A stretch of 64,000 nt of DNA from Ruminococcus sp. (lineage in GTDB: Bacteria; Bacillota; Clostridia; Oscillospirales; Ruminococcaceae): assembly GCA_017470905.1 (NCBI GenBank), contig JAFUXL010000013.1, positions 47,214-111,213 of the forward strand, written 5' to 3'. This document shows, one piece after another, positions 1-64,000 of this stretch. Numbering within the stretch: the first letter of the stretch is position 1; every line of letters starts with the position of its first letter. The notes below the pieces were generated by a model. That model had not been told where the DNA came from. It searched no databases and saw nothing but the letters and a program-made list of their open reading frames with translations. The translations under genes were made by a program, and so were the position numbers.

Positions 1-484
1 GTTCGACACGGGTACAGCCTTCGACCTCGACACCACCGCTTTCCTCACGGGCGCAGACGGAAAATGCGCTTCGGAAAAAGAAGTCATCTTCTACAACAAC
101 CTCAAACATTCAAGCGGCGCAGTTACACACATGGGCGACAACCTCACGGGTGAGGGTGAGGGCGATGACGAACAGATAAAAATCGACCTCAGCCTTATGC
201 CGGCAAATATCGAAAAAATTGCCTTTACTGCCACTATCCACGAGGCTGACGCAAGGGGACAGAATTTCGGACAGGTTTCAAATGCCTATATCCGCATTGT
301 AGATGAAACCACAGGTACGGAGCTTGTTCGCTTTGACCTCGGAGAGGATTTCTCTATCGAGACTGCTGTTGTCGTTGGTGAGCTTTACAAGAACGGCAAT
401 GAGTGGAAATTCAATGCCATAGGCAGCGGTTTTCAGGGCGGTCTTGCCGCACTCTGCACTCATTACGGCATACAGGCTGAATAA
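1..484 (+). CDS. TerD-family stress protein, 5' end outside window
   Basis: The open frame runs in from the left edge with no start, so only the last ~160 residues are present. It carries the family's acidic signature [15 protein letters not shown] followed by the beta-rich TerD core ([21 protein letters not shown]). TerD/TerE proteins are cytosolic calcium-binding proteins linked to tellurite, phage and membrane-stress resistance. A second TerD gene follows 17 bp downstream and a YceG-like/HtrA fusion after that, a typical ter neighbourhood. The exact role of this paralogue cannot be read from the sequence. Confidence 0.85.
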
Positions 485-501
485 GAACGGGAGATTGCAC
501 T

Positions 502-1089
502 ATGTCGCTTAATTTGCAGAAAGGACAGAAAATAAGCCTTTCAAAACAGAAGGACGGTCTTTCGGAGGTAATTGTCGGTCTTGGCTGGGACGAGGCAAAA
601 CGCAGCAGAGGTCTTTTCTCGGCAAAGCCAAAGGCAATCGACTGCGATGCTTTCGCAATCCTCCTCACGGGCGGAAAGCTTGCCGATACTTCGGATATTG
701 TCTATTTCGCACAGAAAAGACATTCCTCCGGTTCTGTTGTCCACACGGGCGACAACCTCACGGGCACAGGCAGCGGAGACGATGAACAGATAATTATAAA
801 TCTCGATAAAGTCCCTCCGCAGTATGACAGAATTGTTATCGCTGTGAATATCTACAGCGCAGCCCAGAGAAAACAGCACTTCGGTATGATTGAAAATGCT
901 TTTATACGCATTGTGGACGCAAGGACAAACAACGAGATGTGTATATATAATCTTACCGAAAATTATTCGGGTCAGACGGCTATGGCTTTCGGTGAAGTGT
1001 ACAGGCATAACGGTGAATGGAAATTCAGCGCAATCGGTCAGGGTACAGATGACAACTCCGTGGAAAGCTTTGCCCGCAGATACAAATGA
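502..1089 (+). CDS. TerD-family tellurium/stress resistance protein
   Basis: This 195-residue protein is full length for the TerD family. The N-terminus MSLNLQKGQKISLSK is the classic TerD start, and the acidic GDNLTGTGSGDDEQI motif in mid-protein matches that of the upstream paralogue. The family is cytosolic and binds calcium through these acidic loops. The gene begins 17 bp after the preceding terD gene, with a purine-rich GGGAG upstream, so the two are probably cotranscribed. A hairpin with a T-rich tail follows directly (1099-1129), ending the pair or attenuating into the next gene. Confidence 0.9.
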   Translation: MSLNLQKGQKISLSKQKDGLSEVIVGLGWDEAKRSRGLFSAKPKAIDCDAFAILLTGGKLADTSDIVYFAQKRHSSGSVVHTGDNLTGTGSGDDEQIIINLDKVPPQYDRIVIAVNIYSAAQRKQHFGMIENAFIRIVDARTNNEMCIYNLTENYSGQTAMAFGEVYRHNGEWKFSAIGQGTDDNSVESFARRYK

Positions 1090-1098
1090 TGTATGCAA

Positions 1099-1129
1099 GG
1101 GATTTTCCGGGGCGAAAATCCCTTGTTTT
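1099..1129 (+). terminator. rho-independent terminator after terD pair
   Basis: A nine-base-pair stem (1099-1107 with 1114-1122, GGGATTTTC/GAAAATCCC) with a six-base loop is followed by TTGTTTT. It shows that the downstream gene is unlikely to start at the ATG at 1093, which would put this hairpin inside its coding region. Confidence 0.7.
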
Positions 1130-1155
1130 CGGATTATACAGGAATTGCAGGTGAT

Positions 1156-2526
1156 ATGATGAGCAGCATTTCTTACAGGCTGAATGTGATGAAAATAAAT
1201 TCTGCGGAGGGATTTATCAATTTTTCGGGAGGTCTGCGGAGCGGACAGCGTGATGTGATATTCGCACGCTCGCTCGGTGTCTTTTCGGGAATGAATGAGG
1301 AGATAAAAAATATTGACGAGAAAATGACACGGCAGATGAACAGCGGCAGACTTGTCTATATAAGAATAAACAGTCTCGATGTGCCGATGTCTCCGTCCGA
1401 TACGGCTTATTATTCTCAGGCATACGAAAAATGGCGGAAAAATAAAATAATCGAACTTAAAAACGCAAGCGGAAACCCTTCGTTCAATGATGTTTTCTGC
1501 AATGCCGCAGCCAGTGCCGTAAATCTGTATAAAAGCATAAAACCGACTGTTTCCGACACGATGCTGAAAAATTATATAATAAAATTATTCTACAGGACGG
1601 ATACTCTCCTTAAAGAATGTATATCCGGATGGAATGAAAATCTATGCACCAAAATCATAGCATCGGGAGTATACAAGGAGCAGGATTATCTTTTCATGTA
1701 TACGGCGGCTCTGCTCGGCTGTGATGTTCTCCTCCTGCAAACAAGAGAGGACGTTCCCGAAAAGCTGAGAAATCTTTCCGTTTCGTTTACGGTGGGCAAT
1801 TTCGGGGATATAAAACTTCCCGAATATGACAAAAATATCTGCATCGCCGAAAATCCCCGTGAAACTGCAAAACCTCCCGCAAGAAGAATACCCGTTCCGT
1901 CTGCGCCGTATGTCAGAAATACTTCGGTTGCTCCCACGGTTCAGCGTCGGGAAAAATCATATGAAGAACTTGCCGCACTTGCGGAGTCTGTCGTGATGAT
2001 TGAAGTGCTTAATTCAAAGGGTGAGCCTGTTTCCGCAGGTTCGGGCATAATGATTGGCAGGGACGGCTATATCCTCACTAATTGTCATGTGGTCAGTGAC
2101 GGGCATATCTATGCGGTTAGAATTGAAAATGACAATGAAGTTTATTTAACCAATGAGCTTATAAAATACAACACCACTACCGACCTCGCCGTTATACGCA
2201 TAAAGCGCAGTCTTTCGCCCGTAAAGGTATATTCGGACGCAAAGCCCCTCGTAAGAGGTCAGAAGGTTATCGCCATAGGCAGTCCGCTCGGATTGTTCAA
2301 TTCCGTTTCGGACGGCATAATATCAGGCTTCCGTGAAATACGGAATGTCGATATGATACAGTTTACCGCTCCTATATCTCACGGAAGTTCGGGCGGTGCG
2401 GTTTTTAATACATACGGTGAGCTTATCGGAATAAGTACAGCCGGTATCGACAAGGGGCAGAATATCAACCTCGCTGTTGGATACAAGAGCATTATCCTTT
2501 TCGCAAAGGGATTTTTTCGGCAGTGA
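1156..2526 (+). CDS. YceG-like N-terminal region fused to HtrA/trypsin-like serine protease
   Basis: About 456 residues. The first ~240 residues resemble the YceG-type proteins found beside TerD genes (the segment before a conserved LLGCDVLLLQ). A proline-rich linker follows (around residues 245-275), then a trypsin-fold domain with a complete triad: His311 in NCHVV, Asp343 in TTDLAVI, Ser412 in GSSGGAV (numbered from 1156). No signal peptide is visible, so it should act in the cytosol, unlike typical HtrA. I chose ATG 1156 over 1093 because a terminator hairpin occupies 1099-1129; ATG 1159 is also possible with AGGTGA just upstream. The C-terminus stops abruptly (see 2507-2635). The YceG relationship is moderately sure, the protease domain very sure. 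Confidence 0.75.
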   Translation: MMSSISYRLNVMKINSAEGFINFSGGLRSGQRDVIFARSLGVFSGMNEEIKNIDEKMTRQMNSGRLVYIRINSLDVPMSPSDTAYYSQAYEKWRKNKIIELKNASGNPSFNDVFCNAAASAVNLYKSIKPTVSDTMLKNYIIKLFYRTDTLLKECISGWNENLCTKIIASGVYKEQDYLFMYTAALLGCDVLLLQTREDVPEKLRNLSVSFTVGNFGDIKLPEYDKNICIAENPRETAKPPARRIPVPSAPYVRNTSVAPTVQRREKSYEELAALAESVVMIEVLNSKGEPVSAGSGIMIGRDGYILTNCHVVSDGHIYAVRIENDNEVYLTNELIKYNTTTDLAVIRIKRSLSPVKVYSDAKPLVRGQKVIAIGSPLGLFNSVSDGIISGFREIRNVDMIQFTAPISHGSSGGAVFNTYGELIGISTAGIDKGQNINLAVGYKSIILFAKGFFRQ

Positions 2527-2635
2527 TGCACATAATCTGACCGAAAGAAAGCCCAATTTCGATTTGTTAAAGAAAAAAGCAAAGTCCGAATGGATTGAAA
2601 ATTATGTTGATATTCTTAATCAATATCTTTTGTAA
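2507..2635 (+). pseudogene. out-of-frame coding remnant with SDAHN motif
   Basis: In the frame shifted relative to the protease gene, codons read ...DFFGSDAHNLTERKPNFD... and continue another ~25 sensible residues to TAA at 2633-2635. SDAHNxxxR resembles the metal-binding C-terminal motif of PHP-type phosphatases (CpsB/YwqE family). Either the 3' end of such a gene was left by a deletion, or this is the true C-terminal tail of the protease, separated by a frameshift near 2515. The sequence alone does not decide between them. Confidence 0.4.
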
Positions 2636-2646
2636 TATGATATATG

Positions 2647-2677
2647 GCTCTCTCCGAACAGTCGGAGGAGCTTTTTT
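2647..2677 (+). terminator. rho-independent terminator
   Basis: Stem 2647-2657 pairs with 2662-2671 (CTCCGA/TCGGAG core, one bulged T) around the loop ACAG, followed directly by a T-run. It closes the ter/protease unit. Confidence 0.8.
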
Positions 2678-2706
2678 ATTATTTTATTGAAAAATTTCTG
2701 AAATCT

Positions 2707-2736
2707 ATTTACATTTCTGTGTAAATGTGGTAGAAT
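2707..2736 (+). promoter_or_regulatory. promoter of acyl-CoA ligase operon with embedded inverted repeat
   Basis: A -35 TTTACA (2708-2713) and -10 TAGAAT (2731-2736) are separated by 17 bp. The -35 sits in a perfect inverted repeat, ATTTACA-N6-TGTAAAT (2707-2726), which could be an operator covering the spacer. The regulator is not identifiable from the window. Confidence 0.55.
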
Positions 2737-2807
2737 ATATATGTGCTTTAATACTTTAGTGCTTTTATGCTTTTTGCGCTGAAAGCGTAACGGAAAGGAA
2801 TTTTAAA

Positions 2808-4442
2808 ATGCCCATAACAGAATTACTCGCAAGAAATGCGGAACTCTACGGAAATGACACAGCTCTCGTAGAGGTAAATCCCGAAATAACCGAAGTCCGC
2901 CGTGTTACATGGAAAGAATATGAGCTTATCGAGCCTGACCCGATTTGTCATTACAGGAGAGAGATAACGTGGAGGGTCTTTGACGAAAAGGCTAACCGTT
3001 TCGCAAATCTCCTGCTCGAAAGAGGTGTGCGCAAGGGCGACAAGGTTGGCATTCTCCTCATGAATTGTCTTGAATGGCTGCCGATTTATTTCGGAATACT
3101 TAAAACAGGTGCGCTTGCCGTTCCACTCAATTTCCGCTATACCGCCGATGAAATTAAATACTGTCTTGAACTTGCCGAGGTCGATGTTCTCATGTTCGGA
3201 AGCGAATTTATAGGACGAATTGAGGAAATTGCCGAGGATATAGGCAGAAACAGACTGCTTTTCTATGTCGGAGAGGGCTGCCCCTCGTTTGCGGAGCATT
3301 ATGACAGTCTCGCCGCAAATTGTATAAGCACCGCCCCTGATATAAAGCTTACCGATGAGGACGATGCGGCTATATATTTTTCGTCAGGTACTACGGGATT
3401 TCCAAAGGCTATTCTCCATAATCATGAGAGCCTTGTACATTCCGCAAGGGTTGAACAAAATCACCACGGTCAGACAAAGGACGATGTTTTCCTCTGTATT
3501 CCGCCTTTATACCACACGGGCGCAAAAATGCACTGGTTCGGAAGTCTCCAGTCGGGCGGCAAGGCTGTGCTTTTAAAGGGTGTAAAGCCCAAGACGATAA
3601 TTCAGGCTGTTTCAGATGAAAACTGCTCAATTGTATGGCTTCTCGTTCCGTGGGCGCAGGATATTCTCGATGCTATCGACAGGGGAGAGATAAACCCTGA
3701 TGATTATGAGCTTTCACAGTGGAGACTTATGCATATAGGCGCACAGCCCGTTCCGCCGTCGCTTATCGCACGCTGGAAAGAGCATTTCCCAAATCATAAG
3801 TACGATACAAACTACGGTCTGAGCGAATCCATAGGTCCGGGCTGTGTACATCTCGGTGTCGAAAATATCCATAAGGTCGGTGCTATCGGTAAGGCAGGCT
3901 ACGGCTGGGAGGTTAAAATCGTTGACGAACTCGGAAATACTGTCGAAAAGGGTCAGGTAGGCGAACTCTGCGTAAAGGGTCCGGGAGTTATGACTTGCTA
4001 TTATCACGATGAAAATGCTACCGCCGAAACGCTGAAGGACGGCTGGCTCTTTACGGGCGATATGGCGCAGGAGGACGAGGACGGATTTATATACCTCGTT
4101 GACAGAAAGAAGGATGTAATCATAAGCGGCGGCGAAAATCTCTACCCCGTTCAGATTGAGGATTTCCTGAGAGCGCACCCAGCTGTAAAGGATGTCGCAG
4201 TTATCGGCTTGCCCGATAAGAGACTGGGCGAAATTGCTGCTGCCATTATCTCGATAAAAGAGGATATGCAGTGCAGTGAAGAGGATATTAATAATTTCTG
4301 TCACAAGCTCCCCAGATATAAAAGACCGCATAAGATAATTTTCGCAGATGTTCCCAGAAACCCCACGGGAAAAATCGAAAAGCCCAGATTAAGAGAGATT
4401 TACTGCGGTGAAAGTCTTGTCGCAAAACAGATTAAAAACTGA
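2808..4442 (+). CDS. AMP-dependent acyl-CoA synthetase/ligase
   Basis: The 544-residue protein is a class I adenylate-forming enzyme that activates a carboxylic acid to an acyl-AMP and transfers it to CoA. The P-loop-like A3 motif SSGTTGFPKA lies near residue 190. YGLSES (A5), FTGDMA (A7), SGGENLYP (A8) and the C-terminal catalytic lysine motif NPTGKIEK (A10) are all present, so it should be active. The length fits medium- or long-chain acyl-CoA ligases; the substrate is not evident. A hotdog thioesterase follows 13 bp downstream, suggesting a matched activation/hydrolysis pair. The start has GGAAAGGA upstream. Confidence 0.9.
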   Translation: MPITELLARNAELYGNDTALVEVNPEITEVRRVTWKEYELIEPDPICHYRREITWRVFDEKANRFANLLLERGVRKGDKVGILLMNCLEWLPIYFGILKTGALAVPLNFRYTADEIKYCLELAEVDVLMFGSEFIGRIEEIAEDIGRNRLLFYVGEGCPSFAEHYDSLAANCISTAPDIKLTDEDDAAIYFSSGTTGFPKAILHNHESLVHSARVEQNHHGQTKDDVFLCIPPLYHTGAKMHWFGSLQSGGKAVLLKGVKPKTIIQAVSDENCSIVWLLVPWAQDILDAIDRGEINPDDYELSQWRLMHIGAQPVPPSLIARWKEHFPNHKYDTNYGLSESIGPGCVHLGVENIHKVGAIGKAGYGWEVKIVDELGNTVEKGQVGELCVKGPGVMTCYYHDENATAETLKDGWLFTGDMAQEDEDGFIYLVDRKKDVIISGGENLYPVQIEDFLRAHPAVKDVAVIGLPDKRLGEIAAAIISIKEDMQCSEEDINNFCHKLPRYKRPHKIIFADVPRNPTGKIEKPRLREIYCGESLVAKQIKN

Positions 4443-4455
4443 TTGGAGTACGCTT

Positions 4456-4848
4456 ATGAATGAAATGCTTGAAAAGGTAAGACAACAATTCGCCAATGAC
4501 AGGTTCGCCACAGAAAATGACATGGTAATTGACGAAATAGGGGACGGCTATGCCAGATGCAGTGTAGTTCTGACTGAAAGACACAGAAATGCTATGGGCG
4601 GCGTAATGGGGGGAGTGCATTTTACCCTTGCGGATTTTGCCTTTGCGGTTGCCTCAAATTGGCAGGAAATGAAAACTGTCGCTCTCAATACGGATATATC
4701 GTTTATCGGGGCGGTAAAAGGTTCAAAGCTTACGGCGGAGGCTGTTATTGTAAAGGATGGCAGGAGTACCAACTGCTGTCACATAACCGTAAAGGACGAC
4801 CTCGGCAATGTTGTTGCAGATGTCAAAACCATAGGTTTTCACAAATAA
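4456..4848 (+). CDS. PaaI-type hotdog-fold acyl-CoA thioesterase
   Basis: The 130-residue protein has the PaaI-like hotdog layout: a helix region with GGVMGGVHFTLADFAFAVAS, in which the N-terminal G-G and the Asp of the hot-dog helix are conserved, then beta strands ending in a typical DDLGNVVADVK segment. These enzymes hydrolyse acyl-CoA esters in the cytosol. ATG 4456 was chosen because TTGGAG lies seven bases upstream; an earlier in-frame start at 4408 would overlap the acyl-CoA ligase and lacks a ribosome site. It shares the promoter of the preceding ligase, whose product it may hydrolyse or proofread. Confidence 0.85.
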   Translation: MNEMLEKVRQQFANDRFATENDMVIDEIGDGYARCSVVLTERHRNAMGGVMGGVHFTLADFAFAVASNWQEMKTVALNTDISFIGAVKGSKLTAEAVIVKDGRSTNCCHITVKDDLGNVVADVKTIGFHK

Positions 4849-4851
4849 CAA

Positions 4852-4880
4852 ATCGGGTGTTCCGTCTTGGAACACCCGAT
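4852..4880. terminator. bidirectional terminator between convergent genes
   Basis: A perfect 12-bp stem (ATCGGGTGTTCC at 4852-4863 with 4869-4880) and five-base loop lie between the convergent thioesterase and AraC genes, followed by TATTTTAT on the + side. Confidence 0.85.
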
Positions 4881-4883
4881 ATT

Positions 4884-5633
4884 TTATATGAGATTTTGCG
4901 GATTGAGGATATTGTATTTTTTCTTGTACTGTTTCGGCGTTGCATTCATATATTTTTTGAATATCTTTATAAAATAGCTCTGTGAGCTGAAACCGAGCAT
5001 TACGCTTATTTCAAGGTCTGTATATTCCGTGAAAAGCAGGAGAGAGGCTGCCTCTTCTATTTTTAATTTATTTACATAATCGCTGAATGATATGCCCGTT
5101 TCGTTCTTGAAAAGCCTTGAAAGATAGGCAGGACTTATTTTCAGATGCTCCGCCGCATCATCAAGGAGGATTTTTCCGTGAAGATTGTACATTATATAGT
5201 CTATTGTGCGGATAACCTGCTTGGAATAAACACCATTGAGTTTAAGACGGCGCATTTTATTCGTGTATCCCTCAATCATTTCGGCATGAACGGCACGGAT
5301 TTCCTTTTCTGTGTTCACCTTGTCCATTTTCATGATATAAAAATCGCTCAGCGCATAGGACTCATCGGGTGTCATGCCGCCCTTTATGCAGTAACGTGCT
5401 ATAATAGCGGTAAGTACTACAAGATGATATTTCAGATTTCGTATCGGGTCATCGCTGAGAGTTCCGCAGCCGTCGCAGAAAAGCGGTTTCATGAATACCC
5501 TTACCAGCTCCATATTTCCCGAACATATACTCTTGTAAAATGCCATTTCCCTGTCGAAGGACGCACGTTCAAAGTCCTGTTCACGCTGGGAGAACAGATA
5601 TTGCGCAAGGATTTCTTCTGTATGGTTATTCAT
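4884..5633 (-). CDS. AraC/XylS-family transcriptional regulator
   Basis: The 249-residue protein has a C-terminal ~100-residue AraC DNA-binding domain with two helix-turn-helix units: ISPAYLSRLFKNETG and the signature LGFSSQSYFIKIFKKYM near the end. The N-terminal ~140 residues carry no sugar-binding cupin motif I recognise and include several cysteines (CDGCG). ATG 5633 is preceded by AGAGGTGA at proper spacing; the upstream GTG at 5642 overlaps this site. It is transcribed divergently from the flavodoxin-like reductase gene, which is its likely target. Confidence 0.85.
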   Translation of the reverse strand: MNNHTEEILAQYLFSQREQDFERASFDREMAFYKSICSGNMELVRVFMKPLFCDGCGTLSDDPIRNLKYHLVVLTAIIARYCIKGGMTPDESYALSDFYIMKMDKVNTEKEIRAVHAEMIEGYTNKMRRLKLNGVYSKQVIRTIDYIMYNLHGKILLDDAAEHLKISPAYLSRLFKNETGISFSDYVNKLKIEEAASLLLFTEYTDLEISVMLGFSSQSYFIKIFKKYMNATPKQYKKKYNILNPQNLI

Positions 5634-5701
5634 GCCAATCACCTCTGTGGTTTATTTCTTTGTGTCTCTCTGTGTATTGTTACAGGTAATTTCTTATGAT
5701 A

Positions 5702-5730
5702 ATTATACACTAAAACAAAATATCTGTCAA
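5702..5730 (-). promoter_or_regulatory. promoter of AraC-type regulator gene
   Basis: On the minus strand TTGACA (5725-5730) and TATAAT (5702-5707) are separated by 17 bp, both at full consensus. Confidence 0.7.
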
Positions 5731-5788
5731 TAGCGTTATATTATTTTTTATGCCACTATGACCAGGCAAAATGTACGGACATTGGTTC

Positions 5789-5817
5789 TTGACAATCCGC
5801 ATATACTGTGGTATAAT
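5789..5817 (+). promoter_or_regulatory. promoter of flavodoxin-like reductase gene
   Basis: TTGACA (5789-5794) and TATAAT (5812-5817) with a 17-bp spacer lie 30 bp upstream of the reductase ATG, whose AGGAGG site is at 5836-5841. Confidence 0.75.
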
Positions 5818-5846
5818 CAGTAAGGAATAATTATCAGGAGGTATTT

Positions 5847-6476
5847 ATGAAAGTATTAATCTTGAACGGAAGTCCTCACGCAAACGGCAACACGGCTGTC
5901 GCTGTGAATGAGCTTGCAAAAACCTTTGAAGAAAACGGCATAGAGGCGGAAGTCTGTCATATCGGCAACAAGGATATTCGTGGCTGTATCGCCTGCCGCA
6001 AGTGCGCAGAGCTTGGAAAATGCGTATTCAACGATGCTGTCAACGAGCTTGCCCCGAAATTTGAACAGGCGGACGGTATTATCGCCGCAACACCCGTTTA
6101 TTACGCTTCGGCAAATGCTACGCTTATCGCCTGTCTTGACCGTCTGTTTTTCAGCACACACTTCGATAAAACCATGAAGGTCGGCGCAAGCGTTGTTATC
6201 GCAAGACGTGGCGGCTGTTCAGCAACTTTCGATGAGCTGAACAAGTATTTTACTATCAGCAATATGCCCATTGCTTCAAGTCAGTACTGGAACAGCGTTC
6301 ACGGAAGAGAAATCGGCGAGGCTGAAAAAGATGCTGAGGGCTTGCAGACAATGAGAGTTCTTGCAAGGAATATGAGCTTTCTTATGAAATCCATAGCTCT
6401 CGGAAAGGAAAAATTCGGTCTGCCCGAAAAAGAACATTGGCAGCCTACACATTTTATCAGACAGGATATTGAATAA
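5847..6476 (+). CDS. NADPH-dependent FMN reductase / flavodoxin-fold oxidoreductase
   Basis: The 209-residue flavodoxin-fold protein begins with the FMN phosphate-binding loop MKVLILNGSPHANGNT. A CIACRKCAELGKC cysteine cluster near residues 47-59 resembles that of iron-sulfur flavoproteins and quinone-type reductases of this family. TPVYYASANATL is the second FMN contact region. It reduces a quinone, azo or similar acceptor using NAD(P)H in the cytosol; the substrate cannot be told. The gene is monocistronic, has a full-consensus promoter and a divergent AraC regulator, a common arrangement for inducible detoxification reductases. Confidence 0.85.
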   Translation: MKVLILNGSPHANGNTAVAVNELAKTFEENGIEAEVCHIGNKDIRGCIACRKCAELGKCVFNDAVNELAPKFEQADGIIAATPVYYASANATLIACLDRLFFSTHFDKTMKVGASVVIARRGGCSATFDELNKYFTISNMPIASSQYWNSVHGREIGEAEKDAEGLQTMRVLARNMSFLMKSIALGKEKFGLPEKEHWQPTHFIRQDIE

Positions 6477-6573
6477 TTTTCGATGATTTTTGTGTTTGTT
6501 TTCCCCCGTCCCCAAAGGGATTTCCGTTAATAATCTGCGGCGGAGGAAACAGTGTTTTTCATATACCGCACGG

Positions 6574-6611
6574 AAAAAGCCTCCGCAGGATTATTCCCGC
6601 AGAGGCTTTTT
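6574..6611. terminator. bidirectional terminator
   Basis: AAAAAGCCTC (6574-6583) pairs with GAGGCTTTTT (6602-6611), giving U-runs on both strands. It serves the reductase gene (+) and the sigma/dockerin fusion gene (-). Confidence 0.8.
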
Positions 6612-6670
6612 GTATTTGCCGCCGATAATTGCTGATATATCGGTGGCGGTTTTAAGGAGAGAAATGGAGT

Positions 6671-9046
6671 TTAGCTGAACGTTTCGGGAAGTTTGTCTAT
6701 AATTTTTGCATCAAATTTCTGAATTGCCGCCGCATCAAGACCGGTTATTCCTGAACCGGGGTCGTAACAATCGGCATTTATTGTTTCCTGTTCGGTGAGG
6801 GTATATTTTTCGGAATTTGCAATGTTTTGCAGGATTTTCACCGCATCGGAAATGCTTACCTTGAAATCACTGTTTGCATCGCCGCTTATGTAGGAGGCAT
6901 ATATATCTCCACCGCACAAATCAATCGTTGTTGTTACAGCCTCGGCAGGGGTAGTCCATATTGCCACAGTAGTTGTCATAACGTATTCGGAAACAACTAC
7001 TCTCACTTCTGCCGTTTCACCTTCGGGAGTTTCAGCCCTGAGAACGGTTTCGCCTGCGGAAATACCCCTGAGATTTACAATATCTCCCTGAAAATTAGAG
7101 ATTTTAGCGATATTTTCATCATCAACCGTATATTGCACAGGGGAGTCTCCTATTTCATAGGATTTGTTTCCGAAATCATATACCGAAAGTCTGGTGAAAA
7201 TGCCTTCGCCTACCTCTCCCGATAAAATGCCTTTTGTATTTGCGAAATGCAAACCGTTCTCTGAAACATATATCGAATGAGTGTAAAAATGGCTTATACC
7301 GTCATCATCAGTAACTTTAGCCCTGAGAAATGTGCTTCCTGATGAAATGCCCTCAACATAGATTGATGTTCCGTCAGTTTTTACGATTTTTGCAATTTCT
7401 TCGTCCTGAATTGAAAATTCAATTGCAGGGTCTCCTGCCAGATGACCAAAACTCATGCCCTGAGTGAGAATTTCTGAAATTTCTCCTGTTTTCACGCTTG
7501 TAGATGAATTTACAAAGTCATAATTTATAAAATTATAATCCTTTATTTCTCCCGTCTCATCTGTTGCAAGAGTGTATCCGATTTTCCCGGTTTCATGCTC
7601 CCAGACACCCCAGATACCGCCAAGCGATTTGGCAAGTTCTGCCTGTTCTTCTGTAATATTGCAGACTACTATGGGAACATATCTGCTTATCTCTGCATTT
7701 TCCATGTCTATTCCCAGTTCGGCAATATATCCTTCTGCCATTTCGGGGATTGTCTGCTCTACCATTTCAAGATAAACTCTATGGTAATATTCACTCTGCA
7801 TTAAATAAATTTCGCTGTCGGTATATTTTGTCCTGTCAAGCGTGTCTGCATATTCTTCTGCCATTGATTGAGCTTTTTCAGCGGCGAAATCAGTCATTTC
7901 ATCAATGTCAAACCAGATGTCATATGTTTTTGTTTCCGATATTTCGGTATTTTCCGCAATAGCCACGGCAGTTGTAAGGTTCTCGCTGTAAGCCGTTGTT
8001 GTTGTCATTCCGGAAACTGCCATTGTCGCAGCCGTTGCGATTGTGATAAGTTCTTTTTTCATAGTCGTTTCCTCCTCAATGATTTCGTCTGTGTTTTCGG
8101 CGGCTGTAATTTCTTCGGTATCACCCTCCTCCTGCGTTGCTGTCTTCTCCTGAAATTCTTCTGCCTGTTCATCGGTTATATCTATGATGTATTCGCTTTC
8201 GGGAGAAGTCTCATGCGGCTTGTTCGTTGTTGTGTTATATGATACACGGCTGATATTTTCCGTAGTAAGCTGTTTTTCGGAGGCTGTTGCCGTGTTTTTC
8301 ATATCTGATGTGCTTTCAATTCTGATGATTTCATGCGGAGTTCTGCTCTCGATAATTTCTATATTATTTACGGATGTTGCAGCCATGGCGGCAGCCGTCA
8401 GGACAACGGAGATTGTTATCCTTGAATTGACGGAAAGCCCCGATATTTTAAAATCTTTTAATTTGTTCCTGATTAAAACAAAACCAAAGGCTACACCGTA
8501 AAGTAAAATGTTTTTGATTTTTGAAAACTCTTCATGCAGTTTTTTTCTTGAATAATATAGCCTTGATTTGACAGTTCCCTCCGAGCATTGCATTATTCTT
8601 GAAATTTCCGAGACGGATTTTTCATCATAATAATATAACAAAACAGTCGTTCTGTGCAGCGGCGGCAGATAACCATTCAATACCTTAAATATAATTTCGC
8701 ACAATTCTTTTCTTTCTGTGATGTTTTCGGGGATTAATGCCTTATCTTCGGGAATTTCGCAATATTCTTCATCGGCGGAATATTCGGGGCTTTTTTTCTT
8801 TAAATTGTCAAGAAAAGTATTGCGGGCAACCGTTCTGAGCCACGAGGATATATTTTCGCCGCAGAATTGATTTATTTTCGTCCATGCTGTCAGATATACC
8901 TGCTGCATGAGGTCGTCCGCATCAAAATCATTTCCGCATAGATTTCTGCAATACCTGTAAAGCTTCTTGTGAGTTTGCCGGTATATTTCGGAAAAGGCAT
9001 TTTTGTCGCCCGATTTTGCCTTTTCAATTAAATTAATGTCGTTCAT
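6671..9046 (-). CDS. ECF sigma factor in one frame with a membrane segment, Ig-like region and dockerin
   Basis: One uninterrupted frame holds what are usually two proteins. Numbered from the GTG at 9064, residues ~7-90 form sigma region 2 (with DADDLMQQVYLTAW) and ~125-178 region 4 (SVSEISRIMQCSEGTVKSRL), as in ECF sigma factors. A hydrophobic segment lies at ~216-232, followed by ~100 Thr/Glu-rich residues that look extracellular. A second signal-peptide-like start (MKKELITIATAATMAVSG) falls at residue 335 (8062), then Big_2-like beta repeats and a C-terminal dockerin (SGDANSDFKVSISDAVKIL...). An excellent Shine-Dalgarno site precedes codon 335, so a secreted dockerin protein may also be made alone. 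ATG 9046 is preferred as start; the GTG at 9064 abuts AGAGAGG. Fusion or stop-codon loss are both possible. Confidence 0.7.
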   Translation of the reverse strand: MNDINLIEKAKSGDKNAFSEIYRQTHKKLYRYCRNLCGNDFDADDLMQQVYLTAWTKINQFCGENISSWLRTVARNTFLDNLKKKSPEYSADEEYCEIPEDKALIPENITERKELCEIIFKVLNGYLPPLHRTTVLLYYYDEKSVSEISRIMQCSEGTVKSRLYYSRKKLHEEFSKIKNILLYGVAFGFVLIRNKLKDFKISGLSVNSRITISVVLTAAAMAATSVNNIEIIESRTPHEIIRIESTSDMKNTATASEKQLTTENISRVSYNTTTNKPHETSPESEYIIDITDEQAEEFQEKTATQEEGDTEEITAAENTDEIIEEETTMKKELITIATAATMAVSGMTTTTAYSENLTTAVAIAENTEISETKTYDIWFDIDEMTDFAAEKAQSMAEEYADTLDRTKYTDSEIYLMQSEYYHRVYLEMVEQTIPEMAEGYIAELGIDMENAEISRYVPIVVCNITEEQAELAKSLGGIWGVWEHETGKIGYTLATDETGEIKDYNFINYDFVNSSTSVKTGEISEILTQGMSFGHLAGDPAIEFSIQDEEIAKIVKTDGTSIYVEGISSGSTFLRAKVTDDDGISHFYTHSIYVSENGLHFANTKGILSGEVGEGIFTRLSVYDFGNKSYEIGDSPVQYTVDDENIAKISNFQGDIVNLRGISAGETVLRAETPEGETAEVRVVVSEYVMTTTVAIWTTPAEAVTTTIDLCGGDIYASYISGDANSDFKVSISDAVKILQNIANSEKYTLTEQETINADCYDPGSGITGLDAAAIQKFDAKIIDKLPETFS
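8069..8077 (-). promoter_or_regulatory. internal ribosome-binding site for the secreted dockerin half
   Basis: On the minus strand GAGGAGGAA lies six bases before the in-frame ATG at 8062, inside the long frame where it encodes consecutive Glu residues. The pseudogene at 11139-11946 has the same arrangement in front of a closely similar signal peptide. Confidence 0.6.
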
Positions 9047-9126
9047 GATGTTCTGCTGTATCACCTCTCTTTACTATAAAGACGACAAAATCTGTGTTTG
9101 GGTTCAATGTTTTTTGATATTTTTAT

Positions 9127-9154
9127 AAAAAATCTCCGCATAACCATGCGGAGA
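9127..9154 (-). terminator. terminator-like hairpin in the 5' leader of the sigma gene
   Basis: A perfect nine-base-pair stem (9133-9141 with 9146-9154) has a T-run next to it on the minus strand (9127-9132). It lies between the sigma promoter and the sigma start codon, so it may act as an attenuator. Confidence 0.6.
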
Positions 9155-9225
9155 CTCTATATATAGACTTTTTCTGCCGACAATCATGATATGATTTTTG
9201 CACGTTTACTCTGATTTGCAATTTT

Positions 9226-9254
9226 ATCATAATATATTATTATTGAAATGTCAA
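9226..9254 (-). promoter_or_regulatory. promoter of sigma/dockerin fusion gene
   Basis: On the minus strand TTGACA (9249-9254) and TATGAT (9226-9231) are 17 bp apart. The predicted transcript has a leader of about 170 bases. Confidence 0.6.
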
Positions 9255-9353
9255 TATGTTTTTTGTAAAAAGCGGTTTTTTGGTGAAAATATACAAAAAT
9301 ATATGTAAAATAAAAAATTAAAAAAATTTTTGCGGATAATCAACGGTTTTGTG

Positions 9354-9383
9354 TTGAAAAAAATGCCGTTTTGAACCTATTAT
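9354..9383 (+). promoter_or_regulatory. likely promoter of phage-like gene trio
   Basis: TTGAAA (9354-9359) and TATTAT (9378-9383) are 18 bp apart, 46 bp upstream of the first gene, which has AAAAGGAG before its ATG. Confidence 0.45.
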
Positions 9384-9429
9384 GAAAGGGCTTTAAAAAA
9401 TCCTGCCTTTTCAGAAAAGGAGAAAAATT

Positions 9430-9657
9430 ATGGTTTCAATAAGAAATGAGAGATTTATGGAATTTAAAAACGGCAGCACTGTTGTCATTGCCGAAATTCA
9501 GGTTGACAGCGCAGACGAACTCCCTGCAAGCTATTACCTGGGAAGATACTTGTATCAGGGTTCAATCGCATGGGATATTTCGACAGGCGATTTCTATGCC
9601 CTGTCAGGCTCAGGCGAATGGGTAAAACAGAACGGGGGCGGTGATAATAATGCCTGA
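9430..9657 (+). CDS. small phage-tail-associated-like protein
   Basis: The 75-residue protein has no family I can name with certainty. It has a compact beta-rich composition and a segment (GSIAWDISTGDFYALSGSGEW) like the short accessory proteins that precede tail-fibre genes in Firmicute prophages. Its stop codon overlaps the start of the SHAEG-repeat protein, and a lysozyme gene follows, so a phage tail origin is inferred from context. AAAAGGAG precedes the ATG. Confidence 0.55.
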   Translation: MVSIRNERFMEFKNGSTVVIAEIQVDSADELPASYYLGRYLYQGSIAWDISTGDFYALSGSGEWVKQNGGGDNNA

Positions 9658-10327
9658 ACTCTATAATATGATGATGATGAAAGCCCTTGGCGGCGGTACA
9701 GGTGTGAAAGAAAATTTCGACGCAGGCAAAACCCTTGAAAAAGGTTCAAATGTTACAATAAACGGCTCGGTCAAAACGGTGGCTGACAATTCCGAAATTT
9801 TCAACGACTATGAAAACAACAAAGCCGCTTCAAGCTTTTCCCATGCCGAGGGCAGCAAAACGGGCGCAGCAGGTCTTTATTCCCATGCCGAGGGCTATCA
9901 GACAGTTGCAATGGGTACAAGCTCCCATTCCGAGGGGTATAATTCAAAAGCAACGGGAAACAACTCTCACGCTGAGGGCTACGGCTGCACTTCTTCGGGA
10001 ATACAGTCACATTCGGAGGGCTACAGCAATACTGCAAGCGGCGACTCCTCCCATGCAGAGGGTCTGGGCAGCACGGCAAGCGGAAATCATTCCCATGCAG
10101 AAGGCAGCAACACAATTGCCGCAAGCTTAAATCAGCACGTTCAGGGAAAATATAACATCTCCGACAGCAGCGGAAAATATGCCTTTATCATCGGCAACGG
10201 TTCATCGTCAAAACGTTCAAATGCCATTGCTGTTGACTGGGACGGAAAAATCTATGTCGGCAATTCGGAAACGGGTATTGAACTGAATGATTTGCTTTCA
10301 CGCATTGAGGCTCTTGAAAATGCTTAA
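9650..10327 (+). CDS. SHAEG-repeat protein, phage tail fibre/trimeric head-like
   Basis: The 225-residue protein contains seven SHAEG/SHSEG repeats, one about every 14 residues (residues ~63-165), with a degenerate eighth copy. A C-terminal segment follows (AIAVDWDGKIYVGN... LLSRIEALENA) that ends in a short coiled coil. Such repeats form left-handed trimeric beta-roll 'heads' in phage tail proteins and YadA-type adhesins; there is no signal peptide or anchor, which favours a phage origin. ATG 9650 overlaps the previous stop and has GGGGGCGGTGA upstream. It likely forms one transcription unit with its neighbours. Confidence 0.75.
   Translation: MPELYNMMMMKALGGGTGVKENFDAGKTLEKGSNVTINGSVKTVADNSEIFNDYENNKAASSFSHAEGSKTGAAGLYSHAEGYQTVAMGTSSHSEGYNSKATGNNSHAEGYGCTSSGIQSHSEGYSNTASGDSSHAEGLGSTASGNHSHAEGSNTIAASLNQHVQGKYNISDSSGKYAFIIGNGSSSKRSNAIAVDWDGKIYVGNSETGIELNDLLSRIEALENA
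9837..10145 (+). repeat. tandem ~42-bp repeats encoding SH(A/S)EG
   Basis: In-frame DNA repeats of about 14 codons, each built around a CCCATGCCGAGGGC-like core, encode the tail-fibre head. Copies differ at third positions, so the array is old. Confidence 0.7.
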
Positions 10328-10341
10328 AAGGAGGAATTTTT

Positions 10342-11049
10342 ATAAAAAACGGAATTGATGTTTCACAGTGGCAAGGGCAGATTAACTGGTCTGCCGTCAG
10401 CGCAGATTTTGCTGTAATCCGTGCCGGCTACGGCAGAGAAATTTCCCAGAAAGACACAAAATTCGAGGAATATTACAGCGGCTGCAAATCAAGAAATATC
10501 CCTTGCGGCGTTTATTGGTACAGCTACGCAAAAACTCCCGAAGATGCCGAAAAAGAGGCTGATACCTGCCTGAAAATCATTTCGGGCAAAAAATTTGAAT
10601 ACCCGATTTATTACGATGTTGAGGAACAGTCAGTTTTAAATCTCGGCAAGGCGAATGTTTCCGCTATAATAAGGGCTTTCCTCAAAAAAGTCGAAAATGC
10701 CGGGTATTTTGTCGGACTGTATATGTCCGCATCTCATCTGAATAATTTCGTTGAGGACGATATTAAAAATCGTTACGCCGTCTGGACTGCGCACTACGGT
10801 GTGAATAAACCCTCGTATTCGGGAAATTACGGTATGTGGCAGAAATCTTCAACAGGCAGAATTTCGGGAATTAACGGTGATGTTGACCTGAACGAAGCGT
10901 ATGCTGACTATCCGGGAATAATTAAAAATGCAGGACTTAACGGCTTTCAAAAGCCCGAAAATACTGCGGTAAAATCCGAACAGAAAACGAAAGAAATCGA
11001 AATTAAAATTGACGGCGAAACGTACAGCGGCACTCTTGTGAAAATTTGA
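10342..11049 (+). CDS. GH25 lysozyme (endolysin) with an ATA in start position
   Basis: The frame reads KNGIDVSQWQGQINW at its N-terminus, followed by RAGYG, GVYWYSYAKT, YPIYYDVEEQ and a C-terminal AVWTAHYG...MWQKSSTG segment: a complete 235-residue GH25 muramidase with the family's acidic catalytic pair (DxS at the N-terminus, DVE in mid-domain). The gene has AAAGGAGG (10327-10334) seven bases before codon 10342, yet that codon is ATA. No ATG, GTG or TTG occurs in frame until 10723, inside the domain. Either ATA initiates weakly or the start has mutated. It lies 14 bp after the tail-fibre gene, as endolysins do in prophages. Confidence 0.75.
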   Translation: MKNGIDVSQWQGQINWSAVSADFAVIRAGYGREISQKDTKFEEYYSGCKSRNIPCGVYWYSYAKTPEDAEKEADTCLKIISGKKFEYPIYYDVEEQSVLNLGKANVSAIIRAFLKKVENAGYFVGLYMSASHLNNFVEDDIKNRYAVWTAHYGVNKPSYSGNYGMWQKSSTGRISGINGDVDLNEAYADYPGIIKNAGLNGFQKPENTAVKSEQKTKEIEIKIDGETYSGTLVKI

Positions 11050-11082
11050 TTTGATAATACATTAAAATATTTAAACATCATA

Positions 11083-11119
11083 AAAACAGTCCCTTTGATT
11101 TTTTCATAGGGACTGTTTT
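11083..11119. terminator. terminator after lysozyme gene
   Basis: AAAACAGTCCCT (11083-11094) pairs with AGGGACTGTTTT (11108-11119), a perfect 12-bp stem with T-runs on both strands. It also faces the peptidase pseudogene on the minus strand. Confidence 0.85.
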
Positions 11120-11138
11120 GCTTTAGGAGAGAAACGGA

Positions 11139-11946
11139 TTAGTCGGTTATTTCATTAAGAGTTGAAGATTTTGAATATTTTTGCAGAACCAGAGAGGCAT
11201 CAGTGGCATTTATTTCACCGTCTCCGTCAAGGTCTGAAATTTCCGGACTGAAATTATAGTATTTCCGTCCCCGTCTTTCTGTTGCAGATTGCTGTCAAGG
11301 GTGAGAATGCATTTGTTATAAGTTTTATCATTGAATATCCATTCACCGTCTAGCCTATACCGACAACGGCATGACCGAAATTCGTGCCGCTAAGGTTGAT
11401 GACAAAATATTTATCCTCCTGCATGGCTCTTTCAGCGTATTCGATAAGGTCTCTGCATTGTTTTTTGTAGTCACTGTTGCAGAAATAATATCCGCCTGAC
11501 AGCTCTTTTTCCTGATATAACTGTGTTGCCGCATAGTATGAGACAATGCCGTTCACATCATCATTGAACTGTATGTCGTTTATGGTCTGCGCTCCCTCCT
11601 GAATGTCGGAGGGCTTTATTATGCCGTTATGCATGAGAACCTGCAAAACAGCCATTCCGTAGCAGTGACCACTTGCAGCTATTTTAGCCATTTGTAGCAT
11701 GACTACTTTGTAATTATCAATATCAGAACAATTTTTATTAAATTCTGTGATATAGTCATCTTTCACATTGGCTGAAACATAATTTGGAAAGTTGAAATAA
11801 TCCGTATCTGCTCCGAGAGACGAGGCTAATTCCGATACGGTCGTTTCGTTTGTTTCCGGTTTTTCGACAGCACGGACCTCCATGCTTGTCATGGCTGAAA
11901 CTGCTGTTACTGCGGTAGTGGCGATTGAAATAATTTCTTTTTTCAT
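11139..11946 (-). pseudogene. secreted cysteine-peptidase-like protein with dockerin, two frameshifts
   Basis: ATG 11946 follows GAGGAGGAA and starts a signal peptide (MKKEIISIATTAVTAVSAM) closely like that of the sigma-fusion dockerin half. The mature part has SGHCYGMAVLQVLM and a later NFGHAVVGIG, consistent with a papain-like Cys/His pair. The frame hits TAG at ~11352, but sense codons continue at once in another frame (LDGEWIFNDKTYNKC). A second shift near 11250 leads into a dockerin half-repeat (DLDGDGEINATDASLVLQ) ending at 11139. Adding two bases restores a 269-codon gene, so two single-base deletions explain it. It once encoded a secreted cellulosome-associated peptidase-like protein. 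Confidence 0.7.
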
Positions 11947-12057
11947 TGGTTCTTCCTCCTCGGTTTCATTTTCTGCATTATCATTATAATATACCTCGAT
12001 TAAAACGTCAATAATTTTGCTAAGGTTGACCACGCAAATCAATTTTTCAAAAAAATA

Positions 12058-12087
12058 TCCGGAACGATTTATAAAAATCATTCCGGA
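12058..12087 (-). terminator. terminator of aldo/keto reductase gene
   Basis: Stem 12058-12070 pairs with 12075-12087 (TCCGGAA core, one mismatch); on the minus strand it is followed by a T-run (complement of 12050-12056). Confidence 0.75.
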
Positions 12088-12121
12088 ATAAAGTTATTTC
12101 TTATTCAGCTTTCCGCTATAA

Positions 12122-12961
12122 TTAAAGGTCGGGCTGAAGCTCCATCGTTGCATACATAGCTATCTGTTCTGGAGTTGCATTGTAATAACGGACGCCCTTG
12201 TTTATCTTTGCTATCTCAGCCATTTCCCCGGCTGTAAGTTCAAAGTCGAATATATCGAAATTGTCACGGATATGGTCGGGATTCTTCGAGCCGGGGATAA
12301 CGATATTTCCGCTCTGGATATGCCAGCGGAGAATTATCTGCGCATTGGACTTATTGTACTTCTTGGCAAGTTCGCTGAAAATCGGCTCATTGATAAGGCT
12401 CTTGTCGCCGTGACCGAGAGGATACCATGCCATGAGTCCCATGTTAGTCTCAGCGAGTATCTTTTTCAGCTCCGTCTGCGGAAAATAAGGGTGAGCCTCC
12501 ACCTGAACCACCTGCGGCTTTATCTCCATAGTCTCGATAGCCTCTTTCAGCAGATTATCAGGGAAGTTAGAGAGACCTATAGCCTTTACCTTGCCTGCCT
12601 TGACAGCCTTCTCGATGTTTTTGTAACCCTCACGCCAGTTGTCTGTGGGCTGGTGCAGGAAAAGCAGGTCAATATAGTCCGTGCCGAGACGTGCGAGTGT
12701 ATCCTCAACAGCAGTTTCCTTCTCATAAACCGTAGACCAAAGTTTAGTTACGAGAAAAATTTTCTCACGGGGAACGCCGCTTTTCTTGATTCCACGACCT
12801 GTAGTACTCTCGTTCATATAGCCGTTTGCAGTGTCGATAAGGCGAACGCCGCTGCGGAGTGCGCTCTCCACTGCTGCCTCAGCCTGGTCGGGTGTGAGCA
12901 TGAATACTCCTATGCCAGCCATAGGCATTTTCAGTCCGTTGTTAAGTGTTGTAAATTCCAT
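12122..12961 (-). CDS. aldo/keto reductase
   Basis: The 279-residue TIM-barrel NAD(P)H-dependent carbonyl reductase has a complete catalytic tetrad: Asp and Tyr in LIDTANGYMNE, Lys in LVTKLW, His in LLFLHQP. The C-terminal cofactor segment VIPGSKNPDHIRDN is also typical. ATG 12961 was chosen because AGGAGG lies eight bases upstream; an earlier in-frame start would overlap the neighbouring dehydrogenase. It follows the broken Fe-alcohol dehydrogenase by 23 bp on the same strand, so the two formed an aldehyde/alcohol-metabolising operon. The substrate is unknown. Confidence 0.9.
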   Translation of the reverse strand: MEFTTLNNGLKMPMAGIGVFMLTPDQAEAAVESALRSGVRLIDTANGYMNESTTGRGIKKSGVPREKIFLVTKLWSTVYEKETAVEDTLARLGTDYIDLLFLHQPTDNWREGYKNIEKAVKAGKVKAIGLSNFPDNLLKEAIETMEIKPQVVQVEAHPYFPQTELKKILAETNMGLMAWYPLGHGDKSLINEPIFSELAKKYNKSNAQIILRWHIQSGNIVIPGSKNPDHIRDNFDIFDFELTAGEMAEIAKINKGVRYYNATPEQIAMYATMELQPDL

Positions 12962-12984
12962 AATAATGTCCTCCTGAATAAATT

Positions 12985-14135
12985 TTATCTGCACTCGTTA
13001 AGAATTTCGAGTATCTCGTCATCGCTGAGCTTTTTGCAGCAGCCGCCTGTGTGTATGGACGACTTTGCAACATCCGCATAGTCAGTGTCGGTTATGCCCA
13101 TTTCGCTGAATTTTGTGGGCAGTTCCATTTTCTTTATGAAGTCCGCAAGAGCCTCAATTCCGGCAAGAGCCGCTTCTTCGTCATTGACAGAACTTACGCC
13201 CCAGACCTCACGGGCAAAGCGTGCAAACTGCGGAATGTTATCCTTATAGATATGGCGGTACAAAACGGGGTGGATAACAGCAAGCCCCTGACCGTGATTG
13301 CAGTTGGTGTAAGCACCCAACTGATGTTCAATCATGTGGCACTGGAAGTCAGTCACCTTGCCCAGCTTGAGTATGCCGTTCTCGCCCATTGCAGCCGCCC
13401 ATATCAGCTCGCTGCGCACCTGCTTGTCATCGGGATTTTTCAGCGTCTCACGCATATTTCTGATAACATTCCTCATGACGGCTTCGTTTATCTCATCGCT
13501 GATATTGACCGTCCTCGGACTGCCGAAATAGGTCTCCATGCAGTGGCTGAGAGTGTCGAAAGAACCCGAAATTATCTGCTTCATGGGCATTGTCATGGTG
13601 TAGCCCACGTCAAGCACGGCGAAGTCATAAAATGCGCCCCACAGATGAGACTTCATCATCTTTTCCTCATTGGTGATGACTGCGCCGTTGTTCATCTCCG
13701 CACCCGTGCCGAACGCCGCACAACTGCGCCCATGGGTATGAACTCCGTGGGATTTTTGTGAGCCGTGTACTCCGTCTCCCAGATGTCCCCGTCCATTTTC
13801 GCCTGTGCTGAAACTATCTTGCAGCAGTTGATAACAGAGCCGCCGCCCACTGCCAGGATAAAGTCGATATTATTCGATTTAGCAAGCTTTGCGCCCTCCT
13901 GCACCTTTGCGTATGTGGGGTTGGACATTACACCGCCGAACTCCGTGACATTTTTGTCCGCAGCTTTGAGAATTGCCATTATCTCATCATAAATGCCGAC
14001 CCTTTTCACTGAGCCTCCGCCATATGCAAGCAGGACATTTTTGCCGTACTTTGCAAGCTCAGCCGCAAGGTTTTCCCTTGCCGCACCATCGCCGAAATAT
14101 GCTTTTACGGGATAGCTGTAGCTGAATTTATTCAT
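12985..14135 (-). pseudogene. iron-containing alcohol dehydrogenase split by a one-base deletion
   Basis: The N-terminal frame (14135 down) has the GGGS nucleotide-binding motif (LLAYGGGSVKRVG, LAVGGGSVINCCK) of butanol-dehydrogenase-like Fe-ADHs, but after FIPMGAVV it slips to RRSARVRR and stops. The other frame resumes exactly there with GTGAEMNNGAV and runs to 12985 with the metal ligands (SFDTLSHCME, MIEHQLG, NHGQG). One extra base near 13715 would restore a normal 383-residue protein. The start at 14135 has a good CGGAGGTAAG site. It would reduce or oxidise aldehydes/alcohols in the cytosol. Sequencing error cannot be excluded. Confidence 0.85.
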
Positions 14136-14167
14136 TGTGTCTTACCTCCGTATCATTTTGTATCTTT

Positions 14168-14197
14168 ATTATAACATGATTTTTTCGGTTTGTACAA
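14168..14197 (-). promoter_or_regulatory. promoter of Fe-ADH / aldo-keto reductase operon
   Basis: On the minus strand TTGTAC (14192-14197) and TATAAT (14168-14173) are 18 bp apart. A short inverted repeat TATAAC-N5-GTTATA (14217-14233) lies just upstream and may bind a regulator. Confidence 0.5.
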
Positions 14198-14337
14198 TAC
14201 CAATTTCGGATAGTGTTATAACTTTCAGTTATACAAGAAAAGACCGCCACAAGCGGAGCAGTGACGGTTCTTTCTCAAGCTGTATATCATATCTTTCCAT
14301 ATATTTCAGCTTTTTGGAGACACTGCCGAAAATTTAG

Positions 14338-14366
14338 TTGAAATTGTGCCGTATCTATGATATAAT
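14338..14366 (+). promoter_or_regulatory. promoter of CydDC-like ABC operon
   Basis: TTGAAA (14338-14343) and TATAAT (14361-14366) are 17 bp apart, 30 bp before the ABC gene. Confidence 0.65.
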
Positions 14367-14395
14367 ATAAAAAATGATTTAAACGGAGGATTTTT

Positions 14396-16129
14396 ATGTT
14401 TGACAAACGCTTGATGCAGGTCTGTCCCGAAAGCAAAAAATACATCGTGGGAAACATAATACTGCAATGGCTTGAACTTTGCATGAATGCGATAATGGTT
14501 TTAATAATCGCTGTGACAGTCAGCGATTTATATAACGGAAATTTAGAGCCGTTCAATATCGGATTTCCTATCATACTGATTGCGCTTACGATTGTCGTTC
14601 GGTTTTTCACCGCAAGAGGTTCGACGAGAATGAGCTACCTCGCCTCGAAAACCGTTAAGCAGAAAATGCGTGAGATGATATACGGCAAGCTGCTGAAGTT
14701 CGGCAGCAAGTACCGTGAACAGGTTACAACTGCGGAACTTGTACAGGAATCCGTTGAGGGTGTTGACCAGTTGGAAAGTTATTTCGGAATGTATGTGCCG
14801 CAGTTTTTCTACGCATTTATCGCACCGATTACGCTGTTTTTTCTGTTTGGATTCGGCGGAAGCTGGGCGACTGCGACTGTGCTTTTAGTCTGCGTACCGC
14901 TTATCCCCGGCGCAATTATGATGGTTCAGAAAATCGCTAAAAAACTGCTGTCGAAATATTGGGGACAGTATGCACAGCTTGGCTCGGCATTCCTCGAAAA
15001 TTTGCAGGGCATGACTACGCTGAAAACCTATCAGGCGGACGGATATAAAAACCAGCAGATGAACGAGGAGTCTGAAAACTTCCGCTTCGTGACGATGAAA
15101 GTCCTCACCATGCAGATCAACTCCATTATCATTATGGATTTTTTCGCATACGGCGGTGCGGCACTTGGTATTTTAATGGCGACAAGAGACTTTGTCAAGG
15201 GAAATCTCGGACTTGCAAACTGCATTTTTATGATACTTCTTTCGGCTGAATTTTTCCTGCCCATGCGCCGTCTTGGAAGTTATTTTCACGTTACAATGAA
15301 CAGCATGGCGGCAAGCGATAAGATATTCAAATTTCTGAAACTGGACGAGCCTGCGGAAAAAACTGAAAACTGCACATCTGGCAATATTCAGCTTGATAAC
15401 GTGCATTTCGCCTATAACGAGAGCCGTGAAATTTTACACGGAATCAGCATGAATATCCCCGAAAAATCCTTTGTGGGAATTGTCGGGGAAAGCGGCTGCG
15501 GAAAGTCAACTGTCGCCTCTCTCCTTATGGGGCGCAACACGATAAATAGCGGCGAATTGACCATTGGCGGCAAAAATATCGCCGATGTGACGGAAGAAAG
15601 CCTTATGAAAACGCTGACCTATATCAGTCACAACAGCACCTTTTTCAAGGGCAGTGTCCGTGACAATCTTATGCTTGCAAAGCCGAATGCAAGTGATTTT
15701 GATTTGTGGGCAGTCCTTGACCGCTGTAATCTTTCTGCATTCCTGAAAAGTGAAAACGGACTTGACACGGTTCTCCTTGAAAATGCAGGAAATCTGTCGG
15801 GCGGTCAGAAGCAGAGACTTGCGCTTGCGAGGGCAATTCTGCACGATTCTCCCGTATACATTTTCGATGAAGCGACAAGCAATATTGATGTAGAGAGCGA
15901 AGAAATTATACTCTCCGAAATACGCAGGCTTGCGAAAAATAAGACCATTATCATGATAAGCCACCGCCTTGCAAACGTGGCGGACGCTGACAATATTTAC
16001 TGCCTTGAAAGCGGAAATATAGCCGAAAGCAGTACGCACAACGAGCTGCTGAAAAATAATGGCGCATACGCAAAACTCTGGCGCACACAGGCAGAATTGG
16101 AGAATTTCGGAAAGGAGGCGGCAGTATGA
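14396..16129 (+). CDS. ABC exporter, fused permease-ATPase, CydD-like half
   Basis: This is a 577-residue half-transporter: about six membrane helices in the first ~310 residues, then an ATPase domain with Walker A GESGCGKST, signature LSGGQKQR and Walker B VYIFDEATS, followed by a switch His (ISHRLANV). The membrane part and overall look match CydD-like subunits of heterodimeric exporters that move thiols, haem or peptides out of the cytosol. Its stop overlaps the start of a second half-transporter by four bases (ATGA), so they form a heterodimer. No cytochrome bd genes lie nearby, so the substrate is unknown. Confidence 0.85.
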   Translation: MFDKRLMQVCPESKKYIVGNIILQWLELCMNAIMVLIIAVTVSDLYNGNLEPFNIGFPIILIALTIVVRFFTARGSTRMSYLASKTVKQKMREMIYGKLLKFGSKYREQVTTAELVQESVEGVDQLESYFGMYVPQFFYAFIAPITLFFLFGFGGSWATATVLLVCVPLIPGAIMMVQKIAKKLLSKYWGQYAQLGSAFLENLQGMTTLKTYQADGYKNQQMNEESENFRFVTMKVLTMQINSIIIMDFFAYGGAALGILMATRDFVKGNLGLANCIFMILLSAEFFLPMRRLGSYFHVTMNSMAASDKIFKFLKLDEPAEKTENCTSGNIQLDNVHFAYNESREILHGISMNIPEKSFVGIVGESGCGKSTVASLLMGRNTINSGELTIGGKNIADVTEESLMKTLTYISHNSTFFKGSVRDNLMLAKPNASDFDLWAVLDRCNLSAFLKSENGLDTVLLENAGNLSGGQKQRLALARAILHDSPVYIFDEATSNIDVESEEIILSEIRRLAKNKTIIMISHRLANVADADNIYCLESGNIAESSTHNELLKNNGAYAKLWRTQAELENFGKEAAV

Positions 16130-17772
16130 AAAAACGTTCAAAATCAGGAACACTATTCAAAATGCTGGGGCTTGTAAAGCCGCTGACAGGCTTCATGTGC
16201 CTTGCCGTCCTAACCGGAACGCTCGGTTATTTAGCGGTGCAGTTTATCCCGATTTTAGGCGGATTTGCAATACTTCACGGTCTTGGATTTGACACACCTG
16301 TCGGCATTACGGCGATTTGGATTTGTCTTGTCCTGTTCGCATTGCTCCGAGCCGTCCTCCGATATACGGAGCAGCGCACAAACCACTATATCGCATTCAC
16401 GCTGCTGGCAATTATCCGTGACAGGGTGTTCCAGTCGTTGCGCAGGCTGTGTCCTGCAAAATTAGAGGTGCGTGACAAGGGTGATTTAATTTCGCTGATT
16501 ACATCAGATGTTGAACTGCTCGAAGTGTTCTACGCTCATACCATTTCGCCTATCTGCATTGCGTTTTTGGTGGAACTTGTTATGGTGCTTTTTATCGGAA
16601 GCTATCATTGGTCGCTGGGACTTTTAGCACTCTGTGCATTTGTCAGCGTGGGAGTAATTCTGCCAATTATCATTTCAAAACGCAGCGGAAATACAGGGGA
16701 TGAAATTCGTGCGCAGTCGGGTGAGCTTGCCGCATATGTCCTCGAAAATATCCGTGGTCTGGACGAAACTGTGCAGTACCAGAACGGCAGCAGCCGCATG
16801 GAAGGAATGAACAAAAAGACAAATCAACTCACCGAAAATCAGGGAAAGCTGAACCGGCTTACAGGCTTCAATCTTGCGCTTGCGAACACATTTATCTTCG
16901 TGTTTGACATTGCAATGCTCCTGCTTGCGGCATACCTTTACAGCACAGGTGCGGTCGGATTTGACGGCTTTCTTATTCCGCTTATTGCGCTGATGTCAAG
17001 CTACGGTTCGGTGTCTGCACTGGCAAACCTTGGCACGACATTGCAAAGTACGATTGCTTCGGGCAGTCGTGTGCTTGACATTATTGAGGAAACTCCCGAA
17101 ACGGAGGAAATTACAGGCAAATCAAGCGTTATATTCAGCGGTGCGGACTGCGGGAATGTCACTTTCAGCTACGGCGTAGATGTTGTACTCAGAGACTTTT
17201 CCATGCAGTTTCCAGATAATAAAATCATCGGTATCGTAGGAAAATCGGGTTGCGGAAAGTCCACGCTGCTGAAATTATTGATGCGCTTCTGGAAAACCAC
17301 AAGCGGAGAGGTGCATATCTCCAACACAAATATCGAGAACATCAACACCAAAAATCTGCGTGATATGGAAAGCTACATGACGCAGGAAACACAGCTTTTC
17401 AAGGACACCATTGCTAACAATATCCGCATTGCAAAGCTGAATGCGACTGATGAAGAAATTATTGCCGCCTGCAAAAAAGCGTCCGTTCACGATTTTATCA
17501 TGACACTGCCGAACGGCTATGACACACAGGTCGGAGAGCTTGGAGAGACACTCTCGGGCGGCGAAAGACAGCGTATCGGACTGGCAAGAGCGTTCCTCCA
17601 CGATGCTCCGTTTATGCTCCTTGACGAGCCGACAAGCAACCTCGACAGTCTGAATGAAGCAGTAATCTTGAAATCGCTGAAAGAGGAATCCGACGGAAAG
17701 ATGGTGGTGCTTGTGTCGCACAGAAAGTCCACCATGCGCATTGCGGACGAAATCCGCACTATGGAAAACTGA
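16126..17772 (+). CDS. ABC exporter, fused permease-ATPase, CydC-like half
   Basis: The 548-residue partner of the preceding gene has helices in the first ~300 residues, Walker A GKSGCGKST, signature LSGGERQR, Walker B FMLLDEPTSNLDS and switch His in VSHRKS. Both ATPase halves keep catalytic Glu after Walker B (DEAT and DEPT), so both sites look competent, unlike many asymmetric heterodimers. Translational coupling through ATGA supports joint synthesis. The pair would export a small molecule through the cytoplasmic membrane. Confidence 0.85.
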   Translation: MKKRSKSGTLFKMLGLVKPLTGFMCLAVLTGTLGYLAVQFIPILGGFAILHGLGFDTPVGITAIWICLVLFALLRAVLRYTEQRTNHYIAFTLLAIIRDRVFQSLRRLCPAKLEVRDKGDLISLITSDVELLEVFYAHTISPICIAFLVELVMVLFIGSYHWSLGLLALCAFVSVGVILPIIISKRSGNTGDEIRAQSGELAAYVLENIRGLDETVQYQNGSSRMEGMNKKTNQLTENQGKLNRLTGFNLALANTFIFVFDIAMLLLAAYLYSTGAVGFDGFLIPLIALMSSYGSVSALANLGTTLQSTIASGSRVLDIIEETPETEEITGKSSVIFSGADCGNVTFSYGVDVVLRDFSMQFPDNKIIGIVGKSGCGKSTLLKLLMRFWKTTSGEVHISNTNIENINTKNLRDMESYMTQETQLFKDTIANNIRIAKLNATDEEIIAACKKASVHDFIMTLPNGYDTQVGELGETLSGGERQRIGLARAFLHDAPFMLLDEPTSNLDSLNEAVILKSLKEESDGKMVVLVSHRKSTMRIADEIRTMEN

Positions 17773-17835
17773 CTGGTCAGCTGATGGATGCACAGATATG
17801 TTATAATAGAGCCAAAAAATCTTTGGAGGGATAAA

Positions 17836-18912
17836 ATGAAAACAGTTACAGCAATTTTCGGAGCAGCAGCTTTTATAGCAACTGCACTTATATTCGGCAG
17901 CAGGGACTTCGGAACTGTGCCGTCTAAAACAGACCGAAAGCATTATGGCAAACGCAGCAGATACCATAACGGTAAACGGTTTACATATCCCGATGAATGG
18001 ACAGAAAATGGTCTGTCAGATGATGTATGGGTATCTGAAAAAGCCGTTTCACCAAAGGATAAGCTGCCTGTGTATATTCCTGACTTCACACCGACAATAA
18101 TCAATAAAGTAAAGGTCACGTGGTTCGGACATTCATCGGTACTGCTGCAAATTCATGGCATGAATATACTGACTGACCCCATATTTTCAGAGCGTTGTTC
18201 ACCATTTCAATGGATAGGTCCGAAACGTTTTACACGCCCGTCAGTGGATATTTGTCAGCTTCCGCATATTGATGTTGTACTGCTCTCTCACGACCATTAT
18301 GACCACCTTGACCGCAGAACCGTTAAACAACTGGAAAAGAAAACAGACTGCTTTATTGTTTCGCTCGGACTTGAAAAACATCTGAAACGCTGGTATATTC
18401 CTGCAAAGAAAATAATTCCGCTTGCCTGGTGGGAGCAGGCAAATATAAACGGTCTGGAACTGATATGTACTCCCTCCCGTCATTTCTCAGGAAGAGGCAT
18501 TATCGGGCAAAACTCAACACAGTGGTGTTCATGGGTAATTCGTGACGAATATCACAGCATATTCTACAGCGGTGACGGAAGTATCGGCGGTCATTTTGAG
18601 GCTGTAAAGCAGCGTTTTGGTAATTTTAATCTTGCACTTATGGAGTGCGGACAGTATAACAGAAACTGGCATTACAGCCATCTCTATCCCGAAGAATCGG
18701 TCATGTGCGCAGAGATTATAGGTGCAGAGAAAGTCATGCCGATACACTGGGGAGCGTTTGTGCTTTCAAATCACGGCTGGGACGATTCTCCCGAACGTTT
18801 CGTGAGAGAAGCCGAAAAGCGCAAGCTGAATGTTATTACTCCTCATATCTGCGAAACTGTCTGTATTGATGATGATTTATATACCGAATACTGGTGGCGT
18901 AATTATAACTAA
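17836..18912 (+). CDS. membrane-anchored metallo-beta-lactamase-fold hydrolase, NAPE-PLD/UlaG-like
   Basis: The 358-residue protein starts with an N-terminal hydrophobic anchor (residues ~3-19), then a metallo-beta-lactamase-fold domain. The metal motif SHDHYDHLD is complete, with further ligands in CTPSRHFSGRG, YSGDGSIGGHF and PIHWGAF. The spacing and the conserved KVTWFGHSSVLLQI opening match the NAPE-PLD/UlaG-like family, which cleaves phosphodiester or lactone bonds at the membrane. ATG 17836 has GGAGGG upstream. It follows the ABC pair by 63 bp; a TATAAT at 17802-17807 suggests a weak own promoter. Confidence 0.85.
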   Translation: MKTVTAIFGAAAFIATALIFGSRDFGTVPSKTDRKHYGKRSRYHNGKRFTYPDEWTENGLSDDVWVSEKAVSPKDKLPVYIPDFTPTIINKVKVTWFGHSSVLLQIHGMNILTDPIFSERCSPFQWIGPKRFTRPSVDICQLPHIDVVLLSHDHYDHLDRRTVKQLEKKTDCFIVSLGLEKHLKRWYIPAKKIIPLAWWEQANINGLELICTPSRHFSGRGIIGQNSTQWCSWVIRDEYHSIFYSGDGSIGGHFEAVKQRFGNFNLALMECGQYNRNWHYSHLYPEESVMCAEIIGAEKVMPIHWGAFVLSNHGWDDSPERFVREAEKRKLNVITPHICETVCIDDDLYTEYWWRNYN

Positions 18913-19031
18913 CAAAATAACAGCACTTTTGCCTGTTGCGTTATGGACAAAACGTGATAAGAATGGCAATCTTTCATTTAATAAACAGACTGTACCGAAA
19001 AATATCCCGTAAAAATTTCATGAATTTATTT

Positions 19032-19059
19032 AAAAAACCGCCGAATAAGGCGGTTTTTT
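19032..19059. terminator. terminator after metallo-hydrolase gene
   Basis: AAAAAACCGCC (19032-19042) and GGCGGTTTTTT (19049-19059) form a perfect 11-bp stem with a six-base loop and T-run. Confidence 0.9.
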
Positions 19060-19125
19060 CATAGCCTGAATGAATGCACAGACTATCGGAAGAGGCTGTC
19101 ACGCAGCCGTTGGCTATTTAATATA

Positions 19126-19154
19126 TTGACAAACAAATGATTATATGCTATAAT
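19126..19154 (+). promoter_or_regulatory. promoter of ion permease gene
   Basis: Full-consensus TTGACA (19126-19131) and TATAAT (19149-19154) with a 17-bp spacer. The operator follows after seven bases, over the expected start of transcription. Confidence 0.8.
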
Positions 19155-19161
19155 ATCTAAG

Positions 19162-19175
19162 TTAGTTTAAACTAA
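19162..19175. promoter_or_regulatory. TTAG-N6-CTAA operator of permease gene
   Basis: A perfect 14-bp palindrome (TTAGTTTAAACTAA) lies just downstream of the -10 box, where a bound repressor would block transcription. The same TTAG-N6-CTAA pattern recurs at 20767-20780, 20913-20926 and 20932-20945 in front of the NRPS-PKS operon. TTAG/CTAA half-sites resemble DtxR/IdeR-type metalloregulator boxes; that link is inference. Confidence 0.7.
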
Positions 19176-19279
19176 TAAAATATATTTTCTGACATCATAC
19201 AGGACATAATTAAAATATCTATTCGGAACCAACTGATAAAGTATGTTGAAAATTATACTAAGTCCGACAGGATGGCTTT

Positions 19280-20590
19280 ATGTCCGTGATATGTCAGATA
19301 TTTAAGGAGCTGGTATTTTTGACTGCATTAATTATTTTCGTTTTATGCATATTTCTGTTTATTCTGGACAGATTTCCGCTTGCCTCCGTTGCCGCACTCG
19401 GCTGTACGGCATTGGTGATTTTCAAAGCCTGCACTGTGCAGGAGGCTTTTTCAGGGTTCACAAGCGATATTGTTTTTATCGTTTTTGGTACGGAGATATT
19501 CGGAATTGCTTTTCAGGAGAGCGGATTGAGTACACTTACTGCAAGATTTATACGCAATCATTCAAACGGAAGTAATTCAGCCGTGAAAACAAGAAAAATA
19601 ATTGTTGTAGGCGGTACAATAGCCGCAGTATTATCGTCATTTCTGAACAACCAGGTGGTTTGTTCGCTCATGCTTGTCATATGCATGAGCATATCGGCAC
19701 AGATGAAGGATATTAAGGTGAGGGATATAACGCTGCCGTTGATATATTTTGCAATACTCGGAGGACAATGTACACTGATAGGCGCACCTGCAACGCTTGC
19801 GGCTTCATCTGTTTCTGAAAAAATGACCGGTTACAGGATAGCATTTTTTGAGCTTCTGCCTATGGGAGCAATAATTTTTGTTTTGGGTGTGGCTTACATA
19901 TGTATTTCAGGCTACAGGAACGGCGTGAGAATATGGGGAAATTCTGCGGAGACTGATAATACTGTTCTTGATACCGTTGGCGGCTTTAACGGGGTTGACC
20001 GTAAAAAATGCATAATTACGGCATTATCGGGCTTTATAATGCTTATACTGTTCATAACGGAAACATTTTCGGTCGGCACGGTATCCTTAATAGGTGCCAT
20101 GATATGCATTTTTGGCGGGGCAGTTGAGCAGAACAAGGCTTTTTCAAGGCTTGACTGGAATATACTGATATGGCTCGGGTGCAGTATCGGTATGGCAAAT
20201 GTTATCAGTGAGAGCGGTGCTTTGAAGAATTGGTGCGATGCAGTAATCAGTATTATCCCCGATTCTCCTTCTCCATATATAATGCTTGCGGCTTTTGTAC
20301 TGCTTACGACATTTGTCAGCAATCTCATTGCCAATACGACAACAGTTATAATGATACTTCCTTTTGCAATACAGCTTGCGGAAAGGCTCGGATGGAGTAC
20401 AGTTCCTTTCGTAATAAGTATTACTATGGCAGCAGGGCTGTCCGTGCTTACGCCGTTATCCTGCGGATTTATCGGAATGACCGTAAGAGTGGGGTATAAA
20501 TTTTCAGACTATGTCAGGTATGGACTTGTGTTTCAGCTAATACTGACAATATCGGTTATAGTGCTTACATTCATGATGTATGAATTTTAA
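19280..20590 (+). CDS. ion transporter superfamily permease (ArsB/SLC13-like)
   Basis: The 436-residue protein is strongly hydrophobic with about 11-12 membrane helices. Two similar halves carry the motifs SSFLNNQVVCSLM and SNLIANTTTVIMILPFA, each followed by a helix with a conserved threonine/proline stretch, as in the ArsB/NhaD/divalent-anion symporter superfamily. It would move an anion or metal-oxyanion across the cytoplasmic membrane. The start has AGGATGG upstream. It shares its operator type with the following biosynthetic operon, so it may import or export a metal complex, citrate or precursor; the exact substrate is not readable. Confidence 0.8.
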   Translation: MSVICQIFKELVFLTALIIFVLCIFLFILDRFPLASVAALGCTALVIFKACTVQEAFSGFTSDIVFIVFGTEIFGIAFQESGLSTLTARFIRNHSNGSNSAVKTRKIIVVGGTIAAVLSSFLNNQVVCSLMLVICMSISAQMKDIKVRDITLPLIYFAILGGQCTLIGAPATLAASSVSEKMTGYRIAFFELLPMGAIIFVLGVAYICISGYRNGVRIWGNSAETDNTVLDTVGGFNGVDRKKCIITALSGFIMLILFITETFSVGTVSLIGAMICIFGGAVEQNKAFSRLDWNILIWLGCSIGMANVISESGALKNWCDAVISIIPDSPSPYIMLAAFVLLTTFVSNLIANTTTVIMILPFAIQLAERLGWSTVPFVISITMAAGLSVLTPLSCGFIGMTVRVGYKFSDYVRYGLVFQLILTISVIVLTFMMYEF

Positions 20591-20728
20591 TGGTATACAA
20601 TTCCCGATATTCAGTCTGTGAGTTAGTTTAAGATAATATTAAATTCAGTTTAACCGGGACGATTTCAATAAAAATAAGCAAATATGACGAAAATTAATGT
20701 GCTGAATTTACATTTATTCAAAAAGCCC

Positions 20729-20757
20729 TTGACAAGCAAATACAGCTGTGATACAAT
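20729..20757 (+). promoter_or_regulatory. main promoter of NRPS-PKS operon
   Basis: TTGACA (20729-20734) and TACAAT (20752-20757) are 17 bp apart. The operator begins nine bases after the -10 box, the same geometry as at the permease promoter. Confidence 0.75.
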
Positions 20758-20766
20758 ATTTTCAGG

Positions 20767-20780
20767 TTAGATTGTACTAA
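20767..20780. promoter_or_regulatory. TTAG-N6-CTAA operator, site 1 of operon
   Basis: TTAGATTGTACTAA has conserved half-sites with a different six-base centre from the permease site, which points to recognition of the half-sites by a dimer. Confidence 0.65.
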
Positions 20781-20822
20781 TATATTTATACTGAAAATAT
20801 GCTTTTAAGCGATAACGAAAAT

Positions 20823-20912
20823 ATGCTGCTCTATGTTTTTTATCCTTTGTGTATCTGCTTATGGGTGTATCCGGTATTATTATGTTATATAATCTTTTTT
20901 AACACAATATAG
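20823..20912 (+). CDS. possible 29-residue hydrophobic leader peptide
   Basis: An ATG at 20823 opens a 29-codon frame of almost wholly hydrophobic residues (MLLYVFYPLCICLWVYPVLL...) that ends in a TAG at the edge of the next operator. There is no convincing ribosome site, so this may be chance. If real, it would be a small membrane peptide in the operon leader. Confidence 0.15.
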   Translation: MLLYVFYPLCICLWVYPVLLCYIIFFNTI

Positions 20913-20945
20913 TTAGTATTCGCTAATTAAGTTAGCTTTAACTAA
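20913..20945. promoter_or_regulatory. tandem TTAG-N6-CTAA operators, sites 2 and 3
   Basis: Two boxes (20913-20926 and 20932-20945) have centres exactly 19 bp apart. They lie downstream of the possible second -10 at 20888 and 44 bp before the first start codon, so a bound regulator could block elongation or the second promoter. Confidence 0.65.
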
Positions 20946-20988
20946 TTGATTTTAATGCTGATTATATGAAAATATTCGGGAGGTTTTT

Positions 20989-21690
20989 ATGTCGTTTTTA
21001 AAATTAGAAAATGCGGTAAAGAAGTACGGAGACGGCGAAAGTGCCGTTTATGCGCTGAACGGTGTGTCAATTGATATTGAACCGGAGGAAATAGTCGTAA
21101 TTTTAGGTTCGTCGGGTTCGGGTAAAAGTACCCTGCTCAACATTCTGGGCGGTATTGATGTTATGTCAGAGGGCAGATTTACATTTATGGATAAGGAAAT
21201 CAGCGGTAAAAAATCCAGAGATTTACTGCTGTACCGCAGAGAAAATATAGGATTTGTATTTCAGTTCTATAATCTTATTGCAGACCTCACCGTAAGGGAA
21301 AATATCAAGGTAGTGGCTGAATATTGCAGCAGTCCGCTGAATATTGATGAGGTCATGAAAACTCTCGGAATAGACAGCCTTGCAGACCGTTTTCCTAGTC
21401 AGCTGTCAGGCGGTCAGCAGCAAAGAGTTGCCATTGCAAGAGCCGTCATTAAAAATCCCAAGCTTCTGCTCTGCGACGAGCTGACAGGTGCGCTTGATTC
21501 AAAAAGTTCGGGTGATGTTCTCAGATTTGTCGAAAAAATAAACCATGAGTACAATACAACCATCATAATAATCACACACAATAATGAGATTGCCAGAATG
21601 GGAGACAGGATAATAAGAATACATGACGGAAAGATAGTATCAAATGAGAAAAACCAAGAAAAGGTCAGCGCAGATAAGCTTGAACTTTGA
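20989..21690 (+). CDS. ABC transporter ATP-binding protein, LolD/MacB type (exporter 1)
   Basis: The 233-residue ATPase has Walker A GSSGSGKST, Q-loop FVFQFYN, signature LSGGQQQRVAIA and Walker B LLLCDELTGALD followed by ITHNNE. The LDSKSS segment after Walker B is typical of the LolD/MacB/BceA branch that works with FtsX-type permeases. It opens the biosynthetic operon, has GGGAGG before its ATG and is followed after 25 bp by its permease. In Gram-positives such pairs export peptides or confer self-resistance; here the cluster product is the likely cargo. Confidence 0.9.
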   Translation: MSFLKLENAVKKYGDGESAVYALNGVSIDIEPEEIVVILGSSGSGKSTLLNILGGIDVMSEGRFTFMDKEISGKKSRDLLLYRRENIGFVFQFYNLIADLTVRENIKVVAEYCSSPLNIDEVMKTLGIDSLADRFPSQLSGGQQQRVAIARAVIKNPKLLLCDELTGALDSKSSGDVLRFVEKINHEYNTTIIIITHNNEIARMGDRIIRIHDGKIVSNEKNQEKVSADKLEL

Positions 21691-21715
21691 TTTTAAGGAA
21701 GAATGAGGATTTGAA

Positions 21716-23950
21716 ATGCTTACTTTAAATAAAAGATATTTGAGAAGTGTGAAAAAGAATTTTTCTTTCTATCTGCTTTCCGCACTTCTTACAGCTGTGG
21801 CGATATGCCTGTTTTTGTGCTTTCATGCCGGAGTAAACGGTGAAAAGGCGTATATTGATGAATTCAGAGATACGTCATTCGTGGAGGACGGAGAATTTAC
21901 TCTTCCTGTTTCGCTTACCGATGATGATATTTCCGATATGGAGAACGACAATGATGTTATTATTGAAAAGAACAGATTTGTCAATTATGAAGGAGAAAAA
22001 TATAATATCAGATGCTTCACAAAAACGGAAAAGGTAAATATTTATCGTGTTATTGAGGGAAATGATGCGGTAAATAATGATGAAGTCCTTCTCAGCATAA
22101 ATTTTGCAAGAGCAAATTCCATAAATATCTCTGATAAGATAACTTTATTTGACAAGGAATTTACCGTTACAGGATTTGTCGAAAGACCTGATTATCTTTT
22201 TATGCTCGAAAATCTTGCGGACAGTTATCATAATGATGCCGATTTTGGTATTTCGGTGATGTCGGACGAGGCATTTGAGTCGCTTGATGTTCCGTATTCG
22301 GAATACTACTCTGTGATATATCCCGAGAATGTCAATGTGAACGATTTCAGAAAAAATCTGTATGACGATTACGGAACGCTTACCTATACTCCGGCCGATA
22401 TAAACCGCCGTGTCACAATGCCGCCGAACCTCTGTGAACAGCTCGGAATGTATGCAAATATGATACTTCCCGTCATAATGCTGATAGTCATTATTCTGAC
22501 GGCTGTCGTGCTTAAAAGACATCTGCTGAACGATTCAAAGCAGATAGGCGTGCTTCTTGCGTTGGGTATCAAAAAATCCCAGATATTCCGTCATTATATG
22601 GTTTTCGCCCTTATACCTGCGATTTTCGGAAGTGTATTCGGAATAGTCATATCGCTGTTTGTAAAGGATTCTGTTGCATCCGTATGCTTTTTTAAGCTGG
22701 AAAGTCTCCCTGTAGAGTACAATTTCAATCTTTCCGACCTTCTTGTTTCGCTGCTGCTTCCTGCACTTCTGTACTGTGGATTTGCACTGTTCCAGACAGT
22801 AAAGATAACCCGAAAAAATGTTACCGCACTTCTCAGAAACAGGACAGACTCCGAACGAAATAACAGAAAGGCTTCGTCTTCCGTAAAAACTCCCGTAAGG
22901 CGCAAATTTATCTTCCGCACAATATTCAGGCATTTTTCCAGAACGCTTGCATTTGCGGCAGGTGTCATAATAAGCGGCATTGTGATGGTATATGCGCTCT
23001 ATGTCATAGATTCCTGCACTCATTACCGTGACCACGCTGTCGGGATAGTCGGAGATTTTGATTACGAGTATTTCCTCAGCAATTTTACCGATGATGAACT
23101 TCCAGATAATGCAAGCGGTTCGGTCGGACTTATTTTTGAAGTGGAGGGGGCTTCCGGTACACTTAATGTAATAGGCACAGAGGATAATAAATATCTTAAT
23201 TTCAAGGACGAGTACGGAAATGACGCAGACCTTGACGACGGAAAGTATTATCTGAGCAAAATGGCTTCATTGCAGTACGGTGTAGGCGAGGGAGAAAAAC
23301 TCAGCTTTTATCAGTCGGCTTCGATGAAGGAATACGAAGTAACCATAGACAGGATAATTGACAATGATGTGCAGTGCGTGCTGTATTCCTCAAAGGAAAA
23401 TATATGTGATATGTTTGATATACCGGACGGACTTTATAACGTTGTTATGAGCCGTGAAAAGATAAGCTATGATGAGGACGAGGTTTCTTCAACTGTTACA
23501 AAGACCTCTCTCAGAGACCAGATACAGAGTGTTATAGACGGTATTATCCCCACAATGACAAGCACGGTCGTTATAGGCTGTATTATTTGTATAATTGTTA
23601 TTTATCTTATGGTAAATATGCTGGTTCAGGAAAATTCGGGAATGATATCAATGCTCAAAATACTCGGCATGAAAAACAGGGAAATTAACAAAATGGTTCT
23701 CAATGTTTACTTTTATATCCTGATTATTTCCTCTGTTCTCGGACTTTATCTGGGATATTTGTTCTCTGATTTCTATTTCAAGGCAAATGTTGAAAGTTTC
23801 CAGTGCTATATAAGCGCGTGGATTTCTCCTGTCAGTATTGTTATTTATTTTGGCTGTATTCTTGTAAGCTACTTTATTTCCATGCTTCTGCTCAGAAGAA
23901 AGGTAGACAAGGTTGATACAGGCGAAAGCCTGAAATATAATCAGGACTGA
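21716..23950 (+). CDS. FtsX-type ABC permease (exporter 1)
   Basis: The 744-residue membrane protein has an N-terminal helix (~19-39) and a ~200-residue external domain. A first FtsX block of three helices (~250-360) is followed by a linker, another helix (~405), a second external domain and a final three-helix FtsX block (~615-735). This double-FtsX layout is that of MacB/LolC-like or AttF-like exporters in Firmicutes. It pairs with the upstream ATPase. The operon's second FtsX permease (34569-36911) shows no obvious close similarity by eye. Confidence 0.85.
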   Translation: MLTLNKRYLRSVKKNFSFYLLSALLTAVAICLFLCFHAGVNGEKAYIDEFRDTSFVEDGEFTLPVSLTDDDISDMENDNDVIIEKNRFVNYEGEKYNIRCFTKTEKVNIYRVIEGNDAVNNDEVLLSINFARANSINISDKITLFDKEFTVTGFVERPDYLFMLENLADSYHNDADFGISVMSDEAFESLDVPYSEYYSVIYPENVNVNDFRKNLYDDYGTLTYTPADINRRVTMPPNLCEQLGMYANMILPVIMLIVIILTAVVLKRHLLNDSKQIGVLLALGIKKSQIFRHYMVFALIPAIFGSVFGIVISLFVKDSVASVCFFKLESLPVEYNFNLSDLLVSLLLPALLYCGFALFQTVKITRKNVTALLRNRTDSERNNRKASSSVKTPVRRKFIFRTIFRHFSRTLAFAAGVIISGIVMVYALYVIDSCTHYRDHAVGIVGDFDYEYFLSNFTDDELPDNASGSVGLIFEVEGASGTLNVIGTEDNKYLNFKDEYGNDADLDDGKYYLSKMASLQYGVGEGEKLSFYQSASMKEYEVTIDRIIDNDVQCVLYSSKENICDMFDIPDGLYNVVMSREKISYDEDEVSSTVTKTSLRDQIQSVIDGIIPTMTSTVVIGCIICIIVIYLMVNMLVQENSGMISMLKILGMKNREINKMVLNVYFYILIISSVLGLYLGYLFSDFYFKANVESFQCYISAWISPVSIVIYFGCILVSYFISMLLLRRKVDKVDTGESLKYNQD

Positions 23951-24017
23951 TATAAACGCCCTTACCTAAGCTTGTGTGAAGGGCATTTATGCGGACGCTG
24001 CTAAAGGAGGCGGAATA

Positions 24018-25241
24018 ATGACTTATACTGACAAGATTTATGAGGTCGGCGAACGTCCTCCGCTTGGAATAATTCCACGGAAGATGTATGCATGGACAAT
24101 AAGGAACGAAAGACTTGGTTCGCCTGAAACAGCATTCAGGGTGGAGCTTGTTGATGTACCGGAAATACGTGATGACGAAATGCTTGTATATAATATGAGT
24201 GCAGGTATCAATTACAACGGTATATGGGCAGCCAGGGGGATTCCAAAAAACGTTGTTGACAGCAACGGAGATTATTTTGACGAAAAGCAGGATTTTCATA
24301 TTTGCGGTTCGGAGTCCTCGGGTATCGTGTATGCCGTCGGGAAAAATGTCAGGAATTATAAAGTCGGAGATGCGATATGTGCCGGCGGTTCAAAATACTC
24401 TCCCGATGACAGTGATGTTATTGCAGGAATGGACCCGTGTTTCAGTCCTTCGTATCATATATGGGGATATGAAGGAAATTACGGCGCATTTGCACAGTTT
24501 TCAAGGGTTCAGGAATGTCAGTGTGTAAGAATAGCCGATAATCTTAACTATGATGAAGCAGCAGCGGCATATGCCACAGGAGTTACTGCGTACCGTATGC
24601 TCACTCGCTGGGAGGGCAATACCCTGAAAAAGGGCGATGTTGTACTTATATGGGGAGGCGCAGGCGGTCTGGGGCTGTCCGCCGTACAGATAACGGCGGC
24701 AATGGGCGGAATACCTGTTGCAGTAGTCTCATCCGATTCAAAAGGCGAGCTTTGTAAAAAAATGGGGGCGGCAGGATATATAAACCGAACCAAATTCAGT
24801 CACTGGGGAAATATAAACGGTCTTTCGGCAAGAGAATATCGCAGCTGGATGGCTCAGGCTGCCAAATTCAGAAGAACCATATGGAATATCGTAGGTGAAA
24901 AAAAATCTCCTGCAATAGTGCTGGAGCATCCCGGAAGAGATACGCTTCCTACCTCCCTGTTTGTATGTGATAACGGTGGAATGGTAGTACTCTGCGGTGC
25001 TACCTCCTCATACAATGCCGATATAGACCTGCGCTTCCTCTGGCTGAACCAGAGGAGAATACAGGGTTCGCACGCAGGTACGCAGAAAGATGCGGAGGAA
25101 TACATAGAACTTATAGAAAAGCATGATATTCATCCGTATATCGGCAAAATATATAACTGGTCAGAACTGCCGAAGGCACATATGGAGCTTGAAAATAATA
25201 TTTATAACGGAAAGTTAGTTATCAGAATAGGAGCAGAATAA
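24018..25241 (+). CDS. crotonyl-CoA carboxylase/reductase family enzyme
   Basis: The 407-residue medium-chain reductase closely follows the CCR family along its length: INYNGIWAA, ICGSESSGIV, DPCFSPSYHIWGYEGNYG, VLIWGGAGGLGLSAVQ (NADPH loop), GYINR, FRRTIWNIVGEKKSP, VLEHPGRDTLP and QGSHAGTQ. Residues known to hold CO2 in characterised CCRs appear conserved: Asn in NYN, Glu in WGYE, His in GSH. CCRs reductively carboxylate an enoyl-CoA to an alkylmalonyl-CoA, a branched polyketide extender. The gene lies directly before the KS-AT-MT-ACP gene, so it probably supplies that AT. ATG 24018 has AAAGGAGG seven bases upstream. A plain trans-acting enoyl reductase is the alternative. Confidence 0.85.
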   Translation: MTYTDKIYEVGERPPLGIIPRKMYAWTIRNERLGSPETAFRVELVDVPEIRDDEMLVYNMSAGINYNGIWAARGIPKNVVDSNGDYFDEKQDFHICGSESSGIVYAVGKNVRNYKVGDAICAGGSKYSPDDSDVIAGMDPCFSPSYHIWGYEGNYGAFAQFSRVQECQCVRIADNLNYDEAAAAYATGVTAYRMLTRWEGNTLKKGDVVLIWGGAGGLGLSAVQITAAMGGIPVAVVSSDSKGELCKKMGAAGYINRTKFSHWGNINGLSAREYRSWMAQAAKFRRTIWNIVGEKKSPAIVLEHPGRDTLPTSLFVCDNGGMVVLCGATSSYNADIDLRFLWLNQRRIQGSHAGTQKDAEEYIELIEKHDIHPYIGKIYNWSELPKAHMELENNIYNGKLVIRIGAE

Positions 25242-25247
25242 TAATTT

Positions 25248-28200
25248 ATGCATAATGATTACGATATAAAAGATACCGATGTTGCTGTTATAGGTTATGC
25301 GTGCCGTTTCCCAGAGAGCAGCTCTCCCGACAGGTTCTGGCAAAATCTTAAAGCCGGAAGAGACTGTATAACAAGGACTGAAAGCAAAGACCGAAGAAAA
25401 ACATATGCTTTCGGTGTTGCAGATGATATTTATGGGTTTGAGCCTGAGAGGTTCGGTATCAGTGAGATGTCAGCAAAGCTCATGGATCCCAATCAGAGGC
25501 TCATGTTCAAGCTTTGCGCCGAGGCTCTGGAAACAGGCGGCTATTCGGAACGCAGAAAGAATGTCCGTATAGGTCTTTTCTGCTCGCTGTATGAGTTTAT
25601 CTATGTATGGAAGGGGTATCTCGAAATCTCCGATGATAACGCAGAAGAGCAGACTTTAAGAAGAACATTTCTTGATGGCTCGGCAGCTTCGAGAATAGCT
25701 TATCATATGAACCTTACAGGACCTTGTATACCGATAAAGGCTTCCTGTGCAAGCTCGCTCTATGCGGTGCATGAGGCAGTAAATGCGCTTATCAACAACG
25801 AATGTGATATTGCCGTTGCAGGAGGAGTAAATCTGCTTGAAAACCAGGAATATTATGTCAATGCCGAGAATACACTTTCCCTTAGCGGATATACAAGACC
25901 TTTCAGCAAGGATGCAGACGGATTTGTTCCGGGCTGCGGAGGGGGAGCGGTTTTGCTGAAGCCCTTGTCTGACAGCGTTGATGATAATGATTATATTCAT
26001 GCGGTTATAAAGGGTTCTGCAATAAATAATGACGGCACGGAAAAAGCAAGCTATGCCGCTCCGTGTGTAAAAGGCGAAAGCAGAGCAATATCAGATGCTC
26101 TTTATCTTGCGGAAACAGAACCTGATGATATTGACTATATCGAAGCGCACGGCACAGGTACGCAGCTTGGCGATGCAATTGAAATAGCTGCTCTGAACAA
26201 GATATTCGGTCAGAGAAAGCATACTCCTCTGTATATCGGTTCAGTCAAATCAAATATAGGTCATCTGAATTATGCGGCAGGAATTGCAGGGTTTATAAAA
26301 ACTGTTATGATGCTTGAACATAATACAATCGTTCCCTCCCTCTACAGCGATAATGTCAATCCTGAGCTTAATCTTGACTCATACGGTTATAAACTGGCAG
26401 ATGAATGTATAAAGCCTGAAAGACCTCTGAATTATGCCGGAGTAAGTGCCTTTGGAGTTGGCGGAAACAATTGCCATATAGTTCTTTCGTCCTATCCCAC
26501 GGCACTTTGCGGTACAAAAGACGAAAAAACAGGATATGAAATAGTTATTTCGTCTGCCCACAGGGAAAATATCCGTAAAGATTGCATGGAGCTTGCGAAA
26601 TATCTCGAAAACCACAGGAGTGTACCGCTCAGGGACGTTGCCTATACCATTTCCGCAAGAGGTGCGATGAAAAAATATCGTGCGGCATTCGGAGCCAAAA
26701 GTATTGACAGCTTTATAAAAATGCTTAATCAGCCGTTTATTACGGCTGATTCCGGGAAATTGCCGTCTGCACGGAAAAGTGTATGGCTTTTTCCGGGGAG
26801 CAATGTATTCAGTGCAGAGGATGTTTGTTCGATATATAATATCAATGCGGAAATCAGGGAGCTTTTTGATGACACATTAAATACCGTCAGGAATGTGTGC
26901 GGCTGTGATTTGACAGGGAAGATAGCAGACAGAGAAGCTGTGTATGACCCTCTTGAAGCCTCAATGCTGACATTATCTGTACAGTGTGTTATCGGGGAGC
27001 TTCTGAAAAAGAACGGTGTCGGCTGCGATGCAGTGCTTGGCTACAGCGCAGGCGAGTACACAGCGGCATATTTTTCCGGTGTAATATCAAAGACCGAGCT
27101 TATACGTCTTTATTATCTGAGAAACCGGCTTCTTGAAAGACTGCCCGAGGGAAAAATGGCGAGTATCTTAGGCAAACCAGAAGAATTTGAACTGCCGGAA
27201 GGGGTCTATATCTCTGCAAGAAACACTCCCAGCCGCTTCATGATAACAGGTCTTGCGGAGGATATTGACCGATATATCGCCGAACTTGACGAAAAGCAGG
27301 TATTTTATTCGCTCCTTCCGCTGAACCGTGCAGGACATTGCAGGATAGTTGACGGGATATTAACGGATTTCAGAGCAATTCTTGAAACGACAGAGTTCAG
27401 AAAGCCTGTTGTCGCATACATATCTTCCGCATATGGCAGGATAGTCAGTGATGAACTTATGTCTCCTGATTACTGGATAAATCAGTTAAGGAGCGAAGTA
27501 AATTACTGCAAGGCGGCGGAAGAACTTGACAAGATAGGAAATATGGTTTCCTTAGAGATTGGAATTGGCGGACAGCTTTCGTATTTTGCTAAAAAATCCG
27601 TAAAAAAACGTTCTGGCAAGCTGTTCCTTAGCATGATAAGCGAAGACATCACAAATAAGGGGGAAGCCCTGATAACAGGTCTTGCAGCACTTACCGCATA
27701 CGGCTTGAAACAGCCCTCATTGCATGACGGCAGAATTATATATCTTCCTCCTTCGTCATTCAAAGAAAAGATATATAATGAGTATGCAGAACAGAAAAAA
27801 GCTGCACAGACTGAATGGAAAAAGCATCTTGTGCTTGACGGCTGTTCGGATAAAATGGGCGAGCTTTTGTCATTCCTGCGCAGCAGGGGCATTGCGGAGA
27901 TACTGCAATATGTGCCCTGTGATACAGGCTGGGGCAGTACCGAAGAACTTTACAGCGCATTCTCTGAAATTGAAACTGAAATGCTGAAAAATTCGGGTAT
28001 AAAGTGTATAAAAGAAAACCGCAGGCTTGAAAAGGCTCTTGATATGCTCTGTTTTGCGGCATCTGCCGAGTATTTCCGCAGATACGGAGTATTTTCCGTA
28101 GCAGGTGAAAGCTGTACATGGCAGGAACTTAAACAGAGGCTGAATGTTATTGATGAGTACTGTCCCTTTGTCATGCTCATGCTTTCGTACCTCAGCGGCG

Positions 28201-29519
28201 GGGGATATATATGCTTTGAGACGGTAAGTCATGCACAGGACCTTGATAATGCCGATGAGATACGTTGTATTAAAAGCATTGCAGATTGCAGAGGTCTTAC
28301 GGATACTCTTTCGGCAGCGACAGAGAGTGACAGAAATTATGCTCCGTTCTTTGAATTTTATGCAGATGCGGCGGTACACTATCCCGAAGTGCTTGAGGGT
28401 AAAACAGCAGGAAAAGAGCTGCTCTATCCCAACGGTTCATATAATAAGCTGTTTGATGTTTACGGGAAGATACCGGAAATGAACAAGGTAAGGCTTTATT
28501 CATCTGTTTTTGCCAAAATTCTGGAAAAGCTTGCTTCCGAAAGCAAAAGACCGCTGAAAATACTGGAAATAGGAGCAGGAACGGGGCTTGTGACATGGAA
28601 TGCAGCAAAGGTTATTGAAAAATACGGCGGTGATTACTGGTTCACCGATATAGGAGTTTCATTCATTGAAAAGGCTAAGGCTGCCGCAAAGGAATACGGA
28701 TATGAATTTATGGAGTTCTGTAAGGCGGACATTACCGAGGATTTGCGTGAACAGGGTATTCCCGATAATTATTTTGATATTATAATTTCCTGCAATGTTA
28801 TTCAGGCTACAGGAAATATGAGAAAATCTCTCGGCAACTGCTTCAGGACACTTAAAAAAGACGGCTTCTGCGTGCTTTTACAGACTGTTGACGGTCATCA
28901 TATAAGTGAAATGCTGTACGGACTTACTCCTGAGTGGTGGAATTACTATCATGACCCGCTAAGAAAATACAGTCCCATAATAAGCAGAGAGAATTTCCGC
29001 AGGATACTTGAGGAGAACGATTTCCGAAATATTCGTTTCTTCGAAGGAAACCAGGAGCTTCTTACCGATACCGCACTTATATTTGCACAGAAGAAAAATG
29101 ATAATATACAGGAATATCCGGACGATATAATTAAAATAGACGGATATGAAAACAGATATGTTTCCGAATATATCAACAAGAACGGCACAGACTGCGAGAC
29201 GGTTATGCCGGAGGGCTGGAAAAAACGTTATCCGTCGGAGCAGAAATCGGATGACGAAAATGCAGAATGCCGCAGCGTAACAGAAAAACGAATTTGCAGT
29301 ATAATAGAGCATATAACAGGAATAAGAATTGACAGCATCAATTCTTCAATTTATTCATATGATATTGATTCGCTCTGCGGACTTATGATATGCTCGCAGA
29401 TAAAAAACGAATTTAATATAGAATACTCAATAAAGGATTTGCTTGGCTGTACAACAGTAAAGGGAATAGCCGATACCGTTGACGGTCGGCTCAGAGAAAA
29501 AATTTTTTCGGCAGAATAA
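25248..29519 (+). CDS. polyketide synthase module KS-AT-cMT-ACP
   Basis: The 1423-residue type I module has a ketosynthase (1-~425) with triad Cys167 (KASCASSLY), His301 (EAHGTGT) and His339 (NIGHLNYAAG). The acyltransferase (~510-800) has Ser600 in GYSAGE and His697 in RAGH; the usual GQG is GSN. The C-methyltransferase (~870-1290) has the SAM motif LEIGAGTG near 1105. The acyl carrier (~1345-1415) has the phosphopantetheine Ser near 1374 (YDIDSL). No ketoreductase, dehydratase or thioesterase is present. The order resembles the PKS part of yersiniabactin HMWP1 minus KR. It would extend the aminoacyl chain by one malonyl or alkylmalonyl unit and C-methylate it, leaving a beta-keto function. 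The start has AGGAG at 14 bp, a long spacing. Confidence 0.9.
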   Translation: MHNDYDIKDTDVAVIGYACRFPESSSPDRFWQNLKAGRDCITRTESKDRRKTYAFGVADDIYGFEPERFGISEMSAKLMDPNQRLMFKLCAEALETGGYSERRKNVRIGLFCSLYEFIYVWKGYLEISDDNAEEQTLRRTFLDGSAASRIAYHMNLTGPCIPIKASCASSLYAVHEAVNALINNECDIAVAGGVNLLENQEYYVNAENTLSLSGYTRPFSKDADGFVPGCGGGAVLLKPLSDSVDDNDYIHAVIKGSAINNDGTEKASYAAPCVKGESRAISDALYLAETEPDDIDYIEAHGTGTQLGDAIEIAALNKIFGQRKHTPLYIGSVKSNIGHLNYAAGIAGFIKTVMMLEHNTIVPSLYSDNVNPELNLDSYGYKLADECIKPERPLNYAGVSAFGVGGNNCHIVLSSYPTALCGTKDEKTGYEIVISSAHRENIRKDCMELAKYLENHRSVPLRDVAYTISARGAMKKYRAAFGAKSIDSFIKMLNQPFITADSGKLPSARKSVWLFPGSNVFSAEDVCSIYNINAEIRELFDDTLNTVRNVCGCDLTGKIADREAVYDPLEASMLTLSVQCVIGELLKKNGVGCDAVLGYSAGEYTAAYFSGVISKTELIRLYYLRNRLLERLPEGKMASILGKPEEFELPEGVYISARNTPSRFMITGLAEDIDRYIAELDEKQVFYSLLPLNRAGHCRIVDGILTDFRAILETTEFRKPVVAYISSAYGRIVSDELMSPDYWINQLRSEVNYCKAAEELDKIGNMVSLEIGIGGQLSYFAKKSVKKRSGKLFLSMISEDITNKGEALITGLAALTAYGLKQPSLHDGRIIYLPPSSFKEKIYNEYAEQKKAAQTEWKKHLVLDGCSDKMGELLSFLRSRGIAEILQYVPCDTGWGSTEELYSAFSEIETEMLKNSGIKCIKENRRLEKALDMLCFAASAEYFRRYGVFSVAGESCTWQELKQRLNVIDEYCPFVMLMLSYLSGGGYICFETVSHAQDLDNADEIRCIKSIADCRGLTDTLSAATESDRNYAPFFEFYADAAVHYPEVLEGKTAGKELLYPNGSYNKLFDVYGKIPEMNKVRLYSSVFAKILEKLASESKRPLKILEIGAGTGLVTWNAAKVIEKYGGDYWFTDIGVSFIEKAKAAAKEYGYEFMEFCKADITEDLREQGIPDNYFDIIISCNVIQATGNMRKSLGNCFRTLKKDGFCVLLQTVDGHHISEMLYGLTPEWWNYYHDPLRKYSPIISRENFRRILEENDFRNIRFFEGNQELLTDTALIFAQKKNDNIQEYPDDIIKIDGYENRYVSEYINKNGTDCETVMPEGWKKRYPSEQKSDDENAECRSVTEKRICSIIEHITGIRIDSINSSIYSYDIDSLCGLMICSQIKNEFNIEYSIKDLLGCTTVKGIADTVDGRLREKIFSAE

Positions 29520-29533
29520 TGAGGAGGAAGAAA

Positions 29534-29776
29534 ATGAAGGTTGATATTGAACGTGTTATTGAAATAATCCGTGAGGAGCTTTGTGTTGGTGATGATGTGG
29601 AAATAACCGGTGAGACCATGCTCCGTCAGGAGCTTGAAATGGACTCGCTTGATACGATAAGTCTTATTTCGGCTCTGGAAAACGAATACGACATATCGGA
29701 AGAAATGAACTATTCAAACCTCGTCACTGTAAACGATGTCATAAAAACTATAAAAGAATATGCCGAGAGAAACTGA
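29534..29776 (+). CDS. freestanding acyl carrier protein
   Basis: The 80-residue acidic protein has the carrier fold and the 4'-phosphopantetheine attachment Ser38 in LEMDSLDTISL. ATG 29534 is preceded by GAGGAGGAAG; an earlier ATG at 29519 overlaps the PKS stop and is less likely. It could carry the alkylmalonyl extender, an intermediate being modified in trans, or the aryl starter, although the NRPS already has an N-terminal carrier. Its stop overlaps the next gene. Confidence 0.9.
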   Translation: MKVDIERVIEIIREELCVGDDVEITGETMLRQELEMDSLDTISLISALENEYDISEEMNYSNLVTVNDVIKTIKEYAERN

Positions 29777-30689
29777 ATTAAATACATCTGCCGTGCATGA
29801 TGATTTCATTTATGAGGCTGACACTGAAAACAACGGAATAAGGATAGTTAAGTATGTCGGAAACAGCAGGCACGTTGAGATACCTCGGGAAATAGACGGA
29901 AAAAAGACAGTTTCCCTCGGAGCATATGTATTTGCAGAAACCGAAGATGCAGGAGCAGGAAGATTTAAGGCGGTTGTTGCAGGAAACGGACAGAGTACGC
30001 CGTATGAAATAATACTGCCTTATACGCTGAAATACATAAGCTACTGTGCATTTTACGGCTGTGAAAATATTACTGAAATCAATATTCCCGAAACAGTTAC
30101 CGAAATAGGAAGCTCGGCATTTGCGTTTTGCAGGAATCTGCGGCGCATAAAATTGCCCGCAGGTGTGGACGATGTCAGCAGGAGTACGTTCAGAAACTGT
30201 ACAGGACTTAAAGAGGCTGTCATTTCAGGCAATGTAAGGACTATCGGCTTTATAGCATTCGAGAACTGCGTATCGCTTGAAAGGATAATATTGCCCGACA
30301 GCGTCCGTACCATCGAAATGAGGGCATTCTGCGGCTGTAAGTCGCTGAGACATGTAAAGCTGCCCGACTGCGGTATAACGTTCGGAAACGGAGTTTTTGC
30401 CGAAAGCGGTCTGATTGATATGAATATACCCGAAACCGGGTATATTCCGCAGGCAATGTTCCATAAATGTAAGGAGCTTGAACAGGTAACTGTAGCAAGA
30501 GGTCTTTCGGAAATAGGGGAGGACGCTTTTTCGGGCTGTGAAGCTCTTGAATCGGTTCTTTTTCCGCAGGGCGTTAAAAAAATAGGCAGCAGAGCATTCT
30601 GCGGCTGCGAAGCACTTGAAAGATTATCTCCGATAGATACTGATGCGGTCTACGGAGATGATGTCTGGAAGGATACTCAGTTTTATTGA
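29760..30689 (+). CDS. BspA-type leucine-rich-repeat protein inside the biosynthetic operon
   Basis: The 309-residue protein has a short N-terminal strand region, then about seven to eight LRR_5 repeats of ~23 residues. Each has a CxxLxxIxIPxxVxxIgxxAFxxC pattern (for example EINIPETVTEIGSSAFAFC). These repeats are usual on secreted proteins, yet this one has no signal peptide or anchor and starts inside the ACP gene. It probably acts in the cytosol as a scaffold or partner for the assembly line or its carrier proteins. ATG 29760 lacks a strong ribosome site and may rely on translational coupling to the ACP gene. No function can be assigned. Confidence 0.8.
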   Translation: MPRETELNTSAVHDDFIYEADTENNGIRIVKYVGNSRHVEIPREIDGKKTVSLGAYVFAETEDAGAGRFKAVVAGNGQSTPYEIILPYTLKYISYCAFYGCENITEINIPETVTEIGSSAFAFCRNLRRIKLPAGVDDVSRSTFRNCTGLKEAVISGNVRTIGFIAFENCVSLERIILPDSVRTIEMRAFCGCKSLRHVKLPDCGITFGNGVFAESGLIDMNIPETGYIPQAMFHKCKELEQVTVARGLSEIGEDAFSGCEALESVLFPQGVKKIGSRAFCGCEALERLSPIDTDAVYGDDVWKDTQFY

Positions 30690-30707
30690 TTTTGAAAGGA
30701 CAAGGAC

Positions 30708-32582
30708 ATGGAATTAAACAACATTTCTGAGCTTAGTCAGCTTTATCAGGGCAGTACTGTCACGGGAAACACTCTTGACCGTTCCGTAAATCTGATATTC
30801 AATTTTATAAATGCGGCTTCACGTTATCCGGAGCGTACTGCCGTAGACGGAGATGTGAAAATAACCTATTCGGAATTTCTTGACAAGGTAAAAAGGACGG
30901 CAGGCGGTCTGGTCAGGGCCGGTATATGTCAGGGCGACAGGGTAGGCGTATATTGCAGGCATACCGTGAATACTCTTGCGCTTATCTATGCGGTTCTGTA
31001 CATAGGTGCGGTATATGTTCCGATAAGCTCGGATTATCCCGAAGAGAGGCTGCAATATATAAGGAAAAAAAGCGAAATAAAATGCGTTGCATTTGCAGAC
31101 GGTACCGCCGCTGACGGTCTGCTTTCCGACATGGTTTTTATTGATGAAATTCATTCGGCAGATGAAATACCGCAGCCATATGACGGAACTGAGCAGTATG
31201 CATATTGTATGTTTACCTCGGGAACTACCGGAGAGCCGAAGGGCGTACTCATAAAGCAGGCTTATCTGCTTAATATGTGCGAGTGGTATGGTGAAAGGTT
31301 CGGGCTTGATACGGAGTCAAGGCTGATACTGCTGAATAATTTTGGATTTGACGGCTCACTCAAAACCATATTCACTCCGCTTCTGTACGGCTCATGTATA
31401 GTGCTTGCATCGGATTCACTTTTTGATGTAAAGGACGATTCTGAAAGAATAGAAAAATACAGTGTAACACATCTTGCCTGTGTGCCGAGTCTTATACAGG
31501 GAATACTTGAATACTGTGAAAAAAGCGGTTATAAGGAGCTTGAAACTGTAAGATACCTTATAAGTGCAGGCGAAAAGTTCAGAAGCAGAGATGTACTCAA
31601 ATGGCTCAGGTCGGGAAACTGCAATGCAGAGTTTATAAACCTTTACGGTCCGGCGGAGTGCAGCTGCTGTGTATCATATCACAATGTTACCGAAAAAGAC
31701 CTTTCCGATGATATTGTACCGATAGGAAAACCGATATACAACAAGCGTGTGTATGTCCTTGATGACGGGCTTAAAAGCTGTCCTGCCGGAGCTGAAGGCG
31801 ATATATGGATAGCAGGTATGGGAACGTTTGACGGATATATCGGAATGAATGCGGAGGAGTCAAATCTTTATCCCGATATTGCAGATGAAGGTCTGTATAT
31901 GTATCTCAGCGGCGACAGGGGTATACGGCTTGAAAACGGTGAAATCCTCTACAGCGGCAGACGTGATAATCAGATAAAGATAAGCGGTCAGCGCATAGAG
32001 ACAGAGGAGATAGAGCAGGTTCTTTCAAGGCATGAGAAAGTAACATCGTGCGGACTCTGCATAAAGCAAGACGGTGCGGCTGCAAAAACAGTAATGTTTT
32101 ACACCACTGCGGACGGAAATGAGCTGGATTTCGGAGAACTTTCCGAATTTATGGAAAAAAGTCTTGCTAAGGGCGTTATCCCGAACAGATTTATACATAT
32201 TGAAAAGCTGCCCGTGAATATAAACGGAAAGCTGGACAGAAAGGCTCTTGAATCGCTGGATACGGACAGCATATCTTCCGTCAAATACGTTTCTGAAGAT
32301 ACGGACGAATTTACAGGCAAGCTGCTGCGTGCCTGGAAGAATACTCTTGAAACGGAAGATGTTCCGCTTGATTCGGGATTTTTTGAGCTTGGCGGATATT
32401 CAATGCTTTTGTATCGTTTGCAGAGCGAGATAAAGGAACTGCTGGGCAAGGATATTACTCCTGCCGAAATACTTGCTCACCCGACTGTAAGGAGTATGTC
32501 CGCATTTCTCAGAGGCGACAAATCAGAGGATGATGAAGCTCCCGCAAGAAACGGGCGTGTAAGAAGAATACGCAGACGATAA
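30708..32582 (+). CDS. NRPS adenylation-peptidyl carrier didomain (A-PCP)
   Basis: The 624-residue protein has an A domain (~30-525) with FTSGTTGEPKG (A3), FGFDGSL (A4), NLYGPAE (A5), LSGDRG (A7), GRRDNQIKISGQRIE (A8) and the catalytic Lys in NINGKLDRK (A10). The PCP has Ser565 in LGGYSML. The ten pocket residues read by eye as D-G-K-A-I-A-L-C-C-K, which I cannot match to a substrate. It has no condensation domain of its own, so it likely supplies an aminoacyl-PCP acceptor to the terminal C domain of the large NRPS (46386-50726). The extreme C-terminus is basic (RNGRVRRIRRR), possibly a docking tail. Confidence 0.9.
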   Translation: MELNNISELSQLYQGSTVTGNTLDRSVNLIFNFINAASRYPERTAVDGDVKITYSEFLDKVKRTAGGLVRAGICQGDRVGVYCRHTVNTLALIYAVLYIGAVYVPISSDYPEERLQYIRKKSEIKCVAFADGTAADGLLSDMVFIDEIHSADEIPQPYDGTEQYAYCMFTSGTTGEPKGVLIKQAYLLNMCEWYGERFGLDTESRLILLNNFGFDGSLKTIFTPLLYGSCIVLASDSLFDVKDDSERIEKYSVTHLACVPSLIQGILEYCEKSGYKELETVRYLISAGEKFRSRDVLKWLRSGNCNAEFINLYGPAECSCCVSYHNVTEKDLSDDIVPIGKPIYNKRVYVLDDGLKSCPAGAEGDIWIAGMGTFDGYIGMNAEESNLYPDIADEGLYMYLSGDRGIRLENGEILYSGRRDNQIKISGQRIETEEIEQVLSRHEKVTSCGLCIKQDGAAAKTVMFYTTADGNELDFGELSEFMEKSLAKGVIPNRFIHIEKLPVNINGKLDRKALESLDTDSISSVKYVSEDTDEFTGKLLRAWKNTLETEDVPLDSGFFELGGYSMLLYRLQSEIKELLGKDITPAEILAHPTVRSMSAFLRGDKSEDDEAPARNGRVRRIRRR

Positions 32583-32608
32583 GCATATTTTTATAGGAGA
32601 AGATATAA

Positions 32609-33793
32609 ATGATAAATGTAAGAGAATTTTCTGAAAACGTGTATGTTATTGATTCCGAATACGCTGAATTATGGGTTGCCGAAAACGGACAGGTTGAAGA
32701 AGCCGATTATTATTACGGCGGCACAAGAACTGTTCCTTTTGACAGCAGTGACAAGGAGTGTCTTGACAGAATACTCTATCTCAAAAACTTTGAAAGCGGA
32801 CTGAAGAATGTTTTTATTAATGATGTTATTTCTTCCGGCAGGCTTGAAAGCATAAAGGACGAAGTCCCTGACGGATTTCTCGGAAGCAGGGTAGGGGGCG
32901 GCCGCTGCATAATACGCCCCAAATCAAAGGAACTGTACGATATTATTATGGATACTTCCCATGAGAAGCATTGCGGAGTAGTTGACGGTATGTTCTGCAA
33001 GCTCGGCGAATTTCTCAACGGAAGAAACGGAAAAATAAAGCTTACACCTGATTTCGGAAGATTTGTGGGTCTTGCCGATATGCTGCACAAGTATACTGAA
33101 AATGTTCTCGGAGTAAGGTGCGAGGACGGCGGATGCGGCGGCAAGGCATCATATACGTCCACAGGAATAATTGAAGCAATAGAGGTGCTTGGATTTAACA
33201 AGGACAAGAATATCCCCGTTACTCTCGTTGGTGCTGACGGTGCAGTTGCCTGTGCAGTTCTCGATTACCTTATTGAGCAGAAATACAGTGATATTGCCGT
33301 ATGCGACCTTTCATACGATAATCCGCAGCGCAGCGATGAGGTAAGACGGTTAAAGGAACTGGGGATAAAAATACTTCCTGCCGAATACGGAAGGTTTACT
33401 GTACCCTGTCTTGAAAGAGGAGGCTTGTTTATTGCAGTTACCGTGGGCGGAGAATTTCTTAATTCCGAGCTTTCCGCCGTAAAGGACGGAACAGTAATGC
33501 TTATGGCTCATAATGAGGTTATTTCGGTAAATGAAAAATCACTTTCGGATATTGACAGATTTCTCGAAGAAAAGGATGTAAAGGTAATACCCGGTCAGCT
33601 TCTGACATTCGGCGGTGCGATGACATCCCGTCTTGAATGGTTCTTCCGCTGTTCACGCAGGGGAGACGAGCTTTTCAATAAACCGCTTGCGCATAAGGCT
33701 GTAAGACTTGCGGTGGACTATCTTTTTGAAAAATACTGCATGGACAGCAACAAGGTGAATATATTCCGTTCGGTATATAATATTATTCAATAA
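32609..33793 (+). CDS. Leu/Phe/Glu-dehydrogenase-like protein with altered active site
   Basis: The 394-residue protein matches the amino-acid dehydrogenase superfamily mainly in its second half. It has PDFGRFVGLADMLHKYT, a Rossmann segment PVTLVGADGAVACAVLDYL with an acidic residue ending the second strand (VCDLS), and a C-terminal PGQLLTFGGAMTSRLEWFF like the GGV segment of Leu dehydrogenase. At the N-terminal catalytic site GGGK of the family reads GGGR (RVGGGRCIIRP), so the substrate/catalytic lysine is an arginine. It may oxidise or reduce an unusual amino acid, make a precursor, or act on an imine of the assembly line. AGGAGA precedes the ATG. Confidence 0.65.
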   Translation: MINVREFSENVYVIDSEYAELWVAENGQVEEADYYYGGTRTVPFDSSDKECLDRILYLKNFESGLKNVFINDVISSGRLESIKDEVPDGFLGSRVGGGRCIIRPKSKELYDIIMDTSHEKHCGVVDGMFCKLGEFLNGRNGKIKLTPDFGRFVGLADMLHKYTENVLGVRCEDGGCGGKASYTSTGIIEAIEVLGFNKDKNIPVTLVGADGAVACAVLDYLIEQKYSDIAVCDLSYDNPQRSDEVRRLKELGIKILPAEYGRFTVPCLERGGLFIAVTVGGEFLNSELSAVKDGTVMLMAHNEVISVNEKSLSDIDRFLEEKDVKVIPGQLLTFGGAMTSRLEWFFRCSRRGDELFNKPLAHKAVRLAVDYLFEKYCMDSNKVNIFRSVYNIIQ

Positions 33794-33811
33794 TTTTGAG
33801 GGTGAGTGCAG

Positions 33812-34567
33812 ATGAGTACAATCTTAAGGGCAGAGGGTGTAAAAAAATCATATTCTGTTGACCGCAGGAAGCAGGAAGTGCTTAAAGGCATAGAGCTTGA
33901 AATAGAAAAGGGTGATTTTACTGTCATAATGGGTTCGTCAGGTGCAGGAAAATCGACACTTCTGTATGCCCTTTCGGGAATGGATAATATTGACTCCGGA
34001 AAGATAATTTTCGTCGGCGAGGAGATAGAAAACTATTCTCCCGATAAAATGGCAGTTTTTCGGCGTGAACACTGCGGATTTGTATTTCAGCAGAATAATC
34101 TGCTCGACAGCATGAGTATTCTTGACAATGTCGCTGCGGCAGGTATGCTTTGTACCAAATCAAAAAGAGAGGTTCTTGAAAAGGCGGCAAGGCTGTTTGA
34201 AAAGGTCAATATTTCAAAGGAGATACAAAAGAAGTTTCCGGGTCAGGTATCAGGCGGCGAGGCTCAGAGGGCAGGTATAGTGCGTGCGCTTATAAATAAT
34301 CCCGATGTTGTGTTTGCCGATGAACCGACAGGTTCCCTTGATTATTCCAACGGACAGGTTGTACTCGATTTGCTTACGGATATACACAAAAGCGGACAGA
34401 GCATAATTATGGTAACTCATGATATACGTTCAGCTTTCAGGGGAAACAAGGTCATATTTGTAAGGGACGGTCTTGTCGGAGGAATATGCGATATAGGCGA
34501 ATACGAAGAAAGCAACAGCGAGAGAAAAGAAAAGCTAAGGGATTTTCTCGAGAAAAGAGGGTGGTAA
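33812..34567 (+). CDS. ABC transporter ATP-binding protein, LolD/MacB type (exporter 2)
   Basis: The 251-residue ATPase has Walker A GSSGAGKST, Q-loop FVFQQNN, signature VSGGEAQRAGI, Walker B VVFADEPTGSLD and switch His in VTHDI. It belongs to the same exporter class as the operon's first ATPase but is a separate lineage by sequence. ATG 33812 was chosen with GAGGGTGAG upstream; the GTG at 33806 overlaps that site. Its stop is one base before the permease start. Confidence 0.9.
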   Translation: MSTILRAEGVKKSYSVDRRKQEVLKGIELEIEKGDFTVIMGSSGAGKSTLLYALSGMDNIDSGKIIFVGEEIENYSPDKMAVFRREHCGFVFQQNNLLDSMSILDNVAAAGMLCTKSKREVLEKAARLFEKVNISKEIQKKFPGQVSGGEAQRAGIVRALINNPDVVFADEPTGSLDYSNGQVVLDLLTDIHKSGQSIIMVTHDIRSAFRGNKVIFVRDGLVGGICDIGEYEESNSERKEKLRDFLEKRGW

Positions 34568-34568
34568 T

Positions 34569-36911
34569 ATGCAGCGAATATTCCTTCTTGCATATGCAAA
34601 CCTCCGTAAATCAGGCGGACAGAATATATTTTTAGCCCTGCTTATCTCATTGATTTCGCTGTTCTGCGTTCTGAGCCTTACTGTAATGACAAGCTTCATG
34701 AACTGTTTTGATAAAGCGGCAGGAGCTGCAAATGCCCCGGAGGTGTTCATTGCCGGACAGAATGAGCTTTTTACTCCTGAAAACAGAGATATACTGGACA
34801 ATGACAGCAGGATTTCCGAAGTGGTCTACAGTGATGCTCTTTATCTTGACAATGCGCAGATAACATTTGCAGGTTCTAAAAAAAGCGTTGCACTGATTGC
34901 GCTTCCGTTCGGAAAACAGGACTATATCAGCTATAATGTGGTTGAAGAGGCAGAGAATATTCCGCAAAACGGCATATATGTCTCGAAGTATTTCAGGGAA
35001 GCAGGAGATTATGAGCTTGGCGAACGCTTTGATATAAGATATGATAAAATAGTATACCATTTCACCATAGCAGGATTTGTCGAGGATATATACCTTGGCT
35101 GTGTACATTCAAATGCACAGACAGGCGTGATTTTTCCGGAAGAAACATATCTTGAATTTGCAGACCGCTTTTCAATAAACGAAAACGGCAGGGTAGCTGA
35201 TATATATCTGAATGACCCGAATGATGCCCGTGCGGTGGCAAGCAGTTTTCTGAACAATGCCGAAACGGGAGCTGCAAAATACTGCTCAATGACATATGAT
35301 GTATGCCGCAGCTATGCAACTATGCAGCCCTCAATAATGGCAGTGATACTTCTGGCGTTTGCGGTAATACTGCTTGTTATCGCTGTATCAGTCATGGTTT
35401 ACCTGATAAGGGGCAGCCTTGTCAGGGAGATAAGGAATATAAGTATTCTGAAATCAATAGGATATACAAGCAATGCAATAACGCTTTCATTTGCGGTGCA
35501 GTATACCGTTCTTACCCTTATAGGCTCAGTCACAGGGGGTATCGCCGCAGTTGCGGTATATTCGGATATTGCAGGGTCTATGCAGTCACTGACATGGATA
35601 ACCATTGAGACGGGTATCTCTCCGGTGCTGCCTGCCGCCGTAATGCTTGCCATACTCGTCATATTCTTTGCAGTATCATATCTGACAGCATTCCGTCTCA
35701 GGAATATTTCTCCGTGCAAGGCATTCAGTGCTGGTCAGGAGCAGGTAAATACTTTCAAAAAGGATATAATGCCCGTTTCTTCAAGCAAGCTTCCTTTTCA
35801 TTCCTCAATGGCAGTAAAGATGTTTCTCGGCAGCTTTAAGCAGAATGTACTTATGACGGCAGTACTGGTTATAATTTCATTTGCGCTCGGATATGTTATG
35901 GTACTGAATTACAATATATCCGTGGATACAAAAAAATTCGTTGATGTTCTGATGTATGAATATGCGGATGTAACGGCATATGCAAACCCGACCAATTATT
36001 ATGACAGCCTCGATGAGATACTCGCTGATGAAGCCGATGCAGATGATGCGATATTCTTTGAAACTGTGCAGGTGCAGTCAGGTGATGTGAATATGTATGC
36101 ATATGTTACAGATGACTATTCGAGAACCAGAAACCACAGTGTTGTATACGAGGGGACACATCCTGCAAGGGCAGATGAAATAGCTATCGGGGGAAAGAGC
36201 GCGATATACTTCGGAAAAAAGATAGGCGACACGATAACCCTCAACAAGCATGGAAACAATTATGATTACAGAATAACAGGTCTTATACAGACCTCTATGG
36301 GCAACGGATTTGACTGCGAGCTTGTAACCGAAGGATATAAAAAGATAAATCAGGACTTCAGACCGAATACTGTTTATGTATATCTGAAGGATAATGTTGA
36401 TGCCGATGATTTTCTTGACCACATCATACAGGAGCATCAGAGCAAGATAAGCGGAGCAGCCAATACAAGGCTGACCATAGAGCAGTCAATGGGAAGCTAT
36501 GTTTCACTCGCAGACGGTCTGATGATAAGCTTTTCCGTCATATCCGTAATGATAATATGGGTGCTTCTCTATCTTCTGATAAAGGTACAGCTTCAGAAAA
36601 ATGAAAGAAATTTCAGGATACAGAAGGCTGTAGGATTTACATCTTCACAGATACGGCTTGAGATTTTTCTGTCGTTTGTTCCTGTTGCGGTTATCGGTGC
36701 GACACTTGGGTCAATACTGATATTTTCATTGTCAAATCCGCTTTCAGGAGTACTTTTCGGTACAATGGGAATAATGCAGGCTGATTTTACAATACCGTAT
36801 GCAACGATAGCGGGACTTCTTGTCATGCTCACGGCTGTATCTCTGCTGCTTACTCTTATAATAACAGACAGGATAAAATATATAGTGCCAAAGAGCGAAA
36901 ATATGCAGTAA
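34569..36911 (+). CDS. FtsX-type ABC permease (exporter 2)
   Basis: The 780-residue protein has an N-terminal helix (~15-40), a ~210-residue external domain and three helices (~255-375). A second anchor near 420 is followed by a second external domain and a three-helix block (~645-770). The double FtsX architecture is shared with exporter 1. It should pump a substrate out of the cytosol or extract it from the membrane, together with the adjacent ATPase. The following gene encodes a secreted membrane-anchored protein that could be its extracellular partner. Confidence 0.85.
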   Translation: MQRIFLLAYANLRKSGGQNIFLALLISLISLFCVLSLTVMTSFMNCFDKAAGAANAPEVFIAGQNELFTPENRDILDNDSRISEVVYSDALYLDNAQITFAGSKKSVALIALPFGKQDYISYNVVEEAENIPQNGIYVSKYFREAGDYELGERFDIRYDKIVYHFTIAGFVEDIYLGCVHSNAQTGVIFPEETYLEFADRFSINENGRVADIYLNDPNDARAVASSFLNNAETGAAKYCSMTYDVCRSYATMQPSIMAVILLAFAVILLVIAVSVMVYLIRGSLVREIRNISILKSIGYTSNAITLSFAVQYTVLTLIGSVTGGIAAVAVYSDIAGSMQSLTWITIETGISPVLPAAVMLAILVIFFAVSYLTAFRLRNISPCKAFSAGQEQVNTFKKDIMPVSSSKLPFHSSMAVKMFLGSFKQNVLMTAVLVIISFALGYVMVLNYNISVDTKKFVDVLMYEYADVTAYANPTNYYDSLDEILADEADADDAIFFETVQVQSGDVNMYAYVTDDYSRTRNHSVVYEGTHPARADEIAIGGKSAIYFGKKIGDTITLNKHGNNYDYRITGLIQTSMGNGFDCELVTEGYKKINQDFRPNTVYVYLKDNVDADDFLDHIIQEHQSKISGAANTRLTIEQSMGSYVSLADGLMISFSVISVMIIWVLLYLLIKVQLQKNERNFRIQKAVGFTSSQIRLEIFLSFVPVAVIGATLGSILIFSLSNPLSGVLFGTMGIMQADFTIPYATIAGLLVMLTAVSLLLTLIITDRIKYIVPKSENMQ

Positions 36912-36920
36912 GGGAGGAAA

Positions 36921-37952
36921 ATGAAAATGACACGTATCAGAAAAATCTGCTTTACATCGGCAGTCTGCACGCTGCTTTCATCAGTATTTCCGTTCGATGC
37001 ATATACGGCTGCTGCTGCTGATGATGAACCTCCCACACTTCAGGAAATAGTTGAAGCAAATAATTTTGTGGCTTACTGTGATTTGTATGACAGTATGTAT
37101 ATGGACTACAAATCGGACAGAGACTCCTGCAAGGCTTATTATACTGAAAATGACGGCAGTTCATTCTATATAAAATATAATGACAGTAATGAATATGAGG
37201 TAGTTACTCCTGACTATGCCGTAAGCAGCAACGGTGCGGACGGAAATGCCGAATATTATCTTTTCAGGCGGTCAGGTGATGAGCTTATGTATCGTATGTC
37301 AGTAGCACCCGAGCCTCGTCCCCGTGTAATTCTGAGTTCATATATATCAAATGTGGATACTGACGAATACAATAAATTTTTTGAGGATTACAGGAACTTT
37401 AACATAGAGTACGGCGACGGCGTTGTGATATGGAGTATAGATTATTCCGATATTGACTGGCTGGACGGAAAGGATGTCTATCTGCTTGAGCCTGATAATT
37501 TAACGTGCAGGCAGTTCACCTACTACGACAGTGAGGGCAATATCCTGAGCCGCTGGGAATCGGAATTTAATATCGGGGAAAACCCCGTGCCGTCTTCTGT
37601 TGACTACAGGTATTATACCGAACCGCAGAAAATGGTAGCTGTAGAGCTTTACAGTTCGGACGAGCCTGATATTCTTATAAAATCATGGAATGCAGCGGCT
37701 GAAAGCACGGTCAGCGTTTATGGCGAAACTGTGTATACAGATGCAGGGCTGAAAAATAAATTCGGCGGAAAACTCGGCGCAGACGGAGTACAGAAGCTTT
37801 ATATACAGGAAAGCTCCCTCAGCAAGGAACACGGGAATATTTTTACCGTACTTACAGCAATAACGGCGGTAATGATAATTCTTGCGTTCGTACTGGAGAA
37901 AATATTCTGTATAAAATTAAAGAGGAAAACAGGGAATGACAATGCTTCATAA
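36921..37952 (+). CDS. unrecognised secreted protein with C-terminal membrane anchor
   Basis: The 343-residue protein has an N-terminal signal peptide (basic start, hydrophobic core to ~27, Ala-rich cleavage region), an acidic and tyrosine-rich extracellular domain of ~270 residues, one C-terminal helix (~309-328) and a short basic cytoplasmic tail. I recognise no family. It may be a lipoprotein-like or receptor-like partner of the preceding exporter, or bind the metal-loaded product; that is inference from position. AGGGAGG precedes the ATG, and the end overlaps the next gene. Confidence 0.75.
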   Translation: MKMTRIRKICFTSAVCTLLSSVFPFDAYTAAAADDEPPTLQEIVEANNFVAYCDLYDSMYMDYKSDRDSCKAYYTENDGSSFYIKYNDSNEYEVVTPDYAVSSNGADGNAEYYLFRRSGDELMYRMSVAPEPRPRVILSSYISNVDTDEYNKFFEDYRNFNIEYGDGVVIWSIDYSDIDWLDGKDVYLLEPDNLTCRQFTYYDSEGNILSRWESEFNIGENPVPSSVDYRYYTEPQKMVAVELYSSDEPDILIKSWNAAAESTVSVYGETVYTDAGLKNKFGGKLGADGVQKLYIQESSLSKEHGNIFTVLTAITAVMIILAFVLEKIFCIKLKRKTGNDNAS

Positions 37953-39963
37953 TGAAAAATGCTGCGGCTGCGGAGCGTGTGCGGCAGCCTGTCCTGCCGG
38001 TGCATTGTCTGTAGGTTCAGATATTAACGGTGCATACCGCCCTTTTGCGGACGTAAAAAAATGCTGCGGCTGCGGACAATGTATAAGGGTATGCCCCTGC
38101 ATAAACAGTGTATTTCCCCTTAAAGACGAAACAGAGCAGGAGTATTACAGCGTTTATGCATCAAAGGATATATGCATGAAAAGTGCTTCGGGAGGTGCAT
38201 TCCGCAAAATAGCAGAGTATGTATCAGCAAACGGAGGTATAGTCTATGGAGCAGGTTATAATATATCTTCTCATGATGTAAGCCATCGTGAGGCAGGCAC
38301 AGACGAGCTTGACGGGATATGCGGCAGCAAGTATTTGCAGAGCTATATTTCGTCTGATATATATATTTCCGCAGGAAAGTATCTTGAAAACGGAAGAATG
38401 GTGTTTTTTTCAGGTACACCGTGTCAGGTTGCAGGTCTCAGGAATTTTCTCGGAAAGGAATACAGCGGTCTCCTGACTGCGGATATAATATGTCACGGAG
38501 TATCTCCGGTATTATACTGGAAAAAATTTCTCAGCGAGAATACAATACCTGAAAATATCTCCTCAGTGTGTTTCAGGCACAAGGCTGACCAGAAATCTGC
38601 GGCTGAGGGATACCGTCTCAGGATAGAGTTCAGGGATGGAAGCAGCTATGAGATGCCTGCGGAAAAATGTCCTTATTATATGGCATATTTTTCGGGCATC
38701 AGTATCAATGAGGCGTGCAGCAGGTGTAAATATGCATCGCTTGAAAGAACAGGTGATATTACGCTTGGTGACTATCTTCCGTTGGATAAAAGTGAAATTG
38801 AGGCTCTGAATGCAAAGGGCAACTCCCTTGTTATAATAAACACCGGTAAAGGCAGAAAATTGTTTGAAAATGCGGTTATGTCCGACCGTACTTTAACGGT
38901 TCGTCAGGTTGATATGCGCAATTCGGTTATTATGAACCACAGCCTTTACAAGCCTGCACCCGAAGCGGCAGGAGCCGTGGATTTTCGGAAGGATATGAGG
39001 AATATGCCGTTTGAAAGGGCAGTACGCAGAAATATCGCAAAAAGATATGATGTACTTATGTTTGCTCCGTTTTACAGCGGCAAGGCAGAGAATATATTCC
39101 GTTCGCTTGCAGTATATTCACTGCTTCACGATATGGGACTTAAAATTGCAATGACTGAACTGCCTTTATATATTCACAGCGAAAAGCCCGAATATCATTA
39201 TAAAAAGAATGCCATTCAGGGGCTGGTTTACAGCCATTGTCCGGTTTTGCCGCCTGTATACGGCAGAGAGCTTTGTATAAAGCTGTCTCATTCTGCAAGA
39301 ATGTTTATTCTTGCAGATGAGCCGCTCTGGGAATATTCGGCTGAAGATGTCCGGCATTTGTTCAGCCATGCCGATGACGCTGTACCTCGCATTGCACTTG
39401 GACTGCGTATTTCAGAAAGGCTTGCAGACTGCGATGATGAACTCAGAGAAAGCTTCTATGATTATCTTTATCAGTTTGAGCGGATTTTTCTGTCGGATGA
39501 GGATGTAAAAGAGGAACTGGAGGAAGTACTTGAAATGGAGACGGATTGTATTCCGGAGCTGCTTTTTCTTGCGCCGCCTGAGTATTACTATTCACTTTCG
39601 GCAAATGACGGCGAAGCCATAAAAACCGATGTATCTTATGTCTGGGAGAAAGAGCTGTATTCCGATGTATATGACTGTCTTGACAGAATACGCAGTTCAG
39701 AAACCGTGGTTACCGATTCGTATTTTGCTGCGGTGCTTTGTATGCTGGACGGAAAGAATTTTTTTGTAACTGCCGATGCGCCTGAAAGAGAAACACTGGC
39801 TTGTCTGCTTGAACGGTACGGACTTGAGGAAAGAATACTGAAAAACAGCAGTATACCGTGCATAACGGGAAAATCCGTATCGGCGGCAGCCGATAAGATT
39901 GCAGAAAGCAGAAGCATATTGCTCGGCAGTATAAAAAAAGCTGTTATGGGGTGTCTTGAATAG
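37942..39963 (+). CDS. ferredoxin - FrhB-type flavoprotein - pyruvyl-transferase-like fusion
   Basis: About 673 residues. Two 4Fe-4S motifs at the N-terminus (CCGCGACAAACP and CCGCGQCIRVCP) are followed by the coenzyme F420 hydrogenase/dehydrogenase beta-subunit-like region, with ASGGAF, FSGTPCQVAGL, DIICHGV and CSRCKYA...GDITLGDY. A C-terminal ~300 residues resemble the polysaccharide pyruvyl transferase fold (YDVLMFAPFYSGKAENIF..., VVTDSYFAAVL). Such fusions normally sit in exopolysaccharide loci. In this operon it could reduce an intermediate (for example a thiazoline) with ferredoxin electrons; this is speculation. ATG 37942 has AGGGA six bases upstream; 37936 is an alternative. Confidence 0.7.
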   Translation: MLHNEKCCGCGACAAACPAGALSVGSDINGAYRPFADVKKCCGCGQCIRVCPCINSVFPLKDETEQEYYSVYASKDICMKSASGGAFRKIAEYVSANGGIVYGAGYNISSHDVSHREAGTDELDGICGSKYLQSYISSDIYISAGKYLENGRMVFFSGTPCQVAGLRNFLGKEYSGLLTADIICHGVSPVLYWKKFLSENTIPENISSVCFRHKADQKSAAEGYRLRIEFRDGSSYEMPAEKCPYYMAYFSGISINEACSRCKYASLERTGDITLGDYLPLDKSEIEALNAKGNSLVIINTGKGRKLFENAVMSDRTLTVRQVDMRNSVIMNHSLYKPAPEAAGAVDFRKDMRNMPFERAVRRNIAKRYDVLMFAPFYSGKAENIFRSLAVYSLLHDMGLKIAMTELPLYIHSEKPEYHYKKNAIQGLVYSHCPVLPPVYGRELCIKLSHSARMFILADEPLWEYSAEDVRHLFSHADDAVPRIALGLRISERLADCDDELRESFYDYLYQFERIFLSDEDVKEELEEVLEMETDCIPELLFLAPPEYYYSLSANDGEAIKTDVSYVWEKELYSDVYDCLDRIRSSETVVTDSYFAAVLCMLDGKNFFVTADAPERETLACLLERYGLEERILKNSSIPCITGKSVSAAADKIAESRSILLGSIKKAVMGCLE

Positions 39964-39964
39964 C

Positions 39965-40639
39965 ATGATATATATTTTAAGATTAAAGGAAAACGAGTCC
40001 GTACTTCCCGAAGATATTATGCATTCCCTGCTTAGTGAACAGCGAATGGAAAGGGCTGCATCATTTTGCCGAAAATCTGACGGTATAAGTTCAGCACTTG
40101 CATACATACTGTTGAGAATGGCATTGTACAGGGAGTATGGAATAATCAAAAAACCGTTATTTGAATTCGGAGAGAATAAAAAGCCGTATCTTAAGGACAG
40201 GAGAGATATTTTTTTCAGTCTCTCCCATTGTGCAGATGCCGTTATGTGTGCAGCAGGCAGCACTGAAGTCGGTGCCGATATTCAGGACTATAACGAAAAA
40301 ATAAGCGGTTTTTCGGATATGATACTGCATCATGAGGAAGCAGAAATGATAAAAAGTGTATCCTGTCCCGAGCGTGAAATGATACGTCTATGGAGCATTA
40401 AAGAAGCATACGGCAAGTACTGCGGAACGGGAATACTCTATGAGCTTACGGATATATCATTTGCAGGCATAACCGAAGGAGGCTGGCAGAGGTTCAGAGA
40501 CGCATACATTATTTCACTTAAGCTTGATTATGATGCGGTTTCGGTATGTTCGGGAAAACCGATAACATTCTGCCATATTTCAGATTCCGATATTATTAAA
40601 TTTTCAAGGAATATTCAGGCAGCAGAAAGGATGATATAA
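39965..40639 (+). CDS. Sfp-type 4'-phosphopantetheinyl transferase
   Basis: The 224-residue protein has the Sfp/AcpT signatures FFSLSHCADAV, VGADIQD (the usual VGxDIE with Gln for Glu) and LWSIKEAYGKYCGTGI, giving the magnesium-binding Asp and the W-x-x-KEA motif. It transfers the phosphopantetheine arm of CoA to the serine of carrier domains, so it activates the six carrier domains of this operon. ATG 39965 is two bases after the preceding stop, and its own TAA directly abuts the next start, so the genes are translationally coupled. Confidence 0.9.
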   Translation: MIYILRLKENESVLPEDIMHSLLSEQRMERAASFCRKSDGISSALAYILLRMALYREYGIIKKPLFEFGENKKPYLKDRRDIFFSLSHCADAVMCAAGSTEVGADIQDYNEKISGFSDMILHHEEAEMIKSVSCPEREMIRLWSIKEAYGKYCGTGILYELTDISFAGITEGGWQRFRDAYIISLKLDYDAVSVCSGKPITFCHISDSDIIKFSRNIQAAERMI

Positions 40640-42232
40640 TTGAATGAGACACTGAAAAATGAATTGCAGGAAAAATATATAAGCGAAGGATACTGGAGGG
40701 ACGAAACATTCTCCGGTATGCTCAGAGAATGTGCCGCAAAATACGGCAATAAAACGGCACTTTGCGATATGAACGGCTGTATAAGTTATTCCGAGTGGGA
40801 CAGTCTGGCAGACGCAGGAGCCGCATACTTAAAGAGCAGAGGTATTTGCAGCGGTGACAGGGTAATAATTCAGATACCAAATTCAGTTGCGTTCGGAACG
40901 GTATTATTTTCGCTTTTCAGGCTTGGTGCAGTACCTGTTCTTGCTCTGCCTGCTCACAGAAAAAATGAAATATCGTCCTTTATAGATATTGCATCGCCCA
41001 CAGCTTATATAACCGTTCATTCTCATCTTGGCTTTGACTATGGAAAAATGGCTGAAGAGTGTACTAAGGGAACAGGGTGCATGGTGCTGTTTGCGGATGA
41101 AACAGATTATGAAAAATTCCGCCATGATACTCCGTGTCATTGTGATAACGGGCGGACATTCAGGGATATTGCCGTATTGCAGGTATCGGGCGGAACAACA
41201 AATGTTCCAAAGCTCATACCACGCACGAATGCGGATTATCTTTATGATGCAAGAGTATTTTCAGAGGTGTGCGGAATGAATGAAGATACAGTATTTCTTG
41301 CGTCTATACCTGCATCTCATAATTTCAGCTTTGCAAATCCGGGAATTATCGGAACCATGATATGCGGCGGAAAGACGGTAATGGCAGCTACGGGAAGCCC
41401 CGATGAGATACTGGAGCTTACAGACAGGGAAAAAGTAAATATTACCGCAATGGTGCCGTCTCTTCTTGCGCTTTGCAGTGAAATGTCGGAATGGGAGGAT
41501 TACAGTCTTGAGTCTCTGAAAACAGTGCTTGTCGGAGGTTCGCTTCTCACCTTTCCCGTACTTGCAAAGGCTGAGGAAAATCTCGGCTGTCGTGTAAGAC
41601 AGGTCTACGGCACGGCAGAGGGGCTTAATACTATAACCGATGCCGATATGAGTCCCGAGCTTACCGCAGGCTGTCAGGGCAGAAAAATCTCGCCCGGAGA
41701 CGAAATGATGATAGAGGCGGATGACGGAAGTGCTGCACCCTGCGGCACGGAGGGAGAACTTCTCCTCAGAGGTCCGTATACCATACAGAATTACTACAAC
41801 AATCCCATAGCTGACGAGGAATCCTTCCGCAGCGACGGATACTACAGAACAGGAGACTGTGCGTTTATTGACACAAGCGGAAATCTGCACATCACAGGCA
41901 GAGTAAAGGAACAAATAAACCGTGCAGGTGAAAAGATAATGCCGTCGGAGCTTGAAAGAATGCTTGACGAGCATAATGAGATAGATATGTCGGCTGTAAT
42001 AGGAATACCTGATGAAATGCTCATCAACAAGATATGTGCGGTTATAGTCACAGACAACAGGGATATTGATTTACAGTCAATACGTGGTTTTCTTGAGGAA
42101 AAGGGTGCTGCAATGTACAAATTGCCTGATATGGCTGTAAGGCTCGGAAGCATACCCCTTACTGCTGTCGGAAAGCCTGATAAAAAGGCAATTTTAAATA
42201 TGATAATGAATGATGCGGTTGAAAGGATATAA
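40640..42232 (+). CDS. aryl-acid AMP ligase (EntE/DhbE/YbtE-like)
   Basis: The 530-residue stand-alone adenylating enzyme has the aryl-ligase hallmarks LALPAHRKNEI, SGGTTNVPKLIPR (A3), ASHNFSFANPGIIGT (A4), VYGTAEG (A5), YRTGD (A7), GRVKEQINRAGEKI (A8) and the catalytic Lys in TAVGKPDKK (A10). It should load an aromatic acid onto the N-terminal carrier of the next protein. In the pocket, the EntE Asn-Tyr/Phe pair is kept, but the position that is Ser in DHB enzymes and Cys in salicylate enzymes reads Asn (residue 233). No salicylate or DHB synthase is in the window. The start is TTG, with AAAGGA eight bases upstream. Confidence 0.9.
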   Translation: MNETLKNELQEKYISEGYWRDETFSGMLRECAAKYGNKTALCDMNGCISYSEWDSLADAGAAYLKSRGICSGDRVIIQIPNSVAFGTVLFSLFRLGAVPVLALPAHRKNEISSFIDIASPTAYITVHSHLGFDYGKMAEECTKGTGCMVLFADETDYEKFRHDTPCHCDNGRTFRDIAVLQVSGGTTNVPKLIPRTNADYLYDARVFSEVCGMNEDTVFLASIPASHNFSFANPGIIGTMICGGKTVMAATGSPDEILELTDREKVNITAMVPSLLALCSEMSEWEDYSLESLKTVLVGGSLLTFPVLAKAEENLGCRVRQVYGTAEGLNTITDADMSPELTAGCQGRKISPGDEMMIEADDGSAAPCGTEGELLLRGPYTIQNYYNNPIADEESFRSDGYYRTGDCAFIDTSGNLHITGRVKEQINRAGEKIMPSELERMLDEHNEIDMSAVIGIPDEMLINKICAVIVTDNRDIDLQSIRGFLEEKGAAMYKLPDMAVRLGSIPLTAVGKPDKKAILNMIMNDAVERI

Positions 42233-42235
42233 AGT

Positions 42236-45200
42236 ATGGACACAAGAGAAATTGTATTCGGTGCAATAGAAAAGGTTCTCGGCAGCAGAGAGGGAATATC
42301 TGACGAAACCAATCTGATACGGTTCGGATTAAGCTCGTTACAGGTTATGAAAACAGCAGGTCTTATGAGAAAAAACGGTATAAAGGTGAGCTTTGCCGAC
42401 CTTATGGAATATAAAACTCCTGCCGAGTGGATTGCACTTGCGGAGAGCAGAGTAGACGTCAATACCAAAAAGTCGGAGAATACGGAGCAGAAAACCGAAA
42501 ATAAAGCGTTTCCGCTTACTGATGTACAGTATTCATATTGGGTCGGCAGAGAGAAAGACCAGCCTATGGGCGGAGTTGATTGTCATGCCTACTATGAATT
42601 TGAGGGCAACAATGTTGATGCCGCAAGGCTTGAGGAGGCATGGAATACAGTCATTTCGGCTCACCCTATGCTTCATACGGGATTTACAAGTGACGGCAGG
42701 CAGCAGACTATGGAGCAGGCTTTTCGGAACAGCTTTTCCCTTATTGATATATCGGGACTGAGCGAAAGGGAACAGGAAGAAAAACTGCTCGATATACGCC
42801 GTGAGATGTCACACAGGCGTTTTAACCTTGAAGCAGGTGAAACTGCCGGAATGAAGCATTGCATACTGAGCGGAGGAAAAAGTGTTTCGTTTATAGATTT
42901 TGCCCTTATAGTGTGCGATGTGCAGAGTATAAAGATAATACTGCGTGACATTGCAGAGTATTATACAAAGAAAAAAATGCCCGATGCTGACAGAAAATGG
43001 AGCTTCGGCTCATATATTGAAATGCTCCGCAGGGAACGTGCCGATGAAGAAAGAAAAGCTGCTGAATACTGGAAAAAGCGTGTTGGTGAATTATCTCTCG
43101 CCCCCGACCTTCCTTTGAAGAAAAAGCCCGAAAGCGTGACCTCTCCGAAATATACTCACCATACGGATACTCTTTCCGAAAAGCAGTGGACAGCAATCAG
43201 AAAAAGAGCTGCCGAGGCAAATGTCACTCCTGCTATGGTTCTGCTTACAGCTTATTCGCAGACCGTACACCGCTGGAGTGCGAATGACAGTTTTCTTATA
43301 AACGTTCCGCTTTTCGACCGCTGTGATGATTTCGGTGACGTAAGCAATGTTGTGGCAGATTTTACCACACTCCTCCTTTCCGAACAGGACTACAGCGAAA
43401 AGCGTACATTTATTGAAAATATCAGAAAGGTGAGTGCCGATTTTATACGTGACATGAAATATGCAGCCTATAACGGCGTACAGGTACAGAGGGAGCTTCA
43501 GGGTATTTATCCCGGACAAAGGGACTTTGCACCTGTGGTATTTGCCTGCAACATCGGAATGGACTTTATAAATGATGATTTTGCCGAGAATATAGGCAAT
43601 ATAAGGTATATGGTATCTCAGACACCGCAGGTCTGGATAGATTGTCAGGTATTTGAACGCAGCGGAGAGCTTTCACTTGTATGGGATACGGCAGATGAAC
43701 TGTTTCCTGAGAATATGACAGATGATATGTTTTCATCATTCATGCAGTATCTGCGCCGCCTTTCGGACGAAGCCTATGACTGGAACAGCTTCTGTTCTCC
43801 TGATATTTCGTCGGGATATGTAAGGAAAACCATTGAAGAGCTTGAAAACGAGCCTGCTCACTGCACTCTGCTTACTGACGGACTTATTAAGTATGCAGCG
43901 GAAACTCCGGATAATACTGCACTTTATCTCTGCGAAACAGGTGAAAGAGTGACCTATGCCGAGCTTTATAAATACGGCAGACGTATTGCAGCTTCATTGC
44001 AGGAACACGGTTTCAGAAAGGGACAGCTTGCCGCAGTCGTGATGGAGCGTGGCATTTCGCAGATAACTGCCATATACGGCATACTTCTTGCAGGCGGCTG
44101 CTATGTGCCGCTGAGCGGCGGACAGCCAGACATGAGACTTGAAAAAATATTCAGTTCACTGAATATCGGTTATGCGGTGACGGACAGCGAAAATGCACAA
44201 AAATGGAACGGTATAAAATGCATAATATATGAAGATGCCGAAAACAGCACGGCTGAATATATTCCTGCGGATATTTCTCCCGATGACAGCGCATATATAA
44301 TAATGACCTCCGGTTCTACAGGTACTCCCAAAGGGGTTGAGATAAGACACGGCAGCGCAATGAATACGATATATGACATCAATAAAAGAATATCGGCTTC
44401 AGCAGACTCTAAAATCCTAGGAGTATCCGCAACGGATTTCGACCTTTCGGTATATGATATTTTTGGTATGTCATCAGTCGGGGGAGAGCTTTGCATACTT
44501 ACACGTCAGAATGCCAAGGATGCCGATTTCTGGGTGGATGTTATAAAAGAAAATAATATAGATGCATGGAACAGTGTGCCTGTATTGTTTGATATGCTGC
44601 TGACCTCCGCTGAAAGACGGGGCGTATCTCTTCCGATAAGGACGGTTATGCTTTCGGGAGACTGGATAGGCATACCGCTGGTAAAAAGATATAACAAAAT
44701 ACTTCCCGACAGTGTGATGCTTGCTATGGGCGGAGCAACAGAGGCATCTATATGGTCAAATGTATTCATGGTTCCCAAAGAATTACCTGACCATTGGAAG
44801 AGTATTCCGTACGGAAATGCGCTAACTGCACAGATGTACCGCATAACCGACCGCCTTGGAAGGGATTGCCCCGACTGGACAACAGGAGAGCTTCTCATAG
44901 GCGGAGCAGGTGTTGCAAAGGGTTATTACGGAGATGCGGAGCTTACAAAAAATAAGTTCAGCGAGGAAAACGGTCTTATATGGTATCATACGGGAGATAA
45001 CGGAAGATTTTGGTCTGACGGTACTATTGAATTTCTCGGAAGAAAGGATTTTCAGGTAAAGGTCAGCGGTCATCGTATAGAACTTGGCGAGATAGAGTCC
45101 GCCGCCGAACAATGCGAGGGCATAAACAGAGCCGCCGCCGCAGTTTATGAAAAGAACGGCATAAAGAAAATAGCATTGTTCTATACTTCGGAGCAGGGAG

Positions 45201-45610
45201 CAGATACAGACGAGAAAAAACTGCTCTCACTGCTTGAAAAGCGCATTCCAGGATATATGCTGCCAAAAACATTTATTCGCCTTGAAAGCTTCTCTGTAAC
45301 AGCTAACGGAAAGCTTGACAGAAAAAATCTGGTTGTGACAGATTATGAAAAAAACGAAACGGCTGTACCCGAAAATTTCACTGAAACAGAGAAAAAACTC
45401 AGCAGAATATGGGAGAATAATCTCAATACCGCCATCCGTGACCGCTCTGACGATTATTTTGAGACAGGCGGCAATTCTCTTAAAGCAACAGGCATGGTAT
45501 ATGAAATAAACGAAGAGTTCGGAATAAAGTTCAAAATATCAATGATATTCAGATATTCTTCCCTCCGTGATATGGCTGCGCAGATAGACAGGCTGTGCAT
45601 GGAGGGTTAA
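42236..45610 (+). CDS. NRPS ArCP-Cy-A(Cys-like)-PCP
   Basis: The 1124-residue protein has an N-terminal carrier (1-75, Ser34 in FGLSSLQ), a heterocyclization domain (~90-520), an adenylation domain (~545-1030) and a PCP (~1045-1120, Ser1081 in TGGNSL). The order equals that at the start of yersiniabactin HMWP2. The A-domain pocket reads D-L-Y-N-M-S-M-I-W-K, two Leu-to-Met changes from the textbook Cys code DLYNLSLIWK, so cysteine is predicted. The Cy active motif D-x4-D-x2-S reads A223-x4-D228-x2-S231, lacking the first Asp. It would couple the aryl acid to Cys and, if Cy is competent, close a thiazoline. GAAAGGA precedes the ATG. Confidence 0.9.
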   Translation: MDTREIVFGAIEKVLGSREGISDETNLIRFGLSSLQVMKTAGLMRKNGIKVSFADLMEYKTPAEWIALAESRVDVNTKKSENTEQKTENKAFPLTDVQYSYWVGREKDQPMGGVDCHAYYEFEGNNVDAARLEEAWNTVISAHPMLHTGFTSDGRQQTMEQAFRNSFSLIDISGLSEREQEEKLLDIRREMSHRRFNLEAGETAGMKHCILSGGKSVSFIDFALIVCDVQSIKIILRDIAEYYTKKKMPDADRKWSFGSYIEMLRRERADEERKAAEYWKKRVGELSLAPDLPLKKKPESVTSPKYTHHTDTLSEKQWTAIRKRAAEANVTPAMVLLTAYSQTVHRWSANDSFLINVPLFDRCDDFGDVSNVVADFTTLLLSEQDYSEKRTFIENIRKVSADFIRDMKYAAYNGVQVQRELQGIYPGQRDFAPVVFACNIGMDFINDDFAENIGNIRYMVSQTPQVWIDCQVFERSGELSLVWDTADELFPENMTDDMFSSFMQYLRRLSDEAYDWNSFCSPDISSGYVRKTIEELENEPAHCTLLTDGLIKYAAETPDNTALYLCETGERVTYAELYKYGRRIAASLQEHGFRKGQLAAVVMERGISQITAIYGILLAGGCYVPLSGGQPDMRLEKIFSSLNIGYAVTDSENAQKWNGIKCIIYEDAENSTAEYIPADISPDDSAYIIMTSGSTGTPKGVEIRHGSAMNTIYDINKRISASADSKILGVSATDFDLSVYDIFGMSSVGGELCILTRQNAKDADFWVDVIKENNIDAWNSVPVLFDMLLTSAERRGVSLPIRTVMLSGDWIGIPLVKRYNKILPDSVMLAMGGATEASIWSNVFMVPKELPDHWKSIPYGNALTAQMYRITDRLGRDCPDWTTGELLIGGAGVAKGYYGDAELTKNKFSEENGLIWYHTGDNGRFWSDGTIEFLGRKDFQVKVSGHRIELGEIESAAEQCEGINRAAAAVYEKNGIKKIALFYTSEQGADTDEKKLLSLLEKRIPGYMLPKTFIRLESFSVTANGKLDRKNLVVTDYEKNETAVPENFTETEKKLSRIWENNLNTAIRDRSDDYFETGGNSLKATGMVYEINEEFGIKFKISMIFRYSSLRDMAAQIDRLCMEG

Positions 45611-45613
45611 GGC

Positions 45614-46399
45614 TTGACAATGAACGGATACGAAAAATGGCTCTTTCAGCATAAGGAAAAATCAGGTGCCGCCATAAGGCTGATATGCTTTCATTATGCC
45701 GCAGGAAATGCAGCATGGTTTTCACCGTGGGAAAGATACTGCGGAAACGATATTGAGCTTTGTGCTGTACAGCTTCCCCAGAGAAGCGAACGAATATCAG
45801 AAAAAATGCCTGATACCATAGAAGAACTTGCAGAGCAGTTCGTCAGTGACAGCATGGAGCTTTTTGACAGACCGTTTGTAATATTCGGACACAGCATGGG
45901 GGCTATGGTAGCTTATGAAACTGCATTCAGACTGAAAGAAAAATACGGAATATCGCCTGAGCTTCTTGTACTTTCAGCCTGCGGTGCGCCTCTGTATCCC
46001 GAGATACAGTTTACAGGACGCAGTATTCTGAATGCAGATGATGATGATATAAAAGATATACTTGACGACTATGGTCAGACAGATGAAGAGCTGCTTGGTT
46101 CGCAGGAATTTTGCGAATACTATTTTCCTATAGTGAGAAGTGATTTTCATGTCTGCGAGATATACTGCAAAAAGCCTGTATCTGCTCTTGATTGCAGTAT
46201 ATCCGTACTCCGTGGAAACCGTGACGAAAGGGTAACGGCGGAGGAGGCCGCCCTATGGGGCAGATATACAAGTGCAGACTGTACGGTCAGGAATTTTACG
46301 GGAGGTCATTTCTTTCCGCAGGAGCATATTCATGAAATAATTGAAATCATACGTTCTAAAATAAATAATTCAGAGGTGAAGTATTTTGGACAGCAATAA
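45614..46399 (+). CDS. type II thioesterase (GrsT/RifR-like)
   Basis: The 261-residue alpha/beta hydrolase has IRLICFHYAAGNAAWFSPW at the N-terminus, nucleophile Ser in FGHSMGAM, Asp in LRGNRDERVT and His in GGHFFPQEH. These are the hallmarks of external thioesterases that clear mis-primed or stalled carrier domains; release of the product is also possible, since no integral thioesterase exists in the operon. The start is TTG 45614 with GGAGGG seven bases upstream, or ATG 45620 with AAGG. It overlaps the following NRPS gene by 14 bases. Confidence 0.9.
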   Translation: MTMNGYEKWLFQHKEKSGAAIRLICFHYAAGNAAWFSPWERYCGNDIELCAVQLPQRSERISEKMPDTIEELAEQFVSDSMELFDRPFVIFGHSMGAMVAYETAFRLKEKYGISPELLVLSACGAPLYPEIQFTGRSILNADDDDIKDILDDYGQTDEELLGSQEFCEYYFPIVRSDFHVCEIYCKKPVSALDCSISVLRGNRDERVTAEEAALWGRYTSADCTVRNFTGGHFFPQEHIHEIIEIIRSKINNSEVKYFGQQ

Positions 46400-49300
46400 T
46401 GAAAGACGTTTTCCGCTTGCGGATATGCAGATGACGTATCTCATCGGCAGACTTGACGGTCTTGAAATGGGAGGCAATTCAATAAGGGCATATTCGGAAC
46501 TGCGGTGCAGCGGTTACGAGCATGACAGATTTGTAAAAGCAGCAGATATGCTGGTTAAGAGCAATGAAATGCTCAGATGTGCGATATATCAGGACGGAAC
46601 ACAGGAGATACTTGATTGTTCTTTAAGGGATATTCCCTTTAATAAACTCGATATTACAGAAAGCGAGGCTGAGGGATATATTGAAAAAAGACGGTCTGAA
46701 ATATTTGATATGCAGTTTGACCTTGAAAAGCCTCCTCTTATATATTTTGAAGTGACAGGCTTTTCTGACGGGAATGCCGTTATACATCTTTATCATGACT
46801 GTATAGTTGTAGATGGCTGGAGTCATGAGATGATTATACGTGAGCTTGATGAATTTTACTGCGGCAGGAGGACAGAGCCGCTGAAGCTCGGTTATACCTA
46901 CAGGCAGTATGTACAGGATATGAACGAGAAGAAGAAAAGCCGCAGGTATAAGGAATGCAGGGATTTCTGGCTTGAGCAGACAGCATCGTTTCCCGGTTCG
47001 CCCGACCTGCGCTCAAGAAACCGGGCTGAAACCAATACCGAAACTTTTATGCAGGTTACAAGAAGCATTTCAAAAGATGAGTACGAGATGATTAAAAAGA
47101 ACTCGTTTTCAAGGCATCTTTCCCCGTTTGCGGTGTTACTGACCGCATACGGAAAATCAATATCAAAGTACAGCAGTGAACACCCTTTTCTGCTTAATAT
47201 CCCTATGTCAGCCCGTAACCCGAAAATCCCCGATATGCAGTATACCATAGGAGAATATTCCGACTTCCTCATATATGACTGGACGGAGGAACGCAGCGAG
47301 TCCTTTATGGACTGTGTATACCGTGTGCAGGAGAGACTTTTTGAGCTTATTGAAAACCGTGATTTTTCAGGAATAGAAGTGGTTCAGGAAATGCAGAAAC
47401 AGCGTGAGGGTGCGCTTATCGCTCCTGTCGTTTTCACAAGTACGCTTGATATTCCGTATAAAAAATCCGAAAAGCTTGAAAAGATTTACAGTAAAACGCA
47501 TACAAGTCAGGTATGGCTTGACTCAATAGTCATGTATACCCAGGATGCTGTATTGCTTACAATGGACTATGTTGAGGAGAAAACAGGCACAGACACCATA
47601 AACCAGGTCGCCGACTCGTTTATAAGCCTCATAAAGCAATTCGCAGCAGAGCCGGAAAGCTGGAATGATATTTATTGTATCCCTCTTACTGATGATGAAA
47701 AGGCATTGTCGGAGCAGAATTTCGTTCCCGCAGAGATAAACGACAACTTTGGCGCACTTATGCGTAATTCATTCGTGAAACATCGTGACAAGCCTGCCGT
47801 GATAAGCAATGCGGCTGTTATTACATATCGTCAGGTTCAGAATTTTGCAGGAGTATTATATGAAAGAATAACAGAGCTGTGCGGAACGGAACGCCCTCTA
47901 CGGATAGGTCTGCTGCTTGAAAAAGGATGGAAACAGACGGCATCAGAGGCTGCCTGCCTTATAACGAATATGACATTTGTTCCGGTTGAGAAGGAAAACA
48001 GCGACACAATGCTTCTTAAAATGTTTGAAAATCTGGATATATCATGTCTTGTAACGGAACATGAATATGCGGACAAATGGCGTGAGACGGCAGAATTTCC
48101 AGTTATAGACGTATCCGGAATATCATATGACAAGGATTTCGGTTCAGAGATATTCATTGCTGAAAACCGCTGCGATGAATGCTATTGCATACACAGCTCA
48201 GGAACTACAGGTCAGCCCAAAGCAATAATGCTGAACGAAAAGGGTCTTGTGAACTGTATTTTGCAGACAAATAAGGAATTTAACATAAATGAGAATGACA
48301 GGTGTATTGCAGTAACGAATTTTTGTCACGATATGTCTGTATATGATACCGCAGGAATACTTATTGCCGGAGGTACGGTGGTTATCCCCGAGGGGAGGGA
48401 AGAAGAGAAAAATCCCGAAGTATGGCTGGAGCTTATAAAAAAGCATAAGGTTACAGTCTGGAACGGAAGCCCTTCGGTCATGGAAATGCTTATGACTGAA
48501 AAACAAGGGCTTTCAGCTGTAAAGGGACAGTTTAAGGTTGTCATGCTGGGCGGTGAAGTATTTACTCCGTCTCTTGCAAGGCAGATAAGGGATATTTTAA
48601 ATCCGTCTTATCTTTACAATGTCGGAGGCCCTGCCGAGGCTACTCTCTGGAGTATATGGCATCGTGTGACAGATGAGGATATGCAGGGGGATATGATACC
48701 CTACGGTCATGCTCTGAACGGCTTGAAATACAGGGTTCTGGACGAGCTGCATCACAATTGTCCGCCGGGAACAGAGGGAATAATGTACATAAGCGGCGCA
48801 GGACTTGCGGTCGGCTATCACAATTTGCCGGATATGACCGCAGAGCGTTTTGTTACAATAGACAATGAACGCTGGTATGATACGGGCGATATAGGCTGGT
48901 ATATGCAGGACGGAGAAATTGCCTTCGGCGGAAGAAAGGATTTGCAGGTTGAAATAAACGGAAAGCGTGTGGAGCTTGAGGGAATAGCCGCTGTTCTTAT
49001 GGAACAGGGCGATATTACGAGATGTGTGGCAGTCCTTTCAGGAAGGAGCAGGCTTCTCACGGCATTTTACAGCTCTGAAAAGGATATACCGTCAGGGATA
49101 CTTGAAAAATTTGCAGATGAAAATCTTCCGCAGTATATGCGTCCGGCACATTATGTCCGTCTTGATGCATTCCCGATTACACCGAACGGAAAGACCGACC
49201 TCAAAAAGCTGAGGGAATACGAATGCAAGGATACAGGCTCTGTAAAAGCTGTTACAGAAACCGAAATAAAGCTTCGTAATATATGCAGAAGTGTTATCAG

Positions 49301-50726
49301 TGAGAATTTTATTCTTGAAAAGAGCCTTTATCAGAACGGCGGAAATTCAATAAGCGTTATCAAACTTGCCAACAGAATACGGACAGAATTCGGAGTTAAA
49401 ACCACTGTCGCAGAGCTTTTGAAATCGCCGTATTTCAGCGAATGGACAAAACTGATTGATGCAGGTGCTTCAGAAGAAATACATAACGGCAGGACAGACA
49501 ATCAGGCGAATTGCTATCCGCTTTCGCCCGAACAGCAGGATATGTGGATATATGACAATATACACAGGAACACCAGATATGTAATATCCGCAAAGCTTGA
49601 AATCAAGGAAGAAATTGATGCCGCAAAACTTAACTGCGCAATAAAGTCCGTACTGACGGAAGAGCCTGTACTCAGGGCAGTTTTCAGAATGAACGGCGGC
49701 GGAAAGCTTGAACAGATAATACAGCCCGACACGGCTGATGAATGCTTGCAGGTGATGAAGCCTGGAAACAGGGAGACAGCTGAGTTTATAATAAATTCTC
49801 TCGCAGATATGCCCATGGAGCTTGACAAGGGTCCGCTTTACAGGTTTATGCTTTTTGACTGCGCTGACGGATACAGGGTATTTATGATGACACTTCATCA
49901 TATAATTTCTGATGAACAATCATTCGGAATAGTGTACAGAAAAATACTTGACAAATATTATAACCAAGAACGTGCGCAGACGGGAAGTGCAGACTTTTTC
50001 AGCTATATAAGCGACAGTATCAGCAAAAAAGACAATATCTGCCCCGAATGGGAGCTTCTTAAGGATGCCGAAGCCGCCGAGAATATATATATGCCGGAAG
50101 AACTGAAAACAGACAGGTCACTCCTTGAAAGGGATTTTGTATTTGATGAAGCCGCCTACAATAATCTGCGCAGGATATGTGCAGAGGAAAATGTTTCGTT
50201 TTTCTCCGGACTGCTTGTGCTTTTTACGGAGCTTATCAGTGAAATAAGCGAACAGGAATATATATGGGTATCTGTTCCTTCATCTGACCGTGCAAGCGGA
50301 GCGTATGAAGATACCGTCGGTATGTTTGTAAAGAAACTTATAGTCAGAATGCCCGCAAATATGGGAAATTTCCGTGAAGCACTGCATACGGCACAGAAAG
50401 CTTTGCTTGAAGCGGCTTCACAGTCAGGCAGCTCATTCAGGGATTTCGTGCGCCGTAATAATCTTTCACAAAAACTGAATGCCATATATTCGGATATGGT
50501 GCTTAATCTTATTGACTCAGGCGACAACAGCGGATACGGAGCGTTTGACTATGTGAGAAACAAGGCGGAAAGCAATGCCACAAAATTACAGCTTATGGCA
50601 GATATAAATGAAAACGCACGCATTTACCGATTTTACTACGATAAAGAGTTTTTCGGAGATGATGAAATGACGTTTATAACCGAAACATGGCAGAAAATAC
50701 TCCGCAATACGGAAAATATGTTTTAA
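46386..50726 (+). CDS. NRPS Cy-A-PCP-C
   Basis: The 1446-residue protein has a heterocyclization domain (1-~440) with an intact motif D138-x4-D143-x2-S146, and an A domain (~455-935) with SSGTTGQPKA, FCHDMSVYD, GGPAEA, YDTGDIG and Lys in TPNGKTD. The PCP has Ser988 in NGGNSIS, and a C-terminal condensation domain (~1040-1446) has HHIISDE at 1171-1177 (His-His and Asp kept, Gly replaced by Glu). The A pocket reads D-M-Y-N-M-G-V-L-W-K, Cys-like but not canonical. A terminal C domain with nothing after it implies transfer to a separate carrier, probably the freestanding A-PCP, or chain release. The start is TTG with AGAGGTGA upstream. Confidence 0.9.
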   Translation: MDSNNERRFPLADMQMTYLIGRLDGLEMGGNSIRAYSELRCSGYEHDRFVKAADMLVKSNEMLRCAIYQDGTQEILDCSLRDIPFNKLDITESEAEGYIEKRRSEIFDMQFDLEKPPLIYFEVTGFSDGNAVIHLYHDCIVVDGWSHEMIIRELDEFYCGRRTEPLKLGYTYRQYVQDMNEKKKSRRYKECRDFWLEQTASFPGSPDLRSRNRAETNTETFMQVTRSISKDEYEMIKKNSFSRHLSPFAVLLTAYGKSISKYSSEHPFLLNIPMSARNPKIPDMQYTIGEYSDFLIYDWTEERSESFMDCVYRVQERLFELIENRDFSGIEVVQEMQKQREGALIAPVVFTSTLDIPYKKSEKLEKIYSKTHTSQVWLDSIVMYTQDAVLLTMDYVEEKTGTDTINQVADSFISLIKQFAAEPESWNDIYCIPLTDDEKALSEQNFVPAEINDNFGALMRNSFVKHRDKPAVISNAAVITYRQVQNFAGVLYERITELCGTERPLRIGLLLEKGWKQTASEAACLITNMTFVPVEKENSDTMLLKMFENLDISCLVTEHEYADKWRETAEFPVIDVSGISYDKDFGSEIFIAENRCDECYCIHSSGTTGQPKAIMLNEKGLVNCILQTNKEFNINENDRCIAVTNFCHDMSVYDTAGILIAGGTVVIPEGREEEKNPEVWLELIKKHKVTVWNGSPSVMEMLMTEKQGLSAVKGQFKVVMLGGEVFTPSLARQIRDILNPSYLYNVGGPAEATLWSIWHRVTDEDMQGDMIPYGHALNGLKYRVLDELHHNCPPGTEGIMYISGAGLAVGYHNLPDMTAERFVTIDNERWYDTGDIGWYMQDGEIAFGGRKDLQVEINGKRVELEGIAAVLMEQGDITRCVAVLSGRSRLLTAFYSSEKDIPSGILEKFADENLPQYMRPAHYVRLDAFPITPNGKTDLKKLREYECKDTGSVKAVTETEIKLRNICRSVISENFILEKSLYQNGGNSISVIKLANRIRTEFGVKTTVAELLKSPYFSEWTKLIDAGASEEIHNGRTDNQANCYPLSPEQQDMWIYDNIHRNTRYVISAKLEIKEEIDAAKLNCAIKSVLTEEPVLRAVFRMNGGGKLEQIIQPDTADECLQVMKPGNRETAEFIINSLADMPMELDKGPLYRFMLFDCADGYRVFMMTLHHIISDEQSFGIVYRKILDKYYNQERAQTGSADFFSYISDSISKKDNICPEWELLKDAEAAENIYMPEELKTDRSLLERDFVFDEAAYNNLRRICAEENVSFFSGLLVLFTELISEISEQEYIWVSVPSSDRASGAYEDTVGMFVKKLIVRMPANMGNFREALHTAQKALLEAASQSGSSFRDFVRRNNLSQKLNAIYSDMVLNLIDSGDNSGYGAFDYVRNKAESNATKLQLMADINENARIYRFYYDKEFFGDDEMTFITETWQKILRNTENMF

Positions 50727-50774
50727 ACATTCATGAAATCCGCAGCCGGATAAACAGTTATGCGCTGCAAAAAA

Positions 50775-50811
50775 ACTGACCTCCGCAGTCAATTATGCGG
50801 AGGTCACAGTT
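50775..50811. terminator. terminator at the end of the NRPS-PKS operon
   Basis: GACCTCCGCA (50778-50787) pairs with TGCGGAGGTC (50796-50805), flanked by A- and T-rich tracts, between convergent genes. Confidence 0.8.
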
Positions 50812-50857
50812 AAAAATTCTGACCGAAAAATCAAAGATTTAGTGCTTTAAGTTTTGT

Positions 50858-51919
50858 TTATTCCGGCAGCGTAACAATAAATTTCGTTCCCTTGCCGGGT
50901 GTACTTTCCACATCTATCATACCTCCCGACAGTTGCAGTACACGCAGAGCCAGAGCAAGTCCCAATCCGTTGCCCTCGGTCGAATGAGAGGTATCGCCCT
51001 GATAGAATTTATCAAAGATATGCTTTTTTGTCTGCTCGTTCATGCCGCAGCCCGTATCTTCAACGATAATATATATCCTGCCGTTGTCTGTGTATTCCCT
51101 GAGTGTAACCGTGCCGCCGTTTTCCGTAAATTTGAATGCATTGGACAGCAGATTGTTCCACACAAGCGAAAGCAGCTCGGCATCTGCTGTTATCATTTTT
51201 CGCTCGTCCGCAATTTCGGCTTCAAATTCAATATTTTTTTCCTCCCACACTGTTTCAAACATCAAAGCCGACTGAACAAGCCGGTCGCACAGGTCAAATT
51301 CTCCTGTGTGGGGCATTATCGTCCGGTTTTCGAGTTTATTAAGCCTGAGAATATTGGTTATCAGCGTACTGAGCCGCTTTGCGGCATTTGTGATAATGTC
51401 AATATACTCCTGCTGTTTTTCCGTTGAAAGATTATGCTTTTTCAGCATTTCAGCCGCATTTTTGATAACGGAAATAGGTGTTTTGATTTCATGAGAAACA
51501 TTTGAAAAGAAATCAACACGCAGCGTTTCGATACTGCCCAGTTCTTCGGTCATCTTGTTGAAGTCGGCTATCATAACATCAAGATAATCAAGCTTTTCAT
51601 GCTCGCTCATAGGCTCAACACGAACGGAAAAATCACCGTCTGCAATTTTTGCGGTTGCCTCTGCAAGCTTCAGCATTGGTATCTCATAGGTTTTTCTTAC
51701 CTGCACTCTTGTGTAAAGAGTAAGTGAACCTGCCACGAATGCCCAGTAAAGCAATGTAATATGCACCTGAACAATTTCAGACAGATCTAGTTTTTGCATT
51801 AACAGCAGCAATCCCGTATGCAGTCCCGACATCAGACACAGTGTTATAAAATAGCCCCAGAACACCGAATGAGGAAAACGGCTGCTTTTTACAGCAATAT
51901 TCGCTCTGTCACTATTCAT
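50858..51919 (-). CDS. two-component sensor histidine kinase
   Basis: The 353-residue kinase has two N-terminal membrane helices (~20-41 and ~54-70) with almost no extracellular loop, a HAMP domain (~75-128), H-box FFSNVSHEIKTPIS with phospho-acceptor His143, N-box WNNLLSNAFKF and G-boxes DTGCGMN and GNGLGLAL. Such intramembrane-sensing kinases often respond to cell-envelope stress or to antimicrobials together with an FtsX-type exporter. It overlaps the response-regulator stop by four bases. It converges on the NRPS-PKS operon; a functional link is only a possibility. Confidence 0.9.
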   Translation of the reverse strand: MNSDRANIAVKSSRFPHSVFWGYFITLCLMSGLHTGLLLLMQKLDLSEIVQVHITLLYWAFVAGSLTLYTRVQVRKTYEIPMLKLAEATAKIADGDFSVRVEPMSEHEKLDYLDVMIADFNKMTEELGSIETLRVDFFSNVSHEIKTPISVIKNAAEMLKKHNLSTEKQQEYIDIITNAAKRLSTLITNILRLNKLENRTIMPHTGEFDLCDRLVQSALMFETVWEEKNIEFEAEIADERKMITADAELLSLVWNNLLSNAFKFTENGGTVTLREYTDNGRIYIIVEDTGCGMNEQTKKHIFDKFYQGDTSHSTEGNGLGLALALRVLQLSGGMIDVESTPGKGTKFIVTLPE

Positions 51920-52587
51920 AGAAGCACCGCCTTATATCCTATTCCACGCACTGTCTTTATCTCGAAGCCGTCGCATTCGGACAGCTTGTCACGCAGTCTC
52001 GTGATATACACATCGACCGACCTCAGACTTGTATCGCTGTCTATTCCCCAGAATTCGTCCATAAGCTGCGCCCTTGAAAAAGTTTTCTTCGGATAGGAGA
52101 GCAGCTTGAAAAGGATATTGAACTCCCGTGAAGAAAGCGACATTTCCTCACCGTTTATCTCTGCCGATACTGCATCGGCATCAAGTATAAGATTTCCGAC
52201 TGTCAGTTTTTTAGACTCTGCAATGTGCGCTCTGCGGAGCAATGCCCTTACACGCATTTCCATTTCGGCAAGCTCGACAGGCTTTACCATATAATCATCT
52301 ATCCCAATTCTGAACCCCTTTTCCTTTGAGGAGAGGTCGTCCCTTGCCGAAAGAAACAGAATAGGAATATTGCTGTTAAGCTCCCTGATTGTCTTTGCAA
52401 ACTCAAAGCCGTTCGTCTTAGGCATCATAATATCCGATATGATGAGGTCATAAATATTGGAATACATCTCGTCATAGGCTTCGTTTACACTCAGACAGCC
52501 CTTTGCAGAAAAGCCGCTGTCATTAAGATACTGACATACAAGCATATTCAGGTCTTTGTCATCATCAACAACCAATATACGTATCAT
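51916..52587 (-). CDS. OmpR-family response regulator
   Basis: The 223-residue regulator has a receiver domain with acidic pocket VDDD, phospho-acceptor Asp52 in LIISDIMMP, Ser/Thr in FLSA and Lys in VKPVEL. A winged-helix output domain follows, with SSREFNILFKLL and VDVYITRLRDKL...TVRGIGYKA. The start has AGGAGGAAC upstream and its own promoter. It is phosphorylated by the kinase encoded directly downstream and controls transcription of unknown targets. Confidence 0.92.
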   Translation of the reverse strand: MIRILVVDDDKDLNMLVCQYLNDSGFSAKGCLSVNEAYDEMYSNIYDLIISDIMMPKTNGFEFAKTIRELNSNIPILFLSARDDLSSKEKGFRIGIDDYMVKPVELAEMEMRVRALLRRAHIAESKKLTVGNLILDADAVSAEINGEEMSLSSREFNILFKLLSYPKKTFSRAQLMDEFWGIDSDTSLRSVDVYITRLRDKLSECDGFEIKTVRGIGYKAVLL

Positions 52588-52622
52588 ATTTGTTCCTCCT
52601 GTTTGATTTCTTTGATACGCTT

Positions 52623-52651
52623 ATTATATCAGAGAAACTGATTTTTTTCAA
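52623..52651 (-). promoter_or_regulatory. promoter of two-component operon
   Basis: On the minus strand TTGAAA (52646-52651) and TATAAT (52623-52628) are 17 bp apart. Confidence 0.7.
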
Positions 52652-52788
52652 GTAGTTTTCTGTAATTTTTACACATACCCGTCATTTTAATATTTCTGCA
52701 ACAAAACTCAAACCTGACTGCAACAATAGAGAGATATAATGCATATATAAACAGCACAGATGAATGTGCAGTATCAGGAGGTATTAAT

Positions 52789-52995
52789 ATGTCAAAGATA
52801 GCAGATGCAAATGAAAAAATCGCAAACGGAGCAGTCAAGGGCTACAAGGCTGTGGAAAATGCCGTTGTCGGCGGCTACAAGGCTGTCGAGGGTGCTTTTG
52901 TGGGCAGCTACAGGAAAATCGAGGACGGCTTCGTTGATAAATTTCTCGCCGGGGAGAGTGAGACAGCCGAGGAGGCAAAGGCAAGAATAAAGTGA
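52789..52995 (+). CDS. small 11-residue-repeat protein
   Basis: The 68-residue protein is built from three imperfect 11-residue repeats (VKGYKAVENAV, VGGYKAVEGAF, VGSYRKIEDGF) ending in VDKF, then an acidic tail. Eleven-residue periods fit an amphipathic helix like those of lipid- or LEA-type stress proteins. It has no signal peptide. AGGAGG precedes the ATG, and a TATAAT at 52735-52740 suggests its own promoter. Similar short proteins are widespread in Clostridia, but I know no proven function. Confidence 0.75.
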   Translation: MSKIADANEKIANGAVKGYKAVENAVVGGYKAVEGAFVGSYRKIEDGFVDKFLAGESETAEEAKARIK

Positions 52996-53028
52996 TAAGA
53001 AGTCTGACAGATAAATATAAAAAAATAC

Positions 53029-53057
53029 TTGACTTATCAGGAAAAACGTGTTATAAT
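53029..53057 (+). promoter_or_regulatory. promoter of queD-queE-folE operon
   Basis: TTGACT (53029-53034) and TATAAT (53052-53057) with a 17-bp spacer begin a ~140-base leader. Confidence 0.8.
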
Positions 53058-53063
53058 ATATCC

Positions 53064-53182
53064 CGACAGTTCGTTTGCGCCATCCTGTCGTTAAACAAAA
53101 CCACGGGCTATGCATAACTGGTTATATTACGGTGTATTTGTGCCGTTTTTCCGTTCTGCACCCGTATGGGTGCAGTTTTTTT
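53064..53182 (+). ncRNA. structured leader, candidate preQ1-responsive riboswitch/attenuator
   Basis: Directly after the promoter, CGACAG (53064-53069) can pair with CTGTCG (53085-53090) around a loop starting TTCG and containing GCGCC. The following A-rich stretch (TTAAACAAAACC) leads to GGGC, which could pair back into that loop as a pseudoknot. A second hairpin AACCA/TGGTT and a strong terminator follow, and the genes make the preQ1/queuosine precursor. This small-stem, A-rich-tail, terminator plan is what preQ1 riboswitches show, but the conserved core was not matched to a defined class. Confidence 0.45.
53156..53182 (+). terminator. intrinsic terminator in the que leader
   Basis: CTGCACCC (53156-53163) and GGGTGCAG (53168-53175) form a perfect stem with loop GTAT and seven T residues, 22 bp before the queD start. 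A terminator between promoter and gene implies regulated read-through. Confidence 0.85.
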
Positions 53183-53204
53183 GTTGCTTGAAAGGTGATT
53201 TTAT

Positions 53205-53624
53205 ATGTACAGTCTAAAAACATCGGCTTCCTTTGACAGCGCACATTTTCTCTCGGGATACAGCGGAAAATGCTCAAATATCCACGGTCATCGCTGGGTC
53301 ATTGAGGCTGTCGTGTCGTCGGATACCCTGACGGAAAACGGCGAAAAAAGAGGAATGATTATTGATTTTGCCGATTTTAAAAAATTACTGAAAAATACTG
53401 CGGACAGCTTTGACCATGCCCTTATATATGAAAAGGGTTCGCTTAAAGATACAACGCTCGATGCCCTTAAAGATGAAAATTTCAGGCTCATAGAAGTGCC
53501 TTTCAGACCGACAGCAGAAAATTTCGCAAGGCATTTTTTCGATATTCTCAAATCATCGGGTATATGCCCCAAAAGCGTTACGGTCTTTGAGACACCCGAA
53601 AACTGCGCAGTTTATGAGGAGTGA
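53205..53624 (+). CDS. queD: 6-carboxytetrahydropterin synthase
   Basis: The 139-residue T-fold enzyme converts dihydroneopterin triphosphate to 6-carboxy-tetrahydropterin, the second step toward preQ0. The zinc ligands appear in SFDSAHFL and NIHGHRW, the catalytic Cys in GKCSNIHGH, the Asp-His of the relay in DHALI and the pterin-anchoring Glu in RPTAENFA. AAAGGTGA precedes the ATG. It is followed by queE (4-bp gap) and folE, giving three of the four steps from GTP to preQ0; queC is not in the window. Confidence 0.92.
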   Translation: MYSLKTSASFDSAHFLSGYSGKCSNIHGHRWVIEAVVSSDTLTENGEKRGMIIDFADFKKLLKNTADSFDHALIYEKGSLKDTTLDALKDENFRLIEVPFRPTAENFARHFFDILKSSGICPKSVTVFETPENCAVYEE

Positions 53625-53628
53625 TGTT

Positions 53629-54288
53629 ATGTTTCCCGTAGCCGAAAAATTTATAAGCATAAACGGCGAAGGCGCACACGCAGGCGAAATAGCGGCTTTC
53701 GTCCGTTTCAGAAAATGCAATCTGAACTGCACCTACTGCGATACCCGATGGGCTAACAGTGACGATACGGCGGCTGAATTTCTCTCCGCCGATGAAATTG
53801 CGGACTGGGCAGGGGAGAGCGGTGTCAGAAATATTACCCTTACCGGCGGCGAACCCATGCTCCAGCCCGAAATCGGCGAACTGACGGATATTCTCATTTC
53901 ACAGGGGTTCAGAGCCGAAATCGAAACCAACGGCAGTATTCCGATTAAAAACCTCTCGCAGCGTTCCCTCAGACCTGTCTTTACCATGGACTACAAATGC
54001 CCGTCAAGCGGTATGGAAAATTATATGTGCCTTGAGAATTTCAAATATCTCCGCAGTCACGATACCGTAAAATTCGTTGTTGGAAATTATGATGATATGC
54101 TCCGTGCGGAAGAGATAATTAAAAAATATTCCCTCGGCTCGGTGTGCCACGTCTATTTCAGCCCCGTTTTCGGAAGTATCGACCCTGCGGATATGGTCAG
54201 CTTTACTGTCGGACGGCATATGAATGATGTCAGAATACAGCTCCAGATGCATAAGTTTATATGGAGTCCTTTGAAAAGGGGAGTGTAA
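53629..54288 (+). CDS. queE: 7-carboxy-7-deazaguanine synthase (radical SAM)
   Basis: The 219-residue radical-SAM enzyme rearranges 6-carboxytetrahydropterin to 7-carboxy-7-deazaguanine. The iron-sulfur cluster motif CX3CX2C is in [13 protein letters not shown] near residue 26, preceded by the typical [12 protein letters not shown] start; [10 protein letters not shown] is the SAM-binding GGE motif. ATG 53629 was chosen for its GAGGAG site; a longer frame from 53587 overlaps queD. The last residues WSPLKRGV are family-typical. Confidence 0.92.
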
Positions 54289-54289
54289 A

Positions 54290-54847
54290 GTGGATAAAAA
54301 AGCGATAGAATATCATGTTCTCGGCTTGCTGAAGGCTCTGGGAGACGACCCCGAAAGAGAGGGTCTGCGTGAAACTCCCCGAAGAGTAGCGGATATGTTT
54401 GAGGAAGTCTTTGAGGGCATGAGCTATACAAACAATGACATTGCACAGATGTTCGGAAAGACCTTTGATGCCGATTACGGAGACTGTGAAAATACCGTGG
54501 TAATGAAAGATATAACCGTTTTCAGCTACTGCGAACATCACCTCGCACTTATGTACAATATGACGGTGAATGTCGCATACATACCGCACGGAAAAGTCCT
54601 CGGACTGAGCAAAATCGCACGTATATGCGATATGGCTGCCAAGCGTCTGCAATTGCAGGAGCGTCTCGGAAGGGATATTGCGGAAATAATCTCAAAGGCG
54701 GCGGATACTCCCGATGTGGGAGTGAAAATCCTCGGCTCTCATAGCTGTATGACCGCAAGAGGCATTAAAAATCCAGCCCGAACCGAAACACGCACATATA
54801 CCGGTGAATTTAAAAACCGCCCCGATTTGCAGAGGTTACTTGATTGA
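54290..54847 (+). CDS. folE: GTP cyclohydrolase I
   Basis: The 185-residue enzyme opens GTP to dihydroneopterin triphosphate, feeding both folate and, here, queuosine synthesis. The zinc site is seen in YCEHHLALM (Cys, His) and SHSCMTARG (Cys), with [12 protein letters not shown] as the substrate loop. The start is GTG 54290, with GGGGAG upstream, one base after queE. The operon position indicates it serves the QueD substrate supply. Confidence 0.92.
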
Positions 54848-54923
54848 CTGTTGTAATATTTCTCCTCACAGCAGGTGTGAGGAATAAAGAAAAAATATAA
54901 AAATTTTTGGAATTGAGTGTGTA

Positions 54924-56126
54924 ATGGGTAAGTATAAAATTTTATTGGTCTGCGTTTCGACCCTGCTTGTCCTGTCTCTGGTATTTCTTCTCATGAAAAT
55001 CACAGACAAAAAGCCCGAAAGCAAGGGTACGGACTCCGCAGTAACCATCGAATATGAAGAAAATACAGCTCCGACAGAAAGCGAAAATACCGAAAGCACG
55101 GTTTCAACTGCATACGTGTATACGGCATATCCGAAAACCTCGGCGGTGTCGTCTGCTTCATCGTCAGCGTCATCTGTCCTGTCAGTGTCTGTTTCTGCAA
55201 CCACATCAACCGCATCAACCACGGCAGTATCTTCAAAATCCGACTCAAAATCAAGCTCTTCAAAGACCTCGGACGGCTCGTCAAATTCTCAGAATTCATC
55301 AAATTCTTCAAATCCGTCAGGCTCTTCAGGAAACGGCACAGGCTCGTCATCGGGCGGAAATCCGGGAAATTCTTCTTCAGGTCAGTACGGCGGACAGAGC
55401 GTTTCATCTCAGACCGTAACGGAAATTAAAACGACAACTGCGCCAAATGTCATACATACCGAAACCACAGCAGCCGAACCCGAACCGGTTGTAACGGAAA
55501 GCCCGACAGAGGAAATTCCGCCTACAGAAGAAATTTCGGTCATTGACAGGGTATTCGCCGAAAGCGGAGAGAGCAGGGACAGTCTCGGTGACTGTCAGCA
55601 GCTTATAGCCGTTTCTTCCTACGGCAGCGGCTGTACTGTTACGATGTATGAGAAAAATGACGGGGTATGGCAGGATATATATTCTGTCGGCGGAATTGTC
55701 GGTCTAAACGGCGTGAGCGCAAAAAGCGGCGAGGGCGACTATCGCACCCCAAAGGGAATTTTTACCCTCGGTTTCGGTTTCGGAACAGAGGATTTGTATA
55801 ACCTCGGCATTGAGTACAGAAAACTGAATGAAAACTGCTACTGGGTTGATGACCCGCAGTCGGATTATTATAATCTCTGGGTCGAGTCAGATGATACTTC
55901 CGCATGGAACAGTGCGGAACATCTCATAGATTATCCCTCGGCATATCATTATGCTGTTGTGATAGACTACAACACGGAGCTTATAAAGGGAGCAGGCTCG
56001 GCGATATTCCTGCACTGTGCGGTCGGAAGCTATACTGCCGGCTGTGTGGCTGTTCCCGATGACAGTATGTATTACATAATAAATTGGCTCGACAGCTCGA
56101 AAGACCCGAAGATAATTATATATTAA
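54924..56126 (+). CDS. membrane-anchored L,D-transpeptidase (YkuD-like)
   Basis: The 400-residue protein has an N-terminal membrane helix (~5-24), a long Ser/Thr/Asn-rich low-complexity linker (~45-195) that should span the wall, and a C-terminal YkuD-type domain whose catalytic motif is seen in IFLHCAVGSYTAGCVAVP (His and Cys). Such enzymes cross-link peptidoglycan or attach proteins to it. The linker is made of simple Ser repeats and may vary in length between strains. It stands alone, with a weak hairpin after it. Confidence 0.8.
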   Translation: MGKYKILLVCVSTLLVLSLVFLLMKITDKKPESKGTDSAVTIEYEENTAPTESENTESTVSTAYVYTAYPKTSAVSSASSSASSVLSVSVSATTSTASTTAVSSKSDSKSSSSKTSDGSSNSQNSSNSSNPSGSSGNGTGSSSGGNPGNSSSGQYGGQSVSSQTVTEIKTTTAPNVIHTETTAAEPEPVVTESPTEEIPPTEEISVIDRVFAESGESRDSLGDCQQLIAVSSYGSGCTVTMYEKNDGVWQDIYSVGGIVGLNGVSAKSGEGDYRTPKGIFTLGFGFGTEDLYNLGIEYRKLNENCYWVDDPQSDYYNLWVESDDTSAWNSAEHLIDYPSAYHYAVVIDYNTELIKGAGSAIFLHCAVGSYTAGCVAVPDDSMYYIINWLDSSKDPKIIIY

Positions 56127-56128
56127 AT

Positions 56129-56150
56129 CCTCCCGGTTCAATTCGGGAGG
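56129..56150. terminator. hairpin after L,D-transpeptidase gene
   Basis: CCTCCCG (56129-56135) pairs with CGGGAGG (56144-56150); the tail is TA-rich rather than a clean T-run, so it is a weak terminator. Confidence 0.5.
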
Positions 56151-56164
56151 GTATATATCCTGTT

Positions 56165-56220
56165 TAGTTAATTATTTTTTTGAATTAACTATTGACAAAA
56201 TACAGAATAAGTGATAAAAT
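56165..56220 (+). promoter_or_regulatory. promoter of CapD-type gene with inverted repeat
   Basis: TTGACA (56192-56197) and TAAAAT (56215-56220) are 17 bp apart. Directly upstream lies a perfect inverted repeat, TAGTTAATT-N9-AATTAACTA (56165-56191), touching the -35 box. Confidence 0.6.
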
Positions 56221-56339
56221 ACATAAGATGACTGTTATATTTTTATTATATTCTGTATCTCACCATACACTGCGGAGAGATACGTATGGTGTTTATTATG
56301 ACAATATCGGATAGCAGGGAAGGGAGTGTCCTCTCTTTA

Positions 56340-58215
56340 ATGGATACATTCAAGAATTTCAAATTTCGTAAAATAGCACTTGCAATTGCGATGCGTTCAT
56401 AATTGCCATGTCGGCTATAATTTCATGGTTTGTTTTAAATGTTTTATTTGATATAGAACTGCCTGATATGAAGGTGGTATCTTCAATATTGGTAAATGTT
56501 ATATGCTGTGGGCTGAGTCTTTATCTGTTCGGCGCATACAGCAAATTGTGGCGGTATTTCAAAAAGTCGGATTATGTTTCCTGTATTCTTGGTATAGCTG
56601 CAGGAACATCTATATCGTGCCTGTTCACGTATATGTTTGACAGATTTAAAGGAATACCGCTTTCTTACGTCCTGCTCGATACAGCAATATCAATTTTTGG
56701 AATATGCCTTTTCCGGTATATATTCAAAAGTGCCTTTATCGACTACAGAAAATCCCAGAAGCCGCCCTCACCGTATAAGCGGACAATGATAATCGGCGGC
56801 GGACGTGCCTGCGAAACCATTCTCAATTAGATAAGAAATGCCGAAAGCTCGCCCTATTCTGATGATAAGGTCTCGCTTTTCAATCCTGTGTGCATAATTG
56901 ATGACGACGAAAAAAAACAGGTACTTCTATAAAAGACGTTCCCGTGGTCGGTGTCACCTCCAATATAAAGAAATATGTCGAAAAAATGAATATCGAACAG
57001 ATAGTGTTCTGTATTCCCTCCGCCTCGGAGTACGACAGAAAACGCATACTCGACATATGCTCGGAAACCAAGCTCCCCGTTAAGGTCATTCCATTTCTTG
57101 TAAATCTCATGTTTGACGAGACGCATACATCACTTCTCAACCAGGTGCAGGATATAAAGGTTGAGGATTTGCTCGGGCGTGAGCCGATAAGATTTGACAA
57201 GGAGGGCATAAGACAGTTTGTATGCGGAAAGGTTTGTATGGTGACGGGCGGCGGCGGTTCGATAGGCTCGGAGCTTGTCCGCCAGATAGCAAAATATGAC
57301 CCGAAACAGGTGATAATCCTCGATATTTATGAAAATAATGCCTACGACATACAGCAGGAGCTTTTAATGGATTACGGCAGCTCGCTCAACCTCATAACGC
57401 TCATAGCCTCTGTCCGTGATTATAAGAGAATGAATAAGATTTTCAAAAAATACAAGCCCGATATAGTTTTCCATGCCGCCGCCCACAAGCATGTTCCGCT
57501 CATGGAGGAAAGTCCCATGGAGGCTATTAAAAACAACGTCATAGGCACATTCAATATGGCAACCCTCGCACAGTTCTACAATGTGAAGAAATTTGTGATG
57601 ATTTCTACAGACAAAGCCGTAAATCCCACAAATGTAATGGGAGCTTCAAAACGCTGCTGCGAAATGATAGTCCAGTACCTTGCACAGCAGAATGAGGGCT
57701 GCACAGAGTTTGTTACTACCCGTTTCGGAAATGTCCTCGGCTCGAACGGTTCTGTTATACCAAAATTCAAGCGTCAGATTGAACAGGAAAAGCCCGTTAC
57801 GGTTACTCATCCCGATATTATCCGTTATTTTATGACCATTCCCGAGGCTGTCAGCCTTGTCATGGAGGCTGCCGCAATCGCACAGGGCGGCGAAATATTC
57901 GTACTTGATATGGGTCAGCCCGTGAAAATAGTTACTCTCGCCGAAAATCTCATAAGAATGTACGGCAAAGAACCATATAAAGATGTAAAAATCGAATTTA
58001 CCGGTCTGCGTCCCGGCGAAAAAATTAAAGAAGAGCTGCTCATGAATGAAGAGGGCTTGCAGATAGATATTGACCAGGAGCGTTTTATTCAGCAGCTTTC
58101 AATGCTGCGTGATGCCGCACAGGAAAATGATGAGAAAAAAGCCGTTTCCGCACTGCATTCAATAGTGCCTACATTTACGACACCCGAGGAATTTAATGCA
58201 AATTTTACGTCATGA
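56340..58215 (+). pseudogene. capD: CapD/FlaA1-type nucleotide-sugar 4,6-dehydratase, disrupted
   Basis: Translation from ATG 56340 gives a membrane-helix start, then shifts frame near 56388, runs with clear homology (helices, then RTMIIGGGRACETILN), meets TAG at 56828, shifts again near 56918 and finally continues intact to 58215. Two one-base insertions and one codon change would restore a 625-residue protein, the normal length for this family. The intact 3' part has the Rossmann motif GGGGSIGSE and the STDKAVNPTNVMGASK active-site region. The family makes 4-keto-6-deoxy amino sugars for capsule or glycan. Real decay or assembly error are both possible. Confidence 0.85.
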
Positions 58216-58227
58216 CTGCATAAAAAT

Positions 58228-58260
58228 AAAATCCCGTGAAAAACGGGATTTTATTTTTTT
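58228..58260. terminator. terminator between convergent CapD-type and ABC permease genes
   Basis: AAAATCCCGT (58228-58237) pairs with ACGGGATTTT (58243-58252), followed by a T-run on the + strand. Confidence 0.85.
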
Positions 58261-61024
58261 ATTCAACGTTTTTAAGTGCCAGTACTTTTGGAATATGCTT
58301 TATTCTTACAAAATCAATAACCGTAATGATGAGATATGCCGCAAATACGAGGAGAAACTCTTTGACAAATCCCGAGGGCTTCATGACGAAGGCAAACCAG
58401 CCGCCCAGGGTCATCATCATATATTTCCAGAAGAACGACATGAGCAGATAGCCGATATAAATGGCTATAAATTCCGTTATGAACACGACAATGCCCGTTG
58501 TTATCAGATACAGCGAGGAAATTTCCCTGTCGTCATAGCCGAGGATTTTTACCATAGAGATAGAACGCTCATTTTTTTCGATGATGATTTTCGTAAGCAG
58601 ATAGAGTATAATTGCCGCCACTATCATGCACACATACTGGAAATACAGCATATAACTGCCCATTGAATGGTCAAGCTGTCTCGTGAGCTTGGTCATATCG
58701 TTTAATGTTATTTCCTTTGCGATATAGTCCTCGTCAATATCGGTTATCATCTTATCGGATATATATCCGCTGAACGAGTCCGCATCCTTATCGAATACGG
58801 AATTGAAACGGCTGTTTGTCATAAACACGGCAATTCCCGCAGTGTAGGGATAAATGTCATATACCTCCCATGTATAATCCTTATGTTCGTACTTTTCCGA
58901 GAGCGTAATTGTATCGCCCTTATGTACGTCATATTTTTCGGAATATGCCTGTGATATGTAAACGGCATTTTCGCCGATGTCTGTCTTATCATTTAATTTG
59001 ATATAGCTGCTGTTTTCGATTATGCCGTACACGGTAATTTCTTCATTGTAGGTATCGGATTTTCTTTCGAGGGAAGTAACGGAGAAAGGCTCTGCGCCGT
59101 CTGTTTCTGTGACAATTACATTGCTGTCCCTGTCCTTTGTATCGCTGAGAATAATCTGGTCTTGTGCGAACATCATATCAGATATTGAGTCCTGATAATA
59201 TTTAAGCGTTGAGGGCATACCCACCGCCATTGAAAGCAGGAGCATAACAAAGCTTATGCCTATGAAAAGCATACAGTAATTAGGGATATTCTGCAAAAAT
59301 ACACGCATACGGAAACGTCCGAAAAATTTCCATTTCGGCAGCCTTACCGCCTTTTTGCGCCTTGTCTTTTTCAGGTCATGCCTGAGGAACTGAAGAGGCG
59401 ACAATTTAAGTGTCCTGACAATTACAAACAGATTAATCAAAATCATAAGAATAATCGGGATAATTGTCGTTTTGACAAAGGCTTCGGGTGTCCATATGGT
59501 TTCGTATGCAGGCAGGCTGTAGCTGTTGTAATACATCGCCGTGACAACTTTTTTCATGCAAGTATAACCGAGGATATTTCCTACGACTGCCGCCGCAATT
59601 ACAACAATGACGGGTGCGCTCATGTAATAGCGTATAAGCTCGCCCTTTGTATAGCCCGATGCCCTGAGAGTGCCTATGACGGAGGACTCCTTTTCAAGCG
59701 TTGTGCTTATAGTCACAGCAAATATAAATGCAAGCACCGCCGTGAGGATATACAGCAAAACTCCGCCCATTGCCTTATCCGAACCCATATCATCGGGAGC
59801 GAACTGTATTGCCTGATTTGCATATTCGGGAACATAGTCCTCGATTTCGGTTTCCTTTTCGGCGACTGCCGTCTGTGTTATGAGAGCCTTAAGGAAATTA
59901 TCGGACTGTTCTCTCTCGGCGTATATGTCATCGGGTCGGTTTTCATAAAGAAATGCATAGCTGTAATGTGTAATGCCCTTTATGCGTTCAAATCCCTCCT
60001 GTGTTGTCATGGCAACGTCAAACGAAATTGCATCGAACATTGTATCGGTATTACTCTCGAAAAGACAGCTGTAATCCGTAAAGGCGGCAAGTCCCACAAC
60101 CTCAAATCCAGTATTTCCGACAAATATTGTGTCGCCGACTACGATATTCACGTTGTCGGCGTGCATACGGTCGATGATTATTTCATTCTCCGTTTCGGGC
60201 TTTCTGCCCTCCAGTATATCATAAAGATTAATTTCCGTCCGTTCGTTAAATACACGGATTGTACTTTTTTCGGAGTTATTTGTGACTGTCTCGTCATTCT
60301 GCTTATAGAAAAGCTCGTGGATTTTCACGGGTACGGGCTTGAAATTATCATCGTCAAGCTCATAACGTTCGGATAATCCGGCATATTCATCGTCAATTAT
60401 TCTGTCTGTTTCTTTTTTTGCCTCGTCCATGGCCTCGTCAAGAGCCTTTTTGTAATCCTCCGAATTAAAAGCTTCGTTCAATGCATCACCGACTGCTTTG
60501 TCGTAATTTTCGTCCATAGCCTTTTGGTATGCATCATCAATGGTTTTCTGACGCTCCTCGTCCGTGAATTTTGCCCCCTTTGCTTCGGCAGCCTTAAGCT
60601 GTTCATCAATGGCTTTTTCGGTCTGTTCATAGATTGCATTTTTAACCTCTTCACGGACAGTTTCCGTCATCGCATCGTCAACTGCATTTTTCACCTCATT
60701 TTCGGCTTCCTTATAGGCTCTCTCCTTGAAAATGCTTACTATGTCAGACATTTCTCCCGTTTCAATATCAGATATAAGCTCATCGTCAATCCTTGCGGAA
60801 AGCTCGAAATGTCCGTCCTCCCTGATGAAATTTTCCTTGCTGTTGCCGAGAGTCTGCATCATGCTGTGATTGGCAACATACATACCCGATACAAAGCCTA
60901 TTGTGATAACAAGCATGACGAATATCATAATATAGCGTTTTCTGTCTCTGTGCAGGTCTTTGAAAACTCTCTTTGAAAGTGAATTTTTCGGGCGTTTTCC
61001 TGATGAAATTCTGTTTTCTTCCAT
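58259..61024 (-). CDS. FtsX-type ABC permease with extracellular coiled coil
   Basis: The 921-residue protein has an N-terminal helix (~35-55) and a long extracellular domain with a ~120-residue charged coiled coil (many KALDEA/EAMDEA-like heptads). A three-helix FtsX block follows near the middle, then a further anchor, a second external domain and a C-terminal FtsX block. It pairs with the ATPase encoded just upstream. ATG 61024 has AAGGAGA six bases upstream; an earlier ATG at 61045 overlaps the ATPase gene. Permeases with such coiled coils export or extract lipid- or wall-linked substrates; the cargo is unknown. Confidence 0.85.
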   Translation of the reverse strand: MEENRISSGKRPKNSLSKRVFKDLHRDRKRYIMIFVMLVITIGFVSGMYVANHSMMQTLGNSKENFIREDGHFELSARIDDELISDIETGEMSDIVSIFKERAYKEAENEVKNAVDDAMTETVREEVKNAIYEQTEKAIDEQLKAAEAKGAKFTDEERQKTIDDAYQKAMDENYDKAVGDALNEAFNSEDYKKALDEAMDEAKKETDRIIDDEYAGLSERYELDDDNFKPVPVKIHELFYKQNDETVTNNSEKSTIRVFNERTEINLYDILEGRKPETENEIIIDRMHADNVNIVVGDTIFVGNTGFEVVGLAAFTDYSCLFESNTDTMFDAISFDVAMTTQEGFERIKGITHYSYAFLYENRPDDIYAEREQSDNFLKALITQTAVAEKETEIEDYVPEYANQAIQFAPDDMGSDKAMGGVLLYILTAVLAFIFAVTISTTLEKESSVIGTLRASGYTKGELIRYYMSAPVIVVIAAAVVGNILGYTCMKKVVTAMYYNSYSLPAYETIWTPEAFVKTTIIPIILMILINLFVIVRTLKLSPLQFLRHDLKKTRRKKAVRLPKWKFFGRFRMRVFLQNIPNYCMLFIGISFVMLLLSMAVGMPSTLKYYQDSISDMMFAQDQIILSDTKDRDSNVIVTETDGAEPFSVTSLERKSDTYNEEITVYGIIENSSYIKLNDKTDIGENAVYISQAYSEKYDVHKGDTITLSEKYEHKDYTWEVYDIYPYTAGIAVFMTNSRFNSVFDKDADSFSGYISDKMITDIDEDYIAKEITLNDMTKLTRQLDHSMGSYMLYFQYVCMIVAAIILYLLTKIIIEKNERSISMVKILGYDDREISSLYLITTGIVVFITEFIAIYIGYLLMSFFWKYMMMTLGGWFAFVMKPSGFVKEFLLVFAAYLIITVIDFVRIKHIPKVLALKNVE

Positions 61025-61034
61025 AGCTGTCTCC

Positions 61035-61751
61035 TTACCATTCAAGCTCGGCAGCAGTTAATTTCTTTTCATTCAGTATATCATGACGAATAGTGCCGTC
61101 TCTCAGTTTTATTACATGGTCAGCCATATTCTTTATAGCCTCGTTGTGCGTTACCATTATGATTGTGTTGCCGTATTTCTGATTTACCTCCTCGATAAGC
61201 TGCAAAATCTCTTTTGATGTCTTATAGTCAAGCGCACCGGTAGGCTCATCGCACAGCAGTATATCGGGATTTTTGACGATAGCCCTGCCGATTGAAACTC
61301 TCTGTTGCTGACCGCCCGAAAGCTGATTGGGCAGCTTATGCCTATGCTCGTAAAGCCCCAGTATTTTCAGAAGCTCATCAATATCCAGCGGATTATCCGA
61401 TAAATATGCGCCTGTTTCGATGTTCTCCTTTACATTAAGGTTGGGAATAAGATTATACATCTGAAAAACATAGCCGAGATGTTTTCTGCGGTAGAGTGTG
61501 AGATTTTTTTCGTTCATATCGGCAAGTTTATCGCCGTTTATGAAAATTTCTCCCGCATCCGCACTGTCAATACCGCCGAGGATATTCAGGAGCGTGGATT
61601 TTCCCGAACCTGAAGGTCCCAGAAGAACGCAAAATTCTCCCTTTGCAACCGTGAAGCTTATTTCCTTCAATACGTCCTGTCGGGTATCGCCGTTTCCGAA
61701 GCTTTTTTTCAATGCGTGAACCTCAAGAAATTTTTGTCCTTTGCTGTCCAT
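61035..61751 (-). CDS. ABC transporter ATP-binding protein, LolD/MacB type
   Basis: The 238-residue ATPase has Walker A GPSGSGKST, Q-loop YVFQMYN, signature LSGGQQQRVSIG, Walker B LLCDEPTGALD and switch His in VTHNE. It belongs to the same class as exporter 1 of the NRPS-PKS operon. The start has AAGGAGA. It is expressed from a consensus promoter with a palindromic operator and followed after 10 bp by its permease. Confidence 0.9.
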   Translation of the reverse strand: MDSKGQKFLEVHALKKSFGNGDTRQDVLKEISFTVAKGEFCVLLGPSGSGKSTLLNILGGIDSADAGEIFINGDKLADMNEKNLTLYRRKHLGYVFQMYNLIPNLNVKENIETGAYLSDNPLDIDELLKILGLYEHRHKLPNQLSGGQQQRVSIGRAIVKNPDILLCDEPTGALDYKTSKEILQLIEEVNQKYGNTIIMVTHNEAIKNMADHVIKLRDGTIRHDILNEKKLTAAELEW

Positions 61752-61770
61752 ATATAATCTCCTTGATTAT

Positions 61771-61800
61771 TATTTGTTAGGTAATACAAACTAACAAATA
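61771..61800. promoter_or_regulatory. palindromic operator of ABC exporter operon
   Basis: Perfect 10-bp arms TATTTGTTAG (61771-61780) and CTAACAAATA (61791-61800) with a 10-bp spacer lie immediately downstream of the -10 box. The form fits a TetR/PadR/MarR-type repressor. The TTAG/CTAA ends recall the 19162 and 20767 boxes, but the spacing is 10, not 6. Confidence 0.7.
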
Positions 61801-61801
61801 A

Positions 61802-61830
61802 ATTATATCACCCTTATTCGGAAAAGTCAA
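61802..61830 (-). promoter_or_regulatory. promoter of ABC exporter operon
   Basis: On the minus strand TTGACT (61825-61830) and TATAAT (61802-61807) are 17 bp apart. Confidence 0.75.
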
Positions 61831-61863
61831 GACTGTTCTCAAATTTTTAAACGGCTTTTTATC

Positions 61864-61901
61864 ATGAAAAAATGCCGCAGAAAATATCTTCCTGCGGCAT
61901 T
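61864..61901 (-). terminator. terminator of endoglucanase gene
   Basis: AATGCCGCAG (61871-61880) pairs with CTGCGGCATT (61892-61901); the minus-strand transcript then has a T-run (complement of 61867-61872). Confidence 0.8.
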
Positions 61902-61910
61902 ATATATATA

Positions 61911-63281
61911 TCAGTTATTTATGAGCTTTCTCATCATTATCATGTCAAAAACATCGATAACACCGTCATTGCAGAGGTCGGCAGCCTGACTGTCGGTAAG
62001 TTCGCCCCTCTCAACGAGGAATTTTTCAAGCATTACAATATCGGCAATATTAAACTCTCCGTCTGCGTTTACATCGCCCTCAACTGCGGTGATTTTCTCC
62101 GTCTGTTTTTCGGGGAGATATTTTTCACGCAATGCGTCAAACTGAGCCTTTAACGAGGTGTCGCTGAGTTTGTATGCCGAACGGTCGTAGTGCAAATCTG
62201 TAATATCCCAGAGTACGGGGCAAATTCCGCCCCTCGAAAGTGCAGCCTCGCAGACAGATGTAAGGAACCTGCGCACGGACTCTTCTTCCTTATTCTTTTT
62301 CGGACAGCCGTATTCGCCGACTATAACGGGGATACCCTTGCTTGTGAATGTATCTTTGAGCTTGTCGAAATTGCTGTTAAGCTCTGAGTAGTCGCTGTCC
62401 GTACCCCATGTTGAACTTGCCTTTCCCCAGTCTGCATCTTCTTCGAGGATTGCAAAGCCGGCAGGAGTATAGTAATGTACCGAGACCGCACATCTTCCGG
62501 CAGGGTCATCGGGCATTTTGAACATCGGGTCGCAGGTAAGTTCAATATCCGTGCCGTATCCCGAAATGAGCAGATGTCTCTGTGCATTGTTTCCGCCCGA
62601 ATTTCTGACAATATCAACGAAGGTCTGGTTTACCTCGTTGCAGTAGCCGAAAGAAACGTCCTTGCCTTCCGTACCGCCCCAGCGGTTCCATACGCTCTGC
62701 CAGCCAAGTTCCTCGTTCTGCGACTCAAATATGAGGTGGTCGCCGTATTCGCCGAATTCATCGCAAAGCTGTGTCCAGATTGCCGTATATTTTTTCATGC
62801 AGTTGTCGTGGTCGGAGGGGAGATTTTCGAGCCAGCCGCCGTCCCAGTGCAGGTTCATGATAACATACATATCCGAGTCTAATGCCCAGTCGATAACCTG
62901 TTTTACTCTTGATTTGTAATCATTGTTAATGGTATAAGTGCCGTCGTCCGCCATCATATTTGACCATGCAACGGGTACTCTTAGAGTGCCGAAGCCCTCC
63001 TGCGCATATCCCCTGATAATTTCCTCCGTTACCGTGGGGCTGCCCCATGCCGTTTCATAGGCATTGGGAGTGCCGTCACCCCACTGTGCAATCCAGTCTC
63101 CGCAGGACTCGAAAGTATTTCCGAGATTTATGCCTATTCCCATATCCTGTATAAGCTCTGTTGTCGTAATATCACGCATAGCACCGTTGTCTGCCGCATA
63201 AGCACCGTCCGCAGGCACTGCGGGAAATGATGAAAAAATCATTGCTGCGGCTGCAATTATTCCGGGAATTTTGTTTTTCAT
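61911..63281 (-). CDS. secreted GH5 endoglucanase with C-terminal dockerin
   Basis: The 456-residue protein has a signal peptide (~1-30), a GH5 cellulase domain (~38-395) with GINLGNTFE, VPVAW, acid/base Glu190 in ESQNEE and nucleophile Glu323 in VIVGEYG, and a C-terminal type I dockerin (~402-456) with two calcium-binding repeats (GDVNADGEFNIADIVMLEKF and DLCNDGVIDVFDMIMMRKL). It hydrolyses beta-1,4-glucan and is held in a cellulosome through the dockerin-cohesin contact. GGAGGT precedes the ATG. Confidence 0.92.
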   Translation of the reverse strand: MKNKIPGIIAAAAMIFSSFPAVPADGAYAADNGAMRDITTTELIQDMGIGINLGNTFESCGDWIAQWGDGTPNAYETAWGSPTVTEEIIRGYAQEGFGTLRVPVAWSNMMADDGTYTINNDYKSRVKQVIDWALDSDMYVIMNLHWDGGWLENLPSDHDNCMKKYTAIWTQLCDEFGEYGDHLIFESQNEELGWQSVWNRWGGTEGKDVSFGYCNEVNQTFVDIVRNSGGNNAQRHLLISGYGTDIELTCDPMFKMPDDPAGRCAVSVHYYTPAGFAILEEDADWGKASSTWGTDSDYSELNSNFDKLKDTFTSKGIPVIVGEYGCPKKNKEEESVRRFLTSVCEAALSRGGICPVLWDITDLHYDRSAYKLSDTSLKAQFDALREKYLPEKQTEKITAVEGDVNADGEFNIADIVMLEKFLVERGELTDSQAADLCNDGVIDVFDMIMMRKLINN

Positions 63282-63458
63282 AGTGTACCTCCGAAAGAAT
63301 AATATTTTTTAAGGGAATAAGGCTGCCGTATATCTGACAGCCTGTTATCCGGTTTGTCCCCTGCATACGGAAGTCTTGTCAAAGAAACACAGACGCATTT
63401 CCGAACTCCGCCGATAAAGTGCAGATACTGCGGAATATCAACGACTTCCCACAGCTAT

Positions 63459-63487
63459 ATAATATCATAAAATCGTGAGTTTGTCTA
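63459..63487 (-). promoter_or_regulatory. likely promoter of endoglucanase gene
   Basis: On the minus strand TAGACA (63482-63487) and TATTAT (63459-63464) are 17 bp apart. Confidence 0.5.
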
Positions 63488-63555
63488 CTCTATTATATGA
63501 ATTTGCTCAGAAAATTTCTCGATTTCATACGAATTTACAGCGTTTCCGAGTTTCG

Positions 63556-63610
63556 TTGGTAGACAATATAATCGTGAAACGGTCTTTTTTTCTACCAATT
63601 TTTCTACCAA
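63556..63610. repeat. TCTACCAA repeats, candidate recombinase attachment site
   Basis: TTGGTAGA (63556-63563) faces two direct copies of TTTCTACCAA (63589-63598 and 63601-63610). The cluster starts 54 bp downstream of the tyrosine-recombinase stop codon, a usual position for an att site. No duplicate half-site can be seen because the element would extend beyond the window. Confidence 0.35.
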
Positions 63611-63663
63611 AATCACACGTTTTTTGATTTCTTTTTCTTGATTCCGTTTTCGTTGTTTATATT

Positions 63664-64000
63664 CTATAATGTTGACGTTTGCGATTCTCCCGTAGCTTCG
63701 GGTTTATCGCTTTTCTTTTTTCTACCACCTGTCTTTTTAGGGGCAGGCTTGCTTGCTGTCTTTGCGGTTGACTTCTTGCTTGCGGTTTTCTTCGCTTTCG
63801 GCTTCTCTGCTTCGGGCTTCTCAGCTTTGAGTTTCTCCTTTGAGCCACCGCCAAGCACCCTTGCGATTGTCTCTGCCGAGTTGACCTTAGCGTTATACTC
63901 TAAGTGACTATAAAGATTTGCCGTGATAGCAAAATTGCTATGTCCGAGCCATTCCTGAATTGCTTTCATCGGAATATCGTTCGCAAGCAAAAGACTTGCA
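63664..64000 (-). CDS. tyrosine recombinase (integrase) C-terminus, 5' part outside window
   Basis: The frame enters from the right edge. LLLANDIPMKAIQEWLGHSNFAITANLYSHLEY contains the second catalytic His (LGH) and the nucleophile Tyr (NLYSH) of phage-type integrases. After the catalytic domain comes a ~55-residue Lys/Ala/Pro-rich tail (repeats of KPEAEKPKAKKTA type), which is unusual and probably binds DNA non-specifically. The stop is at 63664. The gene marks the left end of an integrative element or prophage lying mainly to the right. Confidence 0.85.
   Translation of the reverse strand, partial: ASLLLANDIPMKAIQEWLGHSNFAITANLYSHLEYNAKVNSAETIARVLGGGSKEKLKAEKPEAEKPKAKKTASKKSTAKTASKPAPKKTGGRKKKSDKPEATGESQTSTL

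Follow-up and report, generated by a model that had tools for sequence, protein, structure and literature searches.

What kind of molecule is made, and under what conditions, by the NRPS-PKS operon in the window, i.e., the stretch of 64,000 nucleotides of Ruminococcus sp. DNA analysed here? From the genes and domains observed, the conservation of their order, and the operator-like boxes with their neighbouring genes, the operon is probably iron-repressed and would direct the synthesis and export of an aryl-capped, cysteine-heterocycle, polyketide-extended siderophore, where the chemistry and the repression are predicted.

Seventeen open reading frames, all in one direction, fit the span 20989-50726 exactly (Table 1). 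Domains were called with Pfam and NCBIfam profiles at an E-value threshold of 0.001 for the 17 gene products. The ORF and profile calls reproduce the co-directional operon and parts list of the initial annotation, including its lack of a KR, an NRPS methyltransferase, and an integral TE, none of which was matched at E 0.001 in the 17 genes, but the intergenic gaps, given there as 0 to 67 bp, are -17 to +26 bp for first-start ORFs. No Pfam/NCBIfam match was found at E 0.001 for g08 and g11. The gene order, including the CCR, LRR, FrhB-like, and dehydrogenase-like genes, is kept in three other genomes labelled Ruminococcus, and the layout is therefore more than chance; g01 identity is 76 to 84% in three relatives. 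Exceptions are g17, which is two ORFs in L050, g15 and g16, which are separated by one additional gene in L050 and L051, and g13, which was not found in L051. The g08 protein was seen in its own genome only among 37 genomes searched (33 with a match in an earlier search and four of the same genus), had no match in the viral sequences scanned, and in a hand alignment probably has Arg for the GGGK-motif lysine. A GH5 and Dockerin_1 gene at 61911-63281 on the minus strand agrees with the dockerin-bearing host described earlier.

Table 1. Promoter, operator-like sites, and genes of the operon region (window positions)
Feature	Position	Strand	Basis
Iron-box-like operator upstream of neighbouring CitMHS-type transporter gene	19161..19176		exact motif match
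Operator-like site, one mismatch	20622..20637		motif match
Sigma-A-like operon promoter, TTGACA-17-TACAAT	20729..20757	+	similar -35/-10 in all four genomes
Iron-box-like operator GTTAGATTGTACTAAT, starts 8 bp past -10	20766..20781		motif match
Iron-box-like operator GTTAGTATTCGCTAAT	20912..20927		exact motif match
Iron-box-like operator GTTAGCTTTAACTAAT	20931..20946		exact motif match
g01 ABC transporter ATPase, probable exporter	20989..21690	+	Pfam/NCBIfam
g02 FtsX-type permease	21716..23950	+	Pfam/NCBIfam
g03 crotonyl-CoA carboxylase/reductase (CCR)	23976..25241	+	TIGR01751
g04 PKS module KS-AT-cMT-ACP, AT motif RAGH	25248..29519	+	domain match, motif reading
g05 free acyl carrier protein	29519..29776	+	domain match
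g06 BspA-type leucine-rich-repeat protein	29760..30689	+	domain match
g07 free-standing A-PCP, code DGKAIALCCK	30708..32582	+	domain match; code hand-read
g08 diverged Leu-dehydrogenase-like protein	32609..33793	+	sequence comparison, hand alignment
g09 second ABC transporter ATPase	33806..34567	+	domain match
g10 second FtsX-type permease	34569..36911	+	domain match
g11 signal-peptide-like N-terminus, C-terminal hydrophobic segment	36921..37952	+	by eye; no family match
g12 ferredoxin + FrhB/FdhB-like (FrhB_FdhB_C), C-terminal half unmatched	37936..39963	+	domain match
g13 4'-phosphopantetheinyl transferase (PPTase)	39956..40639	+	domain match
g14 aryl-AMP ligase, pocket code NFNALGVNTK	40640..42232	+	domain match; code hand-read
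g15 ArCP-Cy-A(Cys-like)-PCP, PchE-like, Cy motif A-x4-D-x2-S	42236..45610	+	domain match; motif reading
g16 free thioesterase, GHSMG	45614..46399	+	domain match, motif reading
g17 Cy-A(Cys-like)-PCP-C	46386..50726	+	domain match

The case for iron begins upstream of g01. An operator pattern, at first narrow (TTAGYTTAARCTAA) and then widened to RTTAGN6CTAAY, finds palindromes upstream of g01 in all four genomes, and in three of the four one box begins 7 to 8 bp past the -10. Nine exact RTTAG-N6-CTAAY sites are present in the genome, four at the operon region and five adjoining FTR1 (two sites), flavodoxin, DUF3793, and 2Fe-2S genes; in relatives, genes with such a box ahead of them include FTR1, FeoB, ferric-reductase-like, flavodoxin, NrdI-like, and ZIP genes. 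With own genome and relatives pooled, 8 of the 20 stretches examined have, beside the box, a classical gene for iron, metal import, or iron sparing. The 28 clostridial loci with a g15-like NRPS contain 31 boxes (28 of them intergenic), versus one to five for five control patterns. In G117, which belongs to another genus, a second cluster has three boxes around the start of an aryl ligase gene and of a divergent run of thioesterase-like, ABC, FtsX, PPTase, and CCR genes. Box counts barely exceed the backward-read control in G297 (6 versus 5) and G298 (13 versus 8), and the window alone, with one mismatch allowed, has 6 boxes versus a shuffle mean of 7.15, i.e., no excess; the iron-box case rests on the exact genome-wide matches and the neighbouring genes. 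A literature search by title (DtxR/Ruminococcus regulon topic) found nothing on this box. The operator of EqbA, the DtxR-like repressor of the equibactin system of Streptococcus equi, contains GTTAGATGTATCTAAC according to the excerpted report (PMC3672683); the correspondence is confined to a core of 16 bases and does not extend to the 36-bp palindrome. These iron-starvation-type operators are new evidence for the metallophore-like product proposed in the initial annotation, a product predicted from sequence.

A metallophore for zinc, copper, or manganese, under a multi-metal repressor acting at the box, would accommodate the box at a ZIP-type gene in the relative L176 and the response of EqbA DNA binding to Fe2+, Zn2+, and Mn2+ (PMC3672683, in excerpt). 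We regard this as very unlikely, given that iron and iron-sparing functions account for most of the named metal-linked box neighbours (FTR1, FeoB, ferric-reductase-like, flavodoxin, NrdI-like).

Transport genes bear on what the product is for. The g01/g02 and g09/g10 pairs are ABC-FtsX transporters whose scores with MacB- and darobactin-export-type models are below the model cut-offs, importer and regulator genes had no match among the 17 genes or the scanned flanking genes, and the recovered genome (74% complete) yielded no DtxR-family gene. The window ABC half-transporter pair at 14396-17772 was rejected as the importer: it is only 26 to 30% similar to the box-linked pairs L162 and L167 (61 to 64% to each other) and has no box before it. 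A search of the genome with L167A, a box-linked half-transporter, gave no close orthologue (24 to 28%, one partial match of 41%). An antibiotic or signal made under iron stress, with chelation incidental, would fit the two exporter-type pairs, the lack of an importer in the operon and of any found in the recovered genome, and the antibacterial activity of some gut Bilophila arylthiazoles reported in the excerpts of PMC11934131. It is nevertheless an unlikely reading, as the operators are common with FTR1, FeoB, and flavodoxin genes, and ORFs resembling Trep_Strep, a candidate ECF-type import component, occur in 9 of the 28 clostridial loci with a g15-like NRPS (L060 being the query itself). 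Trep_Strep was found in one of four operon genomes searched, and the own genome was not that one.

For the assembly line, the A, AT, and aryl-ligase codes were hand-read against known codes. The best PDB match of g15 is PchE (E 3e-193), and the A codes of both Cy modules (g15 and g17) are Cys-like, which upholds the proposed ArCP-Cy-A(Cys) logic. The best PDB matches of g14 are salicylate/DHB-AMP ligases, but its pocket code is unlike a salicylate or dihydroxybenzoate pocket, and Asn occupies the Cys239 position of the salicylate-type code in five of five ligases aligned. Five genomes (own 74% complete) each have one PF00425 chorismate-binding enzyme, subfamily level not separated, and no salicylate synthase or isochorismate route was found in them beyond that enzyme. 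The pocket code and the enzyme count disfavour a salicylate or DHB cap; the aryl ligase and Cys modules of the earlier aryl-thiazoline proposal stand.

The Cy domain of g15 (Cy1) has Ala for the first Asp of DxxxxDxxS, a residue with a structural role according to the excerpted PMC9547227, whereas the g17 domain is canonical. Among 79 Cy domains this residue is Asp in 70, Ala in six, and Glu in three. Four of the six genomes with the Ala have a nitroreductase-family (oxidase-like) gene, which suggests, from gene content, a thiazole rather than a thiazoline ring in those four members of the g15 Cy clade; L050 and L051 have this gene, and the window operon and L052 do not. With the altered Cy1 motif, a thiazoline is only one candidate for the first ring of the window product. 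PchE, a working synthetase, is also without the usual dyad Thr. Because of this and of the oxidase-like gene in four Ala genomes, we do not conclude that ring formation is lost. A decaying window copy giving little or no product would be consistent with the Ala, with Asn for Gly in the g14 P-loop, and with the absence of the nitroreductase gene found in L050 and L051, but it is highly improbable: all 17 ORFs are open, the Ala is shared across those six genomes, L052 also lacks the gene, and the P-loop Gly is replaced by Asp or Ala in four aligned relatives, while other motifs read intact.

For the polyketide unit, g03 scores 455 bits with TIGR01751 (cut-off 379) and has N, E, and H at what we take to be the carboxylation positions; these residues and the AT motif RAGH are kept in 4 of 4 genomes. 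RAGH falls outside the published ethylmalonyl AT rule XAGH, since X there is F, T, V, or H (PMC7496768, in excerpt) and here is Arg. The cMT, CCR, and XAGH-like motif support the branched polyketide unit suggested previously. A literature search by title (CCR, siderophore, ethylmalonyl) found no such siderophore described.

Taken as a siderophore pathway, an EqbA-kind repressor of the DtxR family with Fe(II) would sit on the boxes past the -10 and block transcription until iron falls. The aryl acid, probably neither salicylate nor 2,3-dihydroxybenzoate, would be adenylated by g14 and loaded onto the g15 ArCP, after which the g15 Cy domain would couple it to Cys and close the first ring, g17 would add a second Cys-type ring, and the terminal C domain of g17 would pass the chain to an amino acid on g07. 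Ethylmalonyl-CoA from g03 would allow g04 to add an ethylmalonyl unit and C-methylate it, giving a branched, probably quaternary carbon. Release or proofreading may fall to g16, carrier priming to g13, and product export to g01/g02 and g09/g10/g11; g08 may either provide the amino acid for g07 or act in C=N reduction, and g12 may be a reductase. The g07 code is identical in 4 of 4 genomes; its substrate is a guess, as is the order of the modules.

We propose, tentatively and at somewhat less than even chance, that this is a new siderophore chemotype made under iron limitation in Ruminococcus-type gut bacteria that are strict anaerobes and degrade cellulose. Its cap would be an aryl acid other than salicylate or dihydroxybenzoate, followed by one or two Cys rings formed partly by an altered-motif Cy domain and an ethylmalonyl-derived C-methylated quaternary carbon, and its control would lie with an EqbA-type box found across many siderophore clusters of clostridia. 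The anoxic gut is often taken to offer ferrous iron. If the proposal is true, cellulose-degrading gut bacteria would scavenge ferric iron with a dedicated molecule, raising questions of iron competition among fibre degraders; a literature search by title found no siderophore of Ruminococcus flavefaciens described. The shared box would be a handle to predict metallophores among the many unassigned clostridial NRPS clusters; a rumen survey covering all phyla counted 5,346 NRPS clusters (PMC8241843, in excerpt). Directly testable biochemistry lies in the pairing of CCR with PKS, the altered Cy motif, and the atypical ligase pocket.

Among known systems, g15 resembles PchE of pyochelin over ArCP-Cy-A, including PVVFA at the usual dyad-Thr site, and yersiniabactin has a C-methylating PKS module, as in g04. 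Three hallmarks of yersiniabactin/pyochelin, namely a route through salicylate synthase, a thiazoline reductase, and an integral TE, were not found here (no thiazoline reductase match at E 0.001 in the 17 genes, with g08 and g11 unmatched), and the window operon has in addition a CCR, an ethylmalonyl-like AT, a free A-PCP, and LRR, FrhB-like, and dehydrogenase-like genes. Bacillamide is not known to be aryl-capped. Its synthetase BmdB shares the Cy-A-PCP module, and its thiazole is made by BmdC, an oxidase of the nitro-FMN-reductase superfamily (PMC8795117, in excerpt); a BmdC-like gene is absent from the window operon, and the four g15-Cy-clade genomes noted above have a nitroreductase-family gene. 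The bil cluster of gut Bilophila, likened by description, shares a gut host, an aryl-AMP ligase, an NRPS-PKS, and an arylthiazole, and incorporated DHB and salicylate when expressed in E. coli (excerpts of PMC11934131). The equibactin locus eqbA-N of S. equi, with its Clostridium kluyveri relative, shares the aryl-AMP ligase, ArCP, Cy, type II thioesterase, and PPTase, as well as a control palindrome containing GTTAG-N6-CTAAC. As far as the excerpted report describes it, the equibactin system contains a single A domain with three Cy domains (three NRPS A domains and two Cy here), lacks the PKS part of HMWP1 where the window operon has a PKS and CCR, and has a ligase whose Cys239 predicts salicylate where g14-type ligases have Asn. 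Its locus also includes importer genes, a DtxR-like gene of its own, and a thiazoline reductase, none of them matched in the window operon (PMC3672683). Since related clusters have been published from C. kluyveri, C. difficile RT023, and gut Bilophila, the initial annotation drew too strong a contrast in assigning such metallophore logic to aerobic or facultative bacteria. Its parts list without a known match is probably of a known kind, that of aryl-capped Cy-NRPS-PKS siderophore clusters, and what sets it apart from known members, as read from sequence, is the CCR with an ethylmalonyl-like AT, the Cy1 Ala, the unusual ligase pocket, and the single chorismate-binding enzyme.

Seventeen closely spaced ORFs (gaps of -17 to +26 bp), g01 to g17, make up the operon, and the parts list that the initial annotation had drawn up for it was borne out by domain scans (see table). 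The ArCP of g15 was assigned through two PP-binding matches and a serine motif. The genome assembly of this Ruminococcus sp. (2.04 Mb, 32 contigs, 74% complete; window on contig C10) was found to have no condensation-type domains besides the window's three.

Features of the window and of related loci; g01 to g17 are assigned by domain scan
Location	Feature	Position	Strand	Assignment
Window	ABC half-transporter pair	14396-18912		followed by a metallo-beta-lactamase-fold gene
Window	CitMHS/sodium-sulphate-symporter-type gene	19161-20590		iron-box-like operator of its own; may be an ion or citrate carrier under iron control
Window	Operon	20989-50726	+	filled by 17 ORFs
Window	g01/g02		+	ABC-FtsX transporter
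Window	g03		+	crotonyl-CoA carboxylase/reductase (CCR)
Window	g04		+	KS-AT-cMT-ACP
Window	g05		+	ACP
Window	g06		+	LRR
Window	g07		+	A-PCP
Window	g08		+	no domain match at 0.001
Window	g09/g10		+	second ABC-FtsX transporter
Window	g11		+	no domain match
Window	g12		+	ferredoxin and FrhB-like
Window	g13		+	PPTase
Window	g14		+	aryl-AMP ligase
Window	g15		+	ArCP-Cy-A-PCP
Window	g16		+	thioesterase
Window	g17		+	Cy-A-PCP-C
Window	Two-component genes	50858-52587	-	histidine kinase plus response regulator, transcribed toward the operon end
Window	6-pyruvoyl-tetrahydropterin-synthase-type gene	53205-54285		adjoins a radical SAM gene
Window	Transporter and cellulase	58259-63281	-	further ABC-FtsX pair, then GH5 cellulase with type I dockerin
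L050	g17	16341-20713		two overlapping ORFs; frameshift or assembly error
L053	Trep_Strep-like and 470-480 aa ABC ATPase ORFs	6288-8431		3' of synthetase genes; candidate ECF-type siderophore importer
L060	Trep_Strep (Pfam) and 470-480 aa ABC ATPase ORFs	16812-19590		3' of synthetase genes; candidate ECF-type siderophore importer
L060	Class II tRNA-synthetase-domain, PAPS-reductase-domain, AMP-binding and thioesterase-like ORFs	2462-9370	opposite	adjoin an arylthiazole-type cluster with boxes
R. flavefaciens SAb67, contig C14	Many more KS matches in large frames	40000-125000		separate giant PKS

A g15-like match (E 1e-50) was found in 33 of 297 sampled family genomes, own genome included, the best match outside it having 41% identity. 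Among these 33 genomes and four of the same genus, g08 was present in the own genome only, and the best non-own matches of g04 were partial (31-38%, genome G295). A g15-family alignment scan of one genome per species (84,980 species) relied on a single nine-residue pattern, which homologues without the pattern escape; the best 80 of its 413 relatives gave 78 loci. The top three of these 80 (62-70%), from RUG11845 (L050), R. flavefaciens SAb67 (L051), and R. flavefaciens NALB_7813_7 (L052), are all labelled Ruminococcus, and the g01 to g17 order is kept there with few exceptions. g13 was not found in the L051 operon, and in L050 and L051 one additional gene separates g15 from g16. For the other 75 loci, with up to 10 kb searched on each side, no ORF matched g03, g06, g08, g11, or g12 at E 1e-8 with coverage of half the query.

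The closest PDB match of g15 is PchE, the dihydroaeruginoic acid synthetase (E 3e-193). The hand-read A codes of g15 (DLYNMSMIWK) and g17 (DMYNMGVLWK) are both near DLYNLSLIWK, which we take to be the Cys code. The g15 Cy motif is A-x4-D-x2-S; across 79 Cy domains compared, the first residue is Asp in 70, Glu in three, and Ala in six, namely those of the window, L050, L051, L052, L053, and L060. Of three known structures, two show that Asp in a salt bridge with a conserved Arg and one does not (PMC9547227). The g15 Cy shares PVVFA with PchE at a position where other Cy domains have Thr. Given the variable role of the first Asp in the structures and the PVVFA of PchE, ring formation by the g15 Cy is likely but not certain.

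According to Pfam, the additional gene of L050, L053, and L060 encodes a nitroreductase-family protein, as does that of L051 by similarity (79%); no such gene lies between g15 and g16 in the window operon or L052. By blastp, L070 and L127 also have a relative of the gene, alongside a Cy with the canonical Asp. On the bacillamide synthetase, thiazoline is oxidized to thiazole by BmdC, which belongs to the nitro-FMN reductase superfamily (PMC8795117). By analogy, loci with the nitroreductase-family gene would yield an aryl-thiazole.

The g14 pocket code is NFNALGVNTK, and that of DHB ligases is presumably NYSAQGVVNK; Asn occupies positions 239 and 330 in all five aligned aryl ligases. The variant of this code for salicylate has Cys239 and Ile330 (PMC3672683). 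Each of five genomes searched yielded one chorismate-binding enzyme, in open frames of 495-545 aa, and the neighbors of its gene in the own genome include ORFs of TrpC/TrpD-like size; the size and these neighbors suggest TrpE. The pocket code, together with this single chorismate-binding enzyme, makes anthranilate or a plant-derived acid candidate substrates of g14. The g07 A code, hand-read as DGKAIALCCK, is identical in all four operon genomes (own genome and the three relatives); its Lys239 is, we presume, reminiscent of the Glu code, so an acidic amino acid is a possible substrate, as a guess.

The best PDB alignments of g03 are with crotonyl-CoA reductases, including AntE, and in all four genomes it has Asn, Glu, and His at putative carboxylation positions, which we take to be the CCR carboxylation residues. 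In g04 the KS Cys-His-His, the cMT SAM motif, and the ACP Ser are all present, and the AT motif is RAGH in all four genomes. Ethylmalonyl ATs generally have XAGH, where X is F, T, V, or H (PMC7496768); since Arg lies outside that list, RAGH is supportive, not proof, of ethylmalonyl use. Leucine dehydrogenases are the top matches of g08, whether searched as a single sequence or as a profile (E 1.3e-4 and 2.6e-4). All four g08 members (74-78% identity) give weak matches to Pfam ELFV_dehydrog, the best at E 0.0019 and the window's at 0.13, and in a hand alignment all have Arg for the GGGK-motif lysine.

The region 5' of g01 contains the iron-box-like palindrome RTTAGN6CTAAY three times exactly and once with a single mismatch, and the neighboring CitMHS-type transporter gene (at 19280) has a fourth exact box 5' of it. 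With one mismatch allowed, the box total in the 64-kb window is no higher than in shuffles. In three of the four operon genomes, one box starts 7-8 bp downstream of the -10 hexamer; in L138 the boxes lie elsewhere. The published EqbA operator of Streptococcus equi includes GTTAGATGTATCTAAC; EqbA depends on that palindrome for binding, with a response to Fe2+ and Zn2+ and a less complete one to Mn2+ (PMC3672683). The g01 promoter of one relative contains GTTAGATGCTTCTAAC.

Exact boxes outnumber the backward-read pattern by 9 to 3 in the own genome, 19 to 6 in G299, 13 to 8 in G298 (SAb67), and 6 to 5 in G297; the excess is small in two of the four, where the argument depends on position. These 47 boxes comprise nine by the operon, 30 examined in 20 stretches, and eight left out; 25 of the 30 were intergenic by a simple ORF caller. 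Pfam assignment of 30 proteins near the 30 boxes identified textbook iron, metal-import, or iron-sparing genes in eight of the 20 stretches: FTR1 (L163, L168), FeoB with DUF3793 (L174), a ferric-reductase-like and a Shr-like protein (L160), flavodoxin with DUF3793 beside it (L159), flavodoxin (L165), an NrdI-like flavodoxin (L169), and ZIP (L176). The remaining 12 have ABC half-transporters (L162, L167; L162 also DUF6796), Trep_Strep (L177), DUF3793 (L166), DUF6796 (L172), a 2Fe-2S thioredoxin-like protein (L164), an FMN_bind surface protein (L175), or unrelated or unknown genes (L161, L170, L171, L173, L178). The five own-genome boxes off the operon adjoin FTR1 (two), flavodoxin/YhfC, a 2Fe-2S protein, and DUF3793. 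DUF3793, near boxes in three genomes and once adjoining flavodoxin, is likely an iron-regulon protein family.

Among the loci from the best 80 of 413 relatives, 28 that are clostridial by record title (622 kb) contain 31 boxes in 18 loci versus 1-5 for five control patterns, although near-identical boxes in L063 and L098 mean that the 31 are not all independent; 28 of them are intergenic. The 50 loci of other phyla, many high-G+C (1.15 Mb), contain three (controls 0-2). In G117, which belongs to a different genus of the family, three boxes are located at and beyond the start of an aryl-AMP ligase ORF, one of them over its first codons, and the same three precede a divergent run of ORFs for thioesterase-like, ABC1-like (55%), FtsX (30%), PPTase, and CCR (58%) proteins. 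This is a second case in which CCR and exporter are linked to the box.

Short DtxR-type genes, like the SH3-less EqbA, are present in three relatives. In the own assembly neither a DtxR-type gene nor a close importer orthologue was found, absences that weigh little because a quarter of the genome is missing. Trep_Strep was found in one of the four operon genomes searched and not in the own, and is thus no constant partner. The window's ABC half-transporter pair is not orthologous to the relatives' box-linked pairs.

In literature searched with few subscription titles, no paper by title described an R. flavefaciens siderophore or an ethylmalonyl-containing siderophore. Related clusters have been published for C. 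kluyveri and C. difficile RT023 (PMC6814731) and for gut Bilophila (PMC11934131). The operon would work like the pyochelin/yersiniabactin/equibactin kind, and it lacks defining features of yersiniabactin and of equibactin proper.
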